IMG/VR virus record: IMGVR_UViG_3300017917_003893
Span: 1 to 64,000 of that record
Source of the DNA: a virus
Direction: 5' to 3' (one strand)
Length of the DNA: 64,000 nucleotides
Shown here piece by piece: positions 1 to 64,000 of the stretch. Under the pieces are notes generated by a model. The model was not told the DNA's origin, ran no database searches, and was given only the letters and a program-made list of their open reading frames with translations. Position 1 is the stretch's first letter; the number at the start of each line of letters is the position of its first letter. The position numbers were made by a program, and so were the translations under genes.

Positions 1-2
1 GT

Positions 3-1214
3 GGTTCATCGGGATCTTCAGGTACTTCAGGCTCAAGCGGATCGAGTGGATCATCTGGTTCTAGTGGATCAAGCGGATCTTCCGGTACTTCAGGCTCAAG
101 CGGATCATCTGGATCAAGTGGTTCATCGGGAACATCTGGTTCATCTGGTTCTAGCGGATCATCTGGATCATCAGGTTCATCAGGAACATCAGGTTCTAGT
201 GGATCTTCTGGTACAAGAGGAACATCAGGTACAAGTGGTTCATCAGGAACATCAGGATCTAGTGGCTCATCAGGTTCTTCAGGATCAAGTGGCTCATCAG
301 GTTCTTCAGGAACATCCGGTTCTAGCGGATCTTCAGGAACATCTGGTTCTAGCGGATCTTCTGGTACAAGAGGAACATCAGGAACATCAGGCTCTAGTGG
401 TACAAGTGGTTCATCTGGGTCAAGCGGTTCTAGTGGATCATCTGGATCAAGTGGTACAAGTGGTTCTTCCGGTACAAGAGGTACATCCGGAACATCAGGC
501 TCTAGTGGTAGTTCAGGTTCTTCTGGTTCAAGTGGTTCTTCCGGTACATCAGGATCAAGTGGTTCTAGTGGATCTTCTGGATCAAGTGGAACATCTGGTT
601 CATCAGGAACTTCTGGTTCAAGCGGATCATCAGGATCAAGTGGTTCAAGCGGATCATCAGGATCTAGTGGTACAAGTGGTTCTTCTGGTTCATCTGGATC
701 AAGTGGATCATCAGGAACTTCTGGTTCAAGTGGATCATCAGGAACTTCTGGTTCAAGCGGATCATCAGGATCAAGTGGTTCAAGCGGATCATCAGGATCT
801 AGTGGTACAAGTGGATCTTCTGGATCAAGTGGATCATCAGGATCAAGTGGTTCATCAGGAACTTCTGGTTCAAGTGGAACATCAGGTAGTTCAGGTTCTT
901 CTGGATCAAGTGGTACAAGAGGTACTTCAGGAACAAGCGGCTCATCTGGATCAAGTGGTACATCTGGATCAAGTGGATCAAGCGGATCATCAGGTTCTTC
1001 TGGTTCAAGTGGTTCTTCCGGTACATCAGGATCAAGTGGTTCTAGTGGATCTTCTGGATCAAGTGGAACATCTGGATCTAGTGGTAGTTCAGGTTCATCC
1101 GGATCAAGCGGATCAAGCGGATCAAGTGGAACATCCGGATCAAGCGGATCATCCGGATCAAGTGGCTCTTCAGGAACATCAGGATCAAGTGGTACAAGAG
1201 GTACATCTGGAACA
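3..1214 (+). repeat. Collagen-like Gly-X-Y repeat block 1
   Basis: About 404 consecutive codons read as Gly-Ser/Thr-Ser or Gly-Thr-Arg triplets in frame 3. The 9-bp DNA periodicity is imperfect because serine and threonine codons are varied. The repeat opens false frames on both strands that are rich in Leu, Val, His and Gln or in Pro, Asp and Glu. Confidence 0.95.
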
Positions 1215-4200
1215 TCGGGCTTTGCTGGTAATGATGGCTCTAATTCTGGTATATGGACATATAATACCGGTGGTAGTACAACACCAGGAGCTACCATATT
1301 TACAGCTAATAATAATGCTATAAATGCTTTAGCATTAATATACATTAATGAAAATTCTCAAACAGGTGCATTATATACTTCATGGCTTACTACCTTATCA
1401 GGGTGGGTTGCTAACGGACATACTGTATATTTACAAATATATGAGAGAGGTAATAATAGTGTTCTTGGTATATGGCCTATAAGAACTGTAACTCCTGCTG
1501 GTTCAGTTTATGTTATAGATGTTACTGGTGGTAATATAGTTGCTAATGGTAACCTTTCTAATAATACAAATTATACAATATCTTGGGTTGTTAATGGTAT
1601 TTCTGGAACTAATGGGACATCAGGATCAAGTGGTACAAGAGGTACTTCAGGAACAAGTGGATCTTCTGGTTCTAGTGGCACTAGTGGATCATCCGGTTCT
1701 TCAGGAACAAGCGGATCATCTGGTTCATCTGGATCAAGTGGATCTTCAGGAACAAGCGGATCATCTGGTTCATCAGGATCAAGTGGATCATCTGGATCAA
1801 GTGGATCTTCAGGAACAAGCGGATCATCTGGTTCATCAGGTACTAGAGGTACATCAGGTACTTCAGGTACTTCAGGCACAAGCGGATCATCCGGTTCTTC
1901 TGGTTCTAGTGGATCATCTGGTTCTTCTGGTTCTAGTGGAACATCAGGATCTTCAGGATCATCGGGTTCTTCAGGATCATCTGGTTCTAGTGGAACATCA
2001 GGATCTTCGGGATCATCTGGTTCTTCGGGATCAAGCGGATCATCAGGTACAAGAGGTACTTCAGGTACATCTGGTTCATCGGGATCAAGTGGATCATCGG
2101 GATCCTCAGGTACAAGTGGTGTTAGTGGTGCCTCTGGAACATCCGGTTTAAGTGGATCATCTGGAACATCTGGTTCATCTGGTTCATCAGGTACATCAGG
2201 ATCAAGCGGATCTTCAGGATCAAGCGGATCATCAGGTACAAGAGGTACTTCAGGTACAAGTGGATCATCTGGTTCTAGTGGATCATCTGGATCAAGCGGA
2301 TCATCAGGTACAAGAGGTACTTCAGGTACAAGTGGATCTGTGGGTCCTGGTAATTTCGTACTATACTACACTGGTACTGACACATCTACTAATAATTTTG
2401 TGAGTCAAAATGTTACAATACTTGGTGTTACACCTCCTACTAATTTTGCTACAATTAATGGTGGTTATTTTAGATTTTCTATTACAGATAGATATGGTAA
2501 TGATATTTCTCAAACTCTTATAGATTTAAAAGATATTCTAGATAACTATGGAACCGTTGGTTTTATCATGGTGATGATTTCAAAAGTTAGCGATCCTACG
2601 CAGTATAATTATTATAGAGTCTGGGGTCAACTTTGGTCATTTACTGCCGGTAGTGGTTTACAGACAGATCATGTTTATTATAGTTCTGGTGCTGGTATAA
2701 CTGATTTTGGAACAGACGATATTGCTATAACATTTATTATACCTGGTAGACAAGGATCAAATGGAACAAGTGGTGGTGTTGGTGCAAGTGGTTCATCAGG
2801 TACATCAGGATCAAGCGGTTCCTCTGGTTCCTCAGGATCATCTGGTTCATCAGGTACAAGAGGTACATCAGGTACATCAGGATCAAGCGGTTCCTCAGGA
2901 TCAAGCGGATCGAGTGGTTCATCGGGTACTTCAGGTACAGGATTTAACACTGTTCAAAATCCTGGTACTAATAGAATACTATCAGCTTCCGGTTCATCAA
3001 CAAATCAAGCTTATGCTTGGACTACATTAACATATGATGGTAATACACTTTTAAATTCAGGTTCTTTTGCTCAGATATTAAATGGTAGTAATGTTTGGGG
3101 TGGTCAAATACCTCAATCTCTTTATGATACCTTTATAGTTAATGGTTCAGAGTCAGATTTTGTTGGTATCGGTAGTAAAACAGTTTCTGGTGCTGATAAT
3201 AACACACCAAGTATTATATTTGGTGATAATGGTGACGGTACAAATGATTTATTATTTAGTTATTTAGCTTGGGGAGCTGGATATACAGTTACTGATTTAA
3301 TGAAGCTTACTTGGGATGGTAAACTATTTATATTAACAACACCAACACTTAATGCTTCACCTACACAATATTTAACTAGAAACTCTACAACTGGTGAGAT
3401 TACCTACTCTAATGCTGGAGCTTCTGGATCATCTGGTACATCAGGATCAAGTGGTTCATCGGGTACTAGAGGTACATCAGGTACATCCGGTGTTTCTGGT
3501 GCTGCTGGATCTTCAGGCACATCAGGTGTTTCTGGTGCCACAGGTGTTGATGGTAATGATGGTTCTAATAGTGGTAGATGGAGAAATAATGGCACCGGTG
3601 GTGGAGCTCCTCCGTCTAATGCATTTACTTCGGATAATCCGGTGATAGCAAATATTACTAAACTAGAAATAAGTGATACTTCTTTAACATCAGGTGCATA
3701 TTTTAACTGGCACACTGCTGCTAGAAATTTACTAACAAACGGAAATACAATCTATTTACAATTATATGAGATAGGAAATACACAGGTATTGGGTATATGG
3801 ACAGTTACTAGTATAGTAAACTCAGGTGCTGGTTATCATACATATACTCTTAATCTTCCTACATTAGCAAATAATAGTAATATTACCAATGGTCAGTCAT
3901 ATACAATATCTTGGGTTGCTAATGGTAAAGATGGAACAAGTGGTACATCAGGATCATCTGGTTCTTCAGGTACAAGAGGTACATCAGGAACATCTGGATC
4001 AAGTGGATCTTCAGGTTCATCCGGCTCAAGTGGTACAAGAGGTACATCAGGAACATCTGGAGTGAATGGTGCGGCTGGAGCGGCTGGATCAAGCGGTACT
4101 TCAGGTACATCTCCCGCTGGTGGTGGTGTTGCGCTTTCTAATAACACTAATAACTATGTAGTAACTGCAACAGGTACCACTCCTGAATTGAATGGTGAGA

Positions 4201-4781
4201 TTGACTTGCAATTTGATGGTGAAACATTATTCCAACAATCGCCCGGTCTAACTTTGCCTAATAACCAAAAAGGTGGATTTGTTAGTAATTTAACAAGTGA
4301 TTTATTAACAAATAATGCTAGTGGTAATTATCCAGCCGAAAGTGATTATACAGGTGAAACTATATATGCTACTAACGTAGATAGTACTGCAATTTCTGTT
4401 GGTCAGTTATGCTATTGGACCGTTGTCAATGGTGCTCCTAATACATGGGGATTTAAATTGGCTACTGGTGGTGCTGGTTTGCAAAATACTTATATGTTGG
4501 GTATAGCTTTACAAGATATAAATACTAATGCACAAGGTCATTTCCTACTTAAAGGTTTTGTTTCAACTGTTCATGCTGATTTTAATGGTGCTACTGATGG
4601 TGAGCCTATATATATTCAAAGAAACACACCTGGTGGTAGAGTAACCTCAGCTGGAAACTATGCTGGTGGTGTTGGTGATGTTTATAGATCTGTTGGATAT
4701 ATAGTATCAACCGCTGGTAAAACTGGTGGTTCATTTGAAGTTATTAGGTTTGATCCTAGTACAGATTATATAATACTATAA
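3..4781 (+). CDS. Giant collagen-like tail fibre/adhesin protein, 5' end outside window
   Basis: The frame starting at base 3 is open to the TAA ending at 4781, giving 1592 residues, and continues upstream of the window. It has no ATG, GTG or TTG before the GTG at 2340, so automatic callers would truncate it there. About half is Gly-X-Y repeats made almost only of GSS, GTS and GTR triplets, without proline (bases 3-1214, 1596-2339, 2757-2945, 3417-3560, 3930-4110). They are separated by globular segments. Two of these, bases 1215-1595 and 3543-3929, are related: both start GNDGSNSG and end YTISWV-NG. The C-terminal 220 residues are a non-repeat domain. By analogy with phage collagen-like proteins it is probably a long fibre forming a triple helix. 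The convergent sugar operon at 5160-8847 could modify its Ser/Thr residues (inference). Confidence 0.9.
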   Translation, partial: GSSGSSGTSGSSGSSGSSGSSGSSGSSGTSGSSGSSGSSGSSGTSGSSGSSGSSGSSGSSGTSGSSGSSGTRGTSGTSGSSGTSGSSGSSGSSGSSGSSGSSGTSGSSGSSGTSGSSGSSGTRGTSGTSGSSGTSGSSGSSGSSGSSGSSGTSGSSGTRGTSGTSGSSGSSGSSGSSGSSGTSGSSGSSGSSGSSGTSGSSGTSGSSGSSGSSGSSGSSGSSGTSGSSGSSGSSGSSGTSGSSGSSGTSGSSGSSGSSGSSGSSGSSGTSGSSGSSGSSGSSGSSGTSGSSGTSGSSGSSGSSGTRGTSGTSGSSGSSGTSGSSGSSGSSGSSGSSGSSGTSGSSGSSGSSGSSGTSGSSGSSGSSGSSGSSGSSGTSGSSGSSGSSGSSGTSGSSGTRGTSGTSGFAGNDGSNSGIWTYNTGGSTTPGATIFTANNNAINALALIYINENSQTGALYTSWLTTLSGWVANGHTVYLQIYERGNNSVLGIWPIRTVTPAGSVYVIDVTGGNIVANGNLSNNTNYTISWVVNGISGTNGTSGSSGTRGTSGTSGSSGSSGTSGSSGSSGTSGSSGSSGSSGSSGTSGSSGSSGSSGSSGSSGSSGTSGSSGSSGTRGTSGTSGTSGTSGSSGSSGSSGSSGSSGSSGTSGSSGSSGSSGSSGSSGTSGSSGSSGSSGSSGSSGTRGTSGTSGSSGSSGSSGSSGTSGVSGASGTSGLSGSSGTSGSSGSSGTSGSSGSSGSSGSSGTRGTSGTSGSSGSSGSSGSSGSSGTRGTSGTSGSVGPGNFVLYYTGTDTSTNNFVSQNVTILGVTPPTNFATINGGYFRFSITDRYGNDISQTLIDLKDILDNYGTVGFIMVMISKVSDPTQYNYYRVWGQLWSFTAGSGLQTDHVYYSSGAGITDFGTDDIAITFIIPGRQGSNGTSGGVGASGSSGTSGSSGSSGSSGSSGSSGTRGTSGTSGSSGSSGSSGSSGSSGTSGTGFNTVQNPGTNRILSASGSSTNQAYAWTTLTYDGNTLLNSGSFAQILNGSNVWGGQIPQSLYDTFIVNGSESDFVGIGSKTVSGADNNTPSIIFGDNGDGTNDLLFSYLAWGAGYTVTDLMKLTWDGKLFILTTPTLNASPTQYLTRNSTTGEITYSNAGASGSSGTSGSSGSSGTRGTSGTSGVSGAAGSSGTSGVSGATGVDGNDGSNSGRWRNNGTGGGAPPSNAFTSDNPVIANITKLEISDTSLTSGAYFNWHTAARNLLTNGNTIYLQLYEIGNTQVLGIWTVTSIVNSGAGYHTYTLNLPTLANNSNITNGQSYTISWVANGKDGTSGTSGSSGSSGTRGTSGTSGSSGSSGSSGSSGTRGTSGTSGVNGAAGAAGSSGTSGTSPAGGGVALSNNTNNYVVTATGTTPELNGEIDLQFDGETLFQQSPGLTLPNNQKGGFVSNLTSDLLTNNASGNYPAESDYTGETIYATNVDSTAISVGQLCYWTVVNGAPNTWGFKLATGGAGLQNTYMLGIALQDINTNAQGHFLLKGFVSTVHADFNGATDGEPIYIQRNTPGGRVTSAGNYAGGVGDVYRSVGYIVSTAGKTGGSFEVIRFDPSTDYIIL
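1596..2339 (+). repeat. Collagen-like Gly-X-Y repeat block 2
   Basis: A second long block of about 248 codons in the same frame. It holds four or five of the invariant GTRGTSGTSG units (near 1632, 1840, 2045, 2236 and 2308) and ends at a segment starting GSVGPGN. Confidence 0.95.
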
Positions 4782-4791
4782 AATTAACATT

Positions 4792-5163
4792 ATGCCAAAG
4801 TATAACGGAATTTTAATTAAAAGTACAACTATTATTAGTGGTATAAGTATGTCGGGTAGAACATCTATTAAAATAGGTGGTAAAATTTTAACAATAGATA
4901 CTGCACCAACATATTACATGTATAATTTCAATAATACAGGTAGCTTTGAAGGAAATGAAGCTTGTGCTATTGGTGAGTTTGGTGAGCCTATAGAGTTATG
5001 GTTAAATCAACCAGATATAGGTCCAGGTGTAGTCGCTTATGCTGATTCCAGTGGTACTCCATTTAATGGTGGTAGAGTCTTTTATTTTAGTTCAGATTTG
5101 AAGGGTGTGGTTAATATAAATGAGGAGGGAATAATAACAGACTTTTTCTCATGTAAAAATTAA
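4792..5163 (+). CDS. Hypothetical protein following the collagen-like fibre
   Basis: 123 residues, ATG 10 nt after the fibre stop codon, so probably cotranscribed with it. It starts MPKYNGILIKST and is rich in Gly, Ile, Thr and Asn with alternating hydrophobic residues, suggesting a small beta-rich structural protein. No signal peptide, membrane segment or catalytic motif is visible. Position suggests a fibre partner or tip component, but I do not recognise the family. Its stop codon lies inside the convergent terminator at 5163-5184. Confidence 0.7.
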   Translation: MPKYNGILIKSTTIISGISMSGRTSIKIGGKILTIDTAPTYYMYNFNNTGSFEGNEACAIGEFGEPIELWLNQPDIGPGVVAYADSSGTPFNGGRVFYFSSDLKGVVNINEEGIITDFFSCKN

Positions 5164-5900
5164 GGAGTTGAAACTCCTCTTTTAGAAACAACTAATGATG
5201 ACATCTTGTTTGCATAAACAATAGACTCTTTTACATCTCTATTCTCTATGTACTTTAGAATAAAAGATGACGTGAATGTGTCACCCGCACCACTGACATC
5301 TATAGTTTCCTGAGGATTATTGCTACTAAATATGACATCATTGAATTTAGCACCTTTGTCACCTAAAGTAACAATTATGTTTTTACAATCTTTTAAATGT
5401 TTATTGTTTATAGATTCTTTTTCATTTAGCTTTACAAATAAAAAAGAATCGACTATTTCTTTAGTTAATACTCTTTTTGAATCTATTATAGATATATTTG
5501 AATTTTTTCCTATTTTTAATAAATCATCATCTGATATAAATCCTTTATCATAATCGCTTACAATAACAACATCAAAATTTGTAATATCTGATATTCTATC
5601 TTCTATTAGTTCTATTTTAGATATTTCTTTCTCACCTTCATCTAGTCTAATAAACATGTGATTGCTTTTCTTTTCCACGAATCTAGTTTTAGTTATTTTT
5701 TCATCTTGATACCAATGTGTTACTAATATGTCTTTCCTCAATGAAATTAGATTTCTAACTACATTTCCAGCCATCCCATCATTTTCAACTACTTCTATAG
5801 GAACTAAAACAGGCACTGGTGCTTCTGGACTCAACCTAGATGCATCACAATAGATAAATCTATCCGTACACTTTTCACCAATTACTAAAATTTTAATCAT
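5160..5900 (-). CDS. HldE/RfaE domain I-like sugar kinase (PfkB family)
   Basis: 246 residues from ATG 5900; a TTG nine bases upstream is less likely. PfkB/ribokinase motifs are clear: RLSPEAPVPVL (residues 22-32) and VSDYDKGF (114-121) resemble the kinase domain of HldE, and DVSGAGDTF (201-209) holds the catalytic Asp207. HldE domain I phosphorylates heptose-7-phosphate at C1. The protein is shorter than the usual roughly 310-320 residue domain. It is the last gene of a four-gene minus-strand operon and overlaps the upstream nucleotidyltransferase gene by 8 nt, so the two halves of a normally fused HldE are separate here. The exact sugar substrate is inferred. Confidence 0.82.
   Translation of the reverse strand: MIKILVIGEKCTDRFIYCDASRLSPEAPVPVLVPIEVVENDGMAGNVVRNLISLRKDILVTHWYQDEKITKTRFVEKKSNHMFIRLDEGEKEISKIELIEDRISDITNFDVVIVSDYDKGFISDDDLLKIGKNSNISIIDSKRVLTKEIVDSFLFVKLNEKESINNKHLKDCKNIIVTLGDKGAKFNDVIFSSNNPQETIDVSGAGDTFTSSFILKYIENRDVKESIVYANKMSSLVVSKRGVSTP
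5163..5184. terminator. Convergent hairpin terminator
   Basis: Inverted repeat AGGAGTT/AACTCCT followed by CTCTTTT on the plus strand, overlapping the stop codons of the convergent genes at 4792-5163 and 5160-5900. The T-tract is short, so strength is uncertain. Confidence 0.5.
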
Positions 5901-6300
5901 TACTTTCAATTATTTTTGTTGTTGAATACCCTTCTAATCTATCATAGAAGATTACTTTATCTACTAAATTAAATCCAACTACTTTTTTATCTTTATAGTC
6001 TGATCCAATTACTATTATATTAGAATTCCATTTTTTTATTTCATTTTCTAACTCAGTTTCATTTGAAAATGAAACAACACTATTAACATATTTTATAGAT
6101 TTCATAAATTCAATTCTATCATTGATATTATTAATAGGTCTTTTATCACCTTTTAACTTAGAAACTCTATCATCTGTGTCTATTCCAACTCTAACCTCGC
6201 CAAAACTACTAGCAAATTCTAATAATTTGATATGTCCTATGTGTAGTATATCAAATGTACCATTTACCCAAACCTTTACTTCTGTGAATCGCCTTTCCAT
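5893..6300 (-). CDS. HldE/RfaE domain II-like sugar-phosphate nucleotidyltransferase
   Basis: 135 residues. VNGTFDILHIGHIKLLEFA contains the HxGH-type nucleotide-binding motif (H20-IGH23) of the cytidylyltransferase-like superfamily, and IVIGSDYKDKKVVG matches the later substrate-binding loop of HldE domain II. The family transfers a nucleotide to a sugar 1-phosphate; in HldE this makes ADP-heptose. The start overlaps the cupin gene by 25 nt and the end overlaps the kinase by 8 nt, implying translational coupling. A glycerol-3-phosphate cytidylyltransferase-like role is the alternative, but the neighbouring RfaE-like kinase favours a heptose pathway. Confidence 0.8.
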   Translation of the reverse strand: MERRFTEVKVWVNGTFDILHIGHIKLLEFASSFGEVRVGIDTDDRVSKLKGDKRPINNINDRIEFMKSIKYVNSVVSFSNETELENEIKKWNSNIIVIGSDYKDKKVVGFNLVDKVIFYDRLEGYSTTKIIESND

Positions 6301-6662
6301 ACTCTATATGAATCTGAATCTGAGTGAGTTGTTGATACTTCAAAAATAACTCCATCTGTTAGAGCTTCTAACTGATGAGGTTGACCAGGTTTTTGCCTTA
6401 CTGTATCACCTACAACTAGTTTTTGCTCAATTACATCTGCTGTTTCTGTATCAATCCATCTATATAAAAATTCTCCTTTATCTACATACCAAGTTTCATC
6501 TTTAATCATGTGATAGTGCATAGAGAATTTAGCACCTTTATTAAAACAAAGAAGTTTTCCACAATAAAGTTCATTGTTTTCAATTATAACTTCTTTGCCC
6601 CATCCTTTAGGAACACAACAACCTTCAGTCTTTAGAGCATTTATAATTTTAGGCTTTTGCAT
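6276..6662 (-). CDS. Small cupin protein, possible sugar-phosphate isomerase/epimerase
   Basis: 128 residues forming one cupin barrel. SMHYHMIKDETWYVDKGEF gives metal ligands His49, His51 and probably Glu56, and GQPHQLEAL supplies His96. The layout resembles the C-terminal cupin of type II mannose-6-phosphate isomerases and stand-alone sugar-phosphate cupins. It overlaps the glycosyltransferase gene by 14 nt and the nucleotidyltransferase gene by 25 nt. In context it could provide or isomerise the sugar used by the kinase; this is inferred, and a binding-only role is possible. Confidence 0.72.
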   Translation of the reverse strand: MQKPKIINALKTEGCCVPKGWGKEVIIENNELYCGKLLCFNKGAKFSMHYHMIKDETWYVDKGEFLYRWIDTETADVIEQKLVVGDTVRQKPGQPHQLEALTDGVIFEVSTTHSDSDSYRVWKGDSQK

Positions 6663-8847
6663 TTATAATTTTATTTATTTGATTAATAACCATTTGAGAT
6701 GATATCGACTTAGTGCATTCAAATTGTCTTTCAGTTCCTTTATGTTCTGGACACCAGTTCCAATCACCACCATTCAATCTATGTCTATTGAAGCAACCAT
6801 TACAAACATTTTTATTTATAACTCTATATGTGTTAATTGTTGTTTCACTATATTCTTCACTGAAACCTGATATTAAAACTGTTGGTAGACCTATAGCCCA
6901 TGATAACCAACTTAAACCAGATCCTAAACCAACAAAAAATTCACAAGTAGACATATCCTCTATTAGTCTTTCAATTGAACCAGGTTCAAATTTATTTATT
7001 CCAGTTGGATGATTATTACCCATATAACCATCATTCTCTTTAGAGTATAGAACTACTTCATATCCTAGTGAATTTAAGTAGTCAACAACTTCTTGCCAAC
7101 CTGTAGGATTATTCCAATATTTTGCTTGACAAGTAGAATGTAAACCTATACCAACTTTTTTCTTTTTATCTAGATTAGGTAATTTCAATAAAGGTCTAGT
7201 TTCTTTATACTCTAAACCTAAAATATCAGATGCTGTTTTTTGTAAAGGTTCTTTTCTAAAATCATTAGGATTTCTAGATTGGTCATACTCACCATTATCT
7301 TTATAAAACCATCCTATTTTATACATTGCGAATATATTATGAGCTGGCATACCTGGGTGAATAAATTCAATGTCAGGATATGTTTCGATAAATAGATCAT
7401 TCATGAATGTAGAAACTATCAAATCACATTGGTGTTTATCTTTAAATTCTCTAATATAAGGAATCCAAGATAAAGTATCACCTAAAGAACTACTTTCTAA
7501 AGCTATATAAACTCTTTTACCCTTTAAGTCTAGAGTGTAATCATATATTAGATTACTTTCTTCCCATACTTTAACATTCCATTTTGTATAATACTCTCTG
7601 TTTAATTTTACCCAATGGTTTATAGAAAGAACCTCACTGTAGTGACATTTACCTACTTCATCAAAAAACTCAATTTTAAATTTACTATCCGATGTTCCTT
7701 TTATTTCAATAAAAGGATTATTTACAAAGTTTACACTTATTTCTGGTTTTGGAATAAATCTACTTTGTTCCATTATAGGCATTCTGTGTATTTTTTTATA
7801 AAAATTAGAATAAGTATTTTTATATTGTTCCATTTGATCTTCAACTTCATATCTTCTTTCTGAGTAAAGAGTTTCTAATAATTTAGATTTAGTAGATTCT
7901 ATATCACCATCTATGTTGGTTATATAAGGTGTGTACATATCCATGTATTGGTCTAGATTTCTTGATAAAATTTTCAAACCATGTGAAACCGCTTCTCTTA
8001 AAACTAAAGGATTACATTCCCAAGTTGAGTTAAACATAAACAAATCTGCTGCTCTCATAAAATTATCAACATCCGCTCTTTCACCCCAAACTGTTACATT
8101 TGATGGTAGATTTTGCATAACAGGTCCCCAATAATCTTCAAAGTTTGGTGCTTGATTTCCGATAAAGTGAAAGTGTATTTCTGGATTAGACTCTTCTAAA
8201 AGTCTGGCAACTTCAACACCTTCTTTTTGGTTTTTACCAGAAGTCCACAATCCAACATTAATAACATGTTTTTTAGATAAGTCAAAACCTAAAAATGTCT
8301 TGGCTTCTTCTTTTTCAGCATCTGTTGATACTTTATTCTCAATAGGAAACTGAATTACTTCACCATATGATGGCATATCTGCAAAGGTTTTTGCTTTATG
8401 CCAAGGTGTACAGAAAGCATATCCATCAGGATTGAATTTTTTAGATGTGATAGGATTAAACCAAACATTATGACAAGTTTCGACCATTTTCCAAGTTCTG
8501 TTATTATCATATAAATCATTTAACATAGAATCTGGTATTTTATTTGAATGATCAAACCCTTCTAGTATTTCATCTGCGTGTACAATATCAATATTATTTT
8601 CACGAATAATATTCATTAAAATTGATTTATCCTCATATAGAGTAGTAAAGTTTTCAGGCTTTATTAAACTTTTAATCTCATTTTTTTGAACTACATAAGC
8701 CCAACCGCCAATATCAGCATATTCTACTACAAATAATTCAAAATCATCATTGTTAATTAATGCTTGTATTCTTTTTAATAAAAAAGATGGCATTCCTCCT
8801 GTTGATAAGTGAGGCGCTAAAAAAAGTATCTTTATTTTATCGGACAT
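6649..8847 (-). CDS. Fused glycosyltransferase: GT4-like domain plus TibC/Aah-type O-heptosyltransferase domain
   Basis: 732 residues. Residues about 1-350 look like a GT-B family 4 enzyme: STGGMPSFLLKR near the N-terminus, NVGLWTSGKNQ, and STWECNPLVLREA with the EX7E spacing. Residues about 370-732 match the bacterial autotransporter heptosyltransferase family: GDTLSWIPYIREF, IGLHSTCQAKYWNN, PTGWQEVVDYLNSLGYEVV and GLGSGLSWLSWAIGLPTVL. Cys682, 685, 699 and 711 form a CxxC-x13-C-x11-C finger like the iron-binding finger of TibC. TibC/Aah transfer heptose from ADP-heptose to serines of surface adhesins. First gene of the operon with cupin, nucleotidyltransferase and kinase. The acceptor is not shown by sequence; the Ser/Thr-rich fibre at 3-4781 is the obvious candidate. 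Confidence 0.88.
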   Translation of the reverse strand: MSDKIKILFLAPHLSTGGMPSFLLKRIQALINNDDFELFVVEYADIGGWAYVVQKNEIKSLIKPENFTTLYEDKSILMNIIRENNIDIVHADEILEGFDHSNKIPDSMLNDLYDNNRTWKMVETCHNVWFNPITSKKFNPDGYAFCTPWHKAKTFADMPSYGEVIQFPIENKVSTDAEKEEAKTFLGFDLSKKHVINVGLWTSGKNQKEGVEVARLLEESNPEIHFHFIGNQAPNFEDYWGPVMQNLPSNVTVWGERADVDNFMRAADLFMFNSTWECNPLVLREAVSHGLKILSRNLDQYMDMYTPYITNIDGDIESTKSKLLETLYSERRYEVEDQMEQYKNTYSNFYKKIHRMPIMEQSRFIPKPEISVNFVNNPFIEIKGTSDSKFKIEFFDEVGKCHYSEVLSINHWVKLNREYYTKWNVKVWEESNLIYDYTLDLKGKRVYIALESSSLGDTLSWIPYIREFKDKHQCDLIVSTFMNDLFIETYPDIEFIHPGMPAHNIFAMYKIGWFYKDNGEYDQSRNPNDFRKEPLQKTASDILGLEYKETRPLLKLPNLDKKKKVGIGLHSTCQAKYWNNPTGWQEVVDYLNSLGYEVVLYSKENDGYMGNNHPTGINKFEPGSIERLIEDMSTCEFFVGLGSGLSWLSWAIGLPTVLISGFSEEYSETTINTYRVINKNVCNGCFNRHRLNGGDWNWCPEHKGTERQFECTKSISSQMVINQINKIINAKA

Positions 8848-8930
8848 ATTATGATTGTATTTTTCTTATGAATTATATTATAAAATATGATAAAGTTACA
8901 TTTGATAATTAAAAAGTGCCTATAGAATTT

Positions 8931-8938
8931 AATATATA
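8931..8938 (+). promoter_or_regulatory. AATATATA late-promoter-like box, 4 nt before start
   Basis: TTTAATATATA followed by CTTT and the ATG at 8943. Close-spaced class, predicting an essentially leaderless mRNA. It also argues against the upstream GTG at 8916, which lies before the box. Confidence 0.55.
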
Positions 8939-8942
8939 CTTT

Positions 8943-9707
8943 ATGAAACTTGTTAAATATTTTGAATTCAATAAAAAAGATTTAGAACCTATTAAGTCTT
9001 TCTATCTTAAAGATGAATTGAATCCTAAGTTATGGAATGATTTTAACCTAGACAATGAGGTAAGAACTCAACTACTTACTATAGCTCAAGATTTTTACGA
9101 AAATATAGATTTTTCGGCTGACGTTGTTGATATAGTACTTGCTGGATCTTTGTGTAATTATAACTGGTCTGAAAAGTACTCTGATTATGACTTACATATT
9201 ATTATTAATTTTGATGATGTTGATGAAAACTATGATTTAGTTGAAAAGGCATGTGATTATGCTAAGAAAGTTTGGAATTCTCAACACGATATTAAGATTA
9301 AGAGTTATGAGGTTGAAATAGCGATTCAAGATAATGACGACTTAGATGAAGCTATAAAAGGTGGAAGAATGGGTGGTGTTTTTTCATTATTAAATGATAA
9401 ATGGATTAAAAGACCAGAGAGAGCTGATTTTGAACCTGATGAAAAACTAATATCTGAAAAAGCTAAAACTATAATGATGCAAGTTGACGATATTGAAGAA
9501 GAATCAGATGAAGATAAGTATGAGGCATTTGAATCTAAAATATCAAAAGTTTGGAAGAAAATAAAAGACTATAGACAAAGTGGTCTTGATAGTGAGAGTG
9601 GTGAATACTCTATAGGTAATTTAGTATTCAAGTTATTAAGAAGAAATGGTTACATTGGTAAAATAATGGAACTTAAAAGAAAAGTTTACGATAATCAATT
9701 TAAATAA
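8943..9707 (+). CDS. Nucleotidyltransferase-fold protein with capsid-targeting-like N-terminus
   Basis: 254 residues from ATG 8943, chosen over GTG 8916 because an AATATATA box ends 4 nt before this ATG. The N-terminus MKLVKYFEFN weakly resembles the targeting peptide on other proteins here. VLAGSLCNYNWSEKYSDYDLHI contains the GS (68-69) and DxD (Asp81, Asp83) signature of polymerase-beta-like nucleotidyltransferases, as in aminoglycoside nucleotidyltransferases and MNT toxins. Substrate unknown. First of three tightly packed genes (8943-11069). If the N-terminal peptide is functional the enzyme would travel in the head. Confidence 0.7.
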   Translation: MKLVKYFEFNKKDLEPIKSFYLKDELNPKLWNDFNLDNEVRTQLLTIAQDFYENIDFSADVVDIVLAGSLCNYNWSEKYSDYDLHIIINFDDVDENYDLVEKACDYAKKVWNSQHDIKIKSYEVEIAIQDNDDLDEAIKGGRMGGVFSLLNDKWIKRPERADFEPDEKLISEKAKTIMMQVDDIEEESDEDKYEAFESKISKVWKKIKDYRQSGLDSESGEYSIGNLVFKLLRRNGYIGKIMELKRKVYDNQFK

Positions 9708-9708
9708 T

Positions 9709-10404
9709 ATGGAGATTAAAATATCAGAAATAGAACAAGTATTCAAGGATGTATTTGAAGAAGAAGAGGGTGTTGTTAACTCTGTTGATACTGTTTATGA
9801 AATGTCAGATGATGAAAAATTTTATAAATTAGTTATATCAATACATGGTTTATCTACACAAGATACCTCTATTATACACACTAAATTTATATTCAAGACA
9901 GACTTAGATAAGAGAAATTTAATTGAAGATACATTCATATATTTATATGATATAAATTGTATTTATCATAAAATAGAGTTTTCAAATATAGTTGATTTGA
10001 AGAAAAAGATAGAAGATATAATAGAGTCTAGAAACTTTGGTGAGGATTTACAAATACTTTCAGACTTCATTGAAGCACCTGCAATGTTCTTAAATTACTA
10101 TATGAGAAGAGATAATATCACAGACTATTCAATTTTTGATGTTGAGTACGAACCAAAGTTTAAAACTACTCCTTGTGATAAAACTACTTTTGATTTTAAA
10201 ATAAACATTAATAATAATTACGATATGGAACTATCTGTTTATAAAGTAGATAGAGTTGATCCAGAAGAGTTAGATACATATAAGTTTCAATTTAAATTTA
10301 TGGATGAAATAGAAACATTTGAATCTGATACAATTAAAAACGTTCACTTCTTTATTGGAGACCATATAGCTAAGATTCTTGATAAAAAATTAAAGAATAA
10401 GTAA
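9709..10404 (+). CDS. Hypothetical acidic protein
   Basis: 231 residues, starting one base after the stop of the nucleotidyltransferase gene and sharing one base with the next start, so clearly an operon member. It is acidic, rich in Asp, Glu, Ile and Lys, with no membrane segment or signal peptide. I recognise no family. Confidence 0.7.
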   Translation: MEIKISEIEQVFKDVFEEEEGVVNSVDTVYEMSDDEKFYKLVISIHGLSTQDTSIIHTKFIFKTDLDKRNLIEDTFIYLYDINCIYHKIEFSNIVDLKKKIEDIIESRNFGEDLQILSDFIEAPAMFLNYYMRRDNITDYSIFDVEYEPKFKTTPCDKTTFDFKININNNYDMELSVYKVDRVDPEELDTYKFQFKFMDEIETFESDTIKNVHFFIGDHIAKILDKKLKNK

Positions 10405-11069
10405 TGAGATTAAGGTATTTTGAGAATTTTGTTAATCATATAAACGAATCTAATGAAGATTTTACTGATTTATCTAAAGAAGAGTTAGATGAGTTACTTA
10501 TTCCTATTGTCGACTTAGGTATCGAGTATTCTTTTACTACACCGAGAGTTATTACGGATGGTGAGTTTTCTGGTTATAAATCAATGAATATACAATTTAA
10601 AAACACCTTTCAAATAGGACCAGCGGGTGGATATACTGAACAAATTATTGATGAGAAATTCTGGGATTTCTTAGACGAGTTAATAGCTCTTAAAAACCGT
10701 TTAGAAAGCACTAGAGTTTCTATTAATACTAACTGGAGACATTACATAATTGTTACTTTTATACAAAAAGCTAAAGTTGAAGGTGATTTATTTACAATAC
10801 AAAAGTTGTATAATGATATGGATTTAAGAACTAATGCTTCAAAGAGTGATTTTACAAATAATATGACTAAGACTTTAGATAAAGAAAATTTAAAAATTAC
10901 TGTTAGATGTGGTGGTACTTTTGATACAGCCTCTTATACTGATAGAAAGTGGAATGGTCTTTTCAGAGGTATAGATTTTTCTAAATTTAATGTAGAAAAA
11001 GAAATTACTGAAGATAGATTTGGTGATAAAACAGCTGTTATTACAATTACTTTGAAAAGTGAATCTTAA
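10404..11069 (+). CDS. Hypothetical protein with capsid-targeting-like N-terminus
   Basis: 221 residues. The N-terminus MRLRYFENFVNHINES fits the recurring basic/aromatic peptide ending in a hydrophobic-x-Glu site, here INE before Ser. The remainder mixes acidic helices and beta-rich segments without a recognised motif. The ATG shares its first base with the preceding TAA. Predicted to be packaged and trimmed by the prohead protease (inference from the N-terminus alone). Confidence 0.72.
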   Translation: MRLRYFENFVNHINESNEDFTDLSKEELDELLIPIVDLGIEYSFTTPRVITDGEFSGYKSMNIQFKNTFQIGPAGGYTEQIIDEKFWDFLDELIALKNRLESTRVSINTNWRHYIIVTFIQKAKVEGDLFTIQKLYNDMDLRTNASKSDFTNNMTKTLDKENLKITVRCGGTFDTASYTDRKWNGLFRGIDFSKFNVEKEITEDRFGDKTAVITITLKSES

Positions 11070-11074
11070 TATTT

Positions 11075-11082
11075 AATATATA
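11075..11082 (+). promoter_or_regulatory. AATATATA late-promoter-like box
   Basis: TTTAATATATAAAATT, 25 nt before the ATG of the fibre-like gene at 11108. Confidence 0.55.
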
Positions 11083-11107
11083 AAATTGATAAAAATAACA
11101 TAATAGA

Positions 11108-12562
11108 ATGTCTAATATATCATTAAAACAAGTACCTGCTTCTTCAGTTCCAACACCTGCTGCTAACTATGTTAGAATATTTAGCAATATAGGAGATGGT
11201 GGTAACTTGTATTTTAAAAATAGTTCAGGTTCTATAGAAACATTAGGTGGATCAACTTATGTTCCTGTTACTGAGGTTACATATACTGAGTTATATAACT
11301 TATATACAACTTCCTCATTTGTACCAGGTGCTTATTATCTAATAACAAATTTTGAATCAATATATAAACAACCAGATTTTTACTTAGATGGACTAATTAA
11401 GCCAAATTTAGTGACTAGAGGTAAGCCACCTGGATGGGGATATCAACCAATTTTAGTTATGGCTATATCTACTACAGCTCTTGCTGTAGATGCTTATCAA
11501 CCAAATATATCAGGTGGTGGTTATTCTGGATTTCATAAGGATAAAATTAAATATGATTTTTTATCTAATCAAACAGAATTTGGTGATTTTACTAAAGGTA
11601 GAATTATAGAAAGAATAGATGAGTTTGGTAATAGAACTGATTATGACCATAGAACAATATTGTTTAAAAGATATCAAAACTATGAAAGAGATACCTCATT
11701 AACAGGTACTATAACTGATTATAATTGTGTTACAGGTGTTGTTACTGGAAATAGTACCTTATTTTCAACTGAGTTATCAATTGGAGATATAATAATTTTA
11801 GATTCTAAAGCTGACTTGGGTTATGATATTGGTTTAAAGGTTAAAACAATTGTTAGTAATACTTCTATGACTGTTGAAGTTGATAGTGCCTATACCGGTG
11901 GTGTTCCAAGTGCTGTTTCATTAACAAACTCAACGACTATAACGCCTATTTCATATACATTTACATTTAAGTCTTTTGATTTTTGGATAGCTTCAGCTAC
12001 TGGTGAATTTAATCAATACAAAGAAGTTTATTTTGGTCAAAGTGATGATAGTGATTATGATGAATATTATACTTTTGCTTCAAATTCTTATGATAATAAA
12101 TTTTCAGAATATTCTTATAATTATTTTATTTCTCATGTTAATACACTAATATTAGCTAATAATGTCTTCATTAATGCTTCTAATAATAATAGGTTTGATG
12201 CTGTTTCTGCTAATAATACATTGTATAGCGCATATGGTAATTTATCAAATCATACCTTTTTTGGAAATGTGTCTTCTGGTGAATTCAATAATAATTTAAT
12301 AAACTCACCTTTTTATAATAATAAAATTGGTAGTGCTATTAATAATACATTCTTTGCTGATTTTATTAATAATTCACTAAATACTTCTTTGTATTTTAGA
12401 TTTAATAACTTTAAGTGTAATGTTAATAACACTAATTTTGTAACAGCTACACATGTTTATTTACCATATAACTGTGATGTATTTAAGAATTCGTTAGCTG
12501 ATGTGAAGTTATCTTATTATAATAATTCAAATTCTTTAACAGTTGATAATATCACTGCATAA
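11108..12562 (+). CDS. Tail fibre/adhesin-like protein with Asn-rich C-terminal repeats
   Basis: 484 residues. The N-terminal 70 residues (ISLKQVPASSVPTPAANYVR...) resemble the attachment segment of phage fibre proteins. The middle contains IERIDEFGNRTDYDHRT, a pattern I associate with adhesin-type proteins of Bacteroidota phages. The last 160 residues are rich in Asn, Phe, Ser and Tyr with short alternating hydrophobic stretches (NNN-F--), consistent with a beta-helix. Likely a secondary fibre or receptor-binding component. Its end overlaps the convergent gene at 12552 by 11 nt. Confidence 0.68.
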   Translation: MSNISLKQVPASSVPTPAANYVRIFSNIGDGGNLYFKNSSGSIETLGGSTYVPVTEVTYTELYNLYTTSSFVPGAYYLITNFESIYKQPDFYLDGLIKPNLVTRGKPPGWGYQPILVMAISTTALAVDAYQPNISGGGYSGFHKDKIKYDFLSNQTEFGDFTKGRIIERIDEFGNRTDYDHRTILFKRYQNYERDTSLTGTITDYNCVTGVVTGNSTLFSTELSIGDIIILDSKADLGYDIGLKVKTIVSNTSMTVEVDSAYTGGVPSAVSLTNSTTITPISYTFTFKSFDFWIASATGEFNQYKEVYFGQSDDSDYDEYYTFASNSYDNKFSEYSYNYFISHVNTLILANNVFINASNNNRFDAVSANNTLYSAYGNLSNHTFFGNVSSGEFNNNLINSPFYNNKIGSAINNTFFADFINNSLNTSLYFRFNNFKCNVNNTNFVTATHVYLPYNCDVFKNSLADVKLSYYNNSNSLTVDNITA

Positions 12563-12821
12563 AGTTAATTATAGTTTCTAAATTTTCTTTATTAAATTCA
12601 CCATTTAAAGGTTTTCCACCAGATTTTAGATATTGGTTGTATAATTCATTATACTCATCTATAGTATAAAATTTATTATCTAGTTCTGATAATATAATAT
12701 TTGTATCGTGAAAGTCTACAGTTTTGTTTTGTAGTCTTGTTTCACCGTATGCTGGACCTATAGGTCCTACTAACTCAGTACCTGATACTTCTTCGTTAAA
12801 TTGTTTGAATGATTTTATCAC
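12552..12821 (-). CDS. Small protein with capsid-targeting-like N-terminus
   Basis: 89 residues starting MIKSFKQFNEEVSG, with a predicted cleavage site at FNE. The mature part would be about 80 residues with no recognised motif. The start overlaps the preceding gene (12818-13273) by 4 nt as ATGA, so the two are coupled. Candidate internal head protein. Confidence 0.68.
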   Translation of the reverse strand: MIKSFKQFNEEVSGTELVGPIGPAYGETRLQNKTVDFHDTNIILSELDNKFYTIDEYNELYNQYLKSGGKPLNGEFNKENLETIINFMQ

Positions 12822-13273
12822 TTTTCTTTTTCTAATTTTTCAAAATATTCATCTTGTTCTTCAAGTGAATATTCATTTCTCTTAGTGTTATATATTAAAT
12901 TATAAAGGAACTTATCATGTAGTTTATGATGCTCATCGTGTACCATTGTTACAGTACAGGTTTCTTCTTCAAAATTGTTTTCAATTTTGATTATTTCCAT
13001 TCCAAATTTTCCATTCTTATCATGTAAATTACATATAACTTTTATTCTTTTTTCTAAAAGTTCTAAAATCTTTGAAAACGTGGAGTTTTTTGACAAATAA
13101 AGAAAGTCTTTCATTTCTTCTTTTTGAGTTGAGTTGTACAACTCTAAGAAACTTTGCTCTCTTTTGGTAAGTTGTTTCTTTCTAGAAACTTTATCCATTA
13201 TTCTTTTTACTTCCATTTGTTTAACAGATTCGTTGAATAGATAATACTTTATAAATCTTTCAATTTTCTTCAT
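12818..13273 (-). CDS. Hypothetical protein with capsid-targeting-like N-terminus
   Basis: 151 residues from ATG 13273. The frame is open 30 codons further upstream, but that stretch contains the promoter-like box and is not protein-like. MKKIERFIKYYLFNES fits the targeting pattern (FNE before Ser). The body is charged, Lys/Glu-rich and probably helical, with no recognised domain. An AATATATA box lies 23 nt upstream. Confidence 0.7.
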   Translation of the reverse strand: MKKIERFIKYYLFNESVKQMEVKRIMDKVSRKKQLTKREQSFLELYNSTQKEEMKDFLYLSKNSTFSKILELLEKRIKVICNLHDKNGKFGMEIIKIENNFEEETCTVTMVHDEHHKLHDKFLYNLIYNTKRNEYSLEEQDEYFEKLEKEK

Positions 13274-13296
13274 ACAAATATAATACTTTCTTCTTT

Positions 13297-13304
13297 TATA
13301 TATT
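13297..13304 (-). promoter_or_regulatory. AATATATA late-promoter-like box
   Basis: CTTAATATATAAAAG on the minus strand, 23 nt before the ATG at 13273. Confidence 0.55.
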
Positions 13305-13323
13305 AAGAAGAATTTGTTTATTT

Positions 13324-13331
13324 TATATATA
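13324..13331 (+). promoter_or_regulatory. TATATATA variant late-promoter-like box
   Basis: TTTTATATATACATT, 23 nt before ATG 13355. This common spacing supports the ATG rather than the TTG at 13352 as the tape measure start. Confidence 0.45.
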
Positions 13332-13354
13332 CATTGTAAAATTATTTTGTTTTG

Positions 13355-16300
13355 ATGGATCAAAGGTTATTAGAAAGTTTAGGCAATTTATCGCTTGCTT
13401 TAGAAGAGATTGCTTCAGCTCTTAAAGATAAGAGAGAGGCTCAATCTGCTACTGCTAAAGCTATGAAAGGTGGTGATTTTATTTCTGAAATAAAAGAAAT
13501 AAATATAGCTGTAAAAGATCTACAAAAAGATACTAAACAAATATTAGCTAATCAGCAAACCATTATGAAAATGGGTAAACAGAAAAAACAAGAAACTGAT
13601 GCTGAAAGACTAGGTGGTGATAAAAAATCACAAAATAATTTTAAAGATGGTCTAAAAGTAATACTGCTTATAGCAGTGGCTGTTTTAGCAATAGGTGCGG
13701 CTTTCTTACTTATAGGTAAAGTTAACTTCTTGTCAGTTATAGCCTTATCACTCGCACTTCCTTTATTGGCTATAGGATTTGCTAAAGTTCATACTGTGTT
13801 AAAAGAAGTTGGATTTGATCCAAAGAAAGACGCTACTAGATTTATAATAGCTGTTACTTCAATAGCTGTTGGTATAATGTTATCATCTTATATTTTATCA
13901 ATGATAACACCTTTATCTTTTGCTAAGTTCTTTACCGCTACTTTTATTGCATTGATGTTTGCAATGCTTGCTCCTTCAATAATGAAGTTTATGTTGGCAT
14001 TTAAAGATATGTCTTGGTCACAGCTGATAAAGTCTGTTATAGGTTTTCCTTTGATATTACCGGCTATTGCGTTAGGTATAGCCTTTGCCTCTTGGGCTTT
14101 ACAGCTTATTAAGCCTATATCATTTACTCAGTTCTTAACAGCTGTTGGTGTGGGTATAGTTTTTGCAATTATTTCTTTTGGTATAAGAAAGATGCTAAAG
14201 TCTTTTGATGGTCTTAATATAGCTGAGTTAAGTAAAGCAGTTGTATTTTTACCTCTTATATTACCAGCTATTGCTTTAGGTTTGGCTCTATCGACATATG
14301 CCTTTCAGTTAATTAAACCTATTTCTTTTGTTCAGTTCATAACAGCTGTTGGTGTATCTGTTGTATTTGCAATTGCTGCTTTTGGATTAAGAAAAATATT
14401 AAAATCATTTGATGGTATTGACCCTGGCACGGCTGTTGTCGCGTCTTTGATGATGCCTATTTTATTTGTAGGTTTATCTTATGCTATAGCTTACTCATCG
14501 GTTGCTCTTGGTAAAGTTAAACCTGTTAGTTTCATACAATTCTTAACATCTATAGGAATAGCGGCTGTATTTACAGTTCTTTCTATAGGCGCGGCTAAGA
14601 TAGCTAACAGTGTTAGAAAGATGACTGTTGGTGACTTATTTAAGTTGCCAGTTTTCTTTACACTTATGTCTATTGCTATAATGGCTTCTTCTTGGATATT
14701 ATCACTAACTAAGATAATACCTGTTGGTAATTTATTTAAGATATTATTATTCTCTATAGTTGCTTCAGCGGCTATAGTTGCAGTCGCTGGTGCTATGTGG
14801 TTGATGAATAAGATGGGTGTTACTATAAAAGATGCTATAATGGGAGGTCTTTTAATGGTTGTTATATCAGCCGCTATAATGATATCATCACATATTTTAG
14901 CACTTGGTAATTATAAAAAGTATCCAGATTGGAAATGGGCACTTGGTGTTGGCTTATCTTTAATTTCCTTCACGCCAGCAATTGTACTTTTAGGTGCTAT
15001 TGCTATGAGTGGTGTTGGTGCTCTTGCTATACTAGCTGGGGCTGGTATGATACTTATTGTTGCTGGTACTATTACTGCTGCTTCTTATATTTTAGCGGCA
15101 GGTAAATACGGAACATATCCACCTCTTGCTTGGTCGGCTTCTGTTGCTATATCTATGGCAGCATTTGGGGCTGGTATGGTTACTCTTGGTGCTTTAGTGA
15201 TAGCAACGTTTGGTATTGGAGGTGCTATGTTAGCCGCTGGTTCTGAGGCTGTTCTAATGGTTGCTGATACAATTGTAAAATCTTCTTATATTCTATCCAA
15301 AGGTAAATATACCAATGGTCCTACTTTAGAATGGGCTGGTGGTATTGCACTTGCTTTAGGTGCCTTCTCACCAGTTTATGCTATGTTAGCGGCTAATAGT
15401 ATACTTAGTCTTTTCGGTGGTGGAGGTGTTGGACCTGAAGATTTCTCTAAAGCTATTATTACAGTATCTAGAGGTATAGTTGATGCGGCTGGTTTCTTTG
15501 CTAAGAATAAGTCAGCATTTGTTAACGGACCTTCTAAGGCTTGGTCTGAAGGTGTTGGGTTGGCTATTGGTGCTTTTGCCCCTGTTTATAAAATGTTGGA
15601 AGATTTTCCTTTTACAGGTGGTGAAAAAATGAGTAAAGCTATAATAACTATATCTAAAGGTATTATAGCATCTGCTGGTATATTTGCTAAAAATAAGGCT
15701 ACTTTTGACAAGGGATATCCTTCTAAGAAATGGGGAGAGGGTGTTGGTGCAGCTTTAGGTGCTTTTGCTCCTGTCTTTAAGGCGTTACATGAAGATACTG
15801 GTTGGTTTACATCAGGTGATGATGTAATTAACAATATGAAAAAGGCGGTAATTACCATTTCTTGGTCTTTAGTTTCAGCCGCTAAAGCCTTTTCTTCGGC
15901 TGGTCCTGATGCTTGGAATGCTTATCCTACAGCAGCATGGGCTGATGGTGTTAAAAACTCTATAAATAATTTTATAGAGGTTTATAAATCTTTATCTGAG
16001 AGTGATACAAATCCTTCAGACCTTGGTCTAATTACAAAATATGCCAATCAAATGGCTTATACTGCTGCTATTTTAGGTAAAAATAAAAAGTATTTTGATA
16101 CTCAGATAGATCCAAACTTTGTTAAAAAGATGTCTAAGAACATTTTAGATTATCAAAACTTAGTCAATAGTATGTCTGGATTTAAGAGTGGTGGTTTTAT
16201 GTCTATGATTGGTTTAGATCCTGTTCAAAGAGTTGCTAATGGTATGGTTAAAATCGCGTCAGCTTATGATAGATTAGCAAGAGCAGTTAAAAACTTTAGT

Positions 16301-16696
16301 TCTGCTCTTAACTCAATGAGTCCTGGTAGTATAAACTCATTTACTAGATTAACTGGTAATTTGGCTGTTTTATCGGCTATGGATTCAGGTATGTTTAGTA
16401 ATATGTTAACTGTTCTTGAGAAGAGGTCTGGTGTATTTGCTAAATTAATAGATATGCAAGATAAAAAGTCACAGGCTTTTATGCCACAAGTTAAAGCTGG
16501 TGGTGGAGGAGAAGGTGCTGCTGTTAAAAATAAACAAGGTCAACCAAAAGACGCTAAAGGCGAAACAGAACTTCAGAAGTTAGACAAGATTATAGTATTA
16601 CTTTCTAAAATGAATAACAGTGTTGGATCAATTGACACATTCTTACAAAATCCTAAAGCTTCAAAAAATGAAGAAATAGGAAAAGGTGATGGCTAA
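13355..16696 (+). CDS. Tape measure protein
   Basis: 1113 residues from ATG 13355. The N-terminal 110 residues are charged and helical. Residues about 100-650 contain many hydrophobic segments organised as repeats, with recurring variants of LILPAIALGLA and LIKPISF-QF. The C-terminal third has Gly/Ala-rich helical repeats and a polar tail. Long helical proteins with internal hydrophobic blocks and an upstream position relative to other tail genes are typical of tape measures. At about 0.15 nm per residue the tail would be roughly 165 nm, longer than T4. No lysozyme or peptidase motif seen. Confidence 0.8.
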   Translation: MDQRLLESLGNLSLALEEIASALKDKREAQSATAKAMKGGDFISEIKEINIAVKDLQKDTKQILANQQTIMKMGKQKKQETDAERLGGDKKSQNNFKDGLKVILLIAVAVLAIGAAFLLIGKVNFLSVIALSLALPLLAIGFAKVHTVLKEVGFDPKKDATRFIIAVTSIAVGIMLSSYILSMITPLSFAKFFTATFIALMFAMLAPSIMKFMLAFKDMSWSQLIKSVIGFPLILPAIALGIAFASWALQLIKPISFTQFLTAVGVGIVFAIISFGIRKMLKSFDGLNIAELSKAVVFLPLILPAIALGLALSTYAFQLIKPISFVQFITAVGVSVVFAIAAFGLRKILKSFDGIDPGTAVVASLMMPILFVGLSYAIAYSSVALGKVKPVSFIQFLTSIGIAAVFTVLSIGAAKIANSVRKMTVGDLFKLPVFFTLMSIAIMASSWILSLTKIIPVGNLFKILLFSIVASAAIVAVAGAMWLMNKMGVTIKDAIMGGLLMVVISAAIMISSHILALGNYKKYPDWKWALGVGLSLISFTPAIVLLGAIAMSGVGALAILAGAGMILIVAGTITAASYILAAGKYGTYPPLAWSASVAISMAAFGAGMVTLGALVIATFGIGGAMLAAGSEAVLMVADTIVKSSYILSKGKYTNGPTLEWAGGIALALGAFSPVYAMLAANSILSLFGGGGVGPEDFSKAIITVSRGIVDAAGFFAKNKSAFVNGPSKAWSEGVGLAIGAFAPVYKMLEDFPFTGGEKMSKAIITISKGIIASAGIFAKNKATFDKGYPSKKWGEGVGAALGAFAPVFKALHEDTGWFTSGDDVINNMKKAVITISWSLVSAAKAFSSAGPDAWNAYPTAAWADGVKNSINNFIEVYKSLSESDTNPSDLGLITKYANQMAYTAAILGKNKKYFDTQIDPNFVKKMSKNILDYQNLVNSMSGFKSGGFMSMIGLDPVQRVANGMVKIASAYDRLARAVKNFSSALNSMSPGSINSFTRLTGNLAVLSAMDSGMFSNMLTVLEKRSGVFAKLIDMQDKKSQAFMPQVKAGGGGEGAAVKNKQGQPKDAKGETELQKLDKIIVLLSKMNNSVGSIDTFLQNPKASKNEEIGKGDG

Positions 16697-16727
16697 ACAA
16701 AATCTTTTTATAATAATATAATTATAT

Positions 16728-17177
16728 ATGAGACGTAAAATATCTTTATGGAAAAAAATTAAACTTTTTAGAGAGTTTAGAAAAATTATCAAGGTAAATG
16801 AAACAGAAATTAATGAAGTTTTTGGTTCTAGAATTGATAGTGCTTATAGAATATACAACGTTTTAAACGTTCCCGAAGAGATGATAGGTGAACCCTATAA
16901 TCTAAGAAAGGCTGATATTGATAGATTTGCTGAAACAATGGTTAGAGAATATACTATTAAAATATCAGAGTATTTAGATTCTAAAAAACTAAAAGAAATG
17001 TATGATTTCTATGAAATCAGAAAGGTTGATAAATATGCTTATTTAGTTGTTTTAGGATTTTCAATACCAAATGATATGTTTAGAAGTAATGAATACTATG
17101 ACTTTATTAGATTTAGAGTTATTCCAGCTGCTAGTATTTTATTATTAATATTACTTCTACTTATTTTTCTTATTTAA
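16728..17177 (+). CDS. Small protein with C-terminal membrane anchor
   Basis: 149 residues. The N-terminal 125 residues are basic and helical (MRRKISLWKKIKLFREFRK). The last 20 (IPAASILLLILLLLIFLI) form one transmembrane helix ending at the C-terminus, as in tail-anchored proteins. It lies 31 nt after the tape measure gene. Function unknown. Confidence 0.65.
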   Translation: MRRKISLWKKIKLFREFRKIIKVNETEINEVFGSRIDSAYRIYNVLNVPEEMIGEPYNLRKADIDRFAETMVREYTIKISEYLDSKKLKEMYDFYEIRKVDKYAYLVVLGFSIPNDMFRSNEYYDFIRFRVIPAASILLLILLLLIFLI

Positions 17178-17226
17178 TTAAACTTTTGCCACTACAGAAC
17201 TTATAAAATAAAAAAATAATATTCAC

Positions 17227-17658
17227 ATGGATAATTTTTATGAGGTATCTGAGGATTCAATCGCAAGATTTTTTGAAGTCTTTAACAAGAAATCCTTCCC
17301 AGTAAGTATCAAATTCCAATTTATTGGTAATGAAAAACAAAAAGAACTTATTAAAGTTTCAAAAATATCAGACAACTATGCTTTTATTTTACAAAAAGAA
17401 ATTCTAGTTACTATAAATGATGATTTAATGAGTGTATTTGATGATGAGTCAATACAGATCTTAATAGAACAAGAAATTGACAAAATCAATATCAATATTG
17501 AGACTGGTAAAATTAAATTTGTTAAAACCGACTTAAATACATTTTCAGCAATCGTTAATAAATATGGTGTTGAGAAAGTCGCAAGAGCAAATAAAGTAGA
17601 AGAGTTGTATCAGGAGCAGAAAAAAGATGCTAAGACTGACGAAGAATTTATAGCTTAA
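17227..17658 (+). CDS. Degenerate phage metallopeptidase-like protein
   Basis: 143 residues. The segment YAFILQKEILVTINDDL, then ILIEQEID (78-85), then FVKTDLNTFSAIVNKYG (98-114), follows the layout I remember for the phage putative metallopeptidase family, where the corresponding motifs are HELxH and a KHD-EF--I--YG tail. Both zinc-binding His positions of HExxH are replaced (EQEID at 81-85) and the later His is Thr101. If the assignment is right the protein kept the fold but lost catalysis. It is followed after 2 nt by the next small gene. Confidence 0.6.
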   Translation: MDNFYEVSEDSIARFFEVFNKKSFPVSIKFQFIGNEKQKELIKVSKISDNYAFILQKEILVTINDDLMSVFDDESIQILIEQEIDKININIETGKIKFVKTDLNTFSAIVNKYGVEKVARANKVEELYQEQKKDAKTDEEFIA

Positions 17659-17660
17659 TT

Positions 17661-17897
17661 ATGAGTAGTATAGGACAAAATTACATAAATGCCTTGAGAA
17701 AAAGATATGAGGCACAAATCGAAGAAGCTAAAGCAAATTTAGCACTTTATTTTTCATCTTCAAATTTAGCGGCTATTGGAGAACACTCTGATTTATTAGC
17801 TGAACATGATAGATGGGTTGAAGCTTACGCTAACGCAAAAGATAAGTTAGAGTCTTTAAACACACTTTATAGTGATGATACCTTATTAAAAGGATAA
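17661..17897 (+). CDS. Small helical protein
   Basis: 78 residues, ATG 2 nt after the previous stop. The Ala/Glu/Leu-rich sequence (RKRYEAQIEEAKANLALYF) predicts a helical hairpin or coiled coil. No recognised family; perhaps a structural adaptor near the tape measure operon. Confidence 0.62.
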   Translation: MSSIGQNYINALRKRYEAQIEEAKANLALYFSSSNLAAIGEHSDLLAEHDRWVEAYANAKDKLESLNTLYSDDTLLKG

Positions 17898-17918
17898 AAT
17901 TAAAATTAAATAAAATAT

Positions 17919-18575
17919 ATGGAAAAAATTGAAACAAGAGTGGTTAAACCAGAAGTTATGTTTTTTGAAAATGAAATTAACAATTTGATTATAGATCCTC
18001 AAGAAGAGTCTTTTTTAGACTCTAAGATTAGTGACATTGAGAATTTCATGAAAGTTACCTCAGGTAAAGGTAAATCAGAAGAAGAAAAAGATGCAATTTA
18101 TCAACAATCGCAAGATATGTGGAATGTATTTGTTAATTCTTTGAAAGAAGCTAGATATAATTTTCACTTGAATAGACCTCAACATAAGTTTTTAACTGAC
18201 TTAATCTTAACTAAGATGGAGTACGATGTTAACACAGTATTCTTTGCTATAGAGTTAACAAATATGATGGGTGGTATGAAAGAAGCAAAATATACTAATG
18301 ATAAAGATTTAGTATCTTTTCCAGTAAATGCTACAGAAATTACTTATATTTATCACTTGATATCTAAACATAAAGTTAAAGGTTTAGGTAAAGATGCTTA
18401 CTTATTCTCACAAATTCTTTATAGAATTGGTAGTATAAGTAAAATCTTCAACTATTATGAGACAGTTTCAAAAAACTTGTCAAAAGATATTCAAGATTGG
18501 GTATTGACTTTTGAAGATGGTGTTACTTCTGATAAGTTTCAAGCACCGGTTGAAGAACAACCTTCTGAAGCATAA
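17919..18575 (+). CDS. Hypothetical protein, last gene of the tape measure run
   Basis: 218 residues, helical, with a Pro/Glu-rich C-terminal tail (APVEEQPSEA). No signal peptide, membrane segment or known motif. It ends just before the strong terminator at 18597. Being downstream of the tape measure suggests a tail or baseplate assembly factor, by position only. Confidence 0.62.
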   Translation: MEKIETRVVKPEVMFFENEINNLIIDPQEESFLDSKISDIENFMKVTSGKGKSEEEKDAIYQQSQDMWNVFVNSLKEARYNFHLNRPQHKFLTDLILTKMEYDVNTVFFAIELTNMMGGMKEAKYTNDKDLVSFPVNATEITYIYHLISKHKVKGLGKDAYLFSQILYRIGSISKIFNYYETVSKNLSKDIQDWVLTFEDGVTSDKFQAPVEEQPSEA

Positions 18576-18596
18576 TAATCAGAAAAATTATAAAAA

Positions 18597-18629
18597 CAAA
18601 AGCCTCTGTTTTCACAGAGGCTTTTTTTA
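18597..18629. terminator. Bidirectional hairpin terminator
   Basis: Perfect stem AGCCTCTGT/ACAGAGGCT with a TTTC loop, A-rich on one side and a T7 tract on the other. It separates the convergent genes ending at 18575 (plus) and 18627 (minus). Confidence 0.9.
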
Positions 18630-21600
18630 TGTATTTAAGAAAGGTGATATATTTGTTGGTGATACACCAAGTTGAATAACATCTCTTACTAGGTTTAATT
18701 TGTTATTTACCAAATCTATCTTATATAGTAGAGGAGTATCTGGTATTAGAGTTGATATAGGCGGTGGTGATTGTGGTTTTCTAAAGTAAATATAAAGATT
18801 ATCAAATACTGTATTGCCCATAGTTTTATCGTTTCCTATTGATATTATAGAGTCTGCTGTATATAAAGGATTACCTGATAATATAGGGAATTCAGTATAA
18901 TAACTTCCACCAGGAACTTGTTTAATTATGTAAGGATCTGCAATATTAGAATCCCAGTTACCACTTAGGTATATTGTTCTAGTTCTTTGATAGTCATTTA
19001 TTCCATTCTCTGTTATTTCAACTAAAACACTGTTAAATCCACTTACACAAATAGCATATATTTTATTTTCTATGTATAGAAGAGATGTAACAGCATAAAC
19101 ATCTGTACTTCCTTGAGTAGATGAGAATGTTATGTTTCCTATTACTGGATTTGTATTAGGTGAATCTAATAACTCGGTTATCTGAGTGTTTTGTATAATA
19201 CCATATGCATTTGTTGACAAATCAATTGAGTATATTCTACCGCCACCCCAAGATACTAATACTTCATTTGCATTTGTTTTTCTTTTTGGTGCTATAGCCA
19301 TTGACTTGTAAGAAGAACCTGCATATGAACTAAATTGAGTTGTTGGTGAATTAAATCTCCAGTATGAGTAAGTTGATGTATTTATTGACATTGATAAATT
19401 ATCTGTTATATTATATCTATAAATTGTATTGAATGGTACATTAGGTGGAATTGAAGAGTTTCTATAAGATGTAGCAAATAAATAAGCCTCATTTATTCCA
19501 AGTCTTCTACTAAACACAAATTGTTGTGTAGGTAAATTACCGTTTGTTGCTATACTGAAGTCTGTCTTAATATTTGTTATATTATATGTAGCAAAATTAT
19601 CATAAACATTAGTATTATTGCCCAGTCTTGTTGTAGATACAATAGTTTGATTTCCTAATAGATTCAACGTTGGTACTTCTGGTATAACAATATCAAATGA
19701 TTGTGTTGCTACTCCTGTACTTGTGGTAGCTGATACTAGTACACTGTGAGTTCCGTATTCTAAGCTATCATTTGTATAAATTCCATAGTTAAATGTTATT
19801 TTACCATTCTGACTATTTATACTAATAGCAGTTGCTGATGACATTGTATAACCATTATATGAAACTTGTAATATACTAAATGATGGTGTTAATCCATAAG
19901 TGCTTATTAATGGTGTAGATGATGTTCCTGGTCCAAACATTTGATTTACAAAAGATGGTGAGTATACAAAATTACTAGGTGCTGGTGGATTTGGTGGTGG
20001 TGGAGCCGGTGCCAATACAGGTTTAATTGGTTCAAATGGTCCAATTAAGTCTACATATTCAGTAGGTTCTGTTAGATCTTTGGTTCCTCTAATTTCATAG
20101 TTTTTCTTGTCTCTATAAATTAAGCCATATCCGTTATCAGATGTTACTTCAATAACAATGAATGGATCTATATTGGAATCTATTGTAAAATTAAAAGGTA
20201 ATATAGGATTTGGTGGTGGTAACAAAGTACCAATTGTACTAGGAGTTACACCTTTTGGAATTCTTCTATACTCTTTAAGTGTTTGTACAGGTTCCCAATT
20301 AATTTCTTTCCATTCAGTTATCTTTAACCAGTTTTGAGTATCTAATAAAGGTGGTGTAGAACTAGTAGCAGATGCTGTTGATCCTAATCCACTATAAACA
20401 AAAATATCTTTCTTATATTCTACAGTATTTGTTACTGAGTATAAAGAATTTTCAACCCAAGTAGGAGTATTTTCATACTTTCTAGGATTTTTAATTTTGT
20501 TATTATTTATTTTAGACTCATATATTTTTCCGTAATATGAAACTTTATCACCAATATTGTATGTTTTAAATGGTGCCCATTCTTTGTAAGTTTTGTATGT
20601 TCTTACTGTTATATCAAAATAGTCTGGTAATTCTATACTAACTCCATTATATGGCTTTGGTGGTTCTACTAATCCAGTTGGATTTTTATCAGCACCTACA
20701 CCTGGATTTATTGTATAAAAGTCAATTACACAGTTATAAACAGTTGAACCACTATTTATAGGCATTAGGTAAGCTTCATTCAACTTGAATGATATAGGTG
20801 TCATATTTTGTTTTATATTAACAATTTGAGTATCATATGATGTGTGAATTATCTGATTCACTTGTTTAAAATATGCCTTACCTGTTATGTCTAATATTTT
20901 ATGTGTTAATGGTATTATATTTCTCTTTAGCCAATATTTAAGACCTTGTAGCTTTATTATAATTTCATCTATAGAATAAGTTATAACGTTATTTCCTTCC
21001 TTGTCAGTTATGTTGTATGTTAGATTAAACATATTAGTTTCTTCATAATCATCATTAGGAAAGTTGTTTTTAACAAATTCACTTTCAGTCCATCCTTCTA
21101 CAGTATTGTCAAATATATCAGGTATTTCAATTTTGAATAATTTCAAGAATTTTTCTGACTGAGGATTTATATTTCTATAATATTCGTTTAATTGTAAATC
21201 ATTATATCCAAAGAAGTTTATGGCATTTATAATTGATTTATATGAACCAATATATGGGTATATAAGATGCTTCATCATTAACATCTCTTTTCTTTTCTTA
21301 TTTAAGAAAGTCCAATCAATTCCACCCTCTAAGATATCATAATCTTTGAATATAAATACTTCATTTGGTGCTACTAATTTACCAACATTACCTAATTCAA
21401 TTTTAAATCTTATGTCTTCTATTTCAGTTTGACCGTAGGTTATAAATCTTCCTATTTCTTTATCTATAACTTTTATGTCAAATTTACAATATGTATTTTT
21501 ACCGGATGATGGATAGTTTAATATTACTGTTTCTTCTAAGAATAAAAAGTCATTTTCTGCTAAAAAGTCAACTACTAAACTCTTAAAGAATACATTTCTA

Positions 21601-24600
21601 ATTTTAACAATTCTACCATTATTTGATGAGATATATTGTTTTTTATTATTAGTTACATCTTTAACATAAATGGCTATTAGCTGACCAGCTTTTAGTCCTT
21701 TTTCAGTAAAGGTTTCATTAGAGTTTGTATTTATTTTTATAAAACCTCTTTTATCTGGTCCATTTACATCTAAAGTTTCAAAACTAATAACTGTATTATT
21801 AGTTGAAGTTGAATCATATGAAATAGATACATCTTCTTTTTTGTATAATTGTAAAATAGATCTTAAAGCACCCTCTTCTTCTGATTTGAATCCTATGAAT
21901 AATTCCATAGGCTCTGGTGCAGTTGATATATCATCCTCATCGTCTATGTAACTTAGTGTAAAGTTAACTCTATCAAATATAGTTTGCTGATATTCTGGTA
22001 AAGAACATTTAGTTAAATCTTTATTTGGTAGTTTATTTAAAACAGCCGTTGTTAGAGGTTTTGGTCCTGTATAAGCATATGAACCCGATATAGGTAATTG
22101 AGTTCCTGAGAAATCATATAAAAAGAATTCAGGTGCAACATCTGAGTACCATTTCCAGTAGTACTCTACTTGAGTATCACCTTGGAAATTCTCTCTTGGT
22201 CTTCTTAAATACTCTTTTGTTTTTAACCAAACATCTTTGTATGGTTGATAATCTGGACTTAAAGTTCCATATTGATTGTCTTCTGATGGTTGATAACCAC
22301 TTAGAGTTGGTATAATTGAACTGTTTACAGTCACTTCTACTTCAATCACTGAGTTAAGAGATGATTGTATTGTCCAAATAGATTTTCTCTCAGGATTATA
22401 AATAACTCTACCAGTCATTGCTGACATTGGTATATTTTTTATTATACTACCATTAACAGGATTTGCAACAAGTACAACATTACTAAATATAGATGAGATA
22501 TAAACATCACCATCATATTGATTTAATGCTAGATATCCATAGTTTCCAACTGATGTATTAAATGAGATTGAGTTAGTATTCAAATCAATTCCTCTAAACT
22601 GAGTCGATGAATCTGATAAGTTCATCTCACCTGTTAGATTATTAAATATAATATCATTAAATGTTCCTGTAGTTATAGATAATGACTGTGTTAGACCATT
22701 ATCGATTTTCCATAAATTGTTACTTCCAAAAACATAAATAGATTCATTAACCGGTTCATAGAATATTGATCCGGTCGCTCCTGGTACACCATATCCAGTT
22801 TGAATATCTCTAGTTGATCCATTTATTCTTAACACACTAATACTAGATGAGTTATTTACTATGTACATATCGGCTTCAAAGTTATTGAAGACCATTTTAC
22901 CCATAGATGTTGCATCAACTGGAAAGCTTGGTGTTGATGGTGTTAGATTACCAACTATCGCGTTGTTTAAGTTTCTAATTTCAACTTTTGCTATATTTTC
23001 AAATGAAATGTATACATCTCCATTTACTGGATTAATAGCTACATCTTTTATTGTATCTGTGTAACTCCAGTTTGTAATTACAGTGTTTATTAAAGGATCC
23101 ACAACATATACTATTTGTTTAGAAATGCAATATAGATAATTGTTTACTGTGTTGAATCTTAAAAATTGACTTTGAGTGTTACCTGGTAATGATATATTCG
23201 TTAAATATGTTGCTAAGTAAGCATCCATAACAGTTAAATCATCACCAAGTGAGTATATTGAGTTTGATAACTGAACATACATTATATCAACTAGGTTATT
23301 AGTTCCACTATATGATTGTAGATTGTATGTGTTTGTTATATAATTATTACCATTGTATGCTATACTGAATCCTGAGCCAAACTGTTCTTCGTTAAATGGT
23401 CCTCCTATTGCGCTACCAGTTGGTCCGATAGGTGTTCCACAAGCAGTTTGTCCAAATCCAACTTCAAATGCAAGAGTTATGAATGCAGATGAATTGCAAT
23501 CTATTGGAGTATTTCCCCAGAATGGACCTTGGTAACTTAGATTTAAAACTCCCGGATCTAAGTATTGTATATTAAACTCCGTATTATTCCAAGTATGAAA
23601 AGTGTTATTTACAGAAAACGCCATACCTGTTGCAAATCCAGCATCTTCAAATGAGTATGTACCTGCTGCCGCTTCTGTTAGTTTTAATTCATTTGATGTT
23701 ATTAATGCACCATGATTTCCTTTTATTTTATTAGTTATGGTAAAGTCTTCCATTCCTGGTAAGTGACTTTTCCCAGTTTTTATATTATAGTCTAGTCTTC
23801 TATCTAAGTATAGAGTGTCAAACTTTAAAAGGTTATTTATATTCGATACTATAATTCCAAAAGTTGATAAATACTGAGAGTGTTCATCTACCCAAGCTTG
23901 CAAAGTCGCTGGTATATCTGGATATTGTGAGTATGTTCCTGTTTGATATATTGTTGATTGGTCGTAAAAGTCATTATTTATCTCAATTGATAAATAACCA
24001 CCTAAATCATTAAATAAAACTCTTGAATGTTCTACATAATAATTAGCAGTTATACCTACAGATATCTCATTTACATCCATTTCAACGTTAGGATATTCAG
24101 TTCTAAGTTTTATCGAGTTGTAAAATGGTGATATAAAAGAACCAATATATTGTAAATCGGCTATTATTCCTAGTTTTTGAAGTTGTAAAAAGTTTCTAGT
24201 TAACCAAGACCTTAGTGTTCTATCTATAGTTCTTTCCATGTCTGGTGCGGCTCCACTATAAACCCAGTTTATTTCAGCTTCGTATAATTGTTTGTTTATT
24301 TTAATTTTTAAACCAAATTCATCTAAATCGGTAAATACTATATTTACTGAATGATTTGATGAAAAATCATAATTTAACTCTTTTGTTAGGCTTTCGGAAA
24401 CCTGTATTAATCTTTCTCTTGTTTCTATTTTACTTCCAACTGAATAAGTAGGTCCTATACTTCCGTTATAAAAGTTTACCTCAACGTAGTTACTAGGGTA
24501 CATTAAGTCTGCTTTTATTTTATTCTTCTCATAGTATAATTCCACATTAAGTGACTCAAAATCCGTTGAAAATTTCTCAGCAGCAGATGCTAAAGTTACT

Positions 24601-26117
24601 TTTCCACTTTGTGTAAATCCGTGTTGAAAATATAATTTATCTGTTGTTAAGTACAATTGACAATTTGATAAGAACTCGTTTGTTACACTCTCACTAACAT
24701 TAATATGTGTTATAGTTGTTGTCCAGTATGTTGTATTTTCTGGATTTACAAATTGTGTTGTTGAAGATGCATAGCTCTGAGTATAAGCCTGTACACACTC
24801 ATATATCTTATTGTTAAATAAAACTTGAGATTGTGTTGCATAAAAAGTTTGTTGAGAATTACCATTAAAAGTAGGAATACTAGCAACTGTTAGAAAGTTT
24901 TGATTGTTATTTGAACCTATTATTTTAAATTCTCTACCAGGTTTTAAAATTTCAGGTATTAATCCACCAAATGATAATCTATTTTCTGTACTTGTTAATG
25001 GATTTCCAACAGTTGTGATATTTATTACTAAGTCATCAACAAGTGACGTTCCGCCTATATAGGTACCGTCAATTATGAATGTATCACCAGGTGAATAGTT
25101 ATAACCTTTAATATTTGATACTACATTTGTAACTACCCCACCTGAAACAGTAACATCAAAACTAGCACCTGTTCCTGTTACTGAGGATGATAATCCGGTT
25201 GATGTTAGTGATGTGTATGTGTTATCAGTACCCGAACTTGTTGCATATGTAAATGATGTTATATAACCTCCGGGTGCTATCAGATTTGTAACCGGAGATA
25301 TATTTAAACTACCTTCATATATTTTAGGTAAATCAGTTTTTGTTGAAACTTCTATTATAATATCACTGTTAATTAAGCTTGAATCTGTATAGTATTCAAA
25401 GAACTTACAATCGGTTACTTCTTCTTCTATTACTGTTACAGTTTTATTATTACTTTTAGAGTTTATTATATTTAACTTTTTGTTCTTATACAATTTATCG
25501 TAAAAATTAGGTTCATTCCACAATGAAAGATTATTACTATAAGATGTATCTATGTAATTATAAACACCGATTGCATTTATTCCAGATATTGACTTACCTA
25601 TGTAAGTTGAATCTAATATAGATTGATTGATAAAGTTTGTTTCAAATGTTGCATTATCAACAGAACTTATAATCATTATTGCATTTTTCTTACTACCAAC
25701 TACAGTGTATGTTTGTAGTAGATTTGTAAATTCTAATAAAGTTGAGTCAAATCTTATTATACTACCTAATGGAAACTTTTTATCAAAAAGTTCTCCATAT
25801 ATCCACTTAGAGTAAAAACTTGGATCGTTGTTTATTGCTTCAATTTTAGTTATAGATTGAGTTGTGTAATTTGAAGCATAGAAGTCAAATCCGTATTCAT
25901 TAAATAATTGAAATTTATTAAGAGTTAATTCACCAGGCATCTCAAACTCGAATGATGGTATTCTTTCTAATGTGTAGATACCAGCAGTTTTGTATGTGTC
26001 GGATGAATTTTCATGAAATAAAATAGAACCTTCGAATCTATCATTTATCTCATTGTAACTAAAATTTAAATTATCTCCTTCTTTATTGAAGAAAAGTAAG
26101 TTTTTATGATTTGACAT
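18627..26117 (-). CDS. Giant virion structural protein, probably baseplate, with beta-propeller and sugar-binding-like modules
   Basis: 2496 residues. Residues about 985-1255 contain repeated units such as VYVVDPLINTVITNW and NPVNGDVYISF, typical of YVTN/NHL-type beta-propellers. Near residue 1840, WAPFKTYNIGDKVSYYGKIY followed by spaced Trp resembles carbohydrate-binding module 5/12; a weaker copy is near 425-465. Near 1620, YIGSYKSIINAINFFGYND resembles a motif in tail/baseplate proteins. A proline-rich linker is near 2035, followed by Ig-like and further propeller-like sequence. Size and content suggest a baseplate wedge or peripheral protein (as gp7/gp10 in T4), but no single T4 homologue is certain. 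An AATATATA box lies 21 nt upstream. Confidence 0.7.
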   Translation of the reverse strand: MSNHKNLLFFNKEGDNLNFSYNEINDRFEGSILFHENSSDTYKTAGIYTLERIPSFEFEMPGELTLNKFQLFNEYGFDFYASNYTTQSITKIEAINNDPSFYSKWIYGELFDKKFPLGSIIRFDSTLLEFTNLLQTYTVVGSKKNAIMIISSVDNATFETNFINQSILDSTYIGKSISGINAIGVYNYIDTSYSNNLSLWNEPNFYDKLYKNKKLNIINSKSNNKTVTVIEEEVTDCKFFEYYTDSSLINSDIIIEVSTKTDLPKIYEGSLNISPVTNLIAPGGYITSFTYATSSGTDNTYTSLTSTGLSSSVTGTGASFDVTVSGGVVTNVVSNIKGYNYSPGDTFIIDGTYIGGTSLVDDLVINITTVGNPLTSTENRLSFGGLIPEILKPGREFKIIGSNNNQNFLTVASIPTFNGNSQQTFYATQSQVLFNNKIYECVQAYTQSYASSTTQFVNPENTTYWTTTITHINVSESVTNEFLSNCQLYLTTDKLYFQHGFTQSGKVTLASAAEKFSTDFESLNVELYYEKNKIKADLMYPSNYVEVNFYNGSIGPTYSVGSKIETRERLIQVSESLTKELNYDFSSNHSVNIVFTDLDEFGLKIKINKQLYEAEINWVYSGAAPDMERTIDRTLRSWLTRNFLQLQKLGIIADLQYIGSFISPFYNSIKLRTEYPNVEMDVNEISVGITANYYVEHSRVLFNDLGGYLSIEINNDFYDQSTIYQTGTYSQYPDIPATLQAWVDEHSQYLSTFGIIVSNINNLLKFDTLYLDRRLDYNIKTGKSHLPGMEDFTITNKIKGNHGALITSNELKLTEAAAGTYSFEDAGFATGMAFSVNNTFHTWNNTEFNIQYLDPGVLNLSYQGPFWGNTPIDCNSSAFITLAFEVGFGQTACGTPIGPTGSAIGGPFNEEQFGSGFSIAYNGNNYITNTYNLQSYSGTNNLVDIMYVQLSNSIYSLGDDLTVMDAYLATYLTNISLPGNTQSQFLRFNTVNNYLYCISKQIVYVVDPLINTVITNWSYTDTIKDVAINPVNGDVYISFENIAKVEIRNLNNAIVGNLTPSTPSFPVDATSMGKMVFNNFEADMYIVNNSSSISVLRINGSTRDIQTGYGVPGATGSIFYEPVNESIYVFGSNNLWKIDNGLTQSLSITTGTFNDIIFNNLTGEMNLSDSSTQFRGIDLNTNSISFNTSVGNYGYLALNQYDGDVYISSIFSNVVLVANPVNGSIIKNIPMSAMTGRVIYNPERKSIWTIQSSLNSVIEVEVTVNSSIIPTLSGYQPSEDNQYGTLSPDYQPYKDVWLKTKEYLRRPRENFQGDTQVEYYWKWYSDVAPEFFLYDFSGTQLPISGSYAYTGPKPLTTAVLNKLPNKDLTKCSLPEYQQTIFDRVNFTLSYIDDEDDISTAPEPMELFIGFKSEEEGALRSILQLYKKEDVSISYDSTSTNNTVISFETLDVNGPDKRGFIKINTNSNETFTEKGLKAGQLIAIYVKDVTNNKKQYISSNNGRIVKIRNVFFKSLVVDFLAENDFLFLEETVILNYPSSGKNTYCKFDIKVIDKEIGRFITYGQTEIEDIRFKIELGNVGKLVAPNEVFIFKDYDILEGGIDWTFLNKKRKEMLMMKHLIYPYIGSYKSIINAINFFGYNDLQLNEYYRNINPQSEKFLKLFKIEIPDIFDNTVEGWTESEFVKNNFPNDDYEETNMFNLTYNITDKEGNNVITYSIDEIIIKLQGLKYWLKRNIIPLTHKILDITGKAYFKQVNQIIHTSYDTQIVNIKQNMTPISFKLNEAYLMPINSGSTVYNCVIDFYTINPGVGADKNPTGLVEPPKPYNGVSIELPDYFDITVRTYKTYKEWAPFKTYNIGDKVSYYGKIYESKINNNKIKNPRKYENTPTWVENSLYSVTNTVEYKKDIFVYSGLGSTASATSSTPPLLDTQNWLKITEWKEINWEPVQTLKEYRRIPKGVTPSTIGTLLPPPNPILPFNFTIDSNIDPFIVIEVTSDNGYGLIYRDKKNYEIRGTKDLTEPTEYVDLIGPFEPIKPVLAPAPPPPNPPAPSNFVYSPSFVNQMFGPGTSSTPLISTYGLTPSFSILQVSYNGYTMSSATAISINSQNGKITFNYGIYTNDSLEYGTHSVLVSATTSTGVATQSFDIVIPEVPTLNLLGNQTIVSTTRLGNNTNVYDNFATYNITNIKTDFSIATNGNLPTQQFVFSRRLGINEAYLFATSYRNSSIPPNVPFNTIYRYNITDNLSMSINTSTYSYWRFNSPTTQFSSYAGSSYKSMAIAPKRKTNANEVLVSWGGGRIYSIDLSTNAYGIIQNTQITELLDSPNTNPVIGNITFSSTQGSTDVYAVTSLLYIENKIYAICVSGFNSVLVEITENGINDYQRTRTIYLSGNWDSNIADPYIIKQVPGGSYYTEFPILSGNPLYTADSIISIGNDKTMGNTVFDNLYIYFRKPQSPPPISTLIPDTPLLYKIDLVNNKLNLVRDVIQLGVSPTNISPFLNT

Positions 26118-26138
26118 TTACCAACTATAAGTTTTACA

Positions 26139-26146
26139 TATATATT
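26139..26146 (-). promoter_or_regulatory. AATATATA late-promoter-like box
   Basis: ATTAATATATATG on the minus strand, 21 nt before ATG 26117. Together with the plus-strand box at 26175 it forms a divergent promoter region. Confidence 0.55.
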
Positions 26147-26174
26147 AATTTATAGTTTCTTAGTAGGTAATTTT

Positions 26175-26182
26175 AATATATA
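26175..26182 (+). promoter_or_regulatory. AATATATA late-promoter-like box, 4 nt before start
   Basis: TTTTAATATATA followed by AGAT and the ATG at 26187. Close-spaced class. Confidence 0.6.
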
Positions 26183-26186
26183 AGAT

Positions 26187-26558
26187 ATGAAAATAAATAA
26201 CTTTGAAGATTTTATAAATGAAGAGTTCTTCAAGAGAATTTTTAATAATTCCAAGAAAAAAAACAATGTTATTGTTAACAGAGTTGATTCTTGCGTTGAA
26301 AACATATTAAATTTTCTATCAGAGAATGATGTTTATAATTGGAGTGGATTTATAAAAATGTCTCCTTTTGATAGAAGTGTTATTGATAAACTAATAGATA
26401 GTGAGGTTATAACAATGAAGGAGTTAGAAGAAGTTAGATTCAAGTTAAAGTTAGAACTAATGGATAAATCACAATTAATTGATTTTAAAAGTGAATTAGA
26501 ATCGGAAGAAGAGTATGAAAAATGCGCTCTAATTCTTAAAAAAATAAATCAAAAATAA
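26187..26558 (+). CDS. Hypothetical protein with capsid-targeting-like N-terminus
   Basis: 123 residues starting MKINNFEDFINEEFFK, a close match to the T4-style targeting consensus with a site at INE. The remainder is helical and acidic. First of four same-strand genes (26187-28401). Its promoter-like box is exactly 4 nt from the ATG, so the mRNA is probably leaderless. Candidate internal head protein. Confidence 0.72.
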   Translation: MKINNFEDFINEEFFKRIFNNSKKKNNVIVNRVDSCVENILNFLSENDVYNWSGFIKMSPFDRSVIDKLIDSEVITMKELEEVRFKLKLELMDKSQLIDFKSELESEEEYEKCALILKKINQK

Positions 26559-26568
26559 AATATCATAT

Positions 26569-27708
26569 ATGAAACACATTAAAAAATTTAATGAAACAAA
26601 AAAAGAAGAAAAGGTTAAAGACCAAGAAGTTCTTTTTACTGTTGATAATCTAATAGATGATAACGAACCATCTATTAAAACTCAATCTGAGGAAGATAAC
26701 GAAAAAGTTCAGAAAGAGTTTAAAAAGTCAATGGATAAAGTTGAAAAGTTTGAGGCTTTTATTGATGTTCATATAGATAATATTGAGAATGTTGAAGTTG
26801 ATTATGACTTTGATGAAGAAGATGAAGAGTTAGATGCCGATTATGAAGAAGATCCTGGTTGTGGTTGTTGTGATGATTGTCAAAGTGAGCCAGGGTGTAA
26901 CTGTGGTTGTGAAGATTGTAAATGTTCAGATATGACCGAAGAGCCAAGCTTAATGTCTGCTTCTGATTTTGTTTCTAATTTATTTTCAGAAAGTCTTAAA
27001 TATCATTTAGATAATAATAAACCTATTACTGAAAATATATTCAGACCTGGTTCAGAAGCTTTTTATCAAGTAATTAAAGAAGCAAGGCAAATGTTTGATT
27101 TAGGTAAAGTTACCCTATGTGATATTGATAGAGATATTTTTGAATCAACTGAGATTGGTAATTTTGCTATGTTCAAAGGTGAATTAGTTCCTTTAGACTT
27201 ACCAATGGAAACTATAGTTGAGACAAATCAGCCAGCATTTTCTATACACGATGTTACTCCTGATTTTAATTATGATGTTATGGGTAAAACAGTTACAAAT
27301 ATTAAACCTTTAACTTGGGTTAAAAACGGTGAAGCATCTTGTATGTCTTTTGAAGGCGAAGTTGATGGACAGACTTGTATGTGTAAATATGATGATGGTC
27401 AAGATGGTTATGTGTTTGAGGCTAAATATCATGGAAAAGAAGTTAAACTAAACTACCCTATGAGAGGTGGTACTAAAAAGTACTATGTTTATGTTAAGTC
27501 AGCAAAGGGTAATGTTAAAAAGATTTCATTTGGTGATGTTCACGGTGGATTAACAGCTAAGGTTAGTGATCCTAAAGCTAGAAAGTCATTTGCTGCTAGA
27601 CATCAATGCCATTTGAAAAAAGATAAAACTAAAGCAGGTTACTGGGCTTGTAGAATTAACAAGTATGGTCATTTGTGGGGTGGAAAAACTTATCCTGGAT
27701 ACTGGTAA
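26569..27708 (+). CDS. Virion-type protein: targeting-like N-terminus, Cys-rich acidic segment, conserved phage C-terminal domain
   Basis: 379 residues. It starts MKHIKKFNETKK (site at FNE). Residues about 83-123 are very acidic, with ten cysteines in pairs (CGCC, CNCGCEDCKC) that could bind metal. The last 90 residues (KKYYVYVKSAKGNVKKISFGD, then ARKSFAARHQC, then AGYWACR) match a C-terminal domain I remember from many T4-like phage virion proteins (DUF5872-like). Function of that domain is not known to me. It is 2 nt from the next gene, also tagged. Predicted packaged protein processed by the prohead protease. Confidence 0.75.
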   Translation: MKHIKKFNETKKEEKVKDQEVLFTVDNLIDDNEPSIKTQSEEDNEKVQKEFKKSMDKVEKFEAFIDVHIDNIENVEVDYDFDEEDEELDADYEEDPGCGCCDDCQSEPGCNCGCEDCKCSDMTEEPSLMSASDFVSNLFSESLKYHLDNNKPITENIFRPGSEAFYQVIKEARQMFDLGKVTLCDIDRDIFESTEIGNFAMFKGELVPLDLPMETIVETNQPAFSIHDVTPDFNYDVMGKTVTNIKPLTWVKNGEASCMSFEGEVDGQTCMCKYDDGQDGYVFEAKYHGKEVKLNYPMRGGTKKYYVYVKSAKGNVKKISFGDVHGGLTAKVSDPKARKSFAARHQCHLKKDKTKAGYWACRINKYGHLWGGKTYPGYW

Positions 27709-27710
27709 TT

Positions 27711-28127
27711 ATGAAACACTTAAAAACATATCAAATATTTGAATCTGTTAATAAAATGTTTGTTAAAGACTTTTTAACAGATTTTGGTACACTTATATCT
27801 CTTAATTTTAGTCAAATAACTAAAATGGGTAAAGATGTTGATGCTACAAAAGAATTAACTCTTATGATGCAACAACTTAGAAAGCCTATAATAAACGGTC
27901 AAAACTATTTTGATTTTCTTAAAGATAATATAAATATTGTTCCTAATAATCCAAAGTTACTCTCTACACTTCTAGGTGTGGTAAGAGATTATCTAATCTA
28001 TATAGAACCGAGAGTTCAAAAATTTGTAACTGATGAACCAGCATCAAATGGTGTTGATTATAAAGAGGCTTGGTTAAAAAGAATTGAAAAAATTAAAAAT
28101 GACTATAAACTAATAGTAAGTCAATAA
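27711..28127 (+). CDS. Hypothetical protein with capsid-targeting-like N-terminus
   Basis: 138 residues from ATG 27711, 2 nt after the previous stop; an in-frame ATG at 27675 lies inside the upstream gene and is rejected. MKHLKTYQIFESVNK closely resembles the T4 internal-protein targeting sequence (MKTYQEF), with a site at FE before Ser. The rest is helical with no known motif. Confidence 0.72.
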   Translation: MKHLKTYQIFESVNKMFVKDFLTDFGTLISLNFSQITKMGKDVDATKELTLMMQQLRKPIINGQNYFDFLKDNINIVPNNPKLLSTLLGVVRDYLIYIEPRVQKFVTDEPASNGVDYKEAWLKRIEKIKNDYKLIVSQ

Positions 28128-28128
28128 T

Positions 28129-28401
28129 ATGTCATTACCATTCAAAGAAACTAAACTAAGTGATAATACATTTATCAGAGAGTTCAAACAAGAAACGGAT
28201 TCTGGTGAGTTTATGTGGCACCGTGATAGAGAAGATAGAATAATTGAATCTATTGGTGGTAAAACAGATTGGTTAATTCAAATTGATAATGAATTGCCTA
28301 AAGAAATAAATGAGAAAGTATTTATACCAATGGGTGCTTATCACCGATTAATAAAAGGTACAAATGATTTGAAAATAAAGTTAATAAAAAACCCATCTTA
28401 A
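28129..28401 (+). CDS. Small cupin-like phage protein
   Basis: 90 residues. FMWHRDREDRIIE, IQIDNELP and IPMGAYHRLIKG match a short cupin-like family common in T4-like phages. The His in WHRD and YHR could be metal ligands. Role unknown. Its stop codon lies inside the terminator hairpin at 28390-28410. Confidence 0.65.
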   Translation: MSLPFKETKLSDNTFIREFKQETDSGEFMWHRDREDRIIESIGGKTDWLIQIDNELPKEINEKVFIPMGAYHRLIKGTNDLKIKLIKNPS

Positions 28402-28417
28402 AGATGGGTTTTGTTTT
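28386..28417. terminator. Bidirectional hairpin terminator
   Basis: Stem AACCCATCTT/AAGATGGGTT with a minimal loop and TTTTGTTTTT after it; A-rich on the other side. It lies between convergent genes ending at 28401 and 28417. Confidence 0.88.
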
Positions 28418-29541
28418 TATTCTGATTTTAATTTGTAATTTTCATTGTATATTCTTATAACTTCATCAAATTCATTTACAATTCCTGATTTGAATTTATC
28501 ATTTTCATACTTTTGTTTTAGAATATACTCTTTGATATAATCTTCATACTCTAATTGAACTGATATTTCCATTCCATTTTCATCTAGTTCAATTTCAGAT
28601 GATTCATTTATTTCTTCACCATCAACAAGTTCTTTTGTTATATCATCAATATATTCAACTGAGGCGAAGTTACCTTTCTCTAACATTACTTCTAGTTTTC
28701 TACGAAGTTTTCTGTTACTGATTAAAAGATTGTTTGATATTGCTAAATCGATGTAGTCTTTTGTATCTTTTAACTCATCTAAATTGTCAATATCTTCTTC
28801 AGTAACAACTCTGAATTTTCTAAAAATTGGTGAGTATGTGTTTGGTATAAAATCGATTTTATGAGTATTTAGGTCGAGAATAGTGATACCTTTTTGGTCA
28901 CCCATATCATTTCTATCCATTTGATAAGGAGAGCCTATAAACGAGAAATTTTCATTTGTTTGACGAATGTGTATATGTCCGCTAAAAACATGTTTATACT
29001 TCTTAAACTCATCAACATCAATCTTATCAGCATTTCTATGAGCTACTGAGTTTAAGTGCATTCTACAACCGTTTAAGTCCGAATGACAGAATAAATAATC
29101 ACCTTGATTACTGTTGATTTCTTTAATCATGTCTAATCTTTTTTCAACCCAAGGCATTAATACTAGTTTTTGACCACCGACTTCAATTGTGGTTGTATCT
29201 GTATAAACATTTACATTATTAACATGATTGAATAGTCTTACTGAGTTAATATCATTATTTCCTTTATTCCATAAATCGTGGTTACCTACTATAATATGTA
29301 GTGGTAAAATTTTAGATAATTCTAATAAAATCTTTTCGGCTTTATAAGAAGCAATAATAGGAATAGATGTTCTATTATCATATAAGTCACCGCAGTGAAT
29401 TAAGATATCACCTGGTTTAGCATTCTCTTTTATGTAAGGTATAAATGAGTTATAGAAGTAGTCTTCCATCATATTTAACCATTTATCTAAGTTATTTAGA
29501 TAAACACCGAAGTGCCAGTCTGTTGTAATAAAAACTTTCAT
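28417..29541 (-). CDS. 47: gp47-like recombination nuclease (SbcD/Mre11 family)
   Basis: 374 residues. Calcineurin-type phosphoesterase motifs appear in order: DWH (residues 8-10), GDLYDN (51-56), GNHD (86-89), FCHSDLNG and GHIHIR. This matches T4 gp47, the Mre11-like partner of the gp46 ATPase in DNA end processing and recombination-dependent replication. Length is close to T4 gp47. The gp46 partner is not in this window. The C-terminal 100 residues are acidic and charged, a likely gp46-interaction region by analogy. Confidence 0.9.
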   Translation of the reverse strand: MKVFITTDWHFGVYLNNLDKWLNMMEDYFYNSFIPYIKENAKPGDILIHCGDLYDNRTSIPIIASYKAEKILLELSKILPLHIIVGNHDLWNKGNNDINSVRLFNHVNNVNVYTDTTTIEVGGQKLVLMPWVEKRLDMIKEINSNQGDYLFCHSDLNGCRMHLNSVAHRNADKIDVDEFKKYKHVFSGHIHIRQTNENFSFIGSPYQMDRNDMGDQKGITILDLNTHKIDFIPNTYSPIFRKFRVVTEEDIDNLDELKDTKDYIDLAISNNLLISNRKLRRKLEVMLEKGNFASVEYIDDITKELVDGEEINESSEIELDENGMEISVQLEYEDYIKEYILKQKYENDKFKSGIVNEFDEVIRIYNENYKLKSE

Positions 29542-29569
29542 TAAAAAATTGTTTTCTTTTTATATGAAA

Positions 29570-29917
29570 TTATTGAGTTATTGTTTCTTTTCTTCTGGCT
29601 TCTCTGGCACATTTTTCACAACCACTACCTGCGTATAGGTGACCATTTGGAGTTTGTTCAAATTCTCCGTGTATAGGACATATTATTTTTACTTTACTTC
29701 TACAGTTTTCATATATTACTAAGTCATAATTATACTTATTATTATGTTTAATCTTTGATTTTTCTACAAACTCTTTACTTTTCTTACTTCTTCTATTAAG
29801 AGCTTTCAACTCTTTACTAATTGCGTTTTCTTTAGTTTTGCAGTTTTTGTTGCAAAATTTTCTATCTGGTCTACCCCAAGTTATCTCTTTATTGCAATAT
29901 CTATAATTACACCTCAT
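29570..29917 (-). CDS. Zinc-ribbon, homing-endonuclease-associated protein, probably a fragment
   Basis: 115 residues. The N-terminus (CNYRYCNKEITWGRP, CNKNC) is a short zinc finger. KIICPIHGEFEQTPNGHL followed by GCEKC matches the DUF723-type module in phage homing endonucleases, where a catalytic domain usually follows. Here the protein ends soon after, so it is either a stand-alone DNA-binding piece or a remnant. It lies between gp47 and the tail tube gene, a typical location for homing elements. Confidence 0.6.
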   Translation of the reverse strand: MRCNYRYCNKEITWGRPDRKFCNKNCKTKENAISKELKALNRRSKKSKEFVEKSKIKHNNKYNYDLVIYENCRSKVKIICPIHGEFEQTPNGHLYAGSGCEKCAREARRKETITQ

Positions 29918-29995
29918 AATCTATTTATTAAAAGGTGGAAATGGCATTTTTCACAACATAATTTTTAAAATAGAGGTAAAGAGGTAAAGAAGAAA

Positions 29996-30003
29996 AATAT
30001 ATA
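29996..30003 (+). promoter_or_regulatory. AATATATA late-promoter-like box
   Basis: AAAAATATATAATTTATAA, 26 nt before the ATG of the tail tube gene. The rest of 29918-30029 is A-rich without another visible element. Confidence 0.5.
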
Positions 30004-30029
30004 ATTTATAAAAAATAATTTAAAAAAAT

Positions 30030-30650
30030 ATGCCATTACCGCACTTTACTCAATTACTGAATACAGGTTCTCCAGGTGGTCCAGGTACCTTACCTGATGA
30101 AGTAGTATATCTTAACTTGTTTGAGACTACTTTTGTATTACCTGTTATTTTACAAGCTCAGGGAAGAAACCCTATATTGCTTTTACAAAATGCTTTGAAC
30201 ATAGATTTCAACTTAACACAGTTTGATATCGGTGTTAAAGAACAAAGATTCAAGTATTCAACTCGTCAATTCTTGACAACTCCAACTAAAACCGCTGGTG
30301 AATTTAACATTAAATTCAATGTTAACGTTAACCAACAAGGTTCAATGGAGACTTGGAATACTTTGAAAGCTTGGTACGATTTAGTATTTAACTCACAAAA
30401 CGGTTCACTTCACTATAAGAGTGATATTATTGGTACTGTTATTGTTAACCAACACGATAAAAAAGGTGTTGTATTAAGACGTGTAACTTTCCAAAACGTA
30501 CAAATTAAACAATTAGCAGGTTATGCTTTAGACTGGTCTTCAAATAACATTATTGAATCAGTTCAAGCTGACTTTATCTATGACTACTTTATCGATGAAT
30601 ACATTGATAATAACTTTACAATTAATCCTCCATTAGTTTCTGGATATTAA
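30030..30650 (+). CDS. 19: Tail tube protein (gp19-like)
   Basis: 206 residues, close to T4 gp19 (163) in size class. Beta-rich sequence with RNPILLLQNALNIDFNLTQF and a C-terminal half (VVLRRVTFQNVQIKQLAGYALDWSS) of the type seen in T4-like tube proteins, where a line such as Y.L.W...N.I......F.YDYF is characteristic. It uses CGT arginine codons, rare in most neighbours, consistent with high expression. It lies near the sheath gene, on the opposite strand, and ends at a strong terminator. Confidence 0.82.
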   Translation: MPLPHFTQLLNTGSPGGPGTLPDEVVYLNLFETTFVLPVILQAQGRNPILLLQNALNIDFNLTQFDIGVKEQRFKYSTRQFLTTPTKTAGEFNIKFNVNVNQQGSMETWNTLKAWYDLVFNSQNGSLHYKSDIIGTVIVNQHDKKGVVLRRVTFQNVQIKQLAGYALDWSSNNIIESVQADFIYDYFIDEYIDNNFTINPPLVSGY

Positions 30651-30671
30651 TATTAAAGAAATATTGAAATT

Positions 30672-30703
30672 AAAAAACCCATCTAAATTTAGATGGGTTT
30701 TTT
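30672..30703. terminator. Perfect palindromic terminator
   Basis: A 16-bp perfect inverted repeat (AAAAAACCCATCTAAA and its complement) with T6 on each outgoing strand, between the tube gene and the convergent tail-chaperone genes. Confidence 0.92.
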
Positions 30704-30717
30704 GTTTTATAGTATTT

Positions 30718-30945
30718 TTAGTATTTAGGTATACTGTTTGCCATACTTGATGCGTTTCTCATCATTGAGTTAGCGTCAAAGTTTGGCATTCCTTTTTGTT
30801 GATCGCTTTCTTGCTTTTTTCTAGAGCTTTCTTCTTCTTCAACAATCTCATTAACCATTTTGATATTTTCTTCAAACATCCAAAAGGGCCACTCATCCAT
30901 TGCGGCTTCTTGTGTATGAAAGTGCTTTTGTAAAAGAAGTTTATT
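30718..30945 (-). CDS. Probable +1 frameshift extension of the gene at 30941-31888 (tail assembly chaperone type)
   Basis: 75 codons, read +1 relative to the 315-residue protein. The frame is open over the end of that gene. The peptide NKLLLQKHFHTQEAAMDEWP, then FWMFEENIKMVNEIVEEEE, looks like one continuous helical domain of the kind fused by frameshift in lambda gpGT-type chaperones. The sequence ATT AAA GAA TAA would let a Lys-tRNA on AAA re-pair with AAG before the stop, giving a 389-residue fusion. The alternative is an independent 60-residue protein from ATG 30900 (MDEWPFWMFEE). No T4-type homologue of the extension is certain. Confidence 0.6.
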   Translation of the reverse strand, partial: NKLLLQKHFHTQEAAMDEWPFWMFEENIKMVNEIVEEEESSRKKQESDQQKGMPNFDANSMMRNASSMANSIPKY

Positions 30946-31888
30946 CTTTAATATATGCTTCAAAGGCATCATGAATAACGAAAATACCTGACGCTCCGTT
31001 GGGAAATTGCATTTCAGTGTGGACCTCCTCACCACACGAACACTTTTTCTTAACTTCTTTAATACCAAATGTCATTTTACTAACTGCTGCATTTAAGAAT
31101 TGGAAAGAAATATCATCTATTTCTTCAAACTCTTTTAACTTAGATTTAATTCCTTCGTAAGTTATAGAAGTTCTACCTACTAACATAAAAGGAATAATCT
31201 TTAAGAAAGAAAGATTTGGAGTTCTTTTTTCATTATTTTCTTTTAAGATATAGTCAGTGAATGCTTTTTGTAAACCAATATTCGGTGGTGTTAATTCAAA
31301 CTCCTTACCGTTTATAGTTGAGAAATGATATGTTCTAGTAGCAGGACTAAAGAATCTCTCAAGCTTTTCATCTATTTCATGAAAAGAGAAGTTTTCTCTT
31401 TTTAATTCAATACTTAATTCTGTTCCACATCCACAATTAGTTGTAACAGCTAACGAGTTACCTTGTTGGAATGTTAATTCTCTAATTAAGAATATTAAGA
31501 ACAATCTATCTTGGTCTTTTACTTCAAGATAAGATCCCATTTTACCGTCTGAGTACTTAATTCTAACACAAGATTGAAGAATGTCGTTCATTTTTTCTAC
31601 AATATCATAAAAGTTATTATCGTCAACCATAGAATAAGATTGTATTTCTTTTACTTGAGCTGGTCTAACCATTATAACAGTACCTGATGGGTAAAAATCA
31701 CCACAAGGTAGTTCTTTAACATCAAAGTTAAAATATTGTAAATCAGTAGTTCTTGTACTATCAATTTTTGGTTGTTCTACGAACGGAATATCTGTATTAG
31801 TTACATTTTGAGTCTTTGAGTCTAAAGATCCTAGATGTTTTTTTAAGTATTCCTCTTCACTCATGTTGTTTTTATTTTGTTCAGACAT
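30941..31888 (-). CDS. Zinc-ribbon baseplate hub/tail assembly protein (gp26-like) or tail assembly chaperone
   Basis: 315 residues. Two cysteine pairs, NCGCGTEL (near residue 150) and KCSCGEEV (near 284), form a split zinc ribbon like that in the T4 gp26/gp51 baseplate-hub assembly family. The first 60 residues are polar. The gene lies between tube and sheath, where tail assembly chaperones are found, and its 3' end overlaps another open frame (30718-30945), also typical of that class. An AATATATA box lies 21 nt upstream. Confidence 0.62.
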   Translation of the reverse strand: MSEQNKNNMSEEEYLKKHLGSLDSKTQNVTNTDIPFVEQPKIDSTRTTDLQYFNFDVKELPCGDFYPSGTVIMVRPAQVKEIQSYSMVDDNNFYDIVEKMNDILQSCVRIKYSDGKMGSYLEVKDQDRLFLIFLIRELTFQQGNSLAVTTNCGCGTELSIELKRENFSFHEIDEKLERFFSPATRTYHFSTINGKEFELTPPNIGLQKAFTDYILKENNEKRTPNLSFLKIIPFMLVGRTSITYEGIKSKLKEFEEIDDISFQFLNAAVSKMTFGIKEVKKKCSCGEEVHTEMQFPNGASGIFVIHDAFEAYIKE

Positions 31889-31909
31889 AAATAATCTATT
31901 ATTTTTTAT

Positions 31910-31917
31910 TATATATT
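31910..31917 (-). promoter_or_regulatory. AATATATA late-promoter-like box
   Basis: GAATATATAATAA on the minus strand, 21 nt before ATG 31888. Confidence 0.5.
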
Positions 31918-31960
31918 CAAGTGATCATTATCCCTTGAATTTAACCTTATTGTTATAATA

Positions 31961-31995
31961 AAAAAAAAGAGGAAAGTTTTCACTTTCCTCTTTTT
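31961..31995 (-). terminator. Hairpin terminator after the sheath gene
   Basis: Stem AAAAAGAGGAAAGT/ACTTTCCTCTTTTT with loop TTTC; the minus-strand transcript of the sheath gene ends in the T-rich arm. Confidence 0.88.
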
Positions 31996-32015
31996 AGTAT
32001 AAATTTTGTATTTGA

Positions 32016-35000
32016 TTATCCGTTGATGAATCCACCTGCTGCGATAGCACCAGTTCTCAAGATAGTAATATTGTTTACAATAATACCCATACCCTTGATT
32101 GGCTCAACATATGTATCAAGAACACCGATTTGGTTATCTATGATTTCATTAGTGTTGTTTTCTTCATCCATCTTATTAAAGTAGTTGTATAAACCATTTC
32201 TACTTACATAAGTTTCACAGATAACGTCTGCTCTAAGTTTAATTTCAGCTCTCACATCAGGAGTATTAAATTTCCATTGGAAGTCTAATAACATTCTTGA
32301 TAATTCTCTTTCAAGTTCGATAAGAACCTCTCTAACGTGTATGTAAGAAAGAGCCGATCTATAAAGAGTTTGACCTGTATTTTCTGTTTCGATAACATTT
32401 CCTCTATTTCTCTTGAACACAATTGGGTTCATTTGAGCTTGATTGATGAATTCGATATCAGTAGCTGTGAAGTCCATTTCAGTTGATACGATATTGGTAA
32501 TTCTACCATTTGTAACACCTGCTGCGATTGTCCAAGGAGTCATACCACTTATATTTGAAATATGCTTTCTCATATATGTTGTTGCTACCCAAGCTGCTGG
32601 TGGAACATCAATTGGTCTACCGTTGTCATTTACAGTTAAGTAGGGTAAGAAGTATGCTACTGAAGTTGAACCTGCTCCGTCACCGAATGAGTAAAGGAAT
32701 GCTGGAGAACTTTCAGGGTCACCACCTTTAGCTACATATTCTAACTGAAGAACACCTTCAGCGTTTACGAAGCTTGGAGATGATGAGTTCTTAAATGACT
32801 TCATAGAAGGCATGTTTAAGATACCAAGAGCATCTAATCTATCACCACAGATATCTACTAGTTGTTGTTTAGATCTTTCAGTTAATCCTAATCCAAATGA
32901 GTCAACTAAATATCTGAAGTCGATAGCTTCTTTGTTAGTTATAGCTTTGAATAAAGGAGTTCCTTTAGCAACTAAATTTAATATCTGATTTTGTCTTGCT
33001 TCAGTTCCATCAGGTAATGAAGCATTTCTTACTCTAAATCCTTTTAGAGATATACCTTTATAAGTAACTGCGTAGTTATCAATACTTGTGTATCTTGTAG
33101 TTTGATAGTCACCACTATAGTTAACTTTATCAATTCTAGCATCACAAGTTATTTCAACTAAAGTCGCATCACCAGTATAAGCCTTTTTAGAAAGAATTCT
33201 TGTAAGTTTTCTAGCAACTTCACCTGGTTGAAGAGTTACAGTTGGGTCTACATATGCTGCTAAATAGTCGCCTACTTTAACTTCAGTGTATCTAGCACCA
33301 TTTACTAATATCTTATTAGGAACTTGAGTGTAACCAGTTGGTAACTCTATCTCTACAGTTTGCTTAAAGTTTGATTTAGCAGATTGTATAAAGAATGTGT
33401 TATTTGCTATAGTATCAACTGCTTCAGTTGCTGTATATGTTTCATCCATAAATGCAACATCTAAGTCACCATTGTTAGATAAATACATCTTTAAGTAATG
33501 TTTCTTTAAGAAGTTATAGATTGTGCTAACATTTAAAACTTCTTCATAAACAACTTCTTCTGATACTTCATATGCCCAGAAGTAAGATCCTGTTGAGTTT
33601 ATATAACCCATAGAGGATGCTAGTGCTGCTGGATTAGAAGCATCGATTATTGTAAATGAACCAGCGTTTCTAGCAGAATCTGGAACTATAATTTGGTCAT
33701 ATACTATCCAAGGATCATTTATATCAAAAGTTGGATTTGTATTAGAAGATGTTTCTATTATAATATAGTTTTTACCAGCAAATGATGATGTTACACCCAT
33801 TTGAGAGTTACCATCAGTGTTGTCTTCACCATCTATAAAGATAACGTTTACAGTTTCTTCGTTTTGAATTATTGACTGAGGTATTTTATTAGCATAGAAG
33901 TAGTCTCCTGTATTAACAACACCATCATAGAATTGATTGTATAGTTTTGAGTATTTAGAAACAACACCATCTGTAGAAGATGCTACTGCATTTGTTGTAG
34001 AAACTTTATCTGTTCCTAATATAAACTCATTGTCAGTTGTATATAGAACAAAGTAACCACCAATTACATCAACTAATTCAGCATTTGTTAAACCAGTGTT
34101 AAGTACAAATGATTTATTCAAAGTAGAAGAAGTAACAATATTTGATATTGTCATAGTTGATAAACTTGCTTTATTGTAGCCATTTGATGCTCCTAAACAT
34201 AAAGTCATTTTATCTTTATTTACTGAGTCAATTAAATCTACTAATCTGTTGAACATCTTAAATCTTCTATATTGAGCATAGTTTGAAGTAGATGGTACAG
34301 TATTAGTATTTTGGAATTCAACCTTAATAGAACCAGTAGTACTTTGAGTTGCTATATAATAATCATCATTTGCTCCAGTACCAAGACTAAAGTCTATGAA
34401 GCCAGCACTATCAACGCTTACATCTGTTACTGCAACACTAGCTGTTGCGAAGTAACCATCTTTCATATCAAATTCAATGTAACCTAATACTATATCACTA
34501 GCTGCAACTTGAGGTTTTGTTGGAGTTGAACCATAAGCTACACCAGTTGTGTTGTTAACAACATATATAGTACCTGTTGAATCCATTGCGAATGCTGATA
34601 CATATGACATTGTTCCATAAGAAGCAGCATAGTCAGTTGAACTTAAAGTTAATGTTTTTGAAACCACAGGAACTTTTGTTCCGTTTATTACCGCAAAAGC
34701 ATCTGATGTTGCTGTATAAGTTTGAGCAATAGATACTGTAGATGAAACTAAAGAACCTTTTGTTACATCAAAAGTAAATCCTTCACCAAACCAAGCAGTT
34801 CTGTTGTTACCATTTGCTACAATACCTGATTCAACTGGAACACCAGAACCATTATCAAATGCGTGTGCTAATGCACTACCGTTAACGTGTCCAGCATAAT
34901 CAAAACCACCACCTAACATAGCAGTTACGTTTCCAGGTAAGTCAAGTGGAACTGCTGTTATAGAAACAGACTCAGCTATTGTTTCTTTATATGAAAGAAA

Positions 35001-35966
35001 CTCAATAGAAGCCTCATTTACACCAGCTATTGTTTGACCTACTATGTCTAATAAACCATTGTAGTAGTCAGTCTCAACTAAATCTGAGTTGAAAGCACAA
35101 AATACTCCAGTTCTATCTGTATCTCTGTTAATTACCGTTTCAATAAAAATATTAGTACCGTTGGCATCTCTAAAATATGGTATTAATGACAATCCTTCAT
35201 AATAAGCTAACAATGTAACATTTCTATCGTTAGCGAAGTTTCTAATTTGACTCTTAATCAAACCAGATGTATTGAAGTAAGCACTCCATCTAGTGTCTAT
35301 TGCTAAAGTTTGATAGTCTGACCAGTCACCACCAACTACAACAACATCAACCATGTAGTCAGACGCATAATCATTTGCGTTAACGTATGGTGGGAGTTTC
35401 TCTTGAGAACCGTACCATTCGATTAGTGTTCTGTCAAATCCTGTTCTAGCACTTTTAACAATAAATACTGTAACAAATCTATCAGACAAGTTAGTTATGC
35501 TGAAAGCTCTTTCAGTATAGCCAGTATTATTTTTTGTTAAATTAATGAAAGATTCAGTATCTCTTTTCCAGAAACCTGTTGTGTCAAAGAATCTTCTATA
35601 AGGTCCTTCTCTTTCTATATCATTTGTGAATCCAGATGAAGATGACAATGATTTATACTCAATGACATCTAAAGTATCGTCTGTATTTAAAAGATTGATA
35701 GCGAATACAGGTGATGTTTCCAACATTTTTTGAATAGTTCTGTGGAAAAATGAACCTTTTCTTTCCAATCCTCTATCAAGTTGACCAAAGATAGATTCTA
35801 AGTCATTGACAGTTGTAAGTCTAATAGGGGTGTTAACTGGTCCTTTTTTAGAAACACCGATAACCATATTAGTAATACCCTCAACAACAGGAGTAGTTAT
35901 GATTGAATTATCAAACTCTTCTATGAAGATTCCTGGTCTTTTGTATTTTCCAATTTGAATTGCCAT
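32016..35966 (-). CDS. 18: Contractile tail sheath protein (gp18-like), enlarged
   Basis: 1316 residues. The start IGKYKRPGIFIEEFDNS and VIGVSKKGPVNTPIRLTTV are typical of T4-type sheath N-termini. The C-terminal 300 residues hold the conserved core (ISGMTPWTIAAG, FKRNRGNVIETENTGQTLY, ending VNNITILRTGAIAAGGFING). The protein is about twice T4 gp18 (659 residues); the surplus lies in the middle, about residues 330-900, and is rich in Thr, Ser, Val and Asp, like surface-exposed beta domains. The promoter-like box lies 30 nt upstream. Confidence 0.92.
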   Translation of the reverse strand: MAIQIGKYKRPGIFIEEFDNSIITTPVVEGITNMVIGVSKKGPVNTPIRLTTVNDLESIFGQLDRGLERKGSFFHRTIQKMLETSPVFAINLLNTDDTLDVIEYKSLSSSSGFTNDIEREGPYRRFFDTTGFWKRDTESFINLTKNNTGYTERAFSITNLSDRFVTVFIVKSARTGFDRTLIEWYGSQEKLPPYVNANDYASDYMVDVVVVGGDWSDYQTLAIDTRWSAYFNTSGLIKSQIRNFANDRNVTLLAYYEGLSLIPYFRDANGTNIFIETVINRDTDRTGVFCAFNSDLVETDYYNGLLDIVGQTIAGVNEASIEFLSYKETIAESVSITAVPLDLPGNVTAMLGGGFDYAGHVNGSALAHAFDNGSGVPVESGIVANGNNRTAWFGEGFTFDVTKGSLVSSTVSIAQTYTATSDAFAVINGTKVPVVSKTLTLSSTDYAASYGTMSYVSAFAMDSTGTIYVVNNTTGVAYGSTPTKPQVAASDIVLGYIEFDMKDGYFATASVAVTDVSVDSAGFIDFSLGTGANDDYYIATQSTTGSIKVEFQNTNTVPSTSNYAQYRRFKMFNRLVDLIDSVNKDKMTLCLGASNGYNKASLSTMTISNIVTSSTLNKSFVLNTGLTNAELVDVIGGYFVLYTTDNEFILGTDKVSTTNAVASSTDGVVSKYSKLYNQFYDGVVNTGDYFYANKIPQSIIQNEETVNVIFIDGEDNTDGNSQMGVTSSFAGKNYIIIETSSNTNPTFDINDPWIVYDQIIVPDSARNAGSFTIIDASNPAALASSMGYINSTGSYFWAYEVSEEVVYEEVLNVSTIYNFLKKHYLKMYLSNNGDLDVAFMDETYTATEAVDTIANNTFFIQSAKSNFKQTVEIELPTGYTQVPNKILVNGARYTEVKVGDYLAAYVDPTVTLQPGEVARKLTRILSKKAYTGDATLVEITCDARIDKVNYSGDYQTTRYTSIDNYAVTYKGISLKGFRVRNASLPDGTEARQNQILNLVAKGTPLFKAITNKEAIDFRYLVDSFGLGLTERSKQQLVDICGDRLDALGILNMPSMKSFKNSSSPSFVNAEGVLQLEYVAKGGDPESSPAFLYSFGDGAGSTSVAYFLPYLTVNDNGRPIDVPPAAWVATTYMRKHISNISGMTPWTIAAGVTNGRITNIVSTEMDFTATDIEFINQAQMNPIVFKRNRGNVIETENTGQTLYRSALSYIHVREVLIELERELSRMLLDFQWKFNTPDVRAEIKLRADVICETYVSRNGLYNYFNKMDEENNTNEIIDNQIGVLDTYVEPIKGMGIIVNNITILRTGAIAAGGFING

Positions 35967-35996
35967 ATTTTTAATATTTTTTTTTATGTTATAGAG

Positions 35997-36004
35997 TATA
36001 TATA
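35997..36004 (-). promoter_or_regulatory. TATATATA variant late-promoter-like box
   Basis: TTTTATATATACTCTAT on the minus strand, 30 nt before the sheath ATG. The flank ATATATACTCTAT is shared with the box at 62685 before the prohead protease gene. Confidence 0.45.
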
Positions 36005-36027
36005 AAATGTAAAAAATGATATTTTTT

Positions 36028-36582
36028 CTATTTTGATGAGTTACTTGCTATTTTCTTTATGTTATCCATCATATTTTTTTCTATATCTATCATTTTCTTT
36101 TTCAGTGATGATTCAGCATCTGATATTTCTTTTGATAAAGATGCTATTTCAGCTGTTTTAGTTGATATTCTATTAGTTATATCAGTTATTTTAGCACCAA
36201 CTGCTTGTTTAATGCTACTTTCTTTTGATAAACTTAATTCTTGTGTAAAGTCGTCTTTTTTAAGTTTATCTGTAGTTATATCTTTTTGAGTCTTATCAAC
36301 TTTCCTTTTAAGATTAGCAACATGTAAGTAGTCAACTAAAAAGGGATTTCTATCAGTTCCTGCTTTTCCAACTATCTGATCTACTTTAGCTTGTAAATCA
36401 GCATCTGTGCTTGATTTTAGATAAGCATTATCAATTAGTGGCTTTTTAGTATTAAAGTCCACAATTTGTTTTTTTAACTTAGATAACTCTTCTTTAGCCG
36501 TCCTTATATCAGGACTGTCAGTAGATTGAACGTCAAACTCAGCTTCTTCTAAGAAGAGTTTATATGACTTAATATGACCCAT
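36028..36582 (-). CDS. Coiled-coil protein with capsid-targeting-like N-terminus
   Basis: 184 residues starting MGHIKSYKLFLEEAEFD, with a predicted site at LEE before Ala. The rest is charged and helical with Lys/Asp/Ser-rich heptads, a long coiled coil. It shares one base with the stop of the upstream gene (36582), so the two are coupled. Candidate internal or scaffold-associated head protein. Confidence 0.72.
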   Translation of the reverse strand: MGHIKSYKLFLEEAEFDVQSTDSPDIRTAKEELSKLKKQIVDFNTKKPLIDNAYLKSSTDADLQAKVDQIVGKAGTDRNPFLVDYLHVANLKRKVDKTQKDITTDKLKKDDFTQELSLSKESSIKQAVGAKITDITNRISTKTAEIASLSKEISDAESSLKKKMIDIEKNMMDNIKKIASNSSK

Positions 36583-39374
36583 TACTGTTTTTTCATTTCT
36601 GTTTTAGTTATACCGTCAGTTGATGATATTTTTGGAAATCCTCCAATATTATTTATTTGATTTGATATATCTTTATTTAAAACAAACCTAGTTTTACCAG
36701 ATGTAGTTTCAACATCTTTGGTATTTTGATATAAAGTATAACAGCTTTGTATATTAACAACTTCTGGTTTTTCAGATAACGTAGCTTTTGTATTCACATT
36801 ATTTGATTTACCATCATGTTTTGTTAGATGTGTTATGTCATATCCACCACTTAATTTGAATACACCGTCTTTTCCTATTAGATTTTCTATCTTCTTTTTT
36901 GTTGCTTTCAATCTAAAGTCACTTGCTTTCTCAGTTCCCTCTCCTGATAATCTATCTTTATTTAATCTGGGTAAATCTCCTTTTTCAAGTTTATTTGATA
37001 CACCTGATTGACTAATATACTTTTCAAAGAAATAGAAAGTTCTTGAGTATACTATGTATGCTGTATCACCTACTACATCTTGTATGAAGAAGTAGTATAC
37101 TTTACCATCTTTTGTAAGTGCTGAAAAGAAAGTTTTTTTCAAATTATCATTTGATTCAAACTTTATAGGATCTTTTGTGAAAAGTAAATCAACTGTTTTT
37201 ATACTATTGGCATTGCCACTAATTTCTTCAGCTTCTTTTTCACCACCAAATGTTGTATCTTGTGATATTTTATTAGGATCTGATTCTGTATAGCCAAAAT
37301 ATTTATCTAAGAATTTTGCTTGTTGTCCCTTGTCATCTTTGCCTGTTTTATATAGTTCATCACCATCTAGCATATCTGACATAAATTTTCTAAGATTAGA
37401 TCCGGCTTTTTCTATTAGCTCATCACCAACTTTTATTTTAGTTCCAACATTAAAAATAGGTTGATACTTTTTTTCTTTCATTATATCAAGAACTGTATTT
37501 TCCCATTGATTGAATATAGCATTATTTCTATAAGGACCACCTCCTGAACCAGCATTTGCTGGTGTTCCACCTCCAAAAGAGGTATATTCCATAAATGTTT
37601 TATTTGATACTTTACCGCCTGATCTACCAGAAGGTATTACTTGAGTTGTGTGTATTTTATATGCTCTATTAAAACATTTAACTACATCTAATACAGGATC
37701 CATTCCGTTTATTACAATAGAATCTTTCTTTTCTTTCTCAAGTTTATCAAACTTTTCTTTCATTTTAATAACTTCTGTTTTCTCCATAACAAAAGCTTTA
37801 ATATCTATTTTTTTCTTCCAATAGTCTTTAATCTTTTGTGATGTAGTCATAACATCAGGTGCTCCTACTTCATCACTTTTTTCTTTATCTTCTTCAGCTT
37901 CTTTTACTAATTTAATAAAGTTATTATATCTAAACAAAGACGATTCTTTTTTAGCTACAGTGTCAACTTCTTTTTGAGTCTCTTCTTTTTTAGGCTCACT
38001 AGGAACCATTCGCATTATTTGCTTAATAGATTCAACAAAATCTTGTAAAGGTTTAGTTAAGTCACCTAAACCACCGTATAATCCTTCTTTATCAAATTGT
38101 AAAGCTCTTTTAGAAAATCTAGCTATTTTTTCTGCAACTATAATTCTTTTGTTTTTATCAGATATAATCTCAAGACTCTCTTTATATAAAGGATCTTTCT
38201 CTTGTATTGTAGATTTTTTATCTCCAACTAAATATCTGTTTATTTCTGTATAAAGAGATTTTATTTGATTTTTGGCATTTGTATCTACAGACTTAGAAGT
38301 TATGTCATTTATAAAAGCAACATCAACACCTATTCCTTTTTCTTTAGATGATATTAATACTTCAATATCTCTTTTTAATTTTGAAAAAGCTTGAGTAAGA
38401 TGGTCTTCACCAGACTTTATATTTCCTCTATCTTGAGACCCACCAGGTTGATTAGTAGTACCAGGTACTGCTTCAAATATTGAAGATTCCATAACAAGTG
38501 CTAAGCCTGCTGGTAAAGTTTGGTTGTCTTTCGGATATTTTTGAAGTATTTTAGAATTTTTTGTTCTAATATCAGCTAAAGACATTTTTTTCTTATTTAT
38601 ATTTACATCTTTCTGTATTTTTTCAATCGTATCACCTTCTTTAGTTTTATAAGGCTCAATAGATGATGATTTAGCAACTGGTGTAGATGATTGGATTTTA
38701 ACTCTTTTATAAGCGTCTAATATAATACCTAATGATTTTAGGTTTTTAATCATAACTGGATAAAGAGATTCTGATGTTTTCCCTGATTCGGATCCTTTTT
38801 CAGATCCTTCTTCGGATCCTTCTTTGCCTTCACCTTCCTCTTTATCTTTGTCGGCCTCAGATTTACCACCCTCATCATCTTTGAATTGTTCTAAGAACTT
38901 TAGAAATTCTTCTAGTTGACTTATTAAATTTTCCTTATTTTCAAAATCTTCAAAATTCTTAATATCATTTATAGCCGCTCTTGTAAGATTTTTTATCTCA
39001 CCAACATTTGCTCCTTCTTCAACCGCCTTCTGTAAACTATCAATAAATGAGAATACTATAAGTCTTCTATATTCTTTTCTATCCTCTTCTGATAACTCAG
39101 CAGCAGTTGATGTTCCTAATAGTTCGTCAAAGGTGTCTCTTAATCTTCTAGCGACTCCTTTAATTCTAACTAAGTTGGCGCCTATTTTGGCTTTTCTTAT
39201 TGTAGAGTTTATTAATCTTCCTAGTAAAGAATCACCCCAAGGTATATCATTTGCAAATGGACCACTATTTTCAACGTCTTCATTTATTGAATACAAATCA
39301 TCGTATTTTTTGTACTCGTCTATTTTACTGATACTTCTTTTAAGGAATTCTTCTCTGTTATTAAGGTATTTCAT
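36582..39374 (-). CDS. Large internal-type virion protein with LysM-like segment
   Basis: 930 residues from ATG 39374; the TTG at 39395 is less likely because ATG 39374 has the usual 23-nt spacing from the AATATATA box. N-terminus MKYLNNREEFLKRSISKIDE resembles the targeting peptide in extended form, with SINE further on. Residues about 170-205 are Glu/Gly/Ser/Lys low complexity. YKTKEGDTIEKIQK followed by LPAGLALVM (about 245-305) resembles LysM. Near 475-495, FRYNNFIKLVKEAEE looks like a second internal targeting/cleavage motif. The C-terminal half has no known catalytic motif. It may be a processed, head-packaged protein. Confidence 0.68.
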   Translation of the reverse strand: MKYLNNREEFLKRSISKIDEYKKYDDLYSINEDVENSGPFANDIPWGDSLLGRLINSTIRKAKIGANLVRIKGVARRLRDTFDELLGTSTAAELSEEDRKEYRRLIVFSFIDSLQKAVEEGANVGEIKNLTRAAINDIKNFEDFENKENLISQLEEFLKFLEQFKDDEGGKSEADKDKEEGEGKEGSEEGSEKGSESGKTSESLYPVMIKNLKSLGIILDAYKRVKIQSSTPVAKSSSIEPYKTKEGDTIEKIQKDVNINKKKMSLADIRTKNSKILQKYPKDNQTLPAGLALVMESSIFEAVPGTTNQPGGSQDRGNIKSGEDHLTQAFSKLKRDIEVLISSKEKGIGVDVAFINDITSKSVDTNAKNQIKSLYTEINRYLVGDKKSTIQEKDPLYKESLEIISDKNKRIIVAEKIARFSKRALQFDKEGLYGGLGDLTKPLQDFVESIKQIMRMVPSEPKKEETQKEVDTVAKKESSLFRYNNFIKLVKEAEEDKEKSDEVGAPDVMTTSQKIKDYWKKKIDIKAFVMEKTEVIKMKEKFDKLEKEKKDSIVINGMDPVLDVVKCFNRAYKIHTTQVIPSGRSGGKVSNKTFMEYTSFGGGTPANAGSGGGPYRNNAIFNQWENTVLDIMKEKKYQPIFNVGTKIKVGDELIEKAGSNLRKFMSDMLDGDELYKTGKDDKGQQAKFLDKYFGYTESDPNKISQDTTFGGEKEAEEISGNANSIKTVDLLFTKDPIKFESNDNLKKTFFSALTKDGKVYYFFIQDVVGDTAYIVYSRTFYFFEKYISQSGVSNKLEKGDLPRLNKDRLSGEGTEKASDFRLKATKKKIENLIGKDGVFKLSGGYDITHLTKHDGKSNNVNTKATLSEKPEVVNIQSCYTLYQNTKDVETTSGKTRFVLNKDISNQINNIGGFPKISSTDGITKTEMKKQ

Positions 39375-39397
39375 GTTTTTTGAAAATTTTTTCAATT

Positions 39398-39405
39398 TAT
39401 ATATT
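39398..39405 (-). promoter_or_regulatory. AATATATA late-promoter-like box
   Basis: TTTTTAATATATAAATTG on the minus strand, 23 nt before ATG 39374. Confidence 0.55.
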
Positions 39406-39502
39406 AAAAATTATTAGCCAAAAATAGACTAATTAGAAATTATCCGTACATTTGTGTATGTAAATAAATAAGATAGTAAAAGTCAAAATAATAAAATAAA
39501 TT

Positions 39503-39532
39503 TTGTTATTTACGATTTTATCCTTATATTTG
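39503..39532 (+). promoter_or_regulatory. Bacteroidota-type vegetative promoter
   Basis: TTG at 39503-39505 and TATATTTG at 39525-39532, separated by 19 nt, matching the TTG/TAnnTTTG consensus of Flavobacterium-type housekeeping promoters. The ATG at 39564 follows 31 nt later. It would be read by host RNA polymerase without phage factors, so this is a candidate early gene. Confidence 0.6.
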
Positions 39533-39563
39533 TATAACAAATCCACTACAAAAACAAAAAGAT

Positions 39564-40034
39564 ATGGCAACTCTAAACTTAAATAAAGTAATCTGTGTAA
39601 GTCTAAAGTCTCACAATGAGTCTCAACTTGATGCAATTGGTGCTACTTACAATATTAGCCTTGATTCATTAATGAAGGCAAAAAATGATGGTTGTAAGAA
39701 GTTATGGGTTCATATCGGCGGTGGTATTGTAATTGCTGGTTTAGACACAGACAACATCGATGATGTTTATTTTTCTCCAGAATATTTACCAATGACTGCT
39801 AAAGTTCGTAAAGCTATCTTAGCTATCAAGCCTGTAAAAACTCCTAAGATGCCAACTAAAACTAAAGTTAAAGTTGATAATGTAGATGTTGATAACTTTG
39901 TCGATATCACTAGCTTAATCGATGAGGCGTTTTCTAACCTTGATGTTGATGCTATTCTTGATAAGATTTCTGCTAAAGGAATGAATTCTTTGACTAAAAA
40001 AGAACTTGAATTCTTGAAAAACTCTAGTAAATAA
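39564..40034 (+). CDS. Hypothetical protein, candidate early gene, with DUF6576-like C-terminus
   Basis: 156 residues. The C-terminal segment VDAILDKISAKGMNSLTKKE followed by LEFLKNSSK resembles the short helical motif at the C-terminus of Bacteroidota rhomboid-family proteins (DUF6576-like). The N-terminal 80 residues look like a small alpha/beta domain (VICVSLKSHNESQLDAIGATY). It uses CGT arginine codons, unlike most neighbours, suggesting strong expression. Preceded by a host-type promoter and followed by a strong terminator, so it is a single-gene unit. Function unknown. Confidence 0.75.
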   Translation: MATLNLNKVICVSLKSHNESQLDAIGATYNISLDSLMKAKNDGCKKLWVHIGGGIVIAGLDTDNIDDVYFSPEYLPMTAKVRKAILAIKPVKTPKMPTKTKVKVDNVDVDNFVDITSLIDEAFSNLDVDAILDKISAKGMNSLTKKELEFLKNSSK

Positions 40035-40054
40035 TCATTTTTTTCCAATAACAT

Positions 40055-40083
40055 AAAAAACCGAGTCTTATCTCGGTTTTTTT
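40055..40083 (+). terminator. Hairpin terminator
   Basis: AAAAAACCGAG, loop TCTTAT, CTCGG and a T7 tract. The remainder of 40084-40195 is AT-rich and contains only the promoter-like box at 40163. Confidence 0.9.
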
Positions 40084-40162
40084 ATTTTAAAATAAATTTA
40101 TTTTTTTAACATTCGAAATTTTTAAAAAATCCTCGATTTGATTTTTGACGTAAAAAAACTCA

Positions 40163-40170
40163 AATATATA
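40163..40170 (+). promoter_or_regulatory. AATATATA late-promoter-like box
   Basis: CAAATATATAAGTC, 25 nt before ATG 40196. Confidence 0.5.
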
Positions 40171-40195
40171 AGTCATATAAATTCATATTTTTTAT

Positions 40196-40489
40196 ATGAG
40201 ATACTCTGAATTAAATCTTCATGGAAAGACTTACACAAGTCAAAGGGAAATAGAAGAAATACTTACTAAACACAAATTCTATTGGCTAATAGATTCTGAA
40301 ATTGAGAATGCTAAGATAGAAATAGTTAACGACACAATTATATGGCATGATGGTAGTTTCTACACAGGAGACTGGCATTATGGTATTTTTAAAAATGGTA
40401 GTTTCTACGGAAATTGGGAAAATGGTATATGGGAAAGTGGTAATTTTGGCGGAAAATGGCAAAGCGGTATCAATCTTAAACAGATATAA
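40196..40489 (+). CDS. Small protein with MORN-like G-W/F repeats
   Basis: 97 residues. The second half has repeated units: WHDGSFYTGDWHYGIF, KNGSFYGNWENGIW and ESGNFGGKWQSG, which alternate Gly-aromatic pairs like MORN or related beta-hairpin repeats. The N-terminal 40 residues are helical. Function unknown; followed after 16 nt by another unknown gene. Confidence 0.65.
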   Translation: MRYSELNLHGKTYTSQREIEEILTKHKFYWLIDSEIENAKIEIVNDTIIWHDGSFYTGDWHYGIFKNGSFYGNWENGIWESGNFGGKWQSGINLKQI

Positions 40490-40505
40490 AAAATAAACAA
40501 TTACT

Positions 40506-40976
40506 ATGAAAAGAAAAAGAATTACTCTTGAATCACAAGAAAAAAAACAAGAGAAGGAAATTTTCAATCAGAGAACGGGTGCGGCGGTTATTAAGGAAGG
40601 TGACGAGTATTTTTTTGAAATTGGCTCAGAAATGACAACAGATGTAGCAGAGGCGGTTTCGATATTTATGAGAAATATAGACTGGAATGACCCTATTTGG
40701 AATACGGCAGTGAATGAAAAAATGATATACGAAAATATAACACCTGAGAAGTCTCTCTATTGGTTAACAGGTGGTGTTAAAGAATGGAGTTCATTAAATC
40801 ATTATAACAGACCTTGGTGTGATTGTTATTTAGACTTCCAAGAGGAATTTGGTTTTCTAATAGTAAACATTGTAAAAAAATCAAAAACGTTATTAGATAT
40901 TAGAAACTCTTTTATGAAGTATCTTAACTTACCGATACTATATAATTTTGCAATTAGTAAAAATATGATTAAATAA
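40506..40976 (+). CDS. Hypothetical protein
   Basis: 156 residues. Basic, Lys/Glu-rich N-terminus (MKRKRITLESQEKKQEKEIF), then a mixed domain with several Trp (IDWNDPIWN, WLTGGVKEWSS, NRPWCDCYLDF). No signal peptide or recognised family. Ends just before a terminator at 40996. Confidence 0.62.
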   Translation: MKRKRITLESQEKKQEKEIFNQRTGAAVIKEGDEYFFEIGSEMTTDVAEAVSIFMRNIDWNDPIWNTAVNEKMIYENITPEKSLYWLTGGVKEWSSLNHYNRPWCDCYLDFQEEFGFLIVNIVKKSKTLLDIRNSFMKYLNLPILYNFAISKNMIK

Positions 40977-40995
40977 ATAAAAATAAACTTAATAT

Positions 40996-41027
40996 AAAAT
41001 CCCATCACAATGATGGGATTTTTTTTT
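40996..41027 (+). terminator. Hairpin terminator merging into a promoter
   Basis: AAAATCCCATCA, loop CAA, TGATGGGATTTT and a T-tract to 41027. The T-tract runs straight into the AATATATA box at 41028. Confidence 0.88.
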
Positions 41028-41035
41028 AATATATA
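41028..41035 (+). promoter_or_regulatory. AATATATA late-promoter-like box, 4 nt before start
   Basis: TTTTTTTAATATATA followed by ATCT and the ATG at 41040. Close-spaced class. Confidence 0.6.
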
Positions 41036-41039
41036 ATCT

Positions 41040-41321
41040 ATGGAACAATTAAAAACAGTTTGTAGAAACCCTTGGTGTAAAGCCACTTTCTTTTATAAAG
41101 AAGAAGACATGGTTGTTTTATCACAAGATATTAGAAAAAATAATATTGATGCTGTTTTAGATGAGGTTCAAAAAGTTCCACCAACAGTTTGTCCAAAGTG
41201 TAAAAGTTTTGATACAGAGCTTAGTGGTGGTGTTCAGTGGAAAACAAAAGATTACGAAGGTAGTAGGTTTGATGGTTCTCCACATGAAATTAGATATAGA
41301 GTAACAAATTATAAATTATAA
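41040..41321 (+). CDS. Small zinc-ribbon protein
   Basis: 93 residues. VCRNPWCKATF near the start and VCPKCKSF near residue 58 give a CxxxxC/CxxC zinc site. The rest is polar and ends with a short beta segment. It may bind nucleic acid or be a structural zinc ribbon. Its stop shares one base with the ATG of the next gene (TAATG), so the two are cotranslated. Close-spaced promoter predicts a leaderless mRNA. Confidence 0.68.
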   Translation: MEQLKTVCRNPWCKATFFYKEEDMVVLSQDIRKNNIDAVLDEVQKVPPTVCPKCKSFDTELSGGVQWKTKDYEGSRFDGSPHEIRYRVTNYKL

Positions 41322-42166
41322 TGAAAGCACATTTTTTTGATATAGATTCTATTTTAGAAGTTAATGCTAAGGTTTGGATTGTTGATAAAACTATTCCTAA
41401 TATACCTATTATGAAGATATCTCAGTCTGATTTTAATTTAATCAAAAATGGTATCTATAGAAGTCAAGGCAATTCTATTAGTTTCAGTGGACACAACTAT
41501 TGGTTACCAACTGATTTGTTTGAAAAGTTAAAGATAAAATCAAAAAATCATAGAACTGATATTTCTAACTTGTCTTTTTCTATGCAAGAGTTTATGAACA
41601 AAGAGTTAATTGAAAACTTAGACTATGATATAAACTTTGATAATATATCACATCTTAAAAATACTGATGATGATATTTATGTTATATGTTCAAAGAATAC
41701 TAAAAGAAACTACGAACTTATGATATCTAAGATAGAAGATAAACTAAAAGATAATGGTTTATCTATCAAAAAGTATTATTATATATCAGAAACATTTTAT
41801 AATAGAAGTGAAGATGATATATCACATAAAAAAGTGAGACTATTGTTACAACATCTTATAGGCTATAAAACAGAGTTAGATAAGTTTATAGATGAAAAAA
41901 TAGAAAAGTATGACGAGTTATATTTCTATGATGATGAAATATCATCTATTAAGTTATCTATTGATTGTAATAAGTTATTAATGTATTTACTTTCTAATAC
42001 AGATTCTTCTATAAAAGATATAATAAAACAAGATATAAAACAAAGTGAGCCTTTATTAGTTGTTAATCAAATAACTGGAAATAAAGTTAATAGATTTATA
42101 TCGACAGATGTTAAAATTCAATTTAGCAATCTTATAAAAGTTTTTGAAAGTTTTAAGTGGAAGTAA
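41321..42166 (+). CDS. HAD-like fold protein
   Basis: 281 residues. FFDIDSIL (residues 5-12) resembles HAD motif I (DxD with Asp7 and Asp9), VICSKNTKRNYELM the motif II region, HKKVRLLLQHL a possible motif III, and YFYDDE (near 205) a motif IV acidic pair. Insertions are large and substrate unknown; a degenerate HAD phosphatase or nucleotide phosphatase is the best guess. Coupled to the zinc-ribbon gene upstream. Ends head-to-head with the gene at 42167. Confidence 0.55.
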   Translation: MKAHFFDIDSILEVNAKVWIVDKTIPNIPIMKISQSDFNLIKNGIYRSQGNSISFSGHNYWLPTDLFEKLKIKSKNHRTDISNLSFSMQEFMNKELIENLDYDINFDNISHLKNTDDDIYVICSKNTKRNYELMISKIEDKLKDNGLSIKKYYYISETFYNRSEDDISHKKVRLLLQHLIGYKTELDKFIDEKIEKYDELYFYDDEISSIKLSIDCNKLLMYLLSNTDSSIKDIIKQDIKQSEPLLVVNQITGNKVNRFISTDVKIQFSNLIKVFESFKWK

Positions 42167-42799
42167 TTACTTATCCTTCTCTTTGTTTATCATAGCGTTT
42201 TTAATAAGCTCATTTAACTTTCTATTATCCATTATTGACCCACCTGTATCTACATCGGATTCTGTCATAGCCTCGTTTTGAGCTTTTACCACATCTGGAT
42301 TTTCAATTTCATTTAGACCTAAGTCTTTTCTTAGATTCTTGTAAAACTTTTCAAGTTCGGTTCTTTGAGTAGATGAGAATTTAGAGTTTTCTCTAATTTG
42401 ACCAATTGTTTGATTAACAACTTCATGCATTCTTGCTGAGTTGTCACCGTTGTCAACTTGTCTTAATTGTGATAAGAAGTTTTTTCTAGTCATTTTTTGT
42501 AAAAATATTGTTTCAGCGTAGACTTTAGCATCTTCTCTCATCTTGTTTCTTATATATGGGTGTTCTTTTAATTGAGGCACATCGCTTAAATATAAATCAA
42601 TAAGAGATTCTAATACTTCCATAGACTGTTGACTGGCAACTGTCATATCTGAATCATAATCATATATTTCAATTTCACCTAAATCTGGTAAATCTTCAGG
42701 TCTGGCTAGGTGTTTACTTATATCAAATTCACCATTTTCTGATTGAATTTCATCAAATTCATCCTTTATTCTATTTCTTTCATTTTCAGTTTTTGACAT
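42167..42799 (-). CDS. Candidate small terminase subunit or terminase-associated protein
   Basis: 210 residues, helical and acidic, divergently placed against the large terminase gene with a shared promoter region. It has no catalytic motif. Small terminases are poorly conserved, mostly helical and usually next to gene 17, so this is a plausible gp16 equivalent, but the assignment rests on position and composition only. Confidence 0.45.
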   Translation of the reverse strand: MSKTENERNRIKDEFDEIQSENGEFDISKHLARPEDLPDLGEIEIYDYDSDMTVASQQSMEVLESLIDLYLSDVPQLKEHPYIRNKMREDAKVYAETIFLQKMTRKNFLSQLRQVDNGDNSARMHEVVNQTIGQIRENSKFSSTQRTELEKFYKNLRKDLGLNEIENPDVVKAQNEAMTESDVDTGGSIMDNRKLNELIKNAMINKEKDK

Positions 42800-42816
42800 A
42801 GAAGACGGTTTTTTAC

Positions 42817-42826
42817 AATATATATT
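42817..42826. promoter_or_regulatory. Bidirectional late-promoter-like palindrome
   Basis: AATATATATT reads as the box on both strands: 22 nt before the terminase ATG at 42847 and 19 nt before the ATG at 42799 on the minus strand, both within the usual spacing. Confidence 0.5.
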
Positions 42827-42846
42827 AAAAAATATGTTTTCCTAAA

Positions 42847-44982
42847 ATGGCATTTGCACCACAACAAGAGAGACAAATGGTCTTTACGACCAAGTTAGTA
42901 GATGAGGCAACTGATAAGATTAATGATGGTATTGTTATAAAACGATATCAAAATCCTTGGCTTAAAAGTGAAGTTGGTTTGAGAAGAGCTGGTGTTTCAT
43001 TTAGAATGTCGGCTGATGAACAACAAGAGTACGTTAGATGTGCTTTAGACGTTCATTACTTCGTAGAAAAATATTGCAAAGTAAAGAGAGAAGATGGTTC
43101 TGTTGGTTCTATTAAACTTAGAGATTACCAAAAGGAAATTCTGGATAATTTTGTTAATAATAGATTTAACATTCTAATGGCGTCCCGTCAGGTTGGTAAG
43201 ACAATATCATCTGCTATTTTCATGTTACATAAGATATTATTTGATAATGATAAGAATATAATGATTGTTGCTAACAAAGGTGATACCGCTGTTGAGATTG
43301 TAGATAAGATTAAGTCTATTTATACTTTACTACCTTTCTTTTTGAAGCCAGGTATTAAAACATGGAATCAAAAATCATTAACATTTGAAAACGGTTGTAG
43401 AATTAAAACATCTGCTAGAACAAAAACTCCAGCTATTGGTTTTACCATTGATGTTCTTTATCTTGATGAGTTCGCGCACATTCCTTCTAATATTATTGAG
43501 CCTTATTATACTGCGGCTTTTCCAACAACTGCGGCTGTTCAAAATTCAAAGATTATTATCACTTCCACTCCGAATGGTATGAACTTGTTTCATAGGCTTC
43601 TAACAGATGCTGAAAGACCTGAGGGTGATCCACTAAAGAACAACTATAAACCCATGAGAGTTTATTGGTATCAAGTTCCTGGTCGATTTGTTACTTACAT
43701 AAGACTTAATTCTCATAAAATGTATGAGCATGGTGTTACTAAAGAAGAAATATTTAATTTAGTTAATGATACTTGGGGTTCTCAGACTAAGGTCTTTATG
43801 GAATATAACATGGATTTACTCAAAGATGTTATTAATGTATTCAATAATGATTCTTGTACAGATGAAGATGTTAAAAAGATGACCTTTATAGATAATAAAG
43901 GATTTGAAGTCCCTATAATGGCTATAGCCGAAGTTACAACATGGAAAGAAGAGGCTATTAAAGATATTGGTGGTGAGGATGCTTTTAACCAAGAGTATGG
44001 TTTGAGATTTATTAACGCATCTAAGTCATTATTAAATGAGGCTATTATAGATGAATTATTAAAAGGTAAAAAGAACTATGTTTGGGAACAAATACCCGAA
44101 CTTGATAGAAGATTGAAGTTTAGTTATCAAGACTTGAAATGGGTAGATGATGACAATATATTTATACCTATAATGAGAAAAGATTATAAATTTGTTATAT
44201 CTGTCGATATATCTGAAGGTTTGGGTCAGGATTACTCTATCATAAATATATTTAAGATATCTGAAAAGCCAAAAGATTTAATAGAAATACAAAAGCCTTC
44301 ATATAAATCAATAGTTGACTTTTTTAGGCTTGAACAGGTTGGTATTTATAGAAACAACTACATATCTGTTAAACAATTGGCTGAGTTGCTTTATATGATT
44401 GTATTTGAATATCTAAATCCTGATAATTGTAAAGTTGTTGTTGAGTTAAATAACTATGGTAATACTCTATTTGCGGAATTACCACACGTTTTTGATGGAA
44501 ATAACAACTATGGATCTTCAGTATTTGTTAGATATAAACATAGAGCAGATGCAACTGAAGAAAAAGTAGGTCTTAAAGTAGGTGAAAATAAGAATCTAAT
44601 GGTTAAAGACTATCAAGACTTAATGCAGTCTAAAGGATTTATTATAACAAATGAAGATAATATTAGAGAAATTACAACATTTGTTAAACATACAACATCA
44701 GCAGGTAATACGAGATATGCGGCAGATGTCGGACATGATGATACTGTAATGACTATAGTTAACGCCACTACTGTTTTTGGTCGTCATGATTTTAGTGAAA
44801 TGGTTGAAGAATGGTCTTCTAAATTTGTTGATAAAGAATTTATGAACTATGTTCAAGAATCTCTTAGAAACATTGACTATGTTGAGGGTGTTGACTATGG
44901 TCAAGTTCTAAGAGTTCGTAGACAACAAATGAATAGAAATAAAGGTAAAAACTTAAATAGTGGTGGTTGGTTTAATAATTAA
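42847..44982 (+). CDS. 17: Terminase large subunit (gp17-like)
   Basis: 711 residues. Walker A ASRQVGKTI (residues 112-120) and Walker B VLYLDEFAHI with Asp207/Glu208 form the packaging ATPase, followed by ITSTPNG as coupling motif. The nuclease domain carries VISVDISEGLGQDYS (Asp454), VVVELNNYGNTL and DVGHDDTVM acidic motifs of the RNase H fold. This is the DNA-packaging motor of T4-like phages; T4 gp17 is 610 residues, so it is somewhat longer. Its stop overlaps the convergent ClpS gene by 4 nt. Confidence 0.95.
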   Translation: MAFAPQQERQMVFTTKLVDEATDKINDGIVIKRYQNPWLKSEVGLRRAGVSFRMSADEQQEYVRCALDVHYFVEKYCKVKREDGSVGSIKLRDYQKEILDNFVNNRFNILMASRQVGKTISSAIFMLHKILFDNDKNIMIVANKGDTAVEIVDKIKSIYTLLPFFLKPGIKTWNQKSLTFENGCRIKTSARTKTPAIGFTIDVLYLDEFAHIPSNIIEPYYTAAFPTTAAVQNSKIIITSTPNGMNLFHRLLTDAERPEGDPLKNNYKPMRVYWYQVPGRFVTYIRLNSHKMYEHGVTKEEIFNLVNDTWGSQTKVFMEYNMDLLKDVINVFNNDSCTDEDVKKMTFIDNKGFEVPIMAIAEVTTWKEEAIKDIGGEDAFNQEYGLRFINASKSLLNEAIIDELLKGKKNYVWEQIPELDRRLKFSYQDLKWVDDDNIFIPIMRKDYKFVISVDISEGLGQDYSIINIFKISEKPKDLIEIQKPSYKSIVDFFRLEQVGIYRNNYISVKQLAELLYMIVFEYLNPDNCKVVVELNNYGNTLFAELPHVFDGNNNYGSSVFVRYKHRADATEEKVGLKVGENKNLMVKDYQDLMQSKGFIITNEDNIREITTFVKHTTSAGNTRYAADVGHDDTVMTIVNATTVFGRHDFSEMVEEWSSKFVDKEFMNYVQESLRNIDYVEGVDYGQVLRVRRQQMNRNKGKNLNSGGWFNN

Positions 44983-45263
44983 CCATTTGCTTCCATAGTA
45001 GCACTTAGACCAGCACTTCTTAGTTTGTCTTTCATTGTTGAAATAGTATCTAAATCACCATATTTTACATCACATTTTCCGCTAAAATGTACAATATGAG
45101 CACACTGAGTAGCTTGTTCTTCTTCGTGTTTACAGATTTTCATCAAACATGTTATTACCCAATCAAAAGTATTATGATCGTCATTGTGTAGAACAAGTTT
45201 GTATGGTTTAGATAGTATTTCTTCTACTTTTGAAGATGTTTTCTTTTTAGTAATTGTTGCCAT
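44979..45263 (-). CDS. clpS: ClpS-like N-degron adaptor
   Basis: 94 residues. YKLVLHNDDHNTFDWVI (21-37) contains the NDD element that grips the N-terminal residue of substrates, and QCAHIVHFSGKCDV the conserved His of the binding pocket. Overall length and order match ClpS, and NTFDWVI is like Bacteroidota ClpS. ClpS delivers N-degron proteins to ClpAP. The N-terminal 15 residues (TKKKTSSKVEEI) are the flexible tail that engages ClpA. In a phage it could redirect host proteolysis. The gene overlaps the terminase end by 4 nt and has a weak box 10 nt upstream. Confidence 0.9.
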   Translation of the reverse strand: MATITKKKTSSKVEEILSKPYKLVLHNDDHNTFDWVITCLMKICKHEEEQATQCAHIVHFSGKCDVKYGDLDTISTMKDKLRSAGLSATMEANG

Positions 45264-45273
45264 ATAATAATAT

Positions 45274-45281
45274 TATATATT
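45274..45281 (-). promoter_or_regulatory. AATATATA box at unusual spacing
   Basis: AAATATATAATATT on the minus strand, 10 nt before the ClpS ATG, between the two main spacing classes. Chance occurrence is possible. Confidence 0.3.
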
Positions 45282-45288
45282 TTTATTT

Positions 45289-45807
45289 TTAATATGTTGA
45301 TTCTGTTTTGTTGATAACATCAATAACTTTAACACTTACATGATGTTCAGCTGCCCATTCCTTAAATCTTACAAGATGCTCATGTCTATCATCATACATG
45401 ACAAATTCGTCTACTCCAAGCTCTTCAATTTTTTCTTCAAATAACTTAGTTTTAAAGTTATAAGTATCACCACCCCAGTTTAGATGGATTTCATCAAATG
45501 ATAGATTGTGTTGATTTAAAATTTTCATCACGTTTTCAAGCATACCTTCTTTTTTTCTAAGTCTTCCGGTTGCTAAAATAACGTAGTTTTCTGGATCAGA
45601 AACAGCTTCTAAATACTTTTTATAAACCCATTGATTTAGTGGTATGTAGAATATATCAGGATCGATACTTTCAGAGCGACCCCACCAGCCATTATAAGGC
45701 CAATCTGTACCAGTTTTTTCCTTCCATATTAGTTCGCCTTCCTCTGGTTTAGGTGTGTGACAAAGAGTGTCATCAAAGTCAAATGAAATAAGTCGCTTAT
45801 AAGCCAT
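45289..45807 (-). CDS. HAD-superfamily hydrolase of the Swiss-army-knife RNA repair type
   Basis: 172 residues. ISFDFDDTLCHTPK (Asp10, Asp12) is HAD motif I, VILATGRLRKK motif II and FVMYDDRHEHLVRF motif IV. The segment WPYNGWWGRSESIDPDIF matches the HAD domain I remember from multi-domain Swiss-army-knife RNA repair proteins, suggesting action on phosphorylated nucleic acid ends or nucleotides. Upstream on the minus strand is TATCTTTG, like a Bacteroidota -7 element, but no clear TTG at the right distance. Confidence 0.78.
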   Translation of the reverse strand: MAYKRLISFDFDDTLCHTPKPEEGELIWKEKTGTDWPYNGWWGRSESIDPDIFYIPLNQWVYKKYLEAVSDPENYVILATGRLRKKEGMLENVMKILNQHNLSFDEIHLNWGGDTYNFKTKLFEEKIEELGVDEFVMYDDRHEHLVRFKEWAAEHHVSVKVIDVINKTESTY

Positions 45808-45879
45808 ATATAGTTTTTTCTTTTTATTTTACAAAGATATATATAAATTTTCGAAAATAAAAGGGTCAGATTATAAAAT

Positions 45880-45887
45880 AATATATA
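45880..45887 (+). promoter_or_regulatory. AATATATA late-promoter-like box
   Basis: AAAATAATATATAATTAC, 21 nt before ATG 45909. Confidence 0.5.
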
Positions 45888-45908
45888 ATTACAAAAATTA
45901 TAAGTTTT

Positions 45909-46325
45909 ATGAAATTAGACACTAAATCTATCTTAATTTTAGCTTTGCTCGGACTATCTTTATTTTTTGGACTAAAATGGTTTTGGAGTGGAGATAGCGC
46001 ATCAAAAGAAAGAGTTAAACAACTTGAACAGGAATTCAAACAATTGGAATCTCAAAAAAAAGTAGTCGATTTGGAAATAATAGCATGGAAAGCTAAGTCT
46101 GATAGCCTAAGGTTGTTAGATGCTAAGTTACAAAAAGAGATTGAGAATCAAGAAATGTTAACTAGAAAGGCTGAACAAGAAGCTAAAAATTCAAGATCTA
46201 ACTTAGAAAAAATGAAAAAAGAACTAGCAGAGACTAGACAAAAAATAGATGAAATTAAAAGTAATCCGCCTAATAGAACAGGAGATGCTCTTTTAGAATC
46301 ATTAAAAAATAAAACAAAAAATTAA
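45909..46325 (+). CDS. N-terminally membrane-anchored coiled-coil protein (possible inner-membrane spanin)
   Basis: 138 residues. One N-terminal membrane helix (ILILALLGLSLFFGLKWFW, about residues 8-26), then a long coiled coil (ERVKQLEQEFKQLESQKK...) and a short polar tail. This topology is that of Rz-type i-spanins. The next gene, 1 nt away, encodes an exported coiled-coil protein, so they may form a lysis pair; no holin or endolysin is recognised nearby. A structural or superinfection-exclusion role is the alternative. Confidence 0.6.
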   Translation: MKLDTKSILILALLGLSLFFGLKWFWSGDSASKERVKQLEQEFKQLESQKKVVDLEIIAWKAKSDSLRLLDAKLQKEIENQEMLTRKAEQEAKNSRSNLEKMKKELAETRQKIDEIKSNPPNRTGDALLESLKNKTKN

Positions 46326-46326
46326 T

Positions 46327-46836
46327 ATGAAAAGATTTTTATCACTAATCGTTGGTTTGATATTGAGTTTTAGTTCATTTGCTCAAGTTTCTAACCCTAT
46401 AGAGTATCCTAAATATGACACGGATTCAAATGGTCAACAAGTTCTTGTTATGACAATTCAACAAGCTCAGGCACTTGATAATTCAACTGATTTATTAGCT
46501 TTACTTGAAAAACTAAATACACAGATGAGTGACTATGATTCTATATGTGTTAAAGTTATAAATGATAAAGAAGTTGTTATTGCATCTCAAAAGATTGAGA
46601 TATCAAAATTAAAACAGTCTTTAGATAATAAAGATGAACAAATTAAGTCATTACAAGGTGAAGTTGCATCATATTTGAAGAAAATATTGATATTAGAAGA
46701 TCAACTTGCTAATAGACAAAAAGTTATAGATGAAAAAAATATACAATTGAGAAAAGCCAAGACTAAAATGATTTTTGGTGGAATAGGTGGTAGTGTCATT
46801 ATTTCTGTTTTAGTGGGACTATTAATAGTAAACTAA
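46327..46836 (+). CDS. Exported coiled-coil protein with C-terminal membrane segment (possible spanin partner)
   Basis: 169 residues. A signal peptide, KRFLSLIVGLILSFSSFAQ, ends in the FAQ cleavage context typical of Bacteroidota. A coiled coil follows (about residues 75-140), then a final hydrophobic helix (GGIGGSVIISVLVGLLIVN). There is no lipobox Cys, so it is not a classical o-spanin. Starting 1 nt after the stop of the membrane-anchored gene, it is probably its partner in the periplasm. Confidence 0.62.
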   Translation: MKRFLSLIVGLILSFSSFAQVSNPIEYPKYDTDSNGQQVLVMTIQQAQALDNSTDLLALLEKLNTQMSDYDSICVKVINDKEVVIASQKIEISKLKQSLDNKDEQIKSLQGEVASYLKKILILEDQLANRQKVIDEKNIQLRKAKTKMIFGGIGGSVIISVLVGLLIVN

Positions 46837-46862
46837 TTGAAAAAAAATGACTTTTTTAGTTT

Positions 46863-46870
46863 AATATATA
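46863..46870 (+). promoter_or_regulatory. AATATATA late-promoter-like box
   Basis: TTTAATATATAACTT, 25 nt before ATG 46896. Confidence 0.55.
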
Positions 46871-46895
46871 ACTTATAAAAAATATTCAAATAAAA

Positions 46896-47504
46896 ATGAA
46901 GCATATTAGAACATTTGAATCATATCGTGTTAAGAAAAACAGAGAAGAGATAATTAAAGAATCTGTTCTTCAGGTAAACGATATCTACAAAGTAAAGACT
47001 ATGATTGATATTCCTCAGTCATTGATTAACGCTTATGTTAAAAAAGTAAAAGACACAACTGGTAAAAACTTACGTCAATTTTTTGGTGATGTTGACATCG
47101 CTGAAGAAATTGTTAAGTATATCAATATGAATAATCTTGATGTTGAAAAGATTCCTGGTGGTGCTTTAATGGGTGGTGGTCAATCACAGGCTCAAACACA
47201 ACCTCAAGCTCAGCCTCAAGTTCAAGTTGAAGGTGAGACTCAAGCTCAAACACAAGCTCAAACACAAGAAGCTCCTCAAGCTCAACCTCAAGCTCAAACA
47301 CAAGAAGCTCCTCAAGCTCAGGCTCAAACACAAGAAGCTCCTCAAGGAGAATTTGAAGAACCACAAGCTCAAGCTCAAACACAAGAAGCTCCTCAAGCTC
47401 AAGGACAAGCTCAAACACAAGAAGCTCCACAAGCACAAGGTCAAGGTCAGGCTCAAGAAGAGGAAGAAGAAACTGAAGAAGGAGAAGAAGAATTACCGCT
47501 TTAA
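46896..47504 (+). CDS. Capsid-targeting-like N-terminus with long Gln/Ala/Pro repeat tail
   Basis: 202 residues. MKHIRTFESYRVKKNREEII followed by KES fits an extended targeting peptide. Residues 24-97 form a compact domain (QVNDIYKVKTMIDIPQSLIN). From about residue 98, imperfect AQTQEAPQ repeats form a long disordered tail, ending in a run of Glu. It uses CGT arginine codons, suggesting strong expression. No enzyme motif. A packaged internal protein or scaffold partner is plausible. Confidence 0.72.
   Translation: MKHIRTFESYRVKKNREEIIKESVLQVNDIYKVKTMIDIPQSLINAYVKKVKDTTGKNLRQFFGDVDIAEEIVKYINMNNLDVEKIPGGALMGGGQSQAQTQPQAQPQVQVEGETQAQTQAQTQEAPQAQPQAQTQEAPQAQAQTQEAPQGEFEEPQAQAQTQEAPQAQGQAQTQEAPQAQGQGQAQEEEEETEEGEEELPL
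47187..47460 (+). repeat. AQTQEAPQ-coding repeat tract
   Basis: Imperfect tandem units such as CAAACACAAGAAGCTCCT within the gene at 46896-47504. They create long false frames on both strands (Lys/Leu-rich plus, Leu/Ser-rich minus). Confidence 0.85.
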
Positions 47505-47533
47505 TTTTTGAATATTAAATATGAATATACAGA

Positions 47534-47559
47534 GCCCATCAGAAATGATGGGTTTTTTA
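47534..47559 (+). terminator. Hairpin terminator merging into a promoter
   Basis: CCCATCA, loop GAAA, TGATGGG and TTTTTT, leading almost directly into the AATATATA box at 47563. Confidence 0.85.
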
Positions 47560-47562
47560 TTT

Positions 47563-47570
47563 AATATATA
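47563..47570 (+). promoter_or_regulatory. AATATATA late-promoter-like box, 4 nt before start
   Basis: ATTTAATATATA followed by GTTT and the ATG at 47575. Close-spaced class. Confidence 0.6.
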
Positions 47571-47574
47571 GTTT

Positions 47575-48186
47575 ATGAGATTCCTTAAAACGTTTGAAAG
47601 TTATGGTAATGAAACATTAATTATTGTTGATGTTCAAAAGTCATTCAAGAAATTCTTTTCGGAAATGTATTTGAATGAGTTGAAAAAGTATTGTAATAAC
47701 TTCCAAAGTGTTTACCAAATATGGGATAACCATATCGATGGTAAAAAAGTGGATAAAGATTATCTATATGATAATACACCAGAGATTCCAATTCATGATG
47801 ACCTTTATCATTTTCCTAATCAAAAAGACTTGATTGAGAAGAGATATAACTATGATGTTGATGCTGATTTTTATAAAAAGATATTAAGTAAAGAAGTTTA
47901 TAAAGAAATTAGTGATAAGGAAGATAAAAAAGAACTTAAAAAAGGCGATATTTTCTCTACTAAAGAAGGTACAATAATAACTTACATTGGTAATAACCAC
48001 GTTTGGTTTCACGTTCCTATCAAATTGTATGAACTATTACAATCATTAAAAGGTAAAGAAGTTACAATAGTTGGTGGTGCTGACTCTGAATGTCTTGAAG
48101 ATATAGTAACAACCGCTGAGAAATTAGGTGTTAAAATTAAAAGAGATTATAAATATATTTATACTGCTAGTAGTTGTCCAATTTAA
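47575..48186 (+). CDS. Isochorismatase-like hydrolase with capsid-targeting-like N-terminus
   Basis: 203 residues. MRFLKTFESYGNE is the targeting-like peptide (site at FE before Ser), directly followed by LIIVDVQKSF with Asp19, EKRYNYD with Lys89 and VGGADSECLEDIVTTAEKLG with Cys173, the Asp-Lys-Cys triad layout of cysteine hydrolases such as nicotinamidases and isochorismatases. Substrate is unknown; NAD metabolism would be a plausible target by family. If packaged, it would act right after injection. The end overlaps the convergent gene by 4 nt. Confidence 0.8.
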   Translation: MRFLKTFESYGNETLIIVDVQKSFKKFFSEMYLNELKKYCNNFQSVYQIWDNHIDGKKVDKDYLYDNTPEIPIHDDLYHFPNQKDLIEKRYNYDVDADFYKKILSKEVYKEISDKEDKKELKKGDIFSTKEGTIITYIGNNHVWFHVPIKLYELLQSLKGKEVTIVGGADSECLEDIVTTAEKLGVKIKRDYKYIYTASSCPI

Positions 48187-48680
48187 CCTTCATCAGGCAT
48201 ATCAAAACAAATTCTTAAAACATCTCCGTCAAATCCAATTGAACATTGTTCAAAATTAGAAAAAACTTGAAACCTTGGAACAATTTCTTCTTGGAGTAAT
48301 TTAAATATTTTCTTAATTTTATTATTATTAGCCATAATAATATCTAAATTGTTTCTTAACTTTTCTAGATTTTCAATCTGATTATCAACTGAATAGTTTA
48401 ATGAAGTATAATATGATTCTATATTTTCTGGACCATCTGTTGGTGGTAAAGCATCTGTTAAATATCTAGCAGTTAAGTATGTTCCTTCTTCATCAATCTC
48501 TTCATCACTTATTTGAGGTATTGTTAATTCGCAGTCATAGAAATAATCTTCATCTGTATAATCATGAAATACACATTGGAAATAATCAGATAATTCCATC
48601 ATAATTTCTTTGAATGTCTCAAAATCACATTCTTCATTTGAAGCCTCATTGAACTTCTTTAGATATACTAACTTTTTCAT
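48183..48680 (-). CDS. Hypothetical acidic protein with capsid-targeting-like N-terminus
   Basis: 165 residues. MKKLVYLKKFNEASNEE contains a site at FNE before Ala. The body is very acidic with no recognised domain. Its ATG overlaps the end of the amidoligase-like gene by 4 nt, so it is translated from the same mRNA; an AATATATA box also lies inside the end of that gene, 27 nt upstream. Confidence 0.7.
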   Translation of the reverse strand: MKKLVYLKKFNEASNEECDFETFKEIMMELSDYFQCVFHDYTDEDYFYDCELTIPQISDEEIDEEGTYLTARYLTDALPPTDGPENIESYYTSLNYSVDNQIENLEKLRNNLDIIMANNNKIKKIFKLLQEEIVPRFQVFSNFEQCSIGFDGDVLRICFDMPDEG

Positions 48681-49768
48681 ATATTACTTATAAATTTATA
48701 TAATTTTTTTATATATTCTCTTCTTTTATATTCTGGATTTGTCATACAATAAACAACAAAAGCAAAATATTTAACTTTTTCTATAAGAACCTCTCTTTCA
48801 ATTATACCACCAGCATATCTAAATTCGCAATAGTTATCAGAAAGCTTTGTTATATTAAATCCAAGATTTTTAAATCCTATTTGATTTACCTTCTTTGTTA
48901 AGAAGCTATTTAATACCTCTTCGGATTCTTCAAGATTATTAATATCAAGTCCTTTGATTATATTTTTTTCTTTATCACTCATTTCTTTAAGATATGGTAT
49001 TAATGATCCGCAAAACTTGTTATTCATTCTCCAAGTCATATCTTTGAATGTGTATGGTGTTGAATCTTTATCAGAAAAGTCATTTAATATTAACAATCCT
49101 TTAATTGGATTCCATTTAACCTTTTGATTGGAACCTAGATTTATATGTATTCCAGTTCTTTCTGAAAAGTGCCAGTAATCCTGTTTTTCTAAATCATTGT
49201 AGAAGTCATTTATCATTTCAATAGATTCTGATAAACTAGGTATATAAGTCTTTGGTTTTATTTCAATTCCTCTTTCAAGAGTTGCATCTCCAACAAAGTC
49301 AATCTTTCTATTCCATTTTCTAACAAAATTAGGCATATGTGTTCTTACCATTCTTTTTAGATATGTATAGTCTTCTTCTATAATAACTGATTTTAATGAG
49401 TTTTTCAAATGAGATACTATTTCTATTTGTCTCTCATCTGTATATTTGCTTATGTCAAATATTCTATCAAATGTGTTTTCATTGACATTTTTAGATTCCA
49501 CTTCATCATATAATGAATATGCTAGATTGAATATTAATTCCTTCTCTGATTTCTTTCTAATTTTAAAGTCTTTAGTTACTGTTTCTAAAACATCTTCAAT
49601 AGTTTCTTCATCTAAATCTTTGTATTTATACTTTAGATTACCTTTGTCTAATGTTTCTATTTCAAACTCAAATGCCACTGTAAAGTAGTTATTTAATTCA
49701 GATTCTATGAATGCTATATCTCTTGGGTTAACCTCTTCAAATAGAGAAAATTTTACTAAGTATCTCAT
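48677..49768 (-). CDS. Amidoligase-like enzyme with capsid-targeting-like N-terminus
   Basis: 363 residues. It starts MRYLVKFSLFEEVNPR (site at FEE). VAFEFEIE (31-38), DFVGDATLERGIEIKP, TGIHINLG and YCEFRYAGG follow the order of the putative amidoligase family (Amidoligase_2, carboxylate-amine ligase fold related to glutamate-cysteine ligase). Such enzymes form amide bonds using ATP; substrate unknown. The combination with a targeting-like N-terminus suggests a packaged enzyme, perhaps acting on host cell wall or proteins (inference). Confidence 0.68.
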   Translation of the reverse strand: MRYLVKFSLFEEVNPRDIAFIESELNNYFTVAFEFEIETLDKGNLKYKYKDLDEETIEDVLETVTKDFKIRKKSEKELIFNLAYSLYDEVESKNVNENTFDRIFDISKYTDERQIEIVSHLKNSLKSVIIEEDYTYLKRMVRTHMPNFVRKWNRKIDFVGDATLERGIEIKPKTYIPSLSESIEMINDFYNDLEKQDYWHFSERTGIHINLGSNQKVKWNPIKGLLILNDFSDKDSTPYTFKDMTWRMNNKFCGSLIPYLKEMSDKEKNIIKGLDINNLEESEEVLNSFLTKKVNQIGFKNLGFNITKLSDNYCEFRYAGGIIEREVLIEKVKYFAFVVYCMTNPEYKRREYIKKLYKFISNI

Positions 49769-49772
49769 AAAC

Positions 49773-49780
49773 TATATATA
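49773..49780 (-). promoter_or_regulatory. TATATATA variant box, 4 nt before start
   Basis: ATTTTATATATA followed by GTTT and the ATG at 49768 on the minus strand. It differs by one base from the box before 47575. Confidence 0.5.
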
Positions 49781-49785
49781 AAATT

Positions 49786-49793
49786 AATATATA
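49786..49793 (+). promoter_or_regulatory. AATATATA late-promoter-like box
   Basis: AAATTAATATATAAAAAAAC, 18 nt before ATG 49812; divergent with the box at 49773. Confidence 0.5.
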
Positions 49794-49811
49794 AAAAAAC
49801 TAAATATAATT

Positions 49812-50054
49812 ATGCCAGCTCGTTCAAAAACACAACAAAGATTAATGGGATTAGCTTATGCCTATAAAACAGGTGAGATAAAAGCTAAAGATTTAAATCC
49901 AGAATATGCTGATGAAATTAAAAAATTAGCTAAATCAATGACTGAGAAACAACTAAGAGATTTTGCTAAAACTAAACATAAAAACCTTCCTGAAAAAGTA
50001 GAAGAAAGTAGAATAATGAATTTTAATTCATTTGTAAATAACAGTTGTTTGTAA
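49812..50054 (+). CDS. DUF3008-like small protein
   Basis: 80 residues. MPARSKTQQRLMGLAYAYKT matches the start of a short family (DUF3008-like, MPAKSKAQQR-MG) common in phages; function not known to me. The C-terminus SRIMNFNSFVNNSC oddly resembles the targeting peptides in this genome, placed at the wrong end. It ends immediately before the convergent gp25 gene. Confidence 0.72.
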   Translation: MPARSKTQQRLMGLAYAYKTGEIKAKDLNPEYADEIKKLAKSMTEKQLRDFAKTKHKNLPEKVEESRIMNFNSFVNNSCL

Positions 50055-50429
50055 TTAAGTTATAGTTGCGTAAACTTGATAATCAGATACTTCAAAATAT
50101 ACTTCCATGTATTCTTGATATCGTTCAGGATCCTCAAATATATTTACACTCAAAGTATAAGTTAGAGATTCTAACTCTGGTATATACTGTCTTATTTGAC
50201 CTCTTAGAGACGACTCTATTGTCTCAGCTGATAGTCTTGTTTCATGTAAATAAACAGGTAAATCTCCACCAAAATTTGGATCGTAAAATAGTTCACCTTT
50301 ACTAGTGAATACTATCATTTCCCACTTTTGTACAATAACTCTTATAAGCTCATCCTCAATGATTTTTGCATCATTAAATCTTGGATGACCTGGGAAACAA
50401 ATATAAAAGTCTGAAAAATCAAAAGCCAT
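50055..50429 (-). CDS. 25: Baseplate wedge protein (gp25/GpW-like)
   Basis: 124 residues, the usual size for this family. SKGELFYDPNFGGDLPVYLH is the conserved core of gp25-like lysozyme-fold wedge proteins, followed by IESSLRGQIRQYIPELE, the second conserved helix. gp25 nucleates sheath assembly at the baseplate. The mRNA is predicted to be leaderless, because the promoter-like box is 4 nt from the ATG. Confidence 0.88.
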   Translation of the reverse strand: MAFDFSDFYICFPGHPRFNDAKIIEDELIRVIVQKWEMIVFTSKGELFYDPNFGGDLPVYLHETRLSAETIESSLRGQIRQYIPELESLTYTLSVNIFEDPERYQEYMEVYFEVSDYQVYATIT

Positions 50430-50433
50430 AACA

Positions 50434-50441
50434 TATATATT
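50434..50441 (-). promoter_or_regulatory. AATATATA late-promoter-like box, 4 nt before start
   Basis: TTAATATATA followed by TGTT and the ATG at 50429 on the minus strand. Close-spaced class. Confidence 0.55.
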
Positions 50442-50462
50442 AATATATTATGGCTTCTTTTA

Positions 50463-51425
50463 TTAGAGAAGAATTTCTCTAAACTTACCTATTATTGTAA
50501 GTCCTAGTATTATAGGGTCTGTGTTTGTTTCTAATTTAGATGAATAGTCAGCTATTATAAAATTACATTCAAATAGTTTATCTACATTTTTACCTTCGGA
50601 TATTGACCAGTCTATAAAAGGTTTTCCTAATAATCTAATCATTACGTCAATCTTTTCAGCGCCAAAATTTGTCATTAAAAAGTGATAAATTTTCTCATAA
50701 TCTAAAGATTTTTCATATATGCAGTTGTATAAATCTAGTTTTACTTTATTTGATACATTGGATGTATTACTACCAAGACTTCCGGTTTCTAAATAGTTTT
50801 GAACTTCAACCATTATAGATCTAAAGTCTGGAAACTTCTTAGTTATTATTGAAATTAGGTCTTCTTTAGGTATCTCTTTGTTTTCTTTAGGTAGAATTAC
50901 ATTATTAATTCTTTTGTAGATTTCTTGTTTAAGATATTTTTCTTCATCTAAGCTCTGACAATCAAAATTTATTTGAGGTATTCTAGATTTAATACCGTCA
51001 GATATTTTATTAATATGATTTGTTGTTATAATAAATCTTACATTTTTATTGTATTTCTCAATAAAAGCTTTGAACGCATCTTGGAACTGAGGAGAAACTC
51101 TTTCAAATTCATCTAAAAAGATAAATTTTATATCGGAATCAGTCTCCATCATAGGTTTAAACTTACAGAAGTCCTCTATCTCACTTCTTAATACATCAAT
51201 AGATGTGTAAAGTGATGAGTTTAATTCTAAGAAAGGCTTATCTTTTGTATATCTACCTATTAATATTCTAGCCAGACTTGTTTTTCCGGTTCCAAAGTGA
51301 CCGTAAAATATAAAATTTTGATTTATACCACTCTCAAAGTGTTTTCTAATTCTTGGTAAAAGAATAACATCGTCCATATTTTTTGGACGCCATTTTTCCC
51401 ATAAAAGTAATGAATTAACAGACAT
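50463..51425 (-). CDS. 44: Clamp loader large subunit (gp44-like AAA+ ATPase)
   Basis: 320 residues, matching T4 gp44 (319). Walker A GHFGTGKTS (42-50), Walker B FLDEFER with Asp105/Glu106, sensor 1 TTNHINK and the arginine-finger motif KSRIPQ appear in order. The N-terminus LLWEKWRPKNMDDVILLPRI is the standard clamp loader start. It loads the sliding clamp on DNA and in T4 links replication to late transcription through gp45. The small subunit gp62 and clamp gp45 are not recognised in this window. Confidence 0.93.
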   Translation of the reverse strand: MSVNSLLLWEKWRPKNMDDVILLPRIRKHFESGINQNFIFYGHFGTGKTSLARILIGRYTKDKPFLELNSSLYTSIDVLRSEIEDFCKFKPMMETDSDIKFIFLDEFERVSPQFQDAFKAFIEKYNKNVRFIITTNHINKISDGIKSRIPQINFDCQSLDEEKYLKQEIYKRINNVILPKENKEIPKEDLISIITKKFPDFRSIMVEVQNYLETGSLGSNTSNVSNKVKLDLYNCIYEKSLDYEKIYHFLMTNFGAEKIDVMIRLLGKPFIDWSISEGKNVDKLFECNFIIADYSSKLETNTDPIILGLTIIGKFREILL

Positions 51426-51478
51426 ATTAATATAATTATTATTAGGTATATAAACTTATTAAGAGAAAGTTTATTATT

Positions 51479-51486
51479 AATATATA
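51479..51486 (+). promoter_or_regulatory. AATATATA late-promoter-like box, 5 nt before start
   Basis: TTATTAATATATA followed by CTCAT and the ATG at 51492, one base longer than the close-spaced class. Confidence 0.5.
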
Positions 51487-51491
51487 CTCAT

Positions 51492-52445
51492 ATGATAGGT
51501 GAAAGATTTAATTTTGAAGACGTATTTTTTAGAGATTTAACAGTCTGTGTTCTTGATACTTTAGAAGGTCAAGTCAAATGGATAAATAGATTCTCATCAG
51601 GTGATGTTTTTGTGCAAGTTCCTTTTTACTATTCTTTAACTGGTGATGAGAGATTTTTATTAGATTCATTTGCAGATGATATAGTTTCTGAAAATAGATT
51701 CGTTGAGTTAAACACTGATATGATACCAAGAGGTCATCTTACTATGACTGGTTTTAATATTAGGTCTGATGAATTTGCAAATCCTAATGTTTGGCTAAGG
51801 ATGGTTGTTGAGAATGAGGTCGAGATTAGAAAAGTTATAGCTAAAGTTAGAGCTGTTCCAATTACGGTAAATTATGACTTAGAGATATTATTAAGTTCTG
51901 AAATCGATACATTTAAATGTAGTCAGGCTATAATGGATACATTATGGCTTTATAAGTTCATGTATTTTGAGTATAATTTTATGAATATTGATGCTGTTAT
52001 ATTAATGCCTGATAGTAATTCTATTGAGATGTCAAGAGAGAAAAATCTTACAAGTGATAATAATATAAAGATGAAAGTTTCTTTTACAGTTGAGACTTAC
52101 TATCCAGCATTTAGAAGTGATAGAGTTAACTCTACCGGTTATCCTCAGTCTTATGGTTCTGGTATGTCAGACCTAAATGGATTTGCTTTTTCAGGTGGAT
52201 ATTCTGACTTTTTTAATCAACCAGGTAAAGCAACACCTTATGGACAAACAGGTAGTTTCTATAATACTCAAGGTGCAGCATCGCCTACTGACCCATATGG
52301 AAGTTCTACAAATTCAGACTATCTTATTGTAGGACCAAAACGAACTAGATGGTTTAATAATATACTTAGGGCAAGAGAAAAAGCCAGTGGAAATATTAAT
52401 AATCCAAATGGTATAAAAAGTCCAAGAGACTCGTCAAATCCTTAA
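51492..52445 (+). CDS. Neck/tail terminator-type protein, possibly gp15-like
   Basis: 317 residues. IPRGHLTMTGFNIRSDEF, RAVPITVNYDLEILLSSEID and MKVSFTVETYYPAFR follow the layout of T4 gp15-type tail sheath stabilisers (beta-rich protein with a predicted four-strand core and a VDYELEI-like central strand). The C-terminal 90 residues are Gly/Ser/Tyr-rich and probably disordered. Another tail-completion protein (gp3 type) is an alternative. Confidence 0.5.
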   Translation: MIGERFNFEDVFFRDLTVCVLDTLEGQVKWINRFSSGDVFVQVPFYYSLTGDERFLLDSFADDIVSENRFVELNTDMIPRGHLTMTGFNIRSDEFANPNVWLRMVVENEVEIRKVIAKVRAVPITVNYDLEILLSSEIDTFKCSQAIMDTLWLYKFMYFEYNFMNIDAVILMPDSNSIEMSREKNLTSDNNIKMKVSFTVETYYPAFRSDRVNSTGYPQSYGSGMSDLNGFAFSGGYSDFFNQPGKATPYGQTGSFYNTQGAASPTDPYGSSTNSDYLIVGPKRTRWFNNILRAREKASGNINNPNGIKSPRDSSNP

Positions 52446-52490
52446 TAATAAATAATTTTAAAAAGTGGTAAAAAATGACTTTTTGCCATT

Positions 52491-52498
52491 AATATATA
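52491..52498 (+). promoter_or_regulatory. AATATATA late-promoter-like box
   Basis: CCATTAATATATAGAG, 32 nt before ATG 52531. Confidence 0.5.
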
Positions 52499-52530
52499 GA
52501 GTATATAAATAAAAAAAAATATTTTAAAAT

Positions 52531-53814
52531 ATGAAGAATCTTAAACTTGAGTTATTTAACTTCAAAAAGAATCTTACTCTTGACCAGGAGGAAGTTTCTG
52601 TGATAGTTGAGGGACATATGAATGCTTGTAACGAATTATCGGAAAAGCAAGTTATCGTTTCTCTTAATGAAAGACTTAAACCATACACATACGATAAGGA
52701 TGTTAAATCACTTTTGGAAAGTCTTAATGATGATATGAAAAACTATGAATTGTTATATGAATTGAAAAATTTATATAATGTTCTTAATTCTAAAAATCAA
52801 GGAGAACTTTACAGACAACCATTAAATGTTGTTCTTCAAACAATTAACTTAGAAAGTGACCAAGATAGAATGTCTAAAATTCTTAACGAATTAGCAGTTT
52901 ATGATTGGGTTCCTGAAGTTAAATTATTTGTTCATAACTTAACAAAATCACCAGAAAAGAAAACAAATCTTTTAAGTGGTGGTAAAGGTGAATCTACATT
53001 CACTATAGTTGAACAAGTAGAAGATGGTCATGTTGCTTTAGTTAAAGATTCTTGGTTCTTATTAAGTGAAAATGCAATTGAAAAAACATTATTAGAAAAT
53101 CATGTTAAAGATGAGGAAGCTCTAAAATCTTTAAGAATGTTGGAAACAGCAATGAAGTATGCTCAAGTTACTGAAGATAGAGTTAATTTTAGAATTTCTG
53201 AATACTTAACTGTTGGTTTATCTGTTGGTAAAAAATCTGGTCTATATATCAACGATGATGAGTTAAATGAAGATACAACATTAGAATCTTTATTCTCTTC
53301 TCCAATAGTTCCTATTGTTAATAAAAATTTCTATCCAATTTTAGTTGAAGTTTCTAAGAACTTAGACAAATTTGTTGAGTTAGATGTTGTTAAAAGAGTT
53401 AACAATTTAATTAATCCTTATTTAGAAGTTTTTGCTTTCAATTACAAAAACAATGTATTTGTATACAGATGTGATGAGAGATATGGTAATTCATTCTTCA
53501 AATATGAATCAGCTCTTGAATTAGTAAATGAAGTTAGAAATGAATTAAACTATGATTTAACTTATTTCTATGAGAATTCTTTATCTAAAGAATTAATCGT
53601 TAAAAGAAAACTTGAAGATAAAGAAAGAGAAATCACTCTTAAATTAGAAGATGTTAACTTTAACATTTCTAAAGTTAAAGGTTCTATAAAAATGATAGGT
53701 GAGTCTGAAGTATTAACAACAGCTCTTAAAAACCTAGAGAAGAGAAAGCAAAACTTAGATACTGAGTTAAATGCTACTAAAGAACTTCAATATAAAGAAA
53801 GAGTTAAACTTTAA
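52531..53814 (+). CDS. Hypothetical protein, probably structural
   Basis: 427 residues, mainly helical, ending in a predicted coiled coil (about residues 365-427). The middle contains FTIVEQVEDGHVALVKDSWF. No membrane segment, catalytic motif or family recognised. It is monocistronic, with its own box and terminator, and codons are uniform; an abundant virion protein is plausible. Confidence 0.68.
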   Translation: MKNLKLELFNFKKNLTLDQEEVSVIVEGHMNACNELSEKQVIVSLNERLKPYTYDKDVKSLLESLNDDMKNYELLYELKNLYNVLNSKNQGELYRQPLNVVLQTINLESDQDRMSKILNELAVYDWVPEVKLFVHNLTKSPEKKTNLLSGGKGESTFTIVEQVEDGHVALVKDSWFLLSENAIEKTLLENHVKDEEALKSLRMLETAMKYAQVTEDRVNFRISEYLTVGLSVGKKSGLYINDDELNEDTTLESLFSSPIVPIVNKNFYPILVEVSKNLDKFVELDVVKRVNNLINPYLEVFAFNYKNNVFVYRCDERYGNSFFKYESALELVNEVRNELNYDLTYFYENSLSKELIVKRKLEDKEREITLKLEDVNFNISKVKGSIKMIGESEVLTTALKNLEKRKQNLDTELNATKELQYKERVKL

Positions 53815-53828
53815 TATTAAATATTAAT

Positions 53829-53860
53829 AAAAATCCTCAAAGAAATTTGAGGATTTTTTT
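53829..53860 (+). terminator. Hairpin terminator
   Basis: AATCCTCAAA, loop GAAA, TTTGAGGATT and a T7 tract, after the gene ending at 53814. Confidence 0.9.
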
Positions 53861-53877
53861 TATTTTAAATAAACTTA

Positions 53878-53901
53878 CATGTTACATGATTATATAACAT
53901 G
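53878..53901. promoter_or_regulatory. Inverted repeat upstream of the sigma-like gene
   Basis: CATGTTA, ten-base spacer, TAACATG: a perfect 7-bp inverted repeat 52 nt before ATG 53954. It lacks a T-tract and could be an operator. No late-type box precedes this gene. Confidence 0.35.
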
Positions 53902-53953
53902 AAAGGTTAAAGAATTTAATTTTACTAAATTCTTAAAAAATAAGAGCCTATGA

Positions 53954-54319
53954 ATGTATTTAAATAATAAAGACCTGTATGTTGAAATTATAGTTTCTAA
54001 AGCACAGGGAAAACTAACAAGAAATGCCGAAAAAATGTTGGAGTTATTGGCTAAAAAAACAATCAAAAAAATGAGGTATTGGTCAAATGATGATAAACTT
54101 GATTGTTATCAATCCGGACTTCTTGATATGTTTCAAAATTGGTATAACTTTAACGAAGATAAATCTGTAAATGCTTTTGCTTATTTTACTGAAGTCTTCA
54201 AAAGAGGAATAGCTAAAGGTTATAATGAACTGTATAAAAAGAAAGGTGATAATGAACATCAAATTAGATTAATTTCAATTGAAGGTTCTAATGATGGACA
54301 AGGATTACACTCTTTATAA
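53954..54319 (+). CDS. 55: Late transcription sigma factor (gp55-like)
   Basis: 121 residues, shorter than T4 gp55 (185). YLNNKDLYVEIIVSKAQGKL at the start, then SGLLDMFQNWYNFNEDKS and NAFAYFTEVFKRGIAKGYNE match the region-2-like core of gp55, with the pattern NF(D/N)E-----A(H/Y)Y(I/F)T-----A. In T4 this protein directs RNA polymerase to TATAAATA late promoters; here the counterpart could be the AATATATA boxes. The gene itself has no such box, as expected for a gene made earlier. Confidence 0.78.
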   Translation: MYLNNKDLYVEIIVSKAQGKLTRNAEKMLELLAKKTIKKMRYWSNDDKLDCYQSGLLDMFQNWYNFNEDKSVNAFAYFTEVFKRGIAKGYNELYKKKGDNEHQIRLISIEGSNDGQGLHSL

Positions 54320-54337
54320 TAAAAAGAACTTTAAAAT

Positions 54338-54366
54338 AAAAAACCCACTCAATGAGTGGGTTTTTT
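54338..54366. terminator. Bidirectional hairpin terminator
   Basis: AAAAAACCCACTC, loop AAT, GAGTGGGTTTTTT; separates the convergent sigma-like and glutamine synthetase genes. Confidence 0.92.
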
Positions 54367-54387
54367 ATTCTTCATCTTCATCTATTT

Positions 54388-55476
54388 TTATGCTTCTGTT
54401 GATACTTCAACTTCACTGTATACTGTTTTAAGCATTCTAAGTGCAACTTGATAAGGGTTGCAATTTGAAGCCGGTCTTCTATCCTCAAAATATCCTTTTC
54501 CTTCAACGATTGCCTGAGCTGGAATTCTTATAGAAGTATCTCTTGTGCTATATCCAAAACTAAACTCGTGAATTCCTGATGTTTCGTGAGCACCTGTTAA
54601 TCTTTGTTCATTATGAAGACCATAAACTTCTATGTGTTTCATATGATTCTTTTCCAATTTAGCCATAGTTTCTTTAATTAAATCAAGACCACCTTCTTCT
54701 CTCATCTCTTTTGATGAAAAATTAACATGACATCCTGTTCCATTCCAGTCACCTTTGATTGGTTTTGGGTGTAGAGAAACGTTTACATTATGTTTTTCAG
54801 CAACTCTATCTAGAATATATCTTGAAATCCATAATTGGTCAGAACCTTCTAAAGCAGTTACTGGTCCAATTTGATATTCCCATTGACCTAATAGAACTTC
54901 AGCGTTAATTCCTGAAATATCTAAACCTATTTCCATACACATATTCATATGCTCTTCAACTATTTCACGTCCAACAACTGTGTCGGCTCCAATTCCACAA
55001 TAGTAATCTCCCTGAGCTCTAGGTGTTTTGTCTATTTGAAATCCTAAAGGTAAACCAATTCCTTCGCCAAATGGCATATGTGGTTTATGAGTTAGAGTAT
55101 ATTCTTGTTCCCATCCAAACCAAGGAAGACTATTTTTGTCACCTTTCTCATCTAGTTTCAATTCATTTAGTTTATTAACTAATGATCTTCTATGATTTGT
55201 TTTATGTGGTGTTCCATCTGGGTTAAGAACTTCACAAAAAACTAATCTATTTGGAAATCCTCTGAATGGATCAGTTACTACAAAAACAGGATTCAAAAGA
55301 CAATCTGTGTTTTTTCCTTTACCAGCTTCAGCCTGTAAAGTTGAACTTCCATCAAATGACCATATTGGATAACTATCTGGGTCATTGGAGTGAATCTCTT
55401 TTGCTATTTTAGTTTTACTTCTTAATCTTTGTGGATTTGATCCATCAAGCCAAATGTACTCTAATTTAATATTCAT
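54388..55476 (-). CDS. Type II glutamine synthetase
   Basis: 362 residues, full length for GSII. IWSFDGSSTLQAEAGKG, WFGWEQEYTL, NAEVLLGQWEYQIGP, GTGCHVNFSS and RLTGAHETSGIHEFSFGYST with TSIRIP are the metal, ammonium and ATP binding motifs in order, so it looks catalytically intact. It converts glutamate and ammonia to glutamine. GSII is found in eukaryotes and in some bacteria including Bacteroidota, so capture from the host is likely. It is an unusual phage gene, probably metabolic reprogramming for nucleotide synthesis. No late-type box upstream. Confidence 0.95.
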   Translation of the reverse strand: MNIKLEYIWLDGSNPQRLRSKTKIAKEIHSNDPDSYPIWSFDGSSTLQAEAGKGKNTDCLLNPVFVVTDPFRGFPNRLVFCEVLNPDGTPHKTNHRRSLVNKLNELKLDEKGDKNSLPWFGWEQEYTLTHKPHMPFGEGIGLPLGFQIDKTPRAQGDYYCGIGADTVVGREIVEEHMNMCMEIGLDISGINAEVLLGQWEYQIGPVTALEGSDQLWISRYILDRVAEKHNVNVSLHPKPIKGDWNGTGCHVNFSSKEMREEGGLDLIKETMAKLEKNHMKHIEVYGLHNEQRLTGAHETSGIHEFSFGYSTRDTSIRIPAQAIVEGKGYFEDRRPASNCNPYQVALRMLKTVYSEVEVSTEA

Positions 55477-55560
55477 ATATGTTGTTTTTTTTTTAATTTT
55501 ATATCATTTACTAAACTTTGTTTATTCGTTTTAATAAAATATTTATCTAAATTTAAAATA

Positions 55561-55860
55561 ATGAATAAGGTACTATTACAACTCTGGGAAGAATCTAATA
55601 ACAATAATGATTTTTTAAGTGATGGTTGTTCTTTACATATAGATTTAACACAAAGAAATAATTATATATCATCTATTTATGGTGATAGAAGTCATAATAG
55701 TGAAGGTTATGATAGAATAGTTGGCGACTGCGTTGAAGTTTTTGTAACTGATAAGTTATATGAGATGATTAAAAATGATAAGAGTGTTAAACTACCAGAG
55801 TCTTCTTTTCAAAATTTATTAACTTTTGAAGATATAATCTATAATAAGTCTATAGTATGA
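55561..55860 (+). CDS. Hypothetical protein
   Basis: 99 residues, acidic (LLQLWEESNNNNDFLSDGCS...). Its stop overlaps the ATG of the next gene in ATGA, so they are cotranslated. No recognised family. The 84 bases upstream are AT-rich without a late-type box. Confidence 0.62.
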   Translation: MNKVLLQLWEESNNNNDFLSDGCSLHIDLTQRNNYISSIYGDRSHNSEGYDRIVGDCVEVFVTDKLYEMIKNDKSVKLPESSFQNLLTFEDIIYNKSIV

Positions 55861-56195
55861 TGTTTTATTTACCCATAATTCTCTTTATTTGGTCAGAGAT
55901 ATACTATGTTTACAATAAGTCTAAATTAGATGTTAGATTTAAAAATAAAGATATTTCAAACTCATCTAAATATGATTTACTCTATTATTTTAGTAGGGTA
56001 TTTTACTACATTTGGTTATCTTTTGGAATTTTTACAAGTCAATCAGATATATTTATCTTTTTATTTATTTTAATACTATTAAAATTACCTTTTTATTTTA
56101 TTAGTAAAAGAGTTTATTTTATATGGAATAATATACTACCTAGTATTTCAGTTATCTTTATGATAATTGCACTTGTTTATTATATTAAAGGTTAA
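55857..56195 (+). CDS. Small membrane protein
   Basis: 112 residues with about four hydrophobic segments (YLPIILFIWSEIYYVY, YLLYYFSRVFYYIWLSFGIF, IFIFLFILILLKLPFYF, ILPSISVIFMIIALVYYI). Probably an inner-membrane protein. Lysis or membrane-exclusion roles are possible but not shown. Its 3' end overlaps the convergent gp4-like gene by 11 nt. Confidence 0.65.
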   Translation: MMFYLPIILFIWSEIYYVYNKSKLDVRFKNKDISNSSKYDLLYYFSRVFYYIWLSFGIFTSQSDIFIFLFILILLKLPFYFISKRVYFIWNNILPSISVIFMIIALVYYIKG

Positions 56196-56712
56196 ACTTT
56201 TTTAAGTGATGTTCTGTTATTATGATAAATTCATAACCTTTTCTATTACACCAATTTATCATAGTTTCCCATTTTTGCTTATTCTTATAAGCCATTTTTA
56301 AGTCATATTCAAAGTTTTTTAATTTCTTCATACCCTTTTCTGGTACTTCTAATTTACCTTCATTTAAGTCTTGTACCATTTTGTATTCTTTAAATGGTTT
56401 AACTTCAACTACAACTTGCTTTAAAACACCTTCAGAGTTTCTCATTTCGTAATAGAAATCTGGATAGTAACAGTGTTCTTTTACTTTTGTATCACCATTT
56501 TCAAAATGTGTCATTTGGTAAGGTATTATTAAACATTCCGCGCCCCACTTTGATATACTCTTGTTATTATCTAACCATGTCATTATTTTTCTTTCCCACG
56601 AGCTTCTGTAATATACACCACCTTGTGTATTTAATTTGATTACTTTGTCTTTGTATTTTGGTATATAGTTACCTTGACTATAATTTGCGTTATTTGGTCT
56701 TGAATTTAACAT
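56185..56712 (-). CDS. 4: Head completion protein (gp4-like nuclease fold)
   Basis: 175 residues. GGVYYRSSWERKIMTWLDNN, KWGAECLIIPY, YYPDFYYEM and VVVEVKPFKEY match T4 gp4 head completion protein, with PD-(D/E)XK acidic residues Glu40, Asp85, Glu103 and Lys105. gp4 acts after packaging, before tail joining. T4 gp4 is about 150 residues. A palindromic TATATATA box is shared with the divergent gene at 56758. Confidence 0.85.
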   Translation of the reverse strand: MLNSRPNNANYSQGNYIPKYKDKVIKLNTQGGVYYRSSWERKIMTWLDNNKSISKWGAECLIIPYQMTHFENGDTKVKEHCYYPDFYYEMRNSEGVLKQVVVEVKPFKEYKMVQDLNEGKLEVPEKGMKKLKNFEYDLKMAYKNKQKWETMINWCNRKGYEFIIITEHHLKKFNL

Positions 56713-56732
56713 CTCTGTAGATTTGTTTCTTT

Positions 56733-56740
56733 TATATATA
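56733..56740. promoter_or_regulatory. Bidirectional TATATATA late-promoter-like box
   Basis: CTTTTATATATAAAAG is a palindrome, 17 nt before ATG 56758 (plus) and 20 nt before ATG 56712 (minus). Confidence 0.45.
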
Positions 56741-56757
56741 AAAGAAAATTTATTTCC

Positions 56758-57453
56758 ATGGGAGAATTAGTTGATAGAATTGGATTAAGAATGTTGGTCG
56801 ATGGTAGTGGTTTAGCTGATAACTTTAAAAATAATACACTATATTTTTATGATAAATATCAAAAATCCGATGAGTTAGTTACAGCTATAGGTATAAATGA
56901 CATACTTCCTGGTATGTTTTATCATTTTCACTATTTAGATAGTTCTAATTGGATGCAATACTCTCCAGTTTTTGTAACAAATTATAAAAAAGTTTCTAAT
57001 AAAATAATAATATTCGGTGTTAATTTTAATTTTATTCCTTTGGAAGTTAGAGCCTATTTATTTGATAAGTTTATGATAGAAGAAAACTTTGAAAAAGAGT
57101 TACCTTTAAAAGTTGATTACAAGGGAATGTATGACGAACTTAAAAAGTATGGATTTGAGTATGCTTTAGTTGAATATAACGCTTCTCAGATTAAATTAGT
57201 TCACAGAATTAAAATGGATGTTGTTCCTAGGTTTTTAATATCATCTCATCCAAAAAATAAATATGATCCGGCTAAATTATTTAGCATATGGCAAGTTAAG
57301 ATAAAAGATAGAGATAAAAGAGACCAAGAGATTATGCAATCAACTATTGATGATTTTTTTGATGTTAAGGATCAAATAAATGAGAAGTATGTTTTACTAA
57401 AAGACCATATTAAAAGAATTCAAGCCAATATGAAAAAATATGGAAATAGATAA
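56758..57453 (+). CDS. Hypothetical virion-associated protein
   Basis: 231 residues. LPGMFYHFHYLDSSNWMQYS and IIIFGVNFNFIPLEVRAYLF resemble a pattern (GLN-HYLP--R---L) I associate with T4-like structural proteins of unknown role. The C-terminal 60 residues are charged and helical. Placement between gp4 and portal genes supports a head or neck role, by context. Confidence 0.6.
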   Translation: MGELVDRIGLRMLVDGSGLADNFKNNTLYFYDKYQKSDELVTAIGINDILPGMFYHFHYLDSSNWMQYSPVFVTNYKKVSNKIIIFGVNFNFIPLEVRAYLFDKFMIEENFEKELPLKVDYKGMYDELKKYGFEYALVEYNASQIKLVHRIKMDVVPRFLISSHPKNKYDPAKLFSIWQVKIKDRDKRDQEIMQSTIDDFFDVKDQINEKYVLLKDHIKRIQANMKKYGNR

Positions 57454-57454
57454 T

Positions 57455-57462
57455 AATATATA
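57455..57462 (+). promoter_or_regulatory. AATATATA late-promoter-like box
   Basis: ATAATAATATATACATT, 25 nt before ATG 57488. Confidence 0.5.
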
Positions 57463-57487
57463 CATTAATAAAAAAACATCATAATAA

Positions 57488-57961
57488 ATGAGACATTTAA
57501 GAAAATTTGAAGAACTTGACTATTCAACATATATGAGTGCTGCTGATAAGATGGCATCTTATGGTCAAACATCTAAAGCTGAAGAGGTTAGAAAACACGC
57601 TCTTTCTATGGCTAGAAGAGTAATTGATGATATGAATTTTGGAATTTTAGTCGGTGGTGTTAGAACTTTTCCTAATGCTAAATTTGAAAATGCTAGAATA
57701 TTTAAATCTGGTAATGCTTGGTCACTTCAAGTAATACTTAAATCTGATGAAAATACACACAGTGTTAACTGTAAAGTTTTAGAGAATGGTGAGATTTCTT
57801 GGGCTGATGGAAATAAGTTTATGGATAGAGGTTCTGTTCTTAAATTTCAACAATTAGTTAAACAACTTGCTAAATTTCAACCAGACTTTTTAGCATTTAT
57901 AAAGGATAATAACTTAACACCTGAAGATCTTAAAGTTGTTTTAAGAACTTTTTATAATTAA
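57488..57961 (+). CDS. Hypothetical protein with capsid-targeting-like N-terminus
   Basis: 157 residues. MRHLRKFEELDYS has the targeting-like pattern with a site at FEE. The rest is mixed alpha/beta with FGILVGGVRTFPNAKFENAR and no known motif. It directly precedes the portal gene, in keeping with a head assembly or internal protein role. Confidence 0.68.
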   Translation: MRHLRKFEELDYSTYMSAADKMASYGQTSKAEEVRKHALSMARRVIDDMNFGILVGGVRTFPNAKFENARIFKSGNAWSLQVILKSDENTHSVNCKVLENGEISWADGNKFMDRGSVLKFQQLVKQLAKFQPDFLAFIKDNNLTPEDLKVVLRTFYN

Positions 57962-58031
57962 TTATCTGTAAAAAACCTATCTTCTTTACTAGCTTGACTT
58001 TTGGTTAATTATGGAGGAAGATGCGTTTTTT

Positions 58032-58039
58032 AATATATA
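58032..58039 (+). promoter_or_regulatory. AATATATA late-promoter-like box
   Basis: TTTTTTAATATATAATCT, 23 nt before ATG 58063. One of the best matches in the window. Confidence 0.6.
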
Positions 58040-58062
58040 ATCTAAATACTAATTAAAAATAA

Positions 58063-59781
58063 ATGGCATCTTATAATCAATTTAGTGCTGGTTCAAATCA
58101 AACAAATTTCGCCTATACAAATGGTGCAGTAGAAAATAAAGGACTATTTAGTAGAATTTTAAGAGGTCTATCATCATATGGTATGAATTATGATGATATG
58201 ATTATCAGAAACCAAGTTGGTGTTGGTATAAACGAAGATCCATTTGCTGCTAGAGGAAATTCAATGTATGACTTTTTCTCACAAAGAGCAGTAGCCTCTG
58301 TGTTAAATAGAAAGTCTATTCCTTATCTTGATAAAGCATATGCTGATAAAAGAAGAATACTTAGAGAATATTCTATTAAAGATGAAATTAGAGACTTTGT
58401 TAGCTCTATTGCTGATGAATCTATTATTTATAATGATGATAAAGACTTTTGCTCACCAAAACCACTTTCTAATGACTATTCACAAGAAGTTAAGGACAAG
58501 TATCAAGAATTTTTTGAAAAAATATATCATAAATTTGGATTTTCAGATAGTATAACCGCTTGGAATATGATGAAGGATTTCTTAATTGATGGTTATATTG
58601 CACTTGAAATTATTTATGATGATAAGAAAAAGAATATTATTGGATTTAATAGATTAAGACCAGACACTTTAGTTCCGGCATTTGAGCCTAGTATTGGTCA
58701 CCTTTGGATTCAGTTTCCAGAAGATCCTCAATTAAGAAGAATATTCCTTGACTCTCAGATAGTTTATATATCATACTCTAGTCAGAATGATTACTCAGAG
58801 ACTTCATATGTTGAAGGTTTAATTAAGCCTTATAACCAGTTAAAAATTCTTGAGCAAACAAGAATTATGTTTAACATTATCAATGCTACTGTTTATCAAA
58901 AGTTTACTATTCCTATCAAAGGTTTATCAAGACAAAGAGCTGAAGAACAAATAGGTCAACTAATTAATGATTATTCTGAAGAAGTTGAATGGGATGATAC
59001 TTTAGGTACATTGACTATTAATGGCGCTAAACACTTACCTTATAATAAGCAAATATGGTTTCCTGAGGGAGATGCTGGTACACCTGCTATGGAGTTAGTA
59101 TCACCAGAAGGTCACAATCTTAATGAGAATGATATGTTAACTTGGTTCTACAATGCTTTGAAAAGAGCATCTAGAATTCCTTTTCAAAGATTTGATAAAG
59201 AAAATGGTGGTGGTAACTTGATTAATGACTCTGCTGATATGACAAGAGATGAGATTAAGTTTTATAGTTTCATAAGTCGTTTAAGAGCAAATTTCAAAGA
59301 ATTGATAGTTAAGCCACTTAAACTACAACTTTTAATTGAATTTCCAGAACTTAAAGAAGATGAGATATTATTAAATCAAATTGATATATCATTTAATTCT
59401 AATCAAGTATTTGAAGAATGGAAAAAATTAAATAACTTATCTAAAAAGGCTGAAATATTTGGAACTTTAGTTGGTGTTATGAACGGTGATAAACCTTACT
59501 TCCACGTTGAGTACTTAATGGATCATGTTTTCAAACTAAGTCCAGAAGATAAAGCTGAAAATCAAAAATATTGGGCTAAAGATGCCGCTGGTGTTGCTGC
59601 TGGTGGTGCCGCTGGAGCTGAGGGTGCTCCTGCTGAAGGTGGTGAAGCGCCTGTTGAGGGTGGTGAAGCACCAGCTGAAGGTGGTGAGACTGCTGCACCT
59701 GAGGCACAAGCCGCTCCTGAGACTCCTCCTGCTGAAGGTGGTGGAGAGGCCGAAGGTGGTGGAGCTGAATTTGAGTTCTAA
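58063..59781 (+). CDS. 20: Portal protein (gp20-like)
   Basis: 572 residues, near T4 gp20 (524). RAVASVLNRKSIPYLDKAYA, IRDFVSSIADESI, AWNMMKDFLIDGYIALEIIY, GFNRLRPDTLVPAF and NMLTWFYNALKRA-type motifs (here NDMLTWFYNALKRASRIPFQ) follow the T4 portal family in order. This is the dodecameric ring for packaging and head-tail joining. The last 60 residues are a Gly/Ala/Glu/Pro low-complexity tail not present in T4 gp20. Strong box upstream and terminator downstream. Confidence 0.92.
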   Translation: MASYNQFSAGSNQTNFAYTNGAVENKGLFSRILRGLSSYGMNYDDMIIRNQVGVGINEDPFAARGNSMYDFFSQRAVASVLNRKSIPYLDKAYADKRRILREYSIKDEIRDFVSSIADESIIYNDDKDFCSPKPLSNDYSQEVKDKYQEFFEKIYHKFGFSDSITAWNMMKDFLIDGYIALEIIYDDKKKNIIGFNRLRPDTLVPAFEPSIGHLWIQFPEDPQLRRIFLDSQIVYISYSSQNDYSETSYVEGLIKPYNQLKILEQTRIMFNIINATVYQKFTIPIKGLSRQRAEEQIGQLINDYSEEVEWDDTLGTLTINGAKHLPYNKQIWFPEGDAGTPAMELVSPEGHNLNENDMLTWFYNALKRASRIPFQRFDKENGGGNLINDSADMTRDEIKFYSFISRLRANFKELIVKPLKLQLLIEFPELKEDEILLNQIDISFNSNQVFEEWKKLNNLSKKAEIFGTLVGVMNGDKPYFHVEYLMDHVFKLSPEDKAENQKYWAKDAAGVAAGGAAGAEGAPAEGGEAPVEGGEAPAEGGETAAPEAQAAPETPPAEGGGEAEGGGAEFEF

Positions 59782-59798
59782 AATTTACTATAAAAAAT

Positions 59799-59826
59799 TA
59801 AACCTCTCGATTGAGAGGTTTTTTTA
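59799..59826. terminator. Bidirectional hairpin terminator
   Basis: AACCTCTC, loop GATT, GAGAGGTT plus T6 tract, between the portal gene and the convergent gene ending at 59824. Confidence 0.9.
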
Positions 59827-60264
59827 TGATGTCATTTTCGGATAAGTGAAGTAGAATGACTTAACTTGGTTATCTATAATTCTTTGGTTAATATCAATTT
59901 GAACTTTAGATTCTAATAAGTCGTTAATTATTTTACCCCACTCTGTTGTTAAAGTCTTTATTTTAATTTCTAATTCTAAAACATTGTTTTCTTTTAGAAT
60001 GAATTTCATAAATTTTATACTTGCTGATGCTTTTGTCAATACATCAAAATCATTTTCATCTATTACTGTGTTTACATATAATACACCAAATGAGTGGGAT
60101 GATATATCTAAAGTAAATTCTATTTTTTTATCTTCTAAAAGTGAACTTAATTTAATTTCTCTCTTGTATTCCGGCCAATTTTTAAAATTAGATAATATAC
60201 TCTCATATTGATCAAGAGTATTATTATCTAGATTTATATTAAATTTCTTTAATAACTCACTCAT
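59824..60264 (-). CDS. Hypothetical protein downstream of RNase R
   Basis: 146 residues, 1 nt after the RNase R stop on the same strand. Beta-rich (IEFTLDISSHSFGVLYVNTV) with helical ends; no recognised motif. Probably cotranslated with RNase R. Confidence 0.65.
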   Translation of the reverse strand: MSELLKKFNINLDNNTLDQYESILSNFKNWPEYKREIKLSSLLEDKKIEFTLDISSHSFGVLYVNTVIDENDFDVLTKASASIKFMKFILKENNVLELEIKIKTLTTEWGKIINDLLESKVQIDINQRIIDNQVKSFYFTYPKMTS

Positions 60265-60265
60265 T

Positions 60266-62143
60266 TTAGAATAATGTGAAATCTATTTGTTTCTTTTCTA
60301 AATCAACTGACTTAACTACAACTTTAATAGGATCACCTAATCTGATTTTATCACCCATTTCATTAGTTATAGTATAGTTGTTTGTATCTACTAACCATTT
60401 TCCTTCAAGTGACTGGTATCTAATCATACCTTCACACTTACTTTCAATTAATTCAACATACATACCCCAATCAGTTACACCTGAAACAATCCCGTCAAAT
60501 ACTTTCCCAATTTTATCAAGTAAGTATTCAGCTTGTTTATATTTAATTGAATCTCTTTGTGCTTTCGCTGCTACTAATTCTCTTGATGAACACCATTTAG
60601 ATTGGTCTTCAATTTTACTTGGATTTCCTTGTTTACCTTTATTTAAGAAATCAAAAAGAATTCTATGTGTAATTAAATCTGGATATCTACGGATAGGTGA
60701 AGTAAAGTGAGAATAGTGAGTAAAACCTAATCCATAGTGTCCAATATTCTTAATTGTATAAGTTGCTTTAGACATACATCTTGTAACTAATGTTTCAATC
60801 ATATTTTCTTCAGGAGTTCCTTTTATTTCTTTTATTAATTTATTTAATGCTTCTTTTATTTGATTAGCATCATCGTTGATAGTTAACTCGTGTTTGAATG
60901 TGTTACAAATATTTACTAATTCATTTAATTTATCCATGTTTGGTGTATCGTGTACACGATAAACATTTGTCCATCCAGCTTCTGATAAAGTTTTAGCTAC
61001 CGACTTGTTAGCAAGTAACATAAACTCTTCAATTAACTTATTAGCTTCTTTTTGTTCTTTGAAATAAACTCCAATAGGTTTCTTATTATCTTCGGCTAAT
61101 TTGAATCTTACTTCAATACCACCCATTTCAATTGAACCTTCTTTAATTCTTTTCTTGCGAATTTTTTTAGCCAATTGGTCTAATAATCTAATCTCACTTG
61201 AATAATCACCATCGTTACCTTCAATTATTTCTTGAGCTTCTTCATAAGTGAATCTTCTATCCGAATGAATAACTGTTTTGCCTTGCCAAGAATCTAATAT
61301 GTTAGCATCTTTATCTAAAGTAAAGATTACAGAAAATGCTAATCTGTCTTCATTTGGTTTTAATGAGCATATACCATTACTTAATCTTTCTGGTAACATT
61401 GGTACACATCTATCGACTAAGTAGACAGAGGTTGCTCTTTTATAAGCCTCTTTATCTAATTCTGAATCTGGTTTAACATAGTGACCTACATCTGCTATAT
61501 GAACACCAACTTCTATTTTATCTCCTTTTACTTCTATTGAAAGTGCGTCATCAAAATCTCTAGCATCTACTGGGTCAATAGTCAATGTTGTAATACTTCT
61601 CATATCTTTACGAGATGATATTTCTTTTTCACTAATAACTTCAGGAACCAAAAATGATTCATTGATAACTTCTTGTGGAAATTCAACAGGTAAACCATAC
61701 TCAATCATAATTGAGTTCATCTCTGTATTGTTATCTCCAGAGTTACCTAAAATCTTTGTAATTTTTCCTTGAGGTGATTTTGAGTCTTCCCATTTTGTTA
61801 GTTCGACTACAACCTTTTGGTCGTTTTCAGCTTTTAACCCACCTTTGACGTAAAAGTCTACTGGAATTTTATTACTATCCGGAACAACAAATATAGTTTT
61901 TTTACCTATCTGTACTCTACCAACGAACTCTTTTTTAAATCTTGAAATAACTTCAATTACTTTTCCTTCTAATTTTTTTTCAGCTTTAAATATTTCTATT
62001 TTAACTTTATCTAAATGTAAAGAAGTGTGAGTATTTTTTTTATAAATGAATATTTCTTTTTCTTGTACTGTTAGAGATGCGTTACCGTTCGTTGAAAACT
62101 CTATTTGTCCTTCAAACACATCTCCCTCTTTTAATTCTATCAT
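60266..62143 (-). CDS. rnr: RNase R/RNase II family exoribonuclease
   Basis: 625 residues, versus roughly 700-800 in bacterial RNase R; N-terminal cold-shock-like segments are short. The RNB catalytic motif IDPVDARDFDDAL (189-201) retains the four acidic residues. SIEMGGIEVRFKL, HYSHFTSPIRRYPDLITHRI and the C-terminal S1 domain (GIVSGVTDWGMYVELIESKC) are conserved. It degrades structured RNA 3' to 5'. I know of few phage examples; it may speed turnover of host or early mRNA. It heads a minus-strand run with 59824-60264. Confidence 0.93.
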   Translation of the reverse strand: MIELKEGDVFEGQIEFSTNGNASLTVQEKEIFIYKKNTHTSLHLDKVKIEIFKAEKKLEGKVIEVISRFKKEFVGRVQIGKKTIFVVPDSNKIPVDFYVKGGLKAENDQKVVVELTKWEDSKSPQGKITKILGNSGDNNTEMNSIMIEYGLPVEFPQEVINESFLVPEVISEKEISSRKDMRSITTLTIDPVDARDFDDALSIEVKGDKIEVGVHIADVGHYVKPDSELDKEAYKRATSVYLVDRCVPMLPERLSNGICSLKPNEDRLAFSVIFTLDKDANILDSWQGKTVIHSDRRFTYEEAQEIIEGNDGDYSSEIRLLDQLAKKIRKKRIKEGSIEMGGIEVRFKLAEDNKKPIGVYFKEQKEANKLIEEFMLLANKSVAKTLSEAGWTNVYRVHDTPNMDKLNELVNICNTFKHELTINDDANQIKEALNKLIKEIKGTPEENMIETLVTRCMSKATYTIKNIGHYGLGFTHYSHFTSPIRRYPDLITHRILFDFLNKGKQGNPSKIEDQSKWCSSRELVAAKAQRDSIKYKQAEYLLDKIGKVFDGIVSGVTDWGMYVELIESKCEGMIRYQSLEGKWLVDTNNYTITNEMGDKIRLGDPIKVVVKSVDLEKKQIDFTLF

Positions 62144-62156
62144 ATGAGTATTCTAT

Positions 62157-62552
62157 TTAAGAAATCTCATTTTGTTTATCTCTCTTTGATATATTATCAA
62201 CCCCATACTTCTCTATAAGAGTCTTTTTCATCTTATTTAAGACTTTTTTATTTTGTATTGGGTAGTCAACTCCAAAATTTTTTCTTAAAGTTTGTTTTCT
62301 TTTAGATTCTGAACATTTTCTACAATAGTATTCTCCCCATGGGTTATCATATTTTACATAATTTTTAAAGATAACTTCTTTTTCCACACCACAACTATCA
62401 CATTTACATTTTATTTTATAGTGTGATCCTTTAGACATTAATTCGATAGGTATTTTTACAATCTCTCCTATTGACACGTCATATCCTAAATCATCATAGT
62501 ACTGATAATTTGATTCATTTATTTTAATTTCTATCTCTCTAGTAAGGATCAT
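62157..62552 (-). CDS. Homing-endonuclease-like N-terminal fragment
   Basis: 131 residues. IKCKCDSCGVEKEV and YYCRKCSESKRK form a zinc ribbon; NFGVDYPIQNKKVLNKMKKT then LIEKYGVDNISKRDK is the repeated DNA-binding helix motif common in phage homing endonucleases. No catalytic domain follows, as the frame stops, so this is probably a decayed endonuclease gene. It sits 13 nt upstream of RNase R on the same strand. Confidence 0.62.
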   Translation of the reverse strand: MILTREIEIKINESNYQYYDDLGYDVSIGEIVKIPIELMSKGSHYKIKCKCDSCGVEKEVIFKNYVKYDNPWGEYYCRKCSESKRKQTLRKNFGVDYPIQNKKVLNKMKKTLIEKYGVDNISKRDKQNEIS

Positions 62553-62684
62553 AAAAAACCGCTCAATTTCTTTTATTTATTAATTTTTTCTTTCTTCCTC
62601 ATGGTTTTTATAGAATATAGTTCCCGTTTGAAACATGAGTTGTCTATAAAAAATCCATCTTAAAAAAAAGGCGGTTTTTCATCG

Positions 62685-62692
62685 AATATATA
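62685..62692 (+). promoter_or_regulatory. AATATATA late-promoter-like box
   Basis: GAATATATATACTCTAT, 32 nt before ATG 62725; shares its ATATATACTCTAT flank with the sheath promoter box. The rest of 62553-62724 shows nothing else clear. Confidence 0.5.
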
Positions 62693-62724
62693 TACTCTAT
62701 ATTTTAAAAAATAAATACATTTAA

Positions 62725-64000
62725 ATGAAACCAGTTTTAATCGTAGAAAATTCAACTAACGCTCTTATTAGAGAGAACGCTAGTTCTGGTAAGAAGGATT
62801 ATGTTCTTGGTGGTACATTCACAGAATTTGGAGTAAAAAACCGTAATGAAAGAATTTATACTGCTGAAAAATTCCTTCCTGCTCTTCAAGAGCTTAATGA
62901 AAGAATAACCAACCTAGGTGTTGTTTATGGTGAGTTTGATCACCCAGATGTTTTTGACACATCTCTTTCAAGAGCTTCTCACATAATCACAAAAGCAAAC
63001 TATGTTAAAGAATCTAACTTAGTTTCTGGTGAAATCAGATTACTTAATACTTATTGGGGTAAAGAAGCTAAGGCTTTAGTTGATGATGGTTGTCCAGTTT
63101 TCGTATCTTCAAGAGCGGCTGGTATTACTGAATCAGACGGTACTGTTTCTTTAAAGAAATTATTCACTTATGATATCGTTGCTGACCCTGGGTTTGCTTC
63201 TGCAAAGATGAGTGTTAAATCACTTAACGAGTCATTAGGATACAATGAAAACACCAACTTTAGGATATTTGAAATGTCCGATGAGTCAAAAATAAATCAA
63301 CTATTTGATATGAACAAAAATGAATTTGTAACAAAGCAACAGTTAACTGAGTATTCTCAATATTTAGTTAAAGAATTAGCTTCTACTAAGAAAGAAGTTA
63401 AGAGTGCTCTTACTAAAGGTAACCTATCGCCTAAGAAGATGGAGCAACTTTTAGAGTACTATGAAGAGTTGAATGCTACAAATGCTCAAGTTGTTAAGTA
63501 TTTAGATTACTTAGCTGAGAAAGTTCAAATTATGGTTAACGAGAACAAGTCATTGAGAGAAACAACTGACAAACTTATTAAGCATAATGACTACTTAGCA
63601 GAGAATTTAGAAAAAGCTGTTAACTACACTGAGTATTTAGCTGAAAACTTAGACAAGAACATTGAATATTCTGAGTATTTAGCTGAGAACTTAGATAAGA
63701 ACATTTCTTATGCTGAGTACATCGCTGAAAATCTTGATAAGAACATTTCTTATTCAGAATACTTAGCTGAAAATCTTGATAAAAATATTGAATACTCTGA
63801 GTATTTAGCTGAGAATTTAGATAAGAATATCGCTTACTCTGAATATATCGCTGAAAACCTAGACAAAAATATCGCTTACTCTGAGTATATCGCTGAACAT
63901 GTTGATAACTCAATTGCATATTCTGAATATTTAGCAGAACATGTTGAAGGTAACATCGCTTACTCTGAATACATTGCTGAACATTTAGATGATAATATCG
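62725..64000 (+). CDS. 21: Prohead core protease fused to scaffold-like repeat domain (gp21/gp22-like), 3' end outside window
   Basis: 425 residues visible, running off the window end. VVYGEFDHPDVF (His73), CPVFVSSRAAG (Ser128/129) and YDIVADPGFASAK (Asp154) are the catalytic motifs of the T4 gp21-type serine protease (S80). It cuts scaffold and targeting peptides after hydrophobic-x-Glu. From about residue 175 the sequence becomes helical, and from residue 287 it is a tandem 14-residue repeat (YSEYLAENLDKNIE), like an extended scaffold. T4 keeps protease (gp21) and scaffold (gp22) separate, so this looks like a fusion. SLNESLGYNE near residue 165 is a possible self-processing site. Confidence 0.9.
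   Translation, partial: MKPVLIVENSTNALIRENASSGKKDYVLGGTFTEFGVKNRNERIYTAEKFLPALQELNERITNLGVVYGEFDHPDVFDTSLSRASHIITKANYVKESNLVSGEIRLLNTYWGKEAKALVDDGCPVFVSSRAAGITESDGTVSLKKLFTYDIVADPGFASAKMSVKSLNESLGYNENTNFRIFEMSDESKINQLFDMNKNEFVTKQQLTEYSQYLVKELASTKKEVKSALTKGNLSPKKMEQLLEYYEELNATNAQVVKYLDYLAEKVQIMVNENKSLRETTDKLIKHNDYLAENLEKAVNYTEYLAENLDKNIEYSEYLAENLDKNISYAEYIAENLDKNISYSEYLAENLDKNIEYSEYLAENLDKNIAYSEYIAENLDKNIAYSEYIAEHVDNSIAYSEYLAEHVEGNIAYSEYIAEHLDDNI
63583..64000 (+). repeat. 42-bp tandem repeat encoding a 14-residue helical unit
   Basis: About ten units of YSEYLAENLDKNIE and variants, continuing past the window end. Codons vary between units (TTA/CTT, GAA/GAG, AAT/AAC) while the peptide is nearly constant. 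Fourteen residues equal two heptads, compatible with a coiled coil. Confidence 0.92.

What the first reader, a model, noticed from the sequence alone, without database searches (positions are those of the whole stretch)
10404..57961. Family of proteins sharing a T4-like capsid-targeting N-terminus
At least twelve otherwise unrelated proteins on both strands begin with a short peptide of the form M-(K/R)-x-hydrophobic/basic-F-x-x-(F)-x-E then S, A, E or T. Starts are at 10404, 12821-, 13273-, 26187, 26569, 27711, 36582-, 46896, 47575, 48680-, 49768- and 57488, with weaker cases at 8943 and 39374-. T4 internal proteins carry such a peptide (MKTYQEF--E), cut by gp21 after hydrophobic-x-Glu. The gp21-like protease is in this window. 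T4 has only a handful of such proteins; this genome seems to have many more.
Basis: partly seen in the sequence, partly recalled or inferred. Interest (0 to 1): 0.88.

Follow-up and report, generated by a model that had tools for sequence, protein, structure and literature searches.

The report
Capsid-loading tags on many megaphage proteins
Giant bacteriophages related to the largest known ones put the same short peptide at the start of dozens to over a hundred unrelated proteins, and it closely resembles the address label that phage T4 uses to load proteins into its head, so these phages probably inject a large set of proteins along with their DNA.

Summary
The window is part of a 143-kb contig from the Mahaphage clade (634-735 kb phages). 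Eleven of the 14 listed starts pass a motif model trained on another phage with unrelated cargo; one does not fit, and two are seen by eye only. On the whole contig 28-37 of 162 proteins are tagged. In complete relatives the counts are 76-138 of 913 (635 kb) and 60-83 of 962 (735 kb), where about 2 are expected; a Flavobacterium control has 1 of 351. The same model, which saw no T4 data, ranks T4's three known capsid-targeted proteins (IPI-III) 2nd-4th of about 230. After the aromatic core the first acidic residue is Glu four times as often as Asp, typically followed by Ser, and the same hydrophobic-Asn-Glu-Ser/Asn site is enriched in the phage's own protease-scaffold and major capsid protein. 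New finding: the protease gene is fused to a scaffold carrying about 13 tandem 14-residue repeats, YSEY(I/L)AENLDKNIA, nearly T4's tag YQEFIAEA. I conclude that these are T4-type capsid-targeting sequences, hugely expanded, probably working by imitating a scaffold repeat. Packaging and cleavage are inferred from sequence; there is no virion proteomics.

The parts
8943..9707 (+). weakly tagged protein, MKLVKYFEFN..., 254 aa (phrog_36119, unknown function)
   Evidence: over 99% level
10404..11069 (+). tagged protein MRLRYFENFVNHINES..., 221 aa
   Evidence: just over 99% level
12552..12821 (-). tagged protein (M)IKSFKQFNEEV..., 89 aa, GTG start
   Evidence: over 99.9%
12818..13273 (-). probable tagged protein MKKIERFIKYYLFNES..., 151 aa, longer spacer
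   Evidence: 2% level; motif visible by eye
26187..26558 (+). tagged protein MKINNFEDFINEE..., 123 aa
   Evidence: over 99.9%
26569..27708 (+). tagged protein MKHIKKFNETK..., 379 aa (phrog_7595, unknown function)
   Evidence: over 99.9%
27711..28127 (+). tagged protein MKHLKTYQIFES..., 138 aa
   Evidence: over 99.9%
36028..36582 (-). tagged protein MGHIKSYKLFLEEA..., 184 aa
   Evidence: highest score in the contig
46896..47504 (+). tagged protein MKHIRTFESY..., 202 aa with a Gln/Ala-rich repetitive C-terminus; MKHIR(T/K)(F/Y)E kept in 71 homologs
47575..48186 (+). tagged protein MRFLKTFESY..., 203 aa; tag Glu8 invariant and linker variable in 23 homologs; possibly a cysteine-hydrolase-like enzyme (not confirmed)
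48183..48680 (-). probable tagged protein MKKLVYLKKFNEA..., 165 aa, longer spacer
   Evidence: fixed-spacing model fails
48677..49768 (-). tagged protein MRYLVKFSLFEEV..., 363 aa
   Evidence: over 99.9%
57488..57961 (+). tagged protein MRHLRKFEELDYSTY..., 157 aa; one homolog starts at MNYSTY without the tag
58063..59781 (+). T4-type portal protein (gp20 family)
   Evidence: PF07230 E=1.5e-57
62725..64000 (+). prohead protease fused to scaffold (714 aa, continues to 64869 of the contig); conserved GEFDHP and VSSRAAG match T4 gp21 GELNHP and VSSRGLG
63583..64000 (+). scaffold repeats: tandem 14-aa units Y-S-E-Y-(I/L)-A-E-N-L-D-K-N-I-A (aa 287 onward, continuing past the window), resembling the T4 tag YQEFIAEA

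Best explanation
The shared N-terminal peptide is a capsid-targeting sequence of the T4 type, present on an unusually large set of cargo proteins. Consensus: M-(K/R/I)-x-(I/L)-K-x-(F/Y)-x-x-F, then Glu within 0-2 residues, then Ser/Asn/Ala/Glu. Proposed working: (1) The protease gene is fused to a long helical scaffold with about 13 copies of YSEY(I/L)AENLDKNIA. (2) A cargo tag imitates one such repeat, its two aromatics matching Y1 and Y4 of the repeat, and so joins the scaffold core of the prohead. (3) The protease then cuts after the Glu in tags, scaffold repeats and the major capsid protein (SINE|NAY). (4) This frees the cargo inside the head and clears the scaffold. (5) Cargo leaves with the DNA at infection. 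Shown here: the tag, its excess, the Glu-Ser preference, the repeats and the shared site. Inferred: binding, cleavage, packaging and injection.
For: Own-trained model on LR745206 proteins without a homolog in this contig: 111 of 781 pass the 1% level, 7.8 expected. Model trained on LR745206 ranks T4 gp61.1, IPIII, IPII, IPI as the top four of T4 and finds four in an 80-kb part of P-SSM2; crAss001 gives none and Flavobacterium 1 of 351. Published T4 work: residues 4 and 7 (Tyr, Phe) target, 8 and 10 (Ile, Glu) govern processing, Asp at 10 blocks processing (PMC9026906); these are the aromatic, aromatic, Ile/Leu and Glu positions kept in the scaffold repeat (91%, 96%, 90%, 100%). With tags chosen without using Glu, the first acidic residue is Glu 221 to Asp 54, followed by Ser in 35% (6.8% background). 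Hydrophobic-Asn-Glu-(Ser/Ala/Asn): 6 in the protease plus capsid protein, 0.5 expected; 48 in first 25 residues in LR745206, 7.0 expected, p=3e-24; Asp control not enriched; INEN invariant in 94 capsid proteins. 10-17 repeats in 153 scaffold homologs, at most 3 sites in any other protein of these phages. Cargo unrelated: NUDIX, NFACT-R, methyltransferase, RNA ligase, poly(A)-polymerase-like, cyclase, 2H phosphoesterase. In one cargo the first 14 residues are modelled as disordered ahead of a folded domain.
Against: No virion proteomics or binding data for any member of the clade. In about a third of tags Glu follows the aromatic directly (TFE-S, KYE-S), so the residue two before Glu is Thr or Lys, which does not fit the T4 rule hydrophobic-x-Glu. 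Single scaffold-repeat sites do not outscore random internal sites in a profile made from tags; only their number and register stand out. T4's own scaffold shows no such repeat. Tag residues are not more conserved overall than the rest of the protein between orthologs. The protease-domain model was too poor for a fold comparison. Some tag hits are chance look-alikes, such as the portal (MASYNQF).
Confidence: 0.8

Rival explanations
1. The tag is a targeting peptide, but for another destination, such as a replication compartment or a membrane-bound assembly site, and the resemblance to the T4 tag is partly convergent.
For: No localisation data. A third of tags lack the T4-type hydrophobic-x-Glu site. 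Several cargo enzymes (RNA ligase, poly(A)-polymerase-like) would also make sense inside the cell.
Against: T4's three internal proteins rank 2nd-4th among its proteins with a model that never saw T4. The Glu-Ser site is shared with the phage's own protease-scaffold and capsid protein.
Confidence: 0.08
2. Mixed population: the long tags (F-(I/L)-x-E or F-N-E followed by S) are true capsid-targeting sequences, while the short type (KTFES, KTYES) is targeted but not cut there, or marks something else, so the number packaged is much lower than the number tagged.
For: Glu positions fall in separate peaks at +1, +2 and +4 from the aromatic, with a dip at +3. In T4, targeting and processing residues are separable (PMC9026906).
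Against: Both types share the same N-terminal half, and both keep Glu in their families (Glu8 invariant in 23 homologs of the 47575 protein, a short-type tag).
Confidence: 0.09
3. The proteins are one diverged paralogous family, so the shared start is ordinary homology and not a portable tag.
For: Many tagged proteins of LR745206 look like paralogs with a (D/E)-I-F-x-E-L-x-D-x-G core.
Against: 128 separate cargo clusters contain tagged members. Annotated cargo have different folds. Orthologs with and without the tag exist.
Confidence: 0.02
4. It is a nucleotide-level signal, for example for translation initiation, or a recently copied DNA repeat.
For: The tag sits at the start codon in an A/T-rich genome; same-residue codon identity is somewhat above expectation in this contig (0.699 against 0.596, few tags).
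Against: Codon identity between tags equals that expected from codon usage in LR745206, 0.585 against 0.590 over 6688 comparisons. Aromatic and Glu positions are kept as amino acids, and Asp does not replace Glu.
Confidence: 0.01

Closest known systems
[quoted passage not shown]
   Same: N-terminal peptide of about 10-16 residues on otherwise unrelated proteins; two aromatics three residues apart; Glu just after; T4-type portal, protease and capsid protein present; a model of the megaphage tags finds the T4 ones.
   Different: About 30 tagged proteins on 143 kb and about 60-140 per 635-735 kb genome, against three known (four by this model) in T4; Glu at 0-2 residues after the second aromatic; Ser or Asn favoured after Glu; scaffold fused to the protease and built of tag-like repeats.
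T4 scaffold gp22 and fused protease-scaffold proteins such as Tenacibaculum phage PTm1 ORF-300
   Same: Protease and a scaffold rich in hydrophobic-x-Glu sites (fused in PTm1, separate genes in T4).
   Different: In Mahaphages the scaffold has 10-17 tandem 14-residue copies of a near-T4-tag sequence; eroded in LR756500, absent by the same pattern in PTm1 and T4.
N-terminal peptides MKT(L/I)xxLYE(A/S)xLNE in Sphingomonas phage PAU (described here; gp154, one of them, is annotated 'internal capsid protein')
   Same: About 20 proteins with a common N-terminal peptide ending in Glu-Ala/Ser; resembles a site in the PAU capsid protein (KLNES).
   Different: Different sequence; the megaphage model does not find it.
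Cleaved propeptides of ejected head proteins in Salmonella giant phage SPN3US (PMC7411985)
   Same: Head proteins carry N-terminal propeptides cut after Glu by a gp21-like protease and many enter the cell.
   Different: Propeptides of the main ones are 111-130 residues and there are eight cleaved proteins, not a short uniform tag on dozens.

Membership tests
T4 capsid-targeting sequence | Short peptide (about 10-19 residues) at the extreme N-terminus | tested here: met
   Tag found at start codons at about the 0.1% false-positive level in 24-29 of 160 proteins here, about 0.2-0.9 expected; internal Met controls negative
T4 capsid-targeting sequence | Two aromatic targeting residues three apart (T4 Tyr4 and Phe7) | tested here: met
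   Consensus from 107 independent LR745206 tags: aromatic 97% at position 0 (required by the model), Phe 57% at +3, preceded by Ile/Leu 93% at -3
T4 capsid-targeting sequence | Hydrophobic-x-Glu cleavage site at the end of the tag | tested here: inconclusive
   Glu strongly preferred over Asp (221:54) with Ser after; residue two before Glu is mostly Phe/Ile/Leu but Thr or Lys in the short type
T4 capsid-targeting sequence | Carried by otherwise unrelated proteins | tested here: met
   128 cargo clusters with tagged members; several distinct Pfam folds
T4 capsid-targeting sequence | Encoded with a T4-type head module including a gp21-family protease | tested here: met
   Portal PF07230, phrog_207 protease, phrog_138 major head protein; Peptidase_S77 match is below the Pfam cut-off
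T4 capsid-targeting sequence | Same protease site in tags and in the major capsid protein | tested here: met
   Hydrophobic-Asn-Glu-(Ser/Ala/Asn) enriched in both; INEN invariant in 94 capsid proteins. Sequence level only
T4 capsid-targeting sequence | Tagged proteins present in the virion and trimmed after Glu | not testable with these tools
   Needs virion proteomics
T4 capsid-targeting sequence | Tag alone is enough to package a foreign protein | not testable with these tools
   Needs a fusion experiment
Mahaphage clade of huge phages | Major capsid protein groups with the 634-735 kb genomes | tested here: met
   73% identity to LR745206 and 54% to LR756501 over the full length, far above any other record; clade named in PMC7162821. 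No tree was built

The most novel reading that the evidence does not exclude
Mahaphages load on the order of a hundred different proteins, about a tenth of their proteome and including nucleotide-signal and RNA-repair enzymes that look like counter-defence, into the capsid by tagging each with an imitation of the repeat unit of the phage's own scaffold. The scaffold is thus a ladder of identical docking and cleavage sites, and the set of injected proteins can be read directly from genome sequence.
Probability: 0.55. Interest if true: 0.92.

Novelty: new variant of a known kind. Interest (0 to 1): 0.82.

Why it matters
If true, the packaged and injected proteins of the largest known phages, which have not been cultured, can be listed from sequence, and many hypothetical proteins gain a place and time of action: inside the head, then in the host at the moment of DNA entry. 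The scaffold repeats suggest a concrete, testable answer to how the T4 tag recognises the prohead core. The cargo list points to a pre-made counter-defence set. It also gives natural tags for loading proteins into phage heads and predicts a new T4 internal protein (gp61.1).

Tried and rejected
Nucleotide-level signal: codon identity between tags equals expectation in LR745206. Single paralogous family: contradicted by cargo folds and clusters. Host-like background: Flavobacterium 1 of 351. Scoring scaffold repeats as the best internal match to a tag profile failed; random internal sites score higher, so I rely on copy number and register only. Greater conservation of the tag than of the rest of the protein across ortholog pairs was not seen. 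Fold search of the 47575 protein gave no significant match (best related candidate an isochorismatase-type amidase, probability 0.38), so its enzyme identity is left open. The structure of the protease domain was low confidence and was not searched. Same tag in PTm1, Lak-B1 and crAss001: not found with this model; PAU and Lak-B1 have other N-terminal motifs. Literature searches found no report of capsid-targeting tags in huge phages in the open-access library; subscription papers are not covered.

Full report
WHAT THE WINDOW IS. The window is bases 1-64000 of a 143,336-base IMG/VR virus contig. Its protease and major capsid protein match first the uncultured phages LR745206 (635 kb), LR756502 (642 kb), LR756501/LR756503 (735 kb) and LR756504 (636 kb); the capsid protein is 73% identical to LR745206 over its full length. 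These sizes are those of the four largest genomes of Al-Shayeb et al. 2020, placed in the Mahaphage clade and predicted to infect Bacteroidetes (PMC7162821). The portal is T4-type (PF07230, E=1.5e-57); the protease matches phrog_207 (head maturation protease) and the capsid protein phrog_138 (major head protein). The protease keeps GEFDHP and VSSRAAG where T4 gp21 has GELNHP and VSSRGLG.

THE OBSERVATION. All 14 listed starts are real. I called genes on the whole contig and on relatives with a simple hexamer-based caller. I then trained a position model on 27 tags of this contig and, separately, a second model on 107 tags of LR745206 whose cargo has no detectable homolog in this contig. With the second, independent model 28 of 162 proteins of this contig exceed the 99.9% level of internal-Met controls and 37 exceed 99%. 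Of the 14 listed, 8 pass 99.9%, 3 more pass 99%, two (13273-, 48680-) have the core with longer spacing, and 39374- does not fit.

HOW MANY, AND WHERE. At one fixed threshold (first and second model): this contig 24 and 29 of 160; LR745206 76 and 138 of 913 (the second model was trained on this genome); LR756501 60 and 83 of 962; part of LR756500 9 and 30 of 442; T4 4 and 4 of 231; part of P-SSM2 3 and 4 of 96; PTm1 0 and 2 of 290; Lak-B1 part 0; crAss001 0; Flavobacterium 1 of 351. Expected values are about 0.2 to 4. The T4 hits of the second model are, in order, gp61.1, IPIII, IPII and IPI; the last three are the known carriers of the capsid-targeting sequence. Neither model had seen T4. The chance that three given proteins fall in the top four of 237 is about 2 in a million.

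ANATOMY OF THE TAG. Consensus: M, a basic residue, Ile or Leu three before the first aromatic (93%), Lys/Arg, aromatic (Tyr or Phe), two residues, Phe, then Glu. Equivalent description: hydrophobic-x-x-aromatic, then Glu after 0 to 2 residues, then Ser, Asn, Ala or Glu. In 301 cargo-cluster representatives chosen without using Glu, the first acidic residue is Glu in 221 and Asp in 54, though backgrounds are 8.1% and 7.0%; Ser follows in 35%, background 6.8%. In T4, residues 4 and 7 govern targeting, 8 and 10 processing, and Asp at 10 blocks processing (PMC9026906). For the protein at 47575, Glu8 is invariant and Lys5 and the aromatic 7 nearly so in 23 homologs, while the next six residues vary and carry an indel. 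Its model is disordered for residues 1-14 and folded after. Codon choice between tags is what codon usage predicts in LR745206, so the conserved thing is a peptide.

LINK TO THE HEAD PROTEASE. Hydrophobic-Asn-Glu-(Ser/Ala/Asn) occurs 6 times in this phage's protease-scaffold plus capsid protein, 0.5 expected, and is likewise enriched in five relatives. In the first 25 residues of other proteins it occurs 48 times in LR745206, 7.0 expected (p=3e-24). The same pattern with Asp is not enriched in either place. The capsid protein has WMSE(Y/M)AE(Y/F)HSINENAY; INEN is invariant in 94 homologs and lies in the N-terminal region where a T4-type propeptide would end. I infer that the same protease cuts tags and capsid protein.

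THE SCAFFOLD IS MADE OF TAG-LIKE REPEATS. The 714-residue protease gene product continues into a long helix (residues 236-421 in the model, confidence mostly about 52-79) of tandem 14-residue repeats, consensus YSEY(I/L)AENLDKNIA. There are 13 units here, and 10-17 (mostly 12-13) in 153 gene copies from IMG/VR loci, some of which overlap; Y1 91%, Y4 96%, Ile/Leu/Val at 5, Glu7 100% (Glu and the hydrophobic classes were part of the search pattern). T4's tag is YQEFIAEA. The next-best protein in these phages has at most 3 such sites. The four positions kept in the repeat are those that matter in the T4 tag. I propose that cargo tags imitate one scaffold repeat. Individual repeat sites do not stand out against a tag-only profile, and T4's own scaffold lacks such repeats, so this part is an inference at about 0.55.

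CARGO. Most cargo has no annotation. In this contig: NFACT-R, NUDIX, methyltransferase, PQ-loop, ankyrin and a peptidase family. In LR745206: a 2H phosphoesterase (weak match to anti-CBASS Acb1) fused to an exonuclease, SMODS-associated NUDIX, NUDIX, T4-type RNA ligase, poly(A)-polymerase-like, nucleotide cyclase, GH108. This looks like a counter-defence and RNA-repair set, which would fit injection with the DNA as known for T4 IPI (PMC9026906); this is inference. Orthologs with and without a tag exist, for example at 57488 and 67127.

OTHER LINEAGES. Sphingomonas phage PAU has about 20 proteins beginning MKT(L/I)xxLYE(A/S), one annotated 'internal capsid protein'; its capsid protein has KLNES, like its tags. 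Lak-B1 has another N-terminal motif with LYES and LNE. Lineages with T4-type heads may each have their own tag; only PAU and Lak-B1 were looked at in any detail.

VERDICT. It is a new variant of a known kind: T4-type capsid targeting, expanded about 20-fold or more, with a scaffold built of tag-like repeats. Packaging, cleavage and injection have not been shown.

Noticed in passing
LR756501 (loci L387-L389, L050-L057, L390-L415), whole genome: A second short motif, DPYGEExW(D/E), occurs 109 times in 94 of 962 proteins of the 735-kb phage, with many synonymous DNA forms and all copies in frame; absent from every other genome checked here. 41 of 94 have it within 10 residues of the C-terminus. 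It is strongly associated with the N-terminal tag (31 proteins have both, 8.9 expected, p=9e-12). No relevant report found.
   Followed up: partly
T4 NC_000866 18966-19130 minus strand (L119): gp61.1 (54 aa, MKTFKEFIKED...) is the best T4 match to the megaphage tag, above the known internal proteins; predicted to be an unrecognised capsid-targeted protein. Similar sequences in 1352 phage records.
   Followed up: partly
LR745206, many loci, e.g. 37041-37391, 625486-625935: Many tagged proteins look like small acidic paralogs sharing a D-I-F-x-E-L-x-D-x-G core, an apparently expanded family of unknown function.
   Followed up: no
PAU JQ362498, e.g. 100248-113735 (L083): About 20 proteins begin MKT(L/I)xxLYE(A/S), several in a row next to the head genes; a separate lineage-specific tag.
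   Followed up: partly
window 3-4781: Very long reading frame (about 1590 aa) starting with SSGSSGTSGSSG repeats at the end of the contig.
   Followed up: no
window 60266-62143 minus strand: Gene with RNase R/II-like sequence lies on the opposite strand between the portal and protease genes (by eye).
   Followed up: no
LR745206 207506, 291422; LR756501 542566, 145657, 497461: Extra partial matches to the major capsid protein elsewhere in the genomes, suggesting additional capsid-protein paralogs.
   Followed up: no
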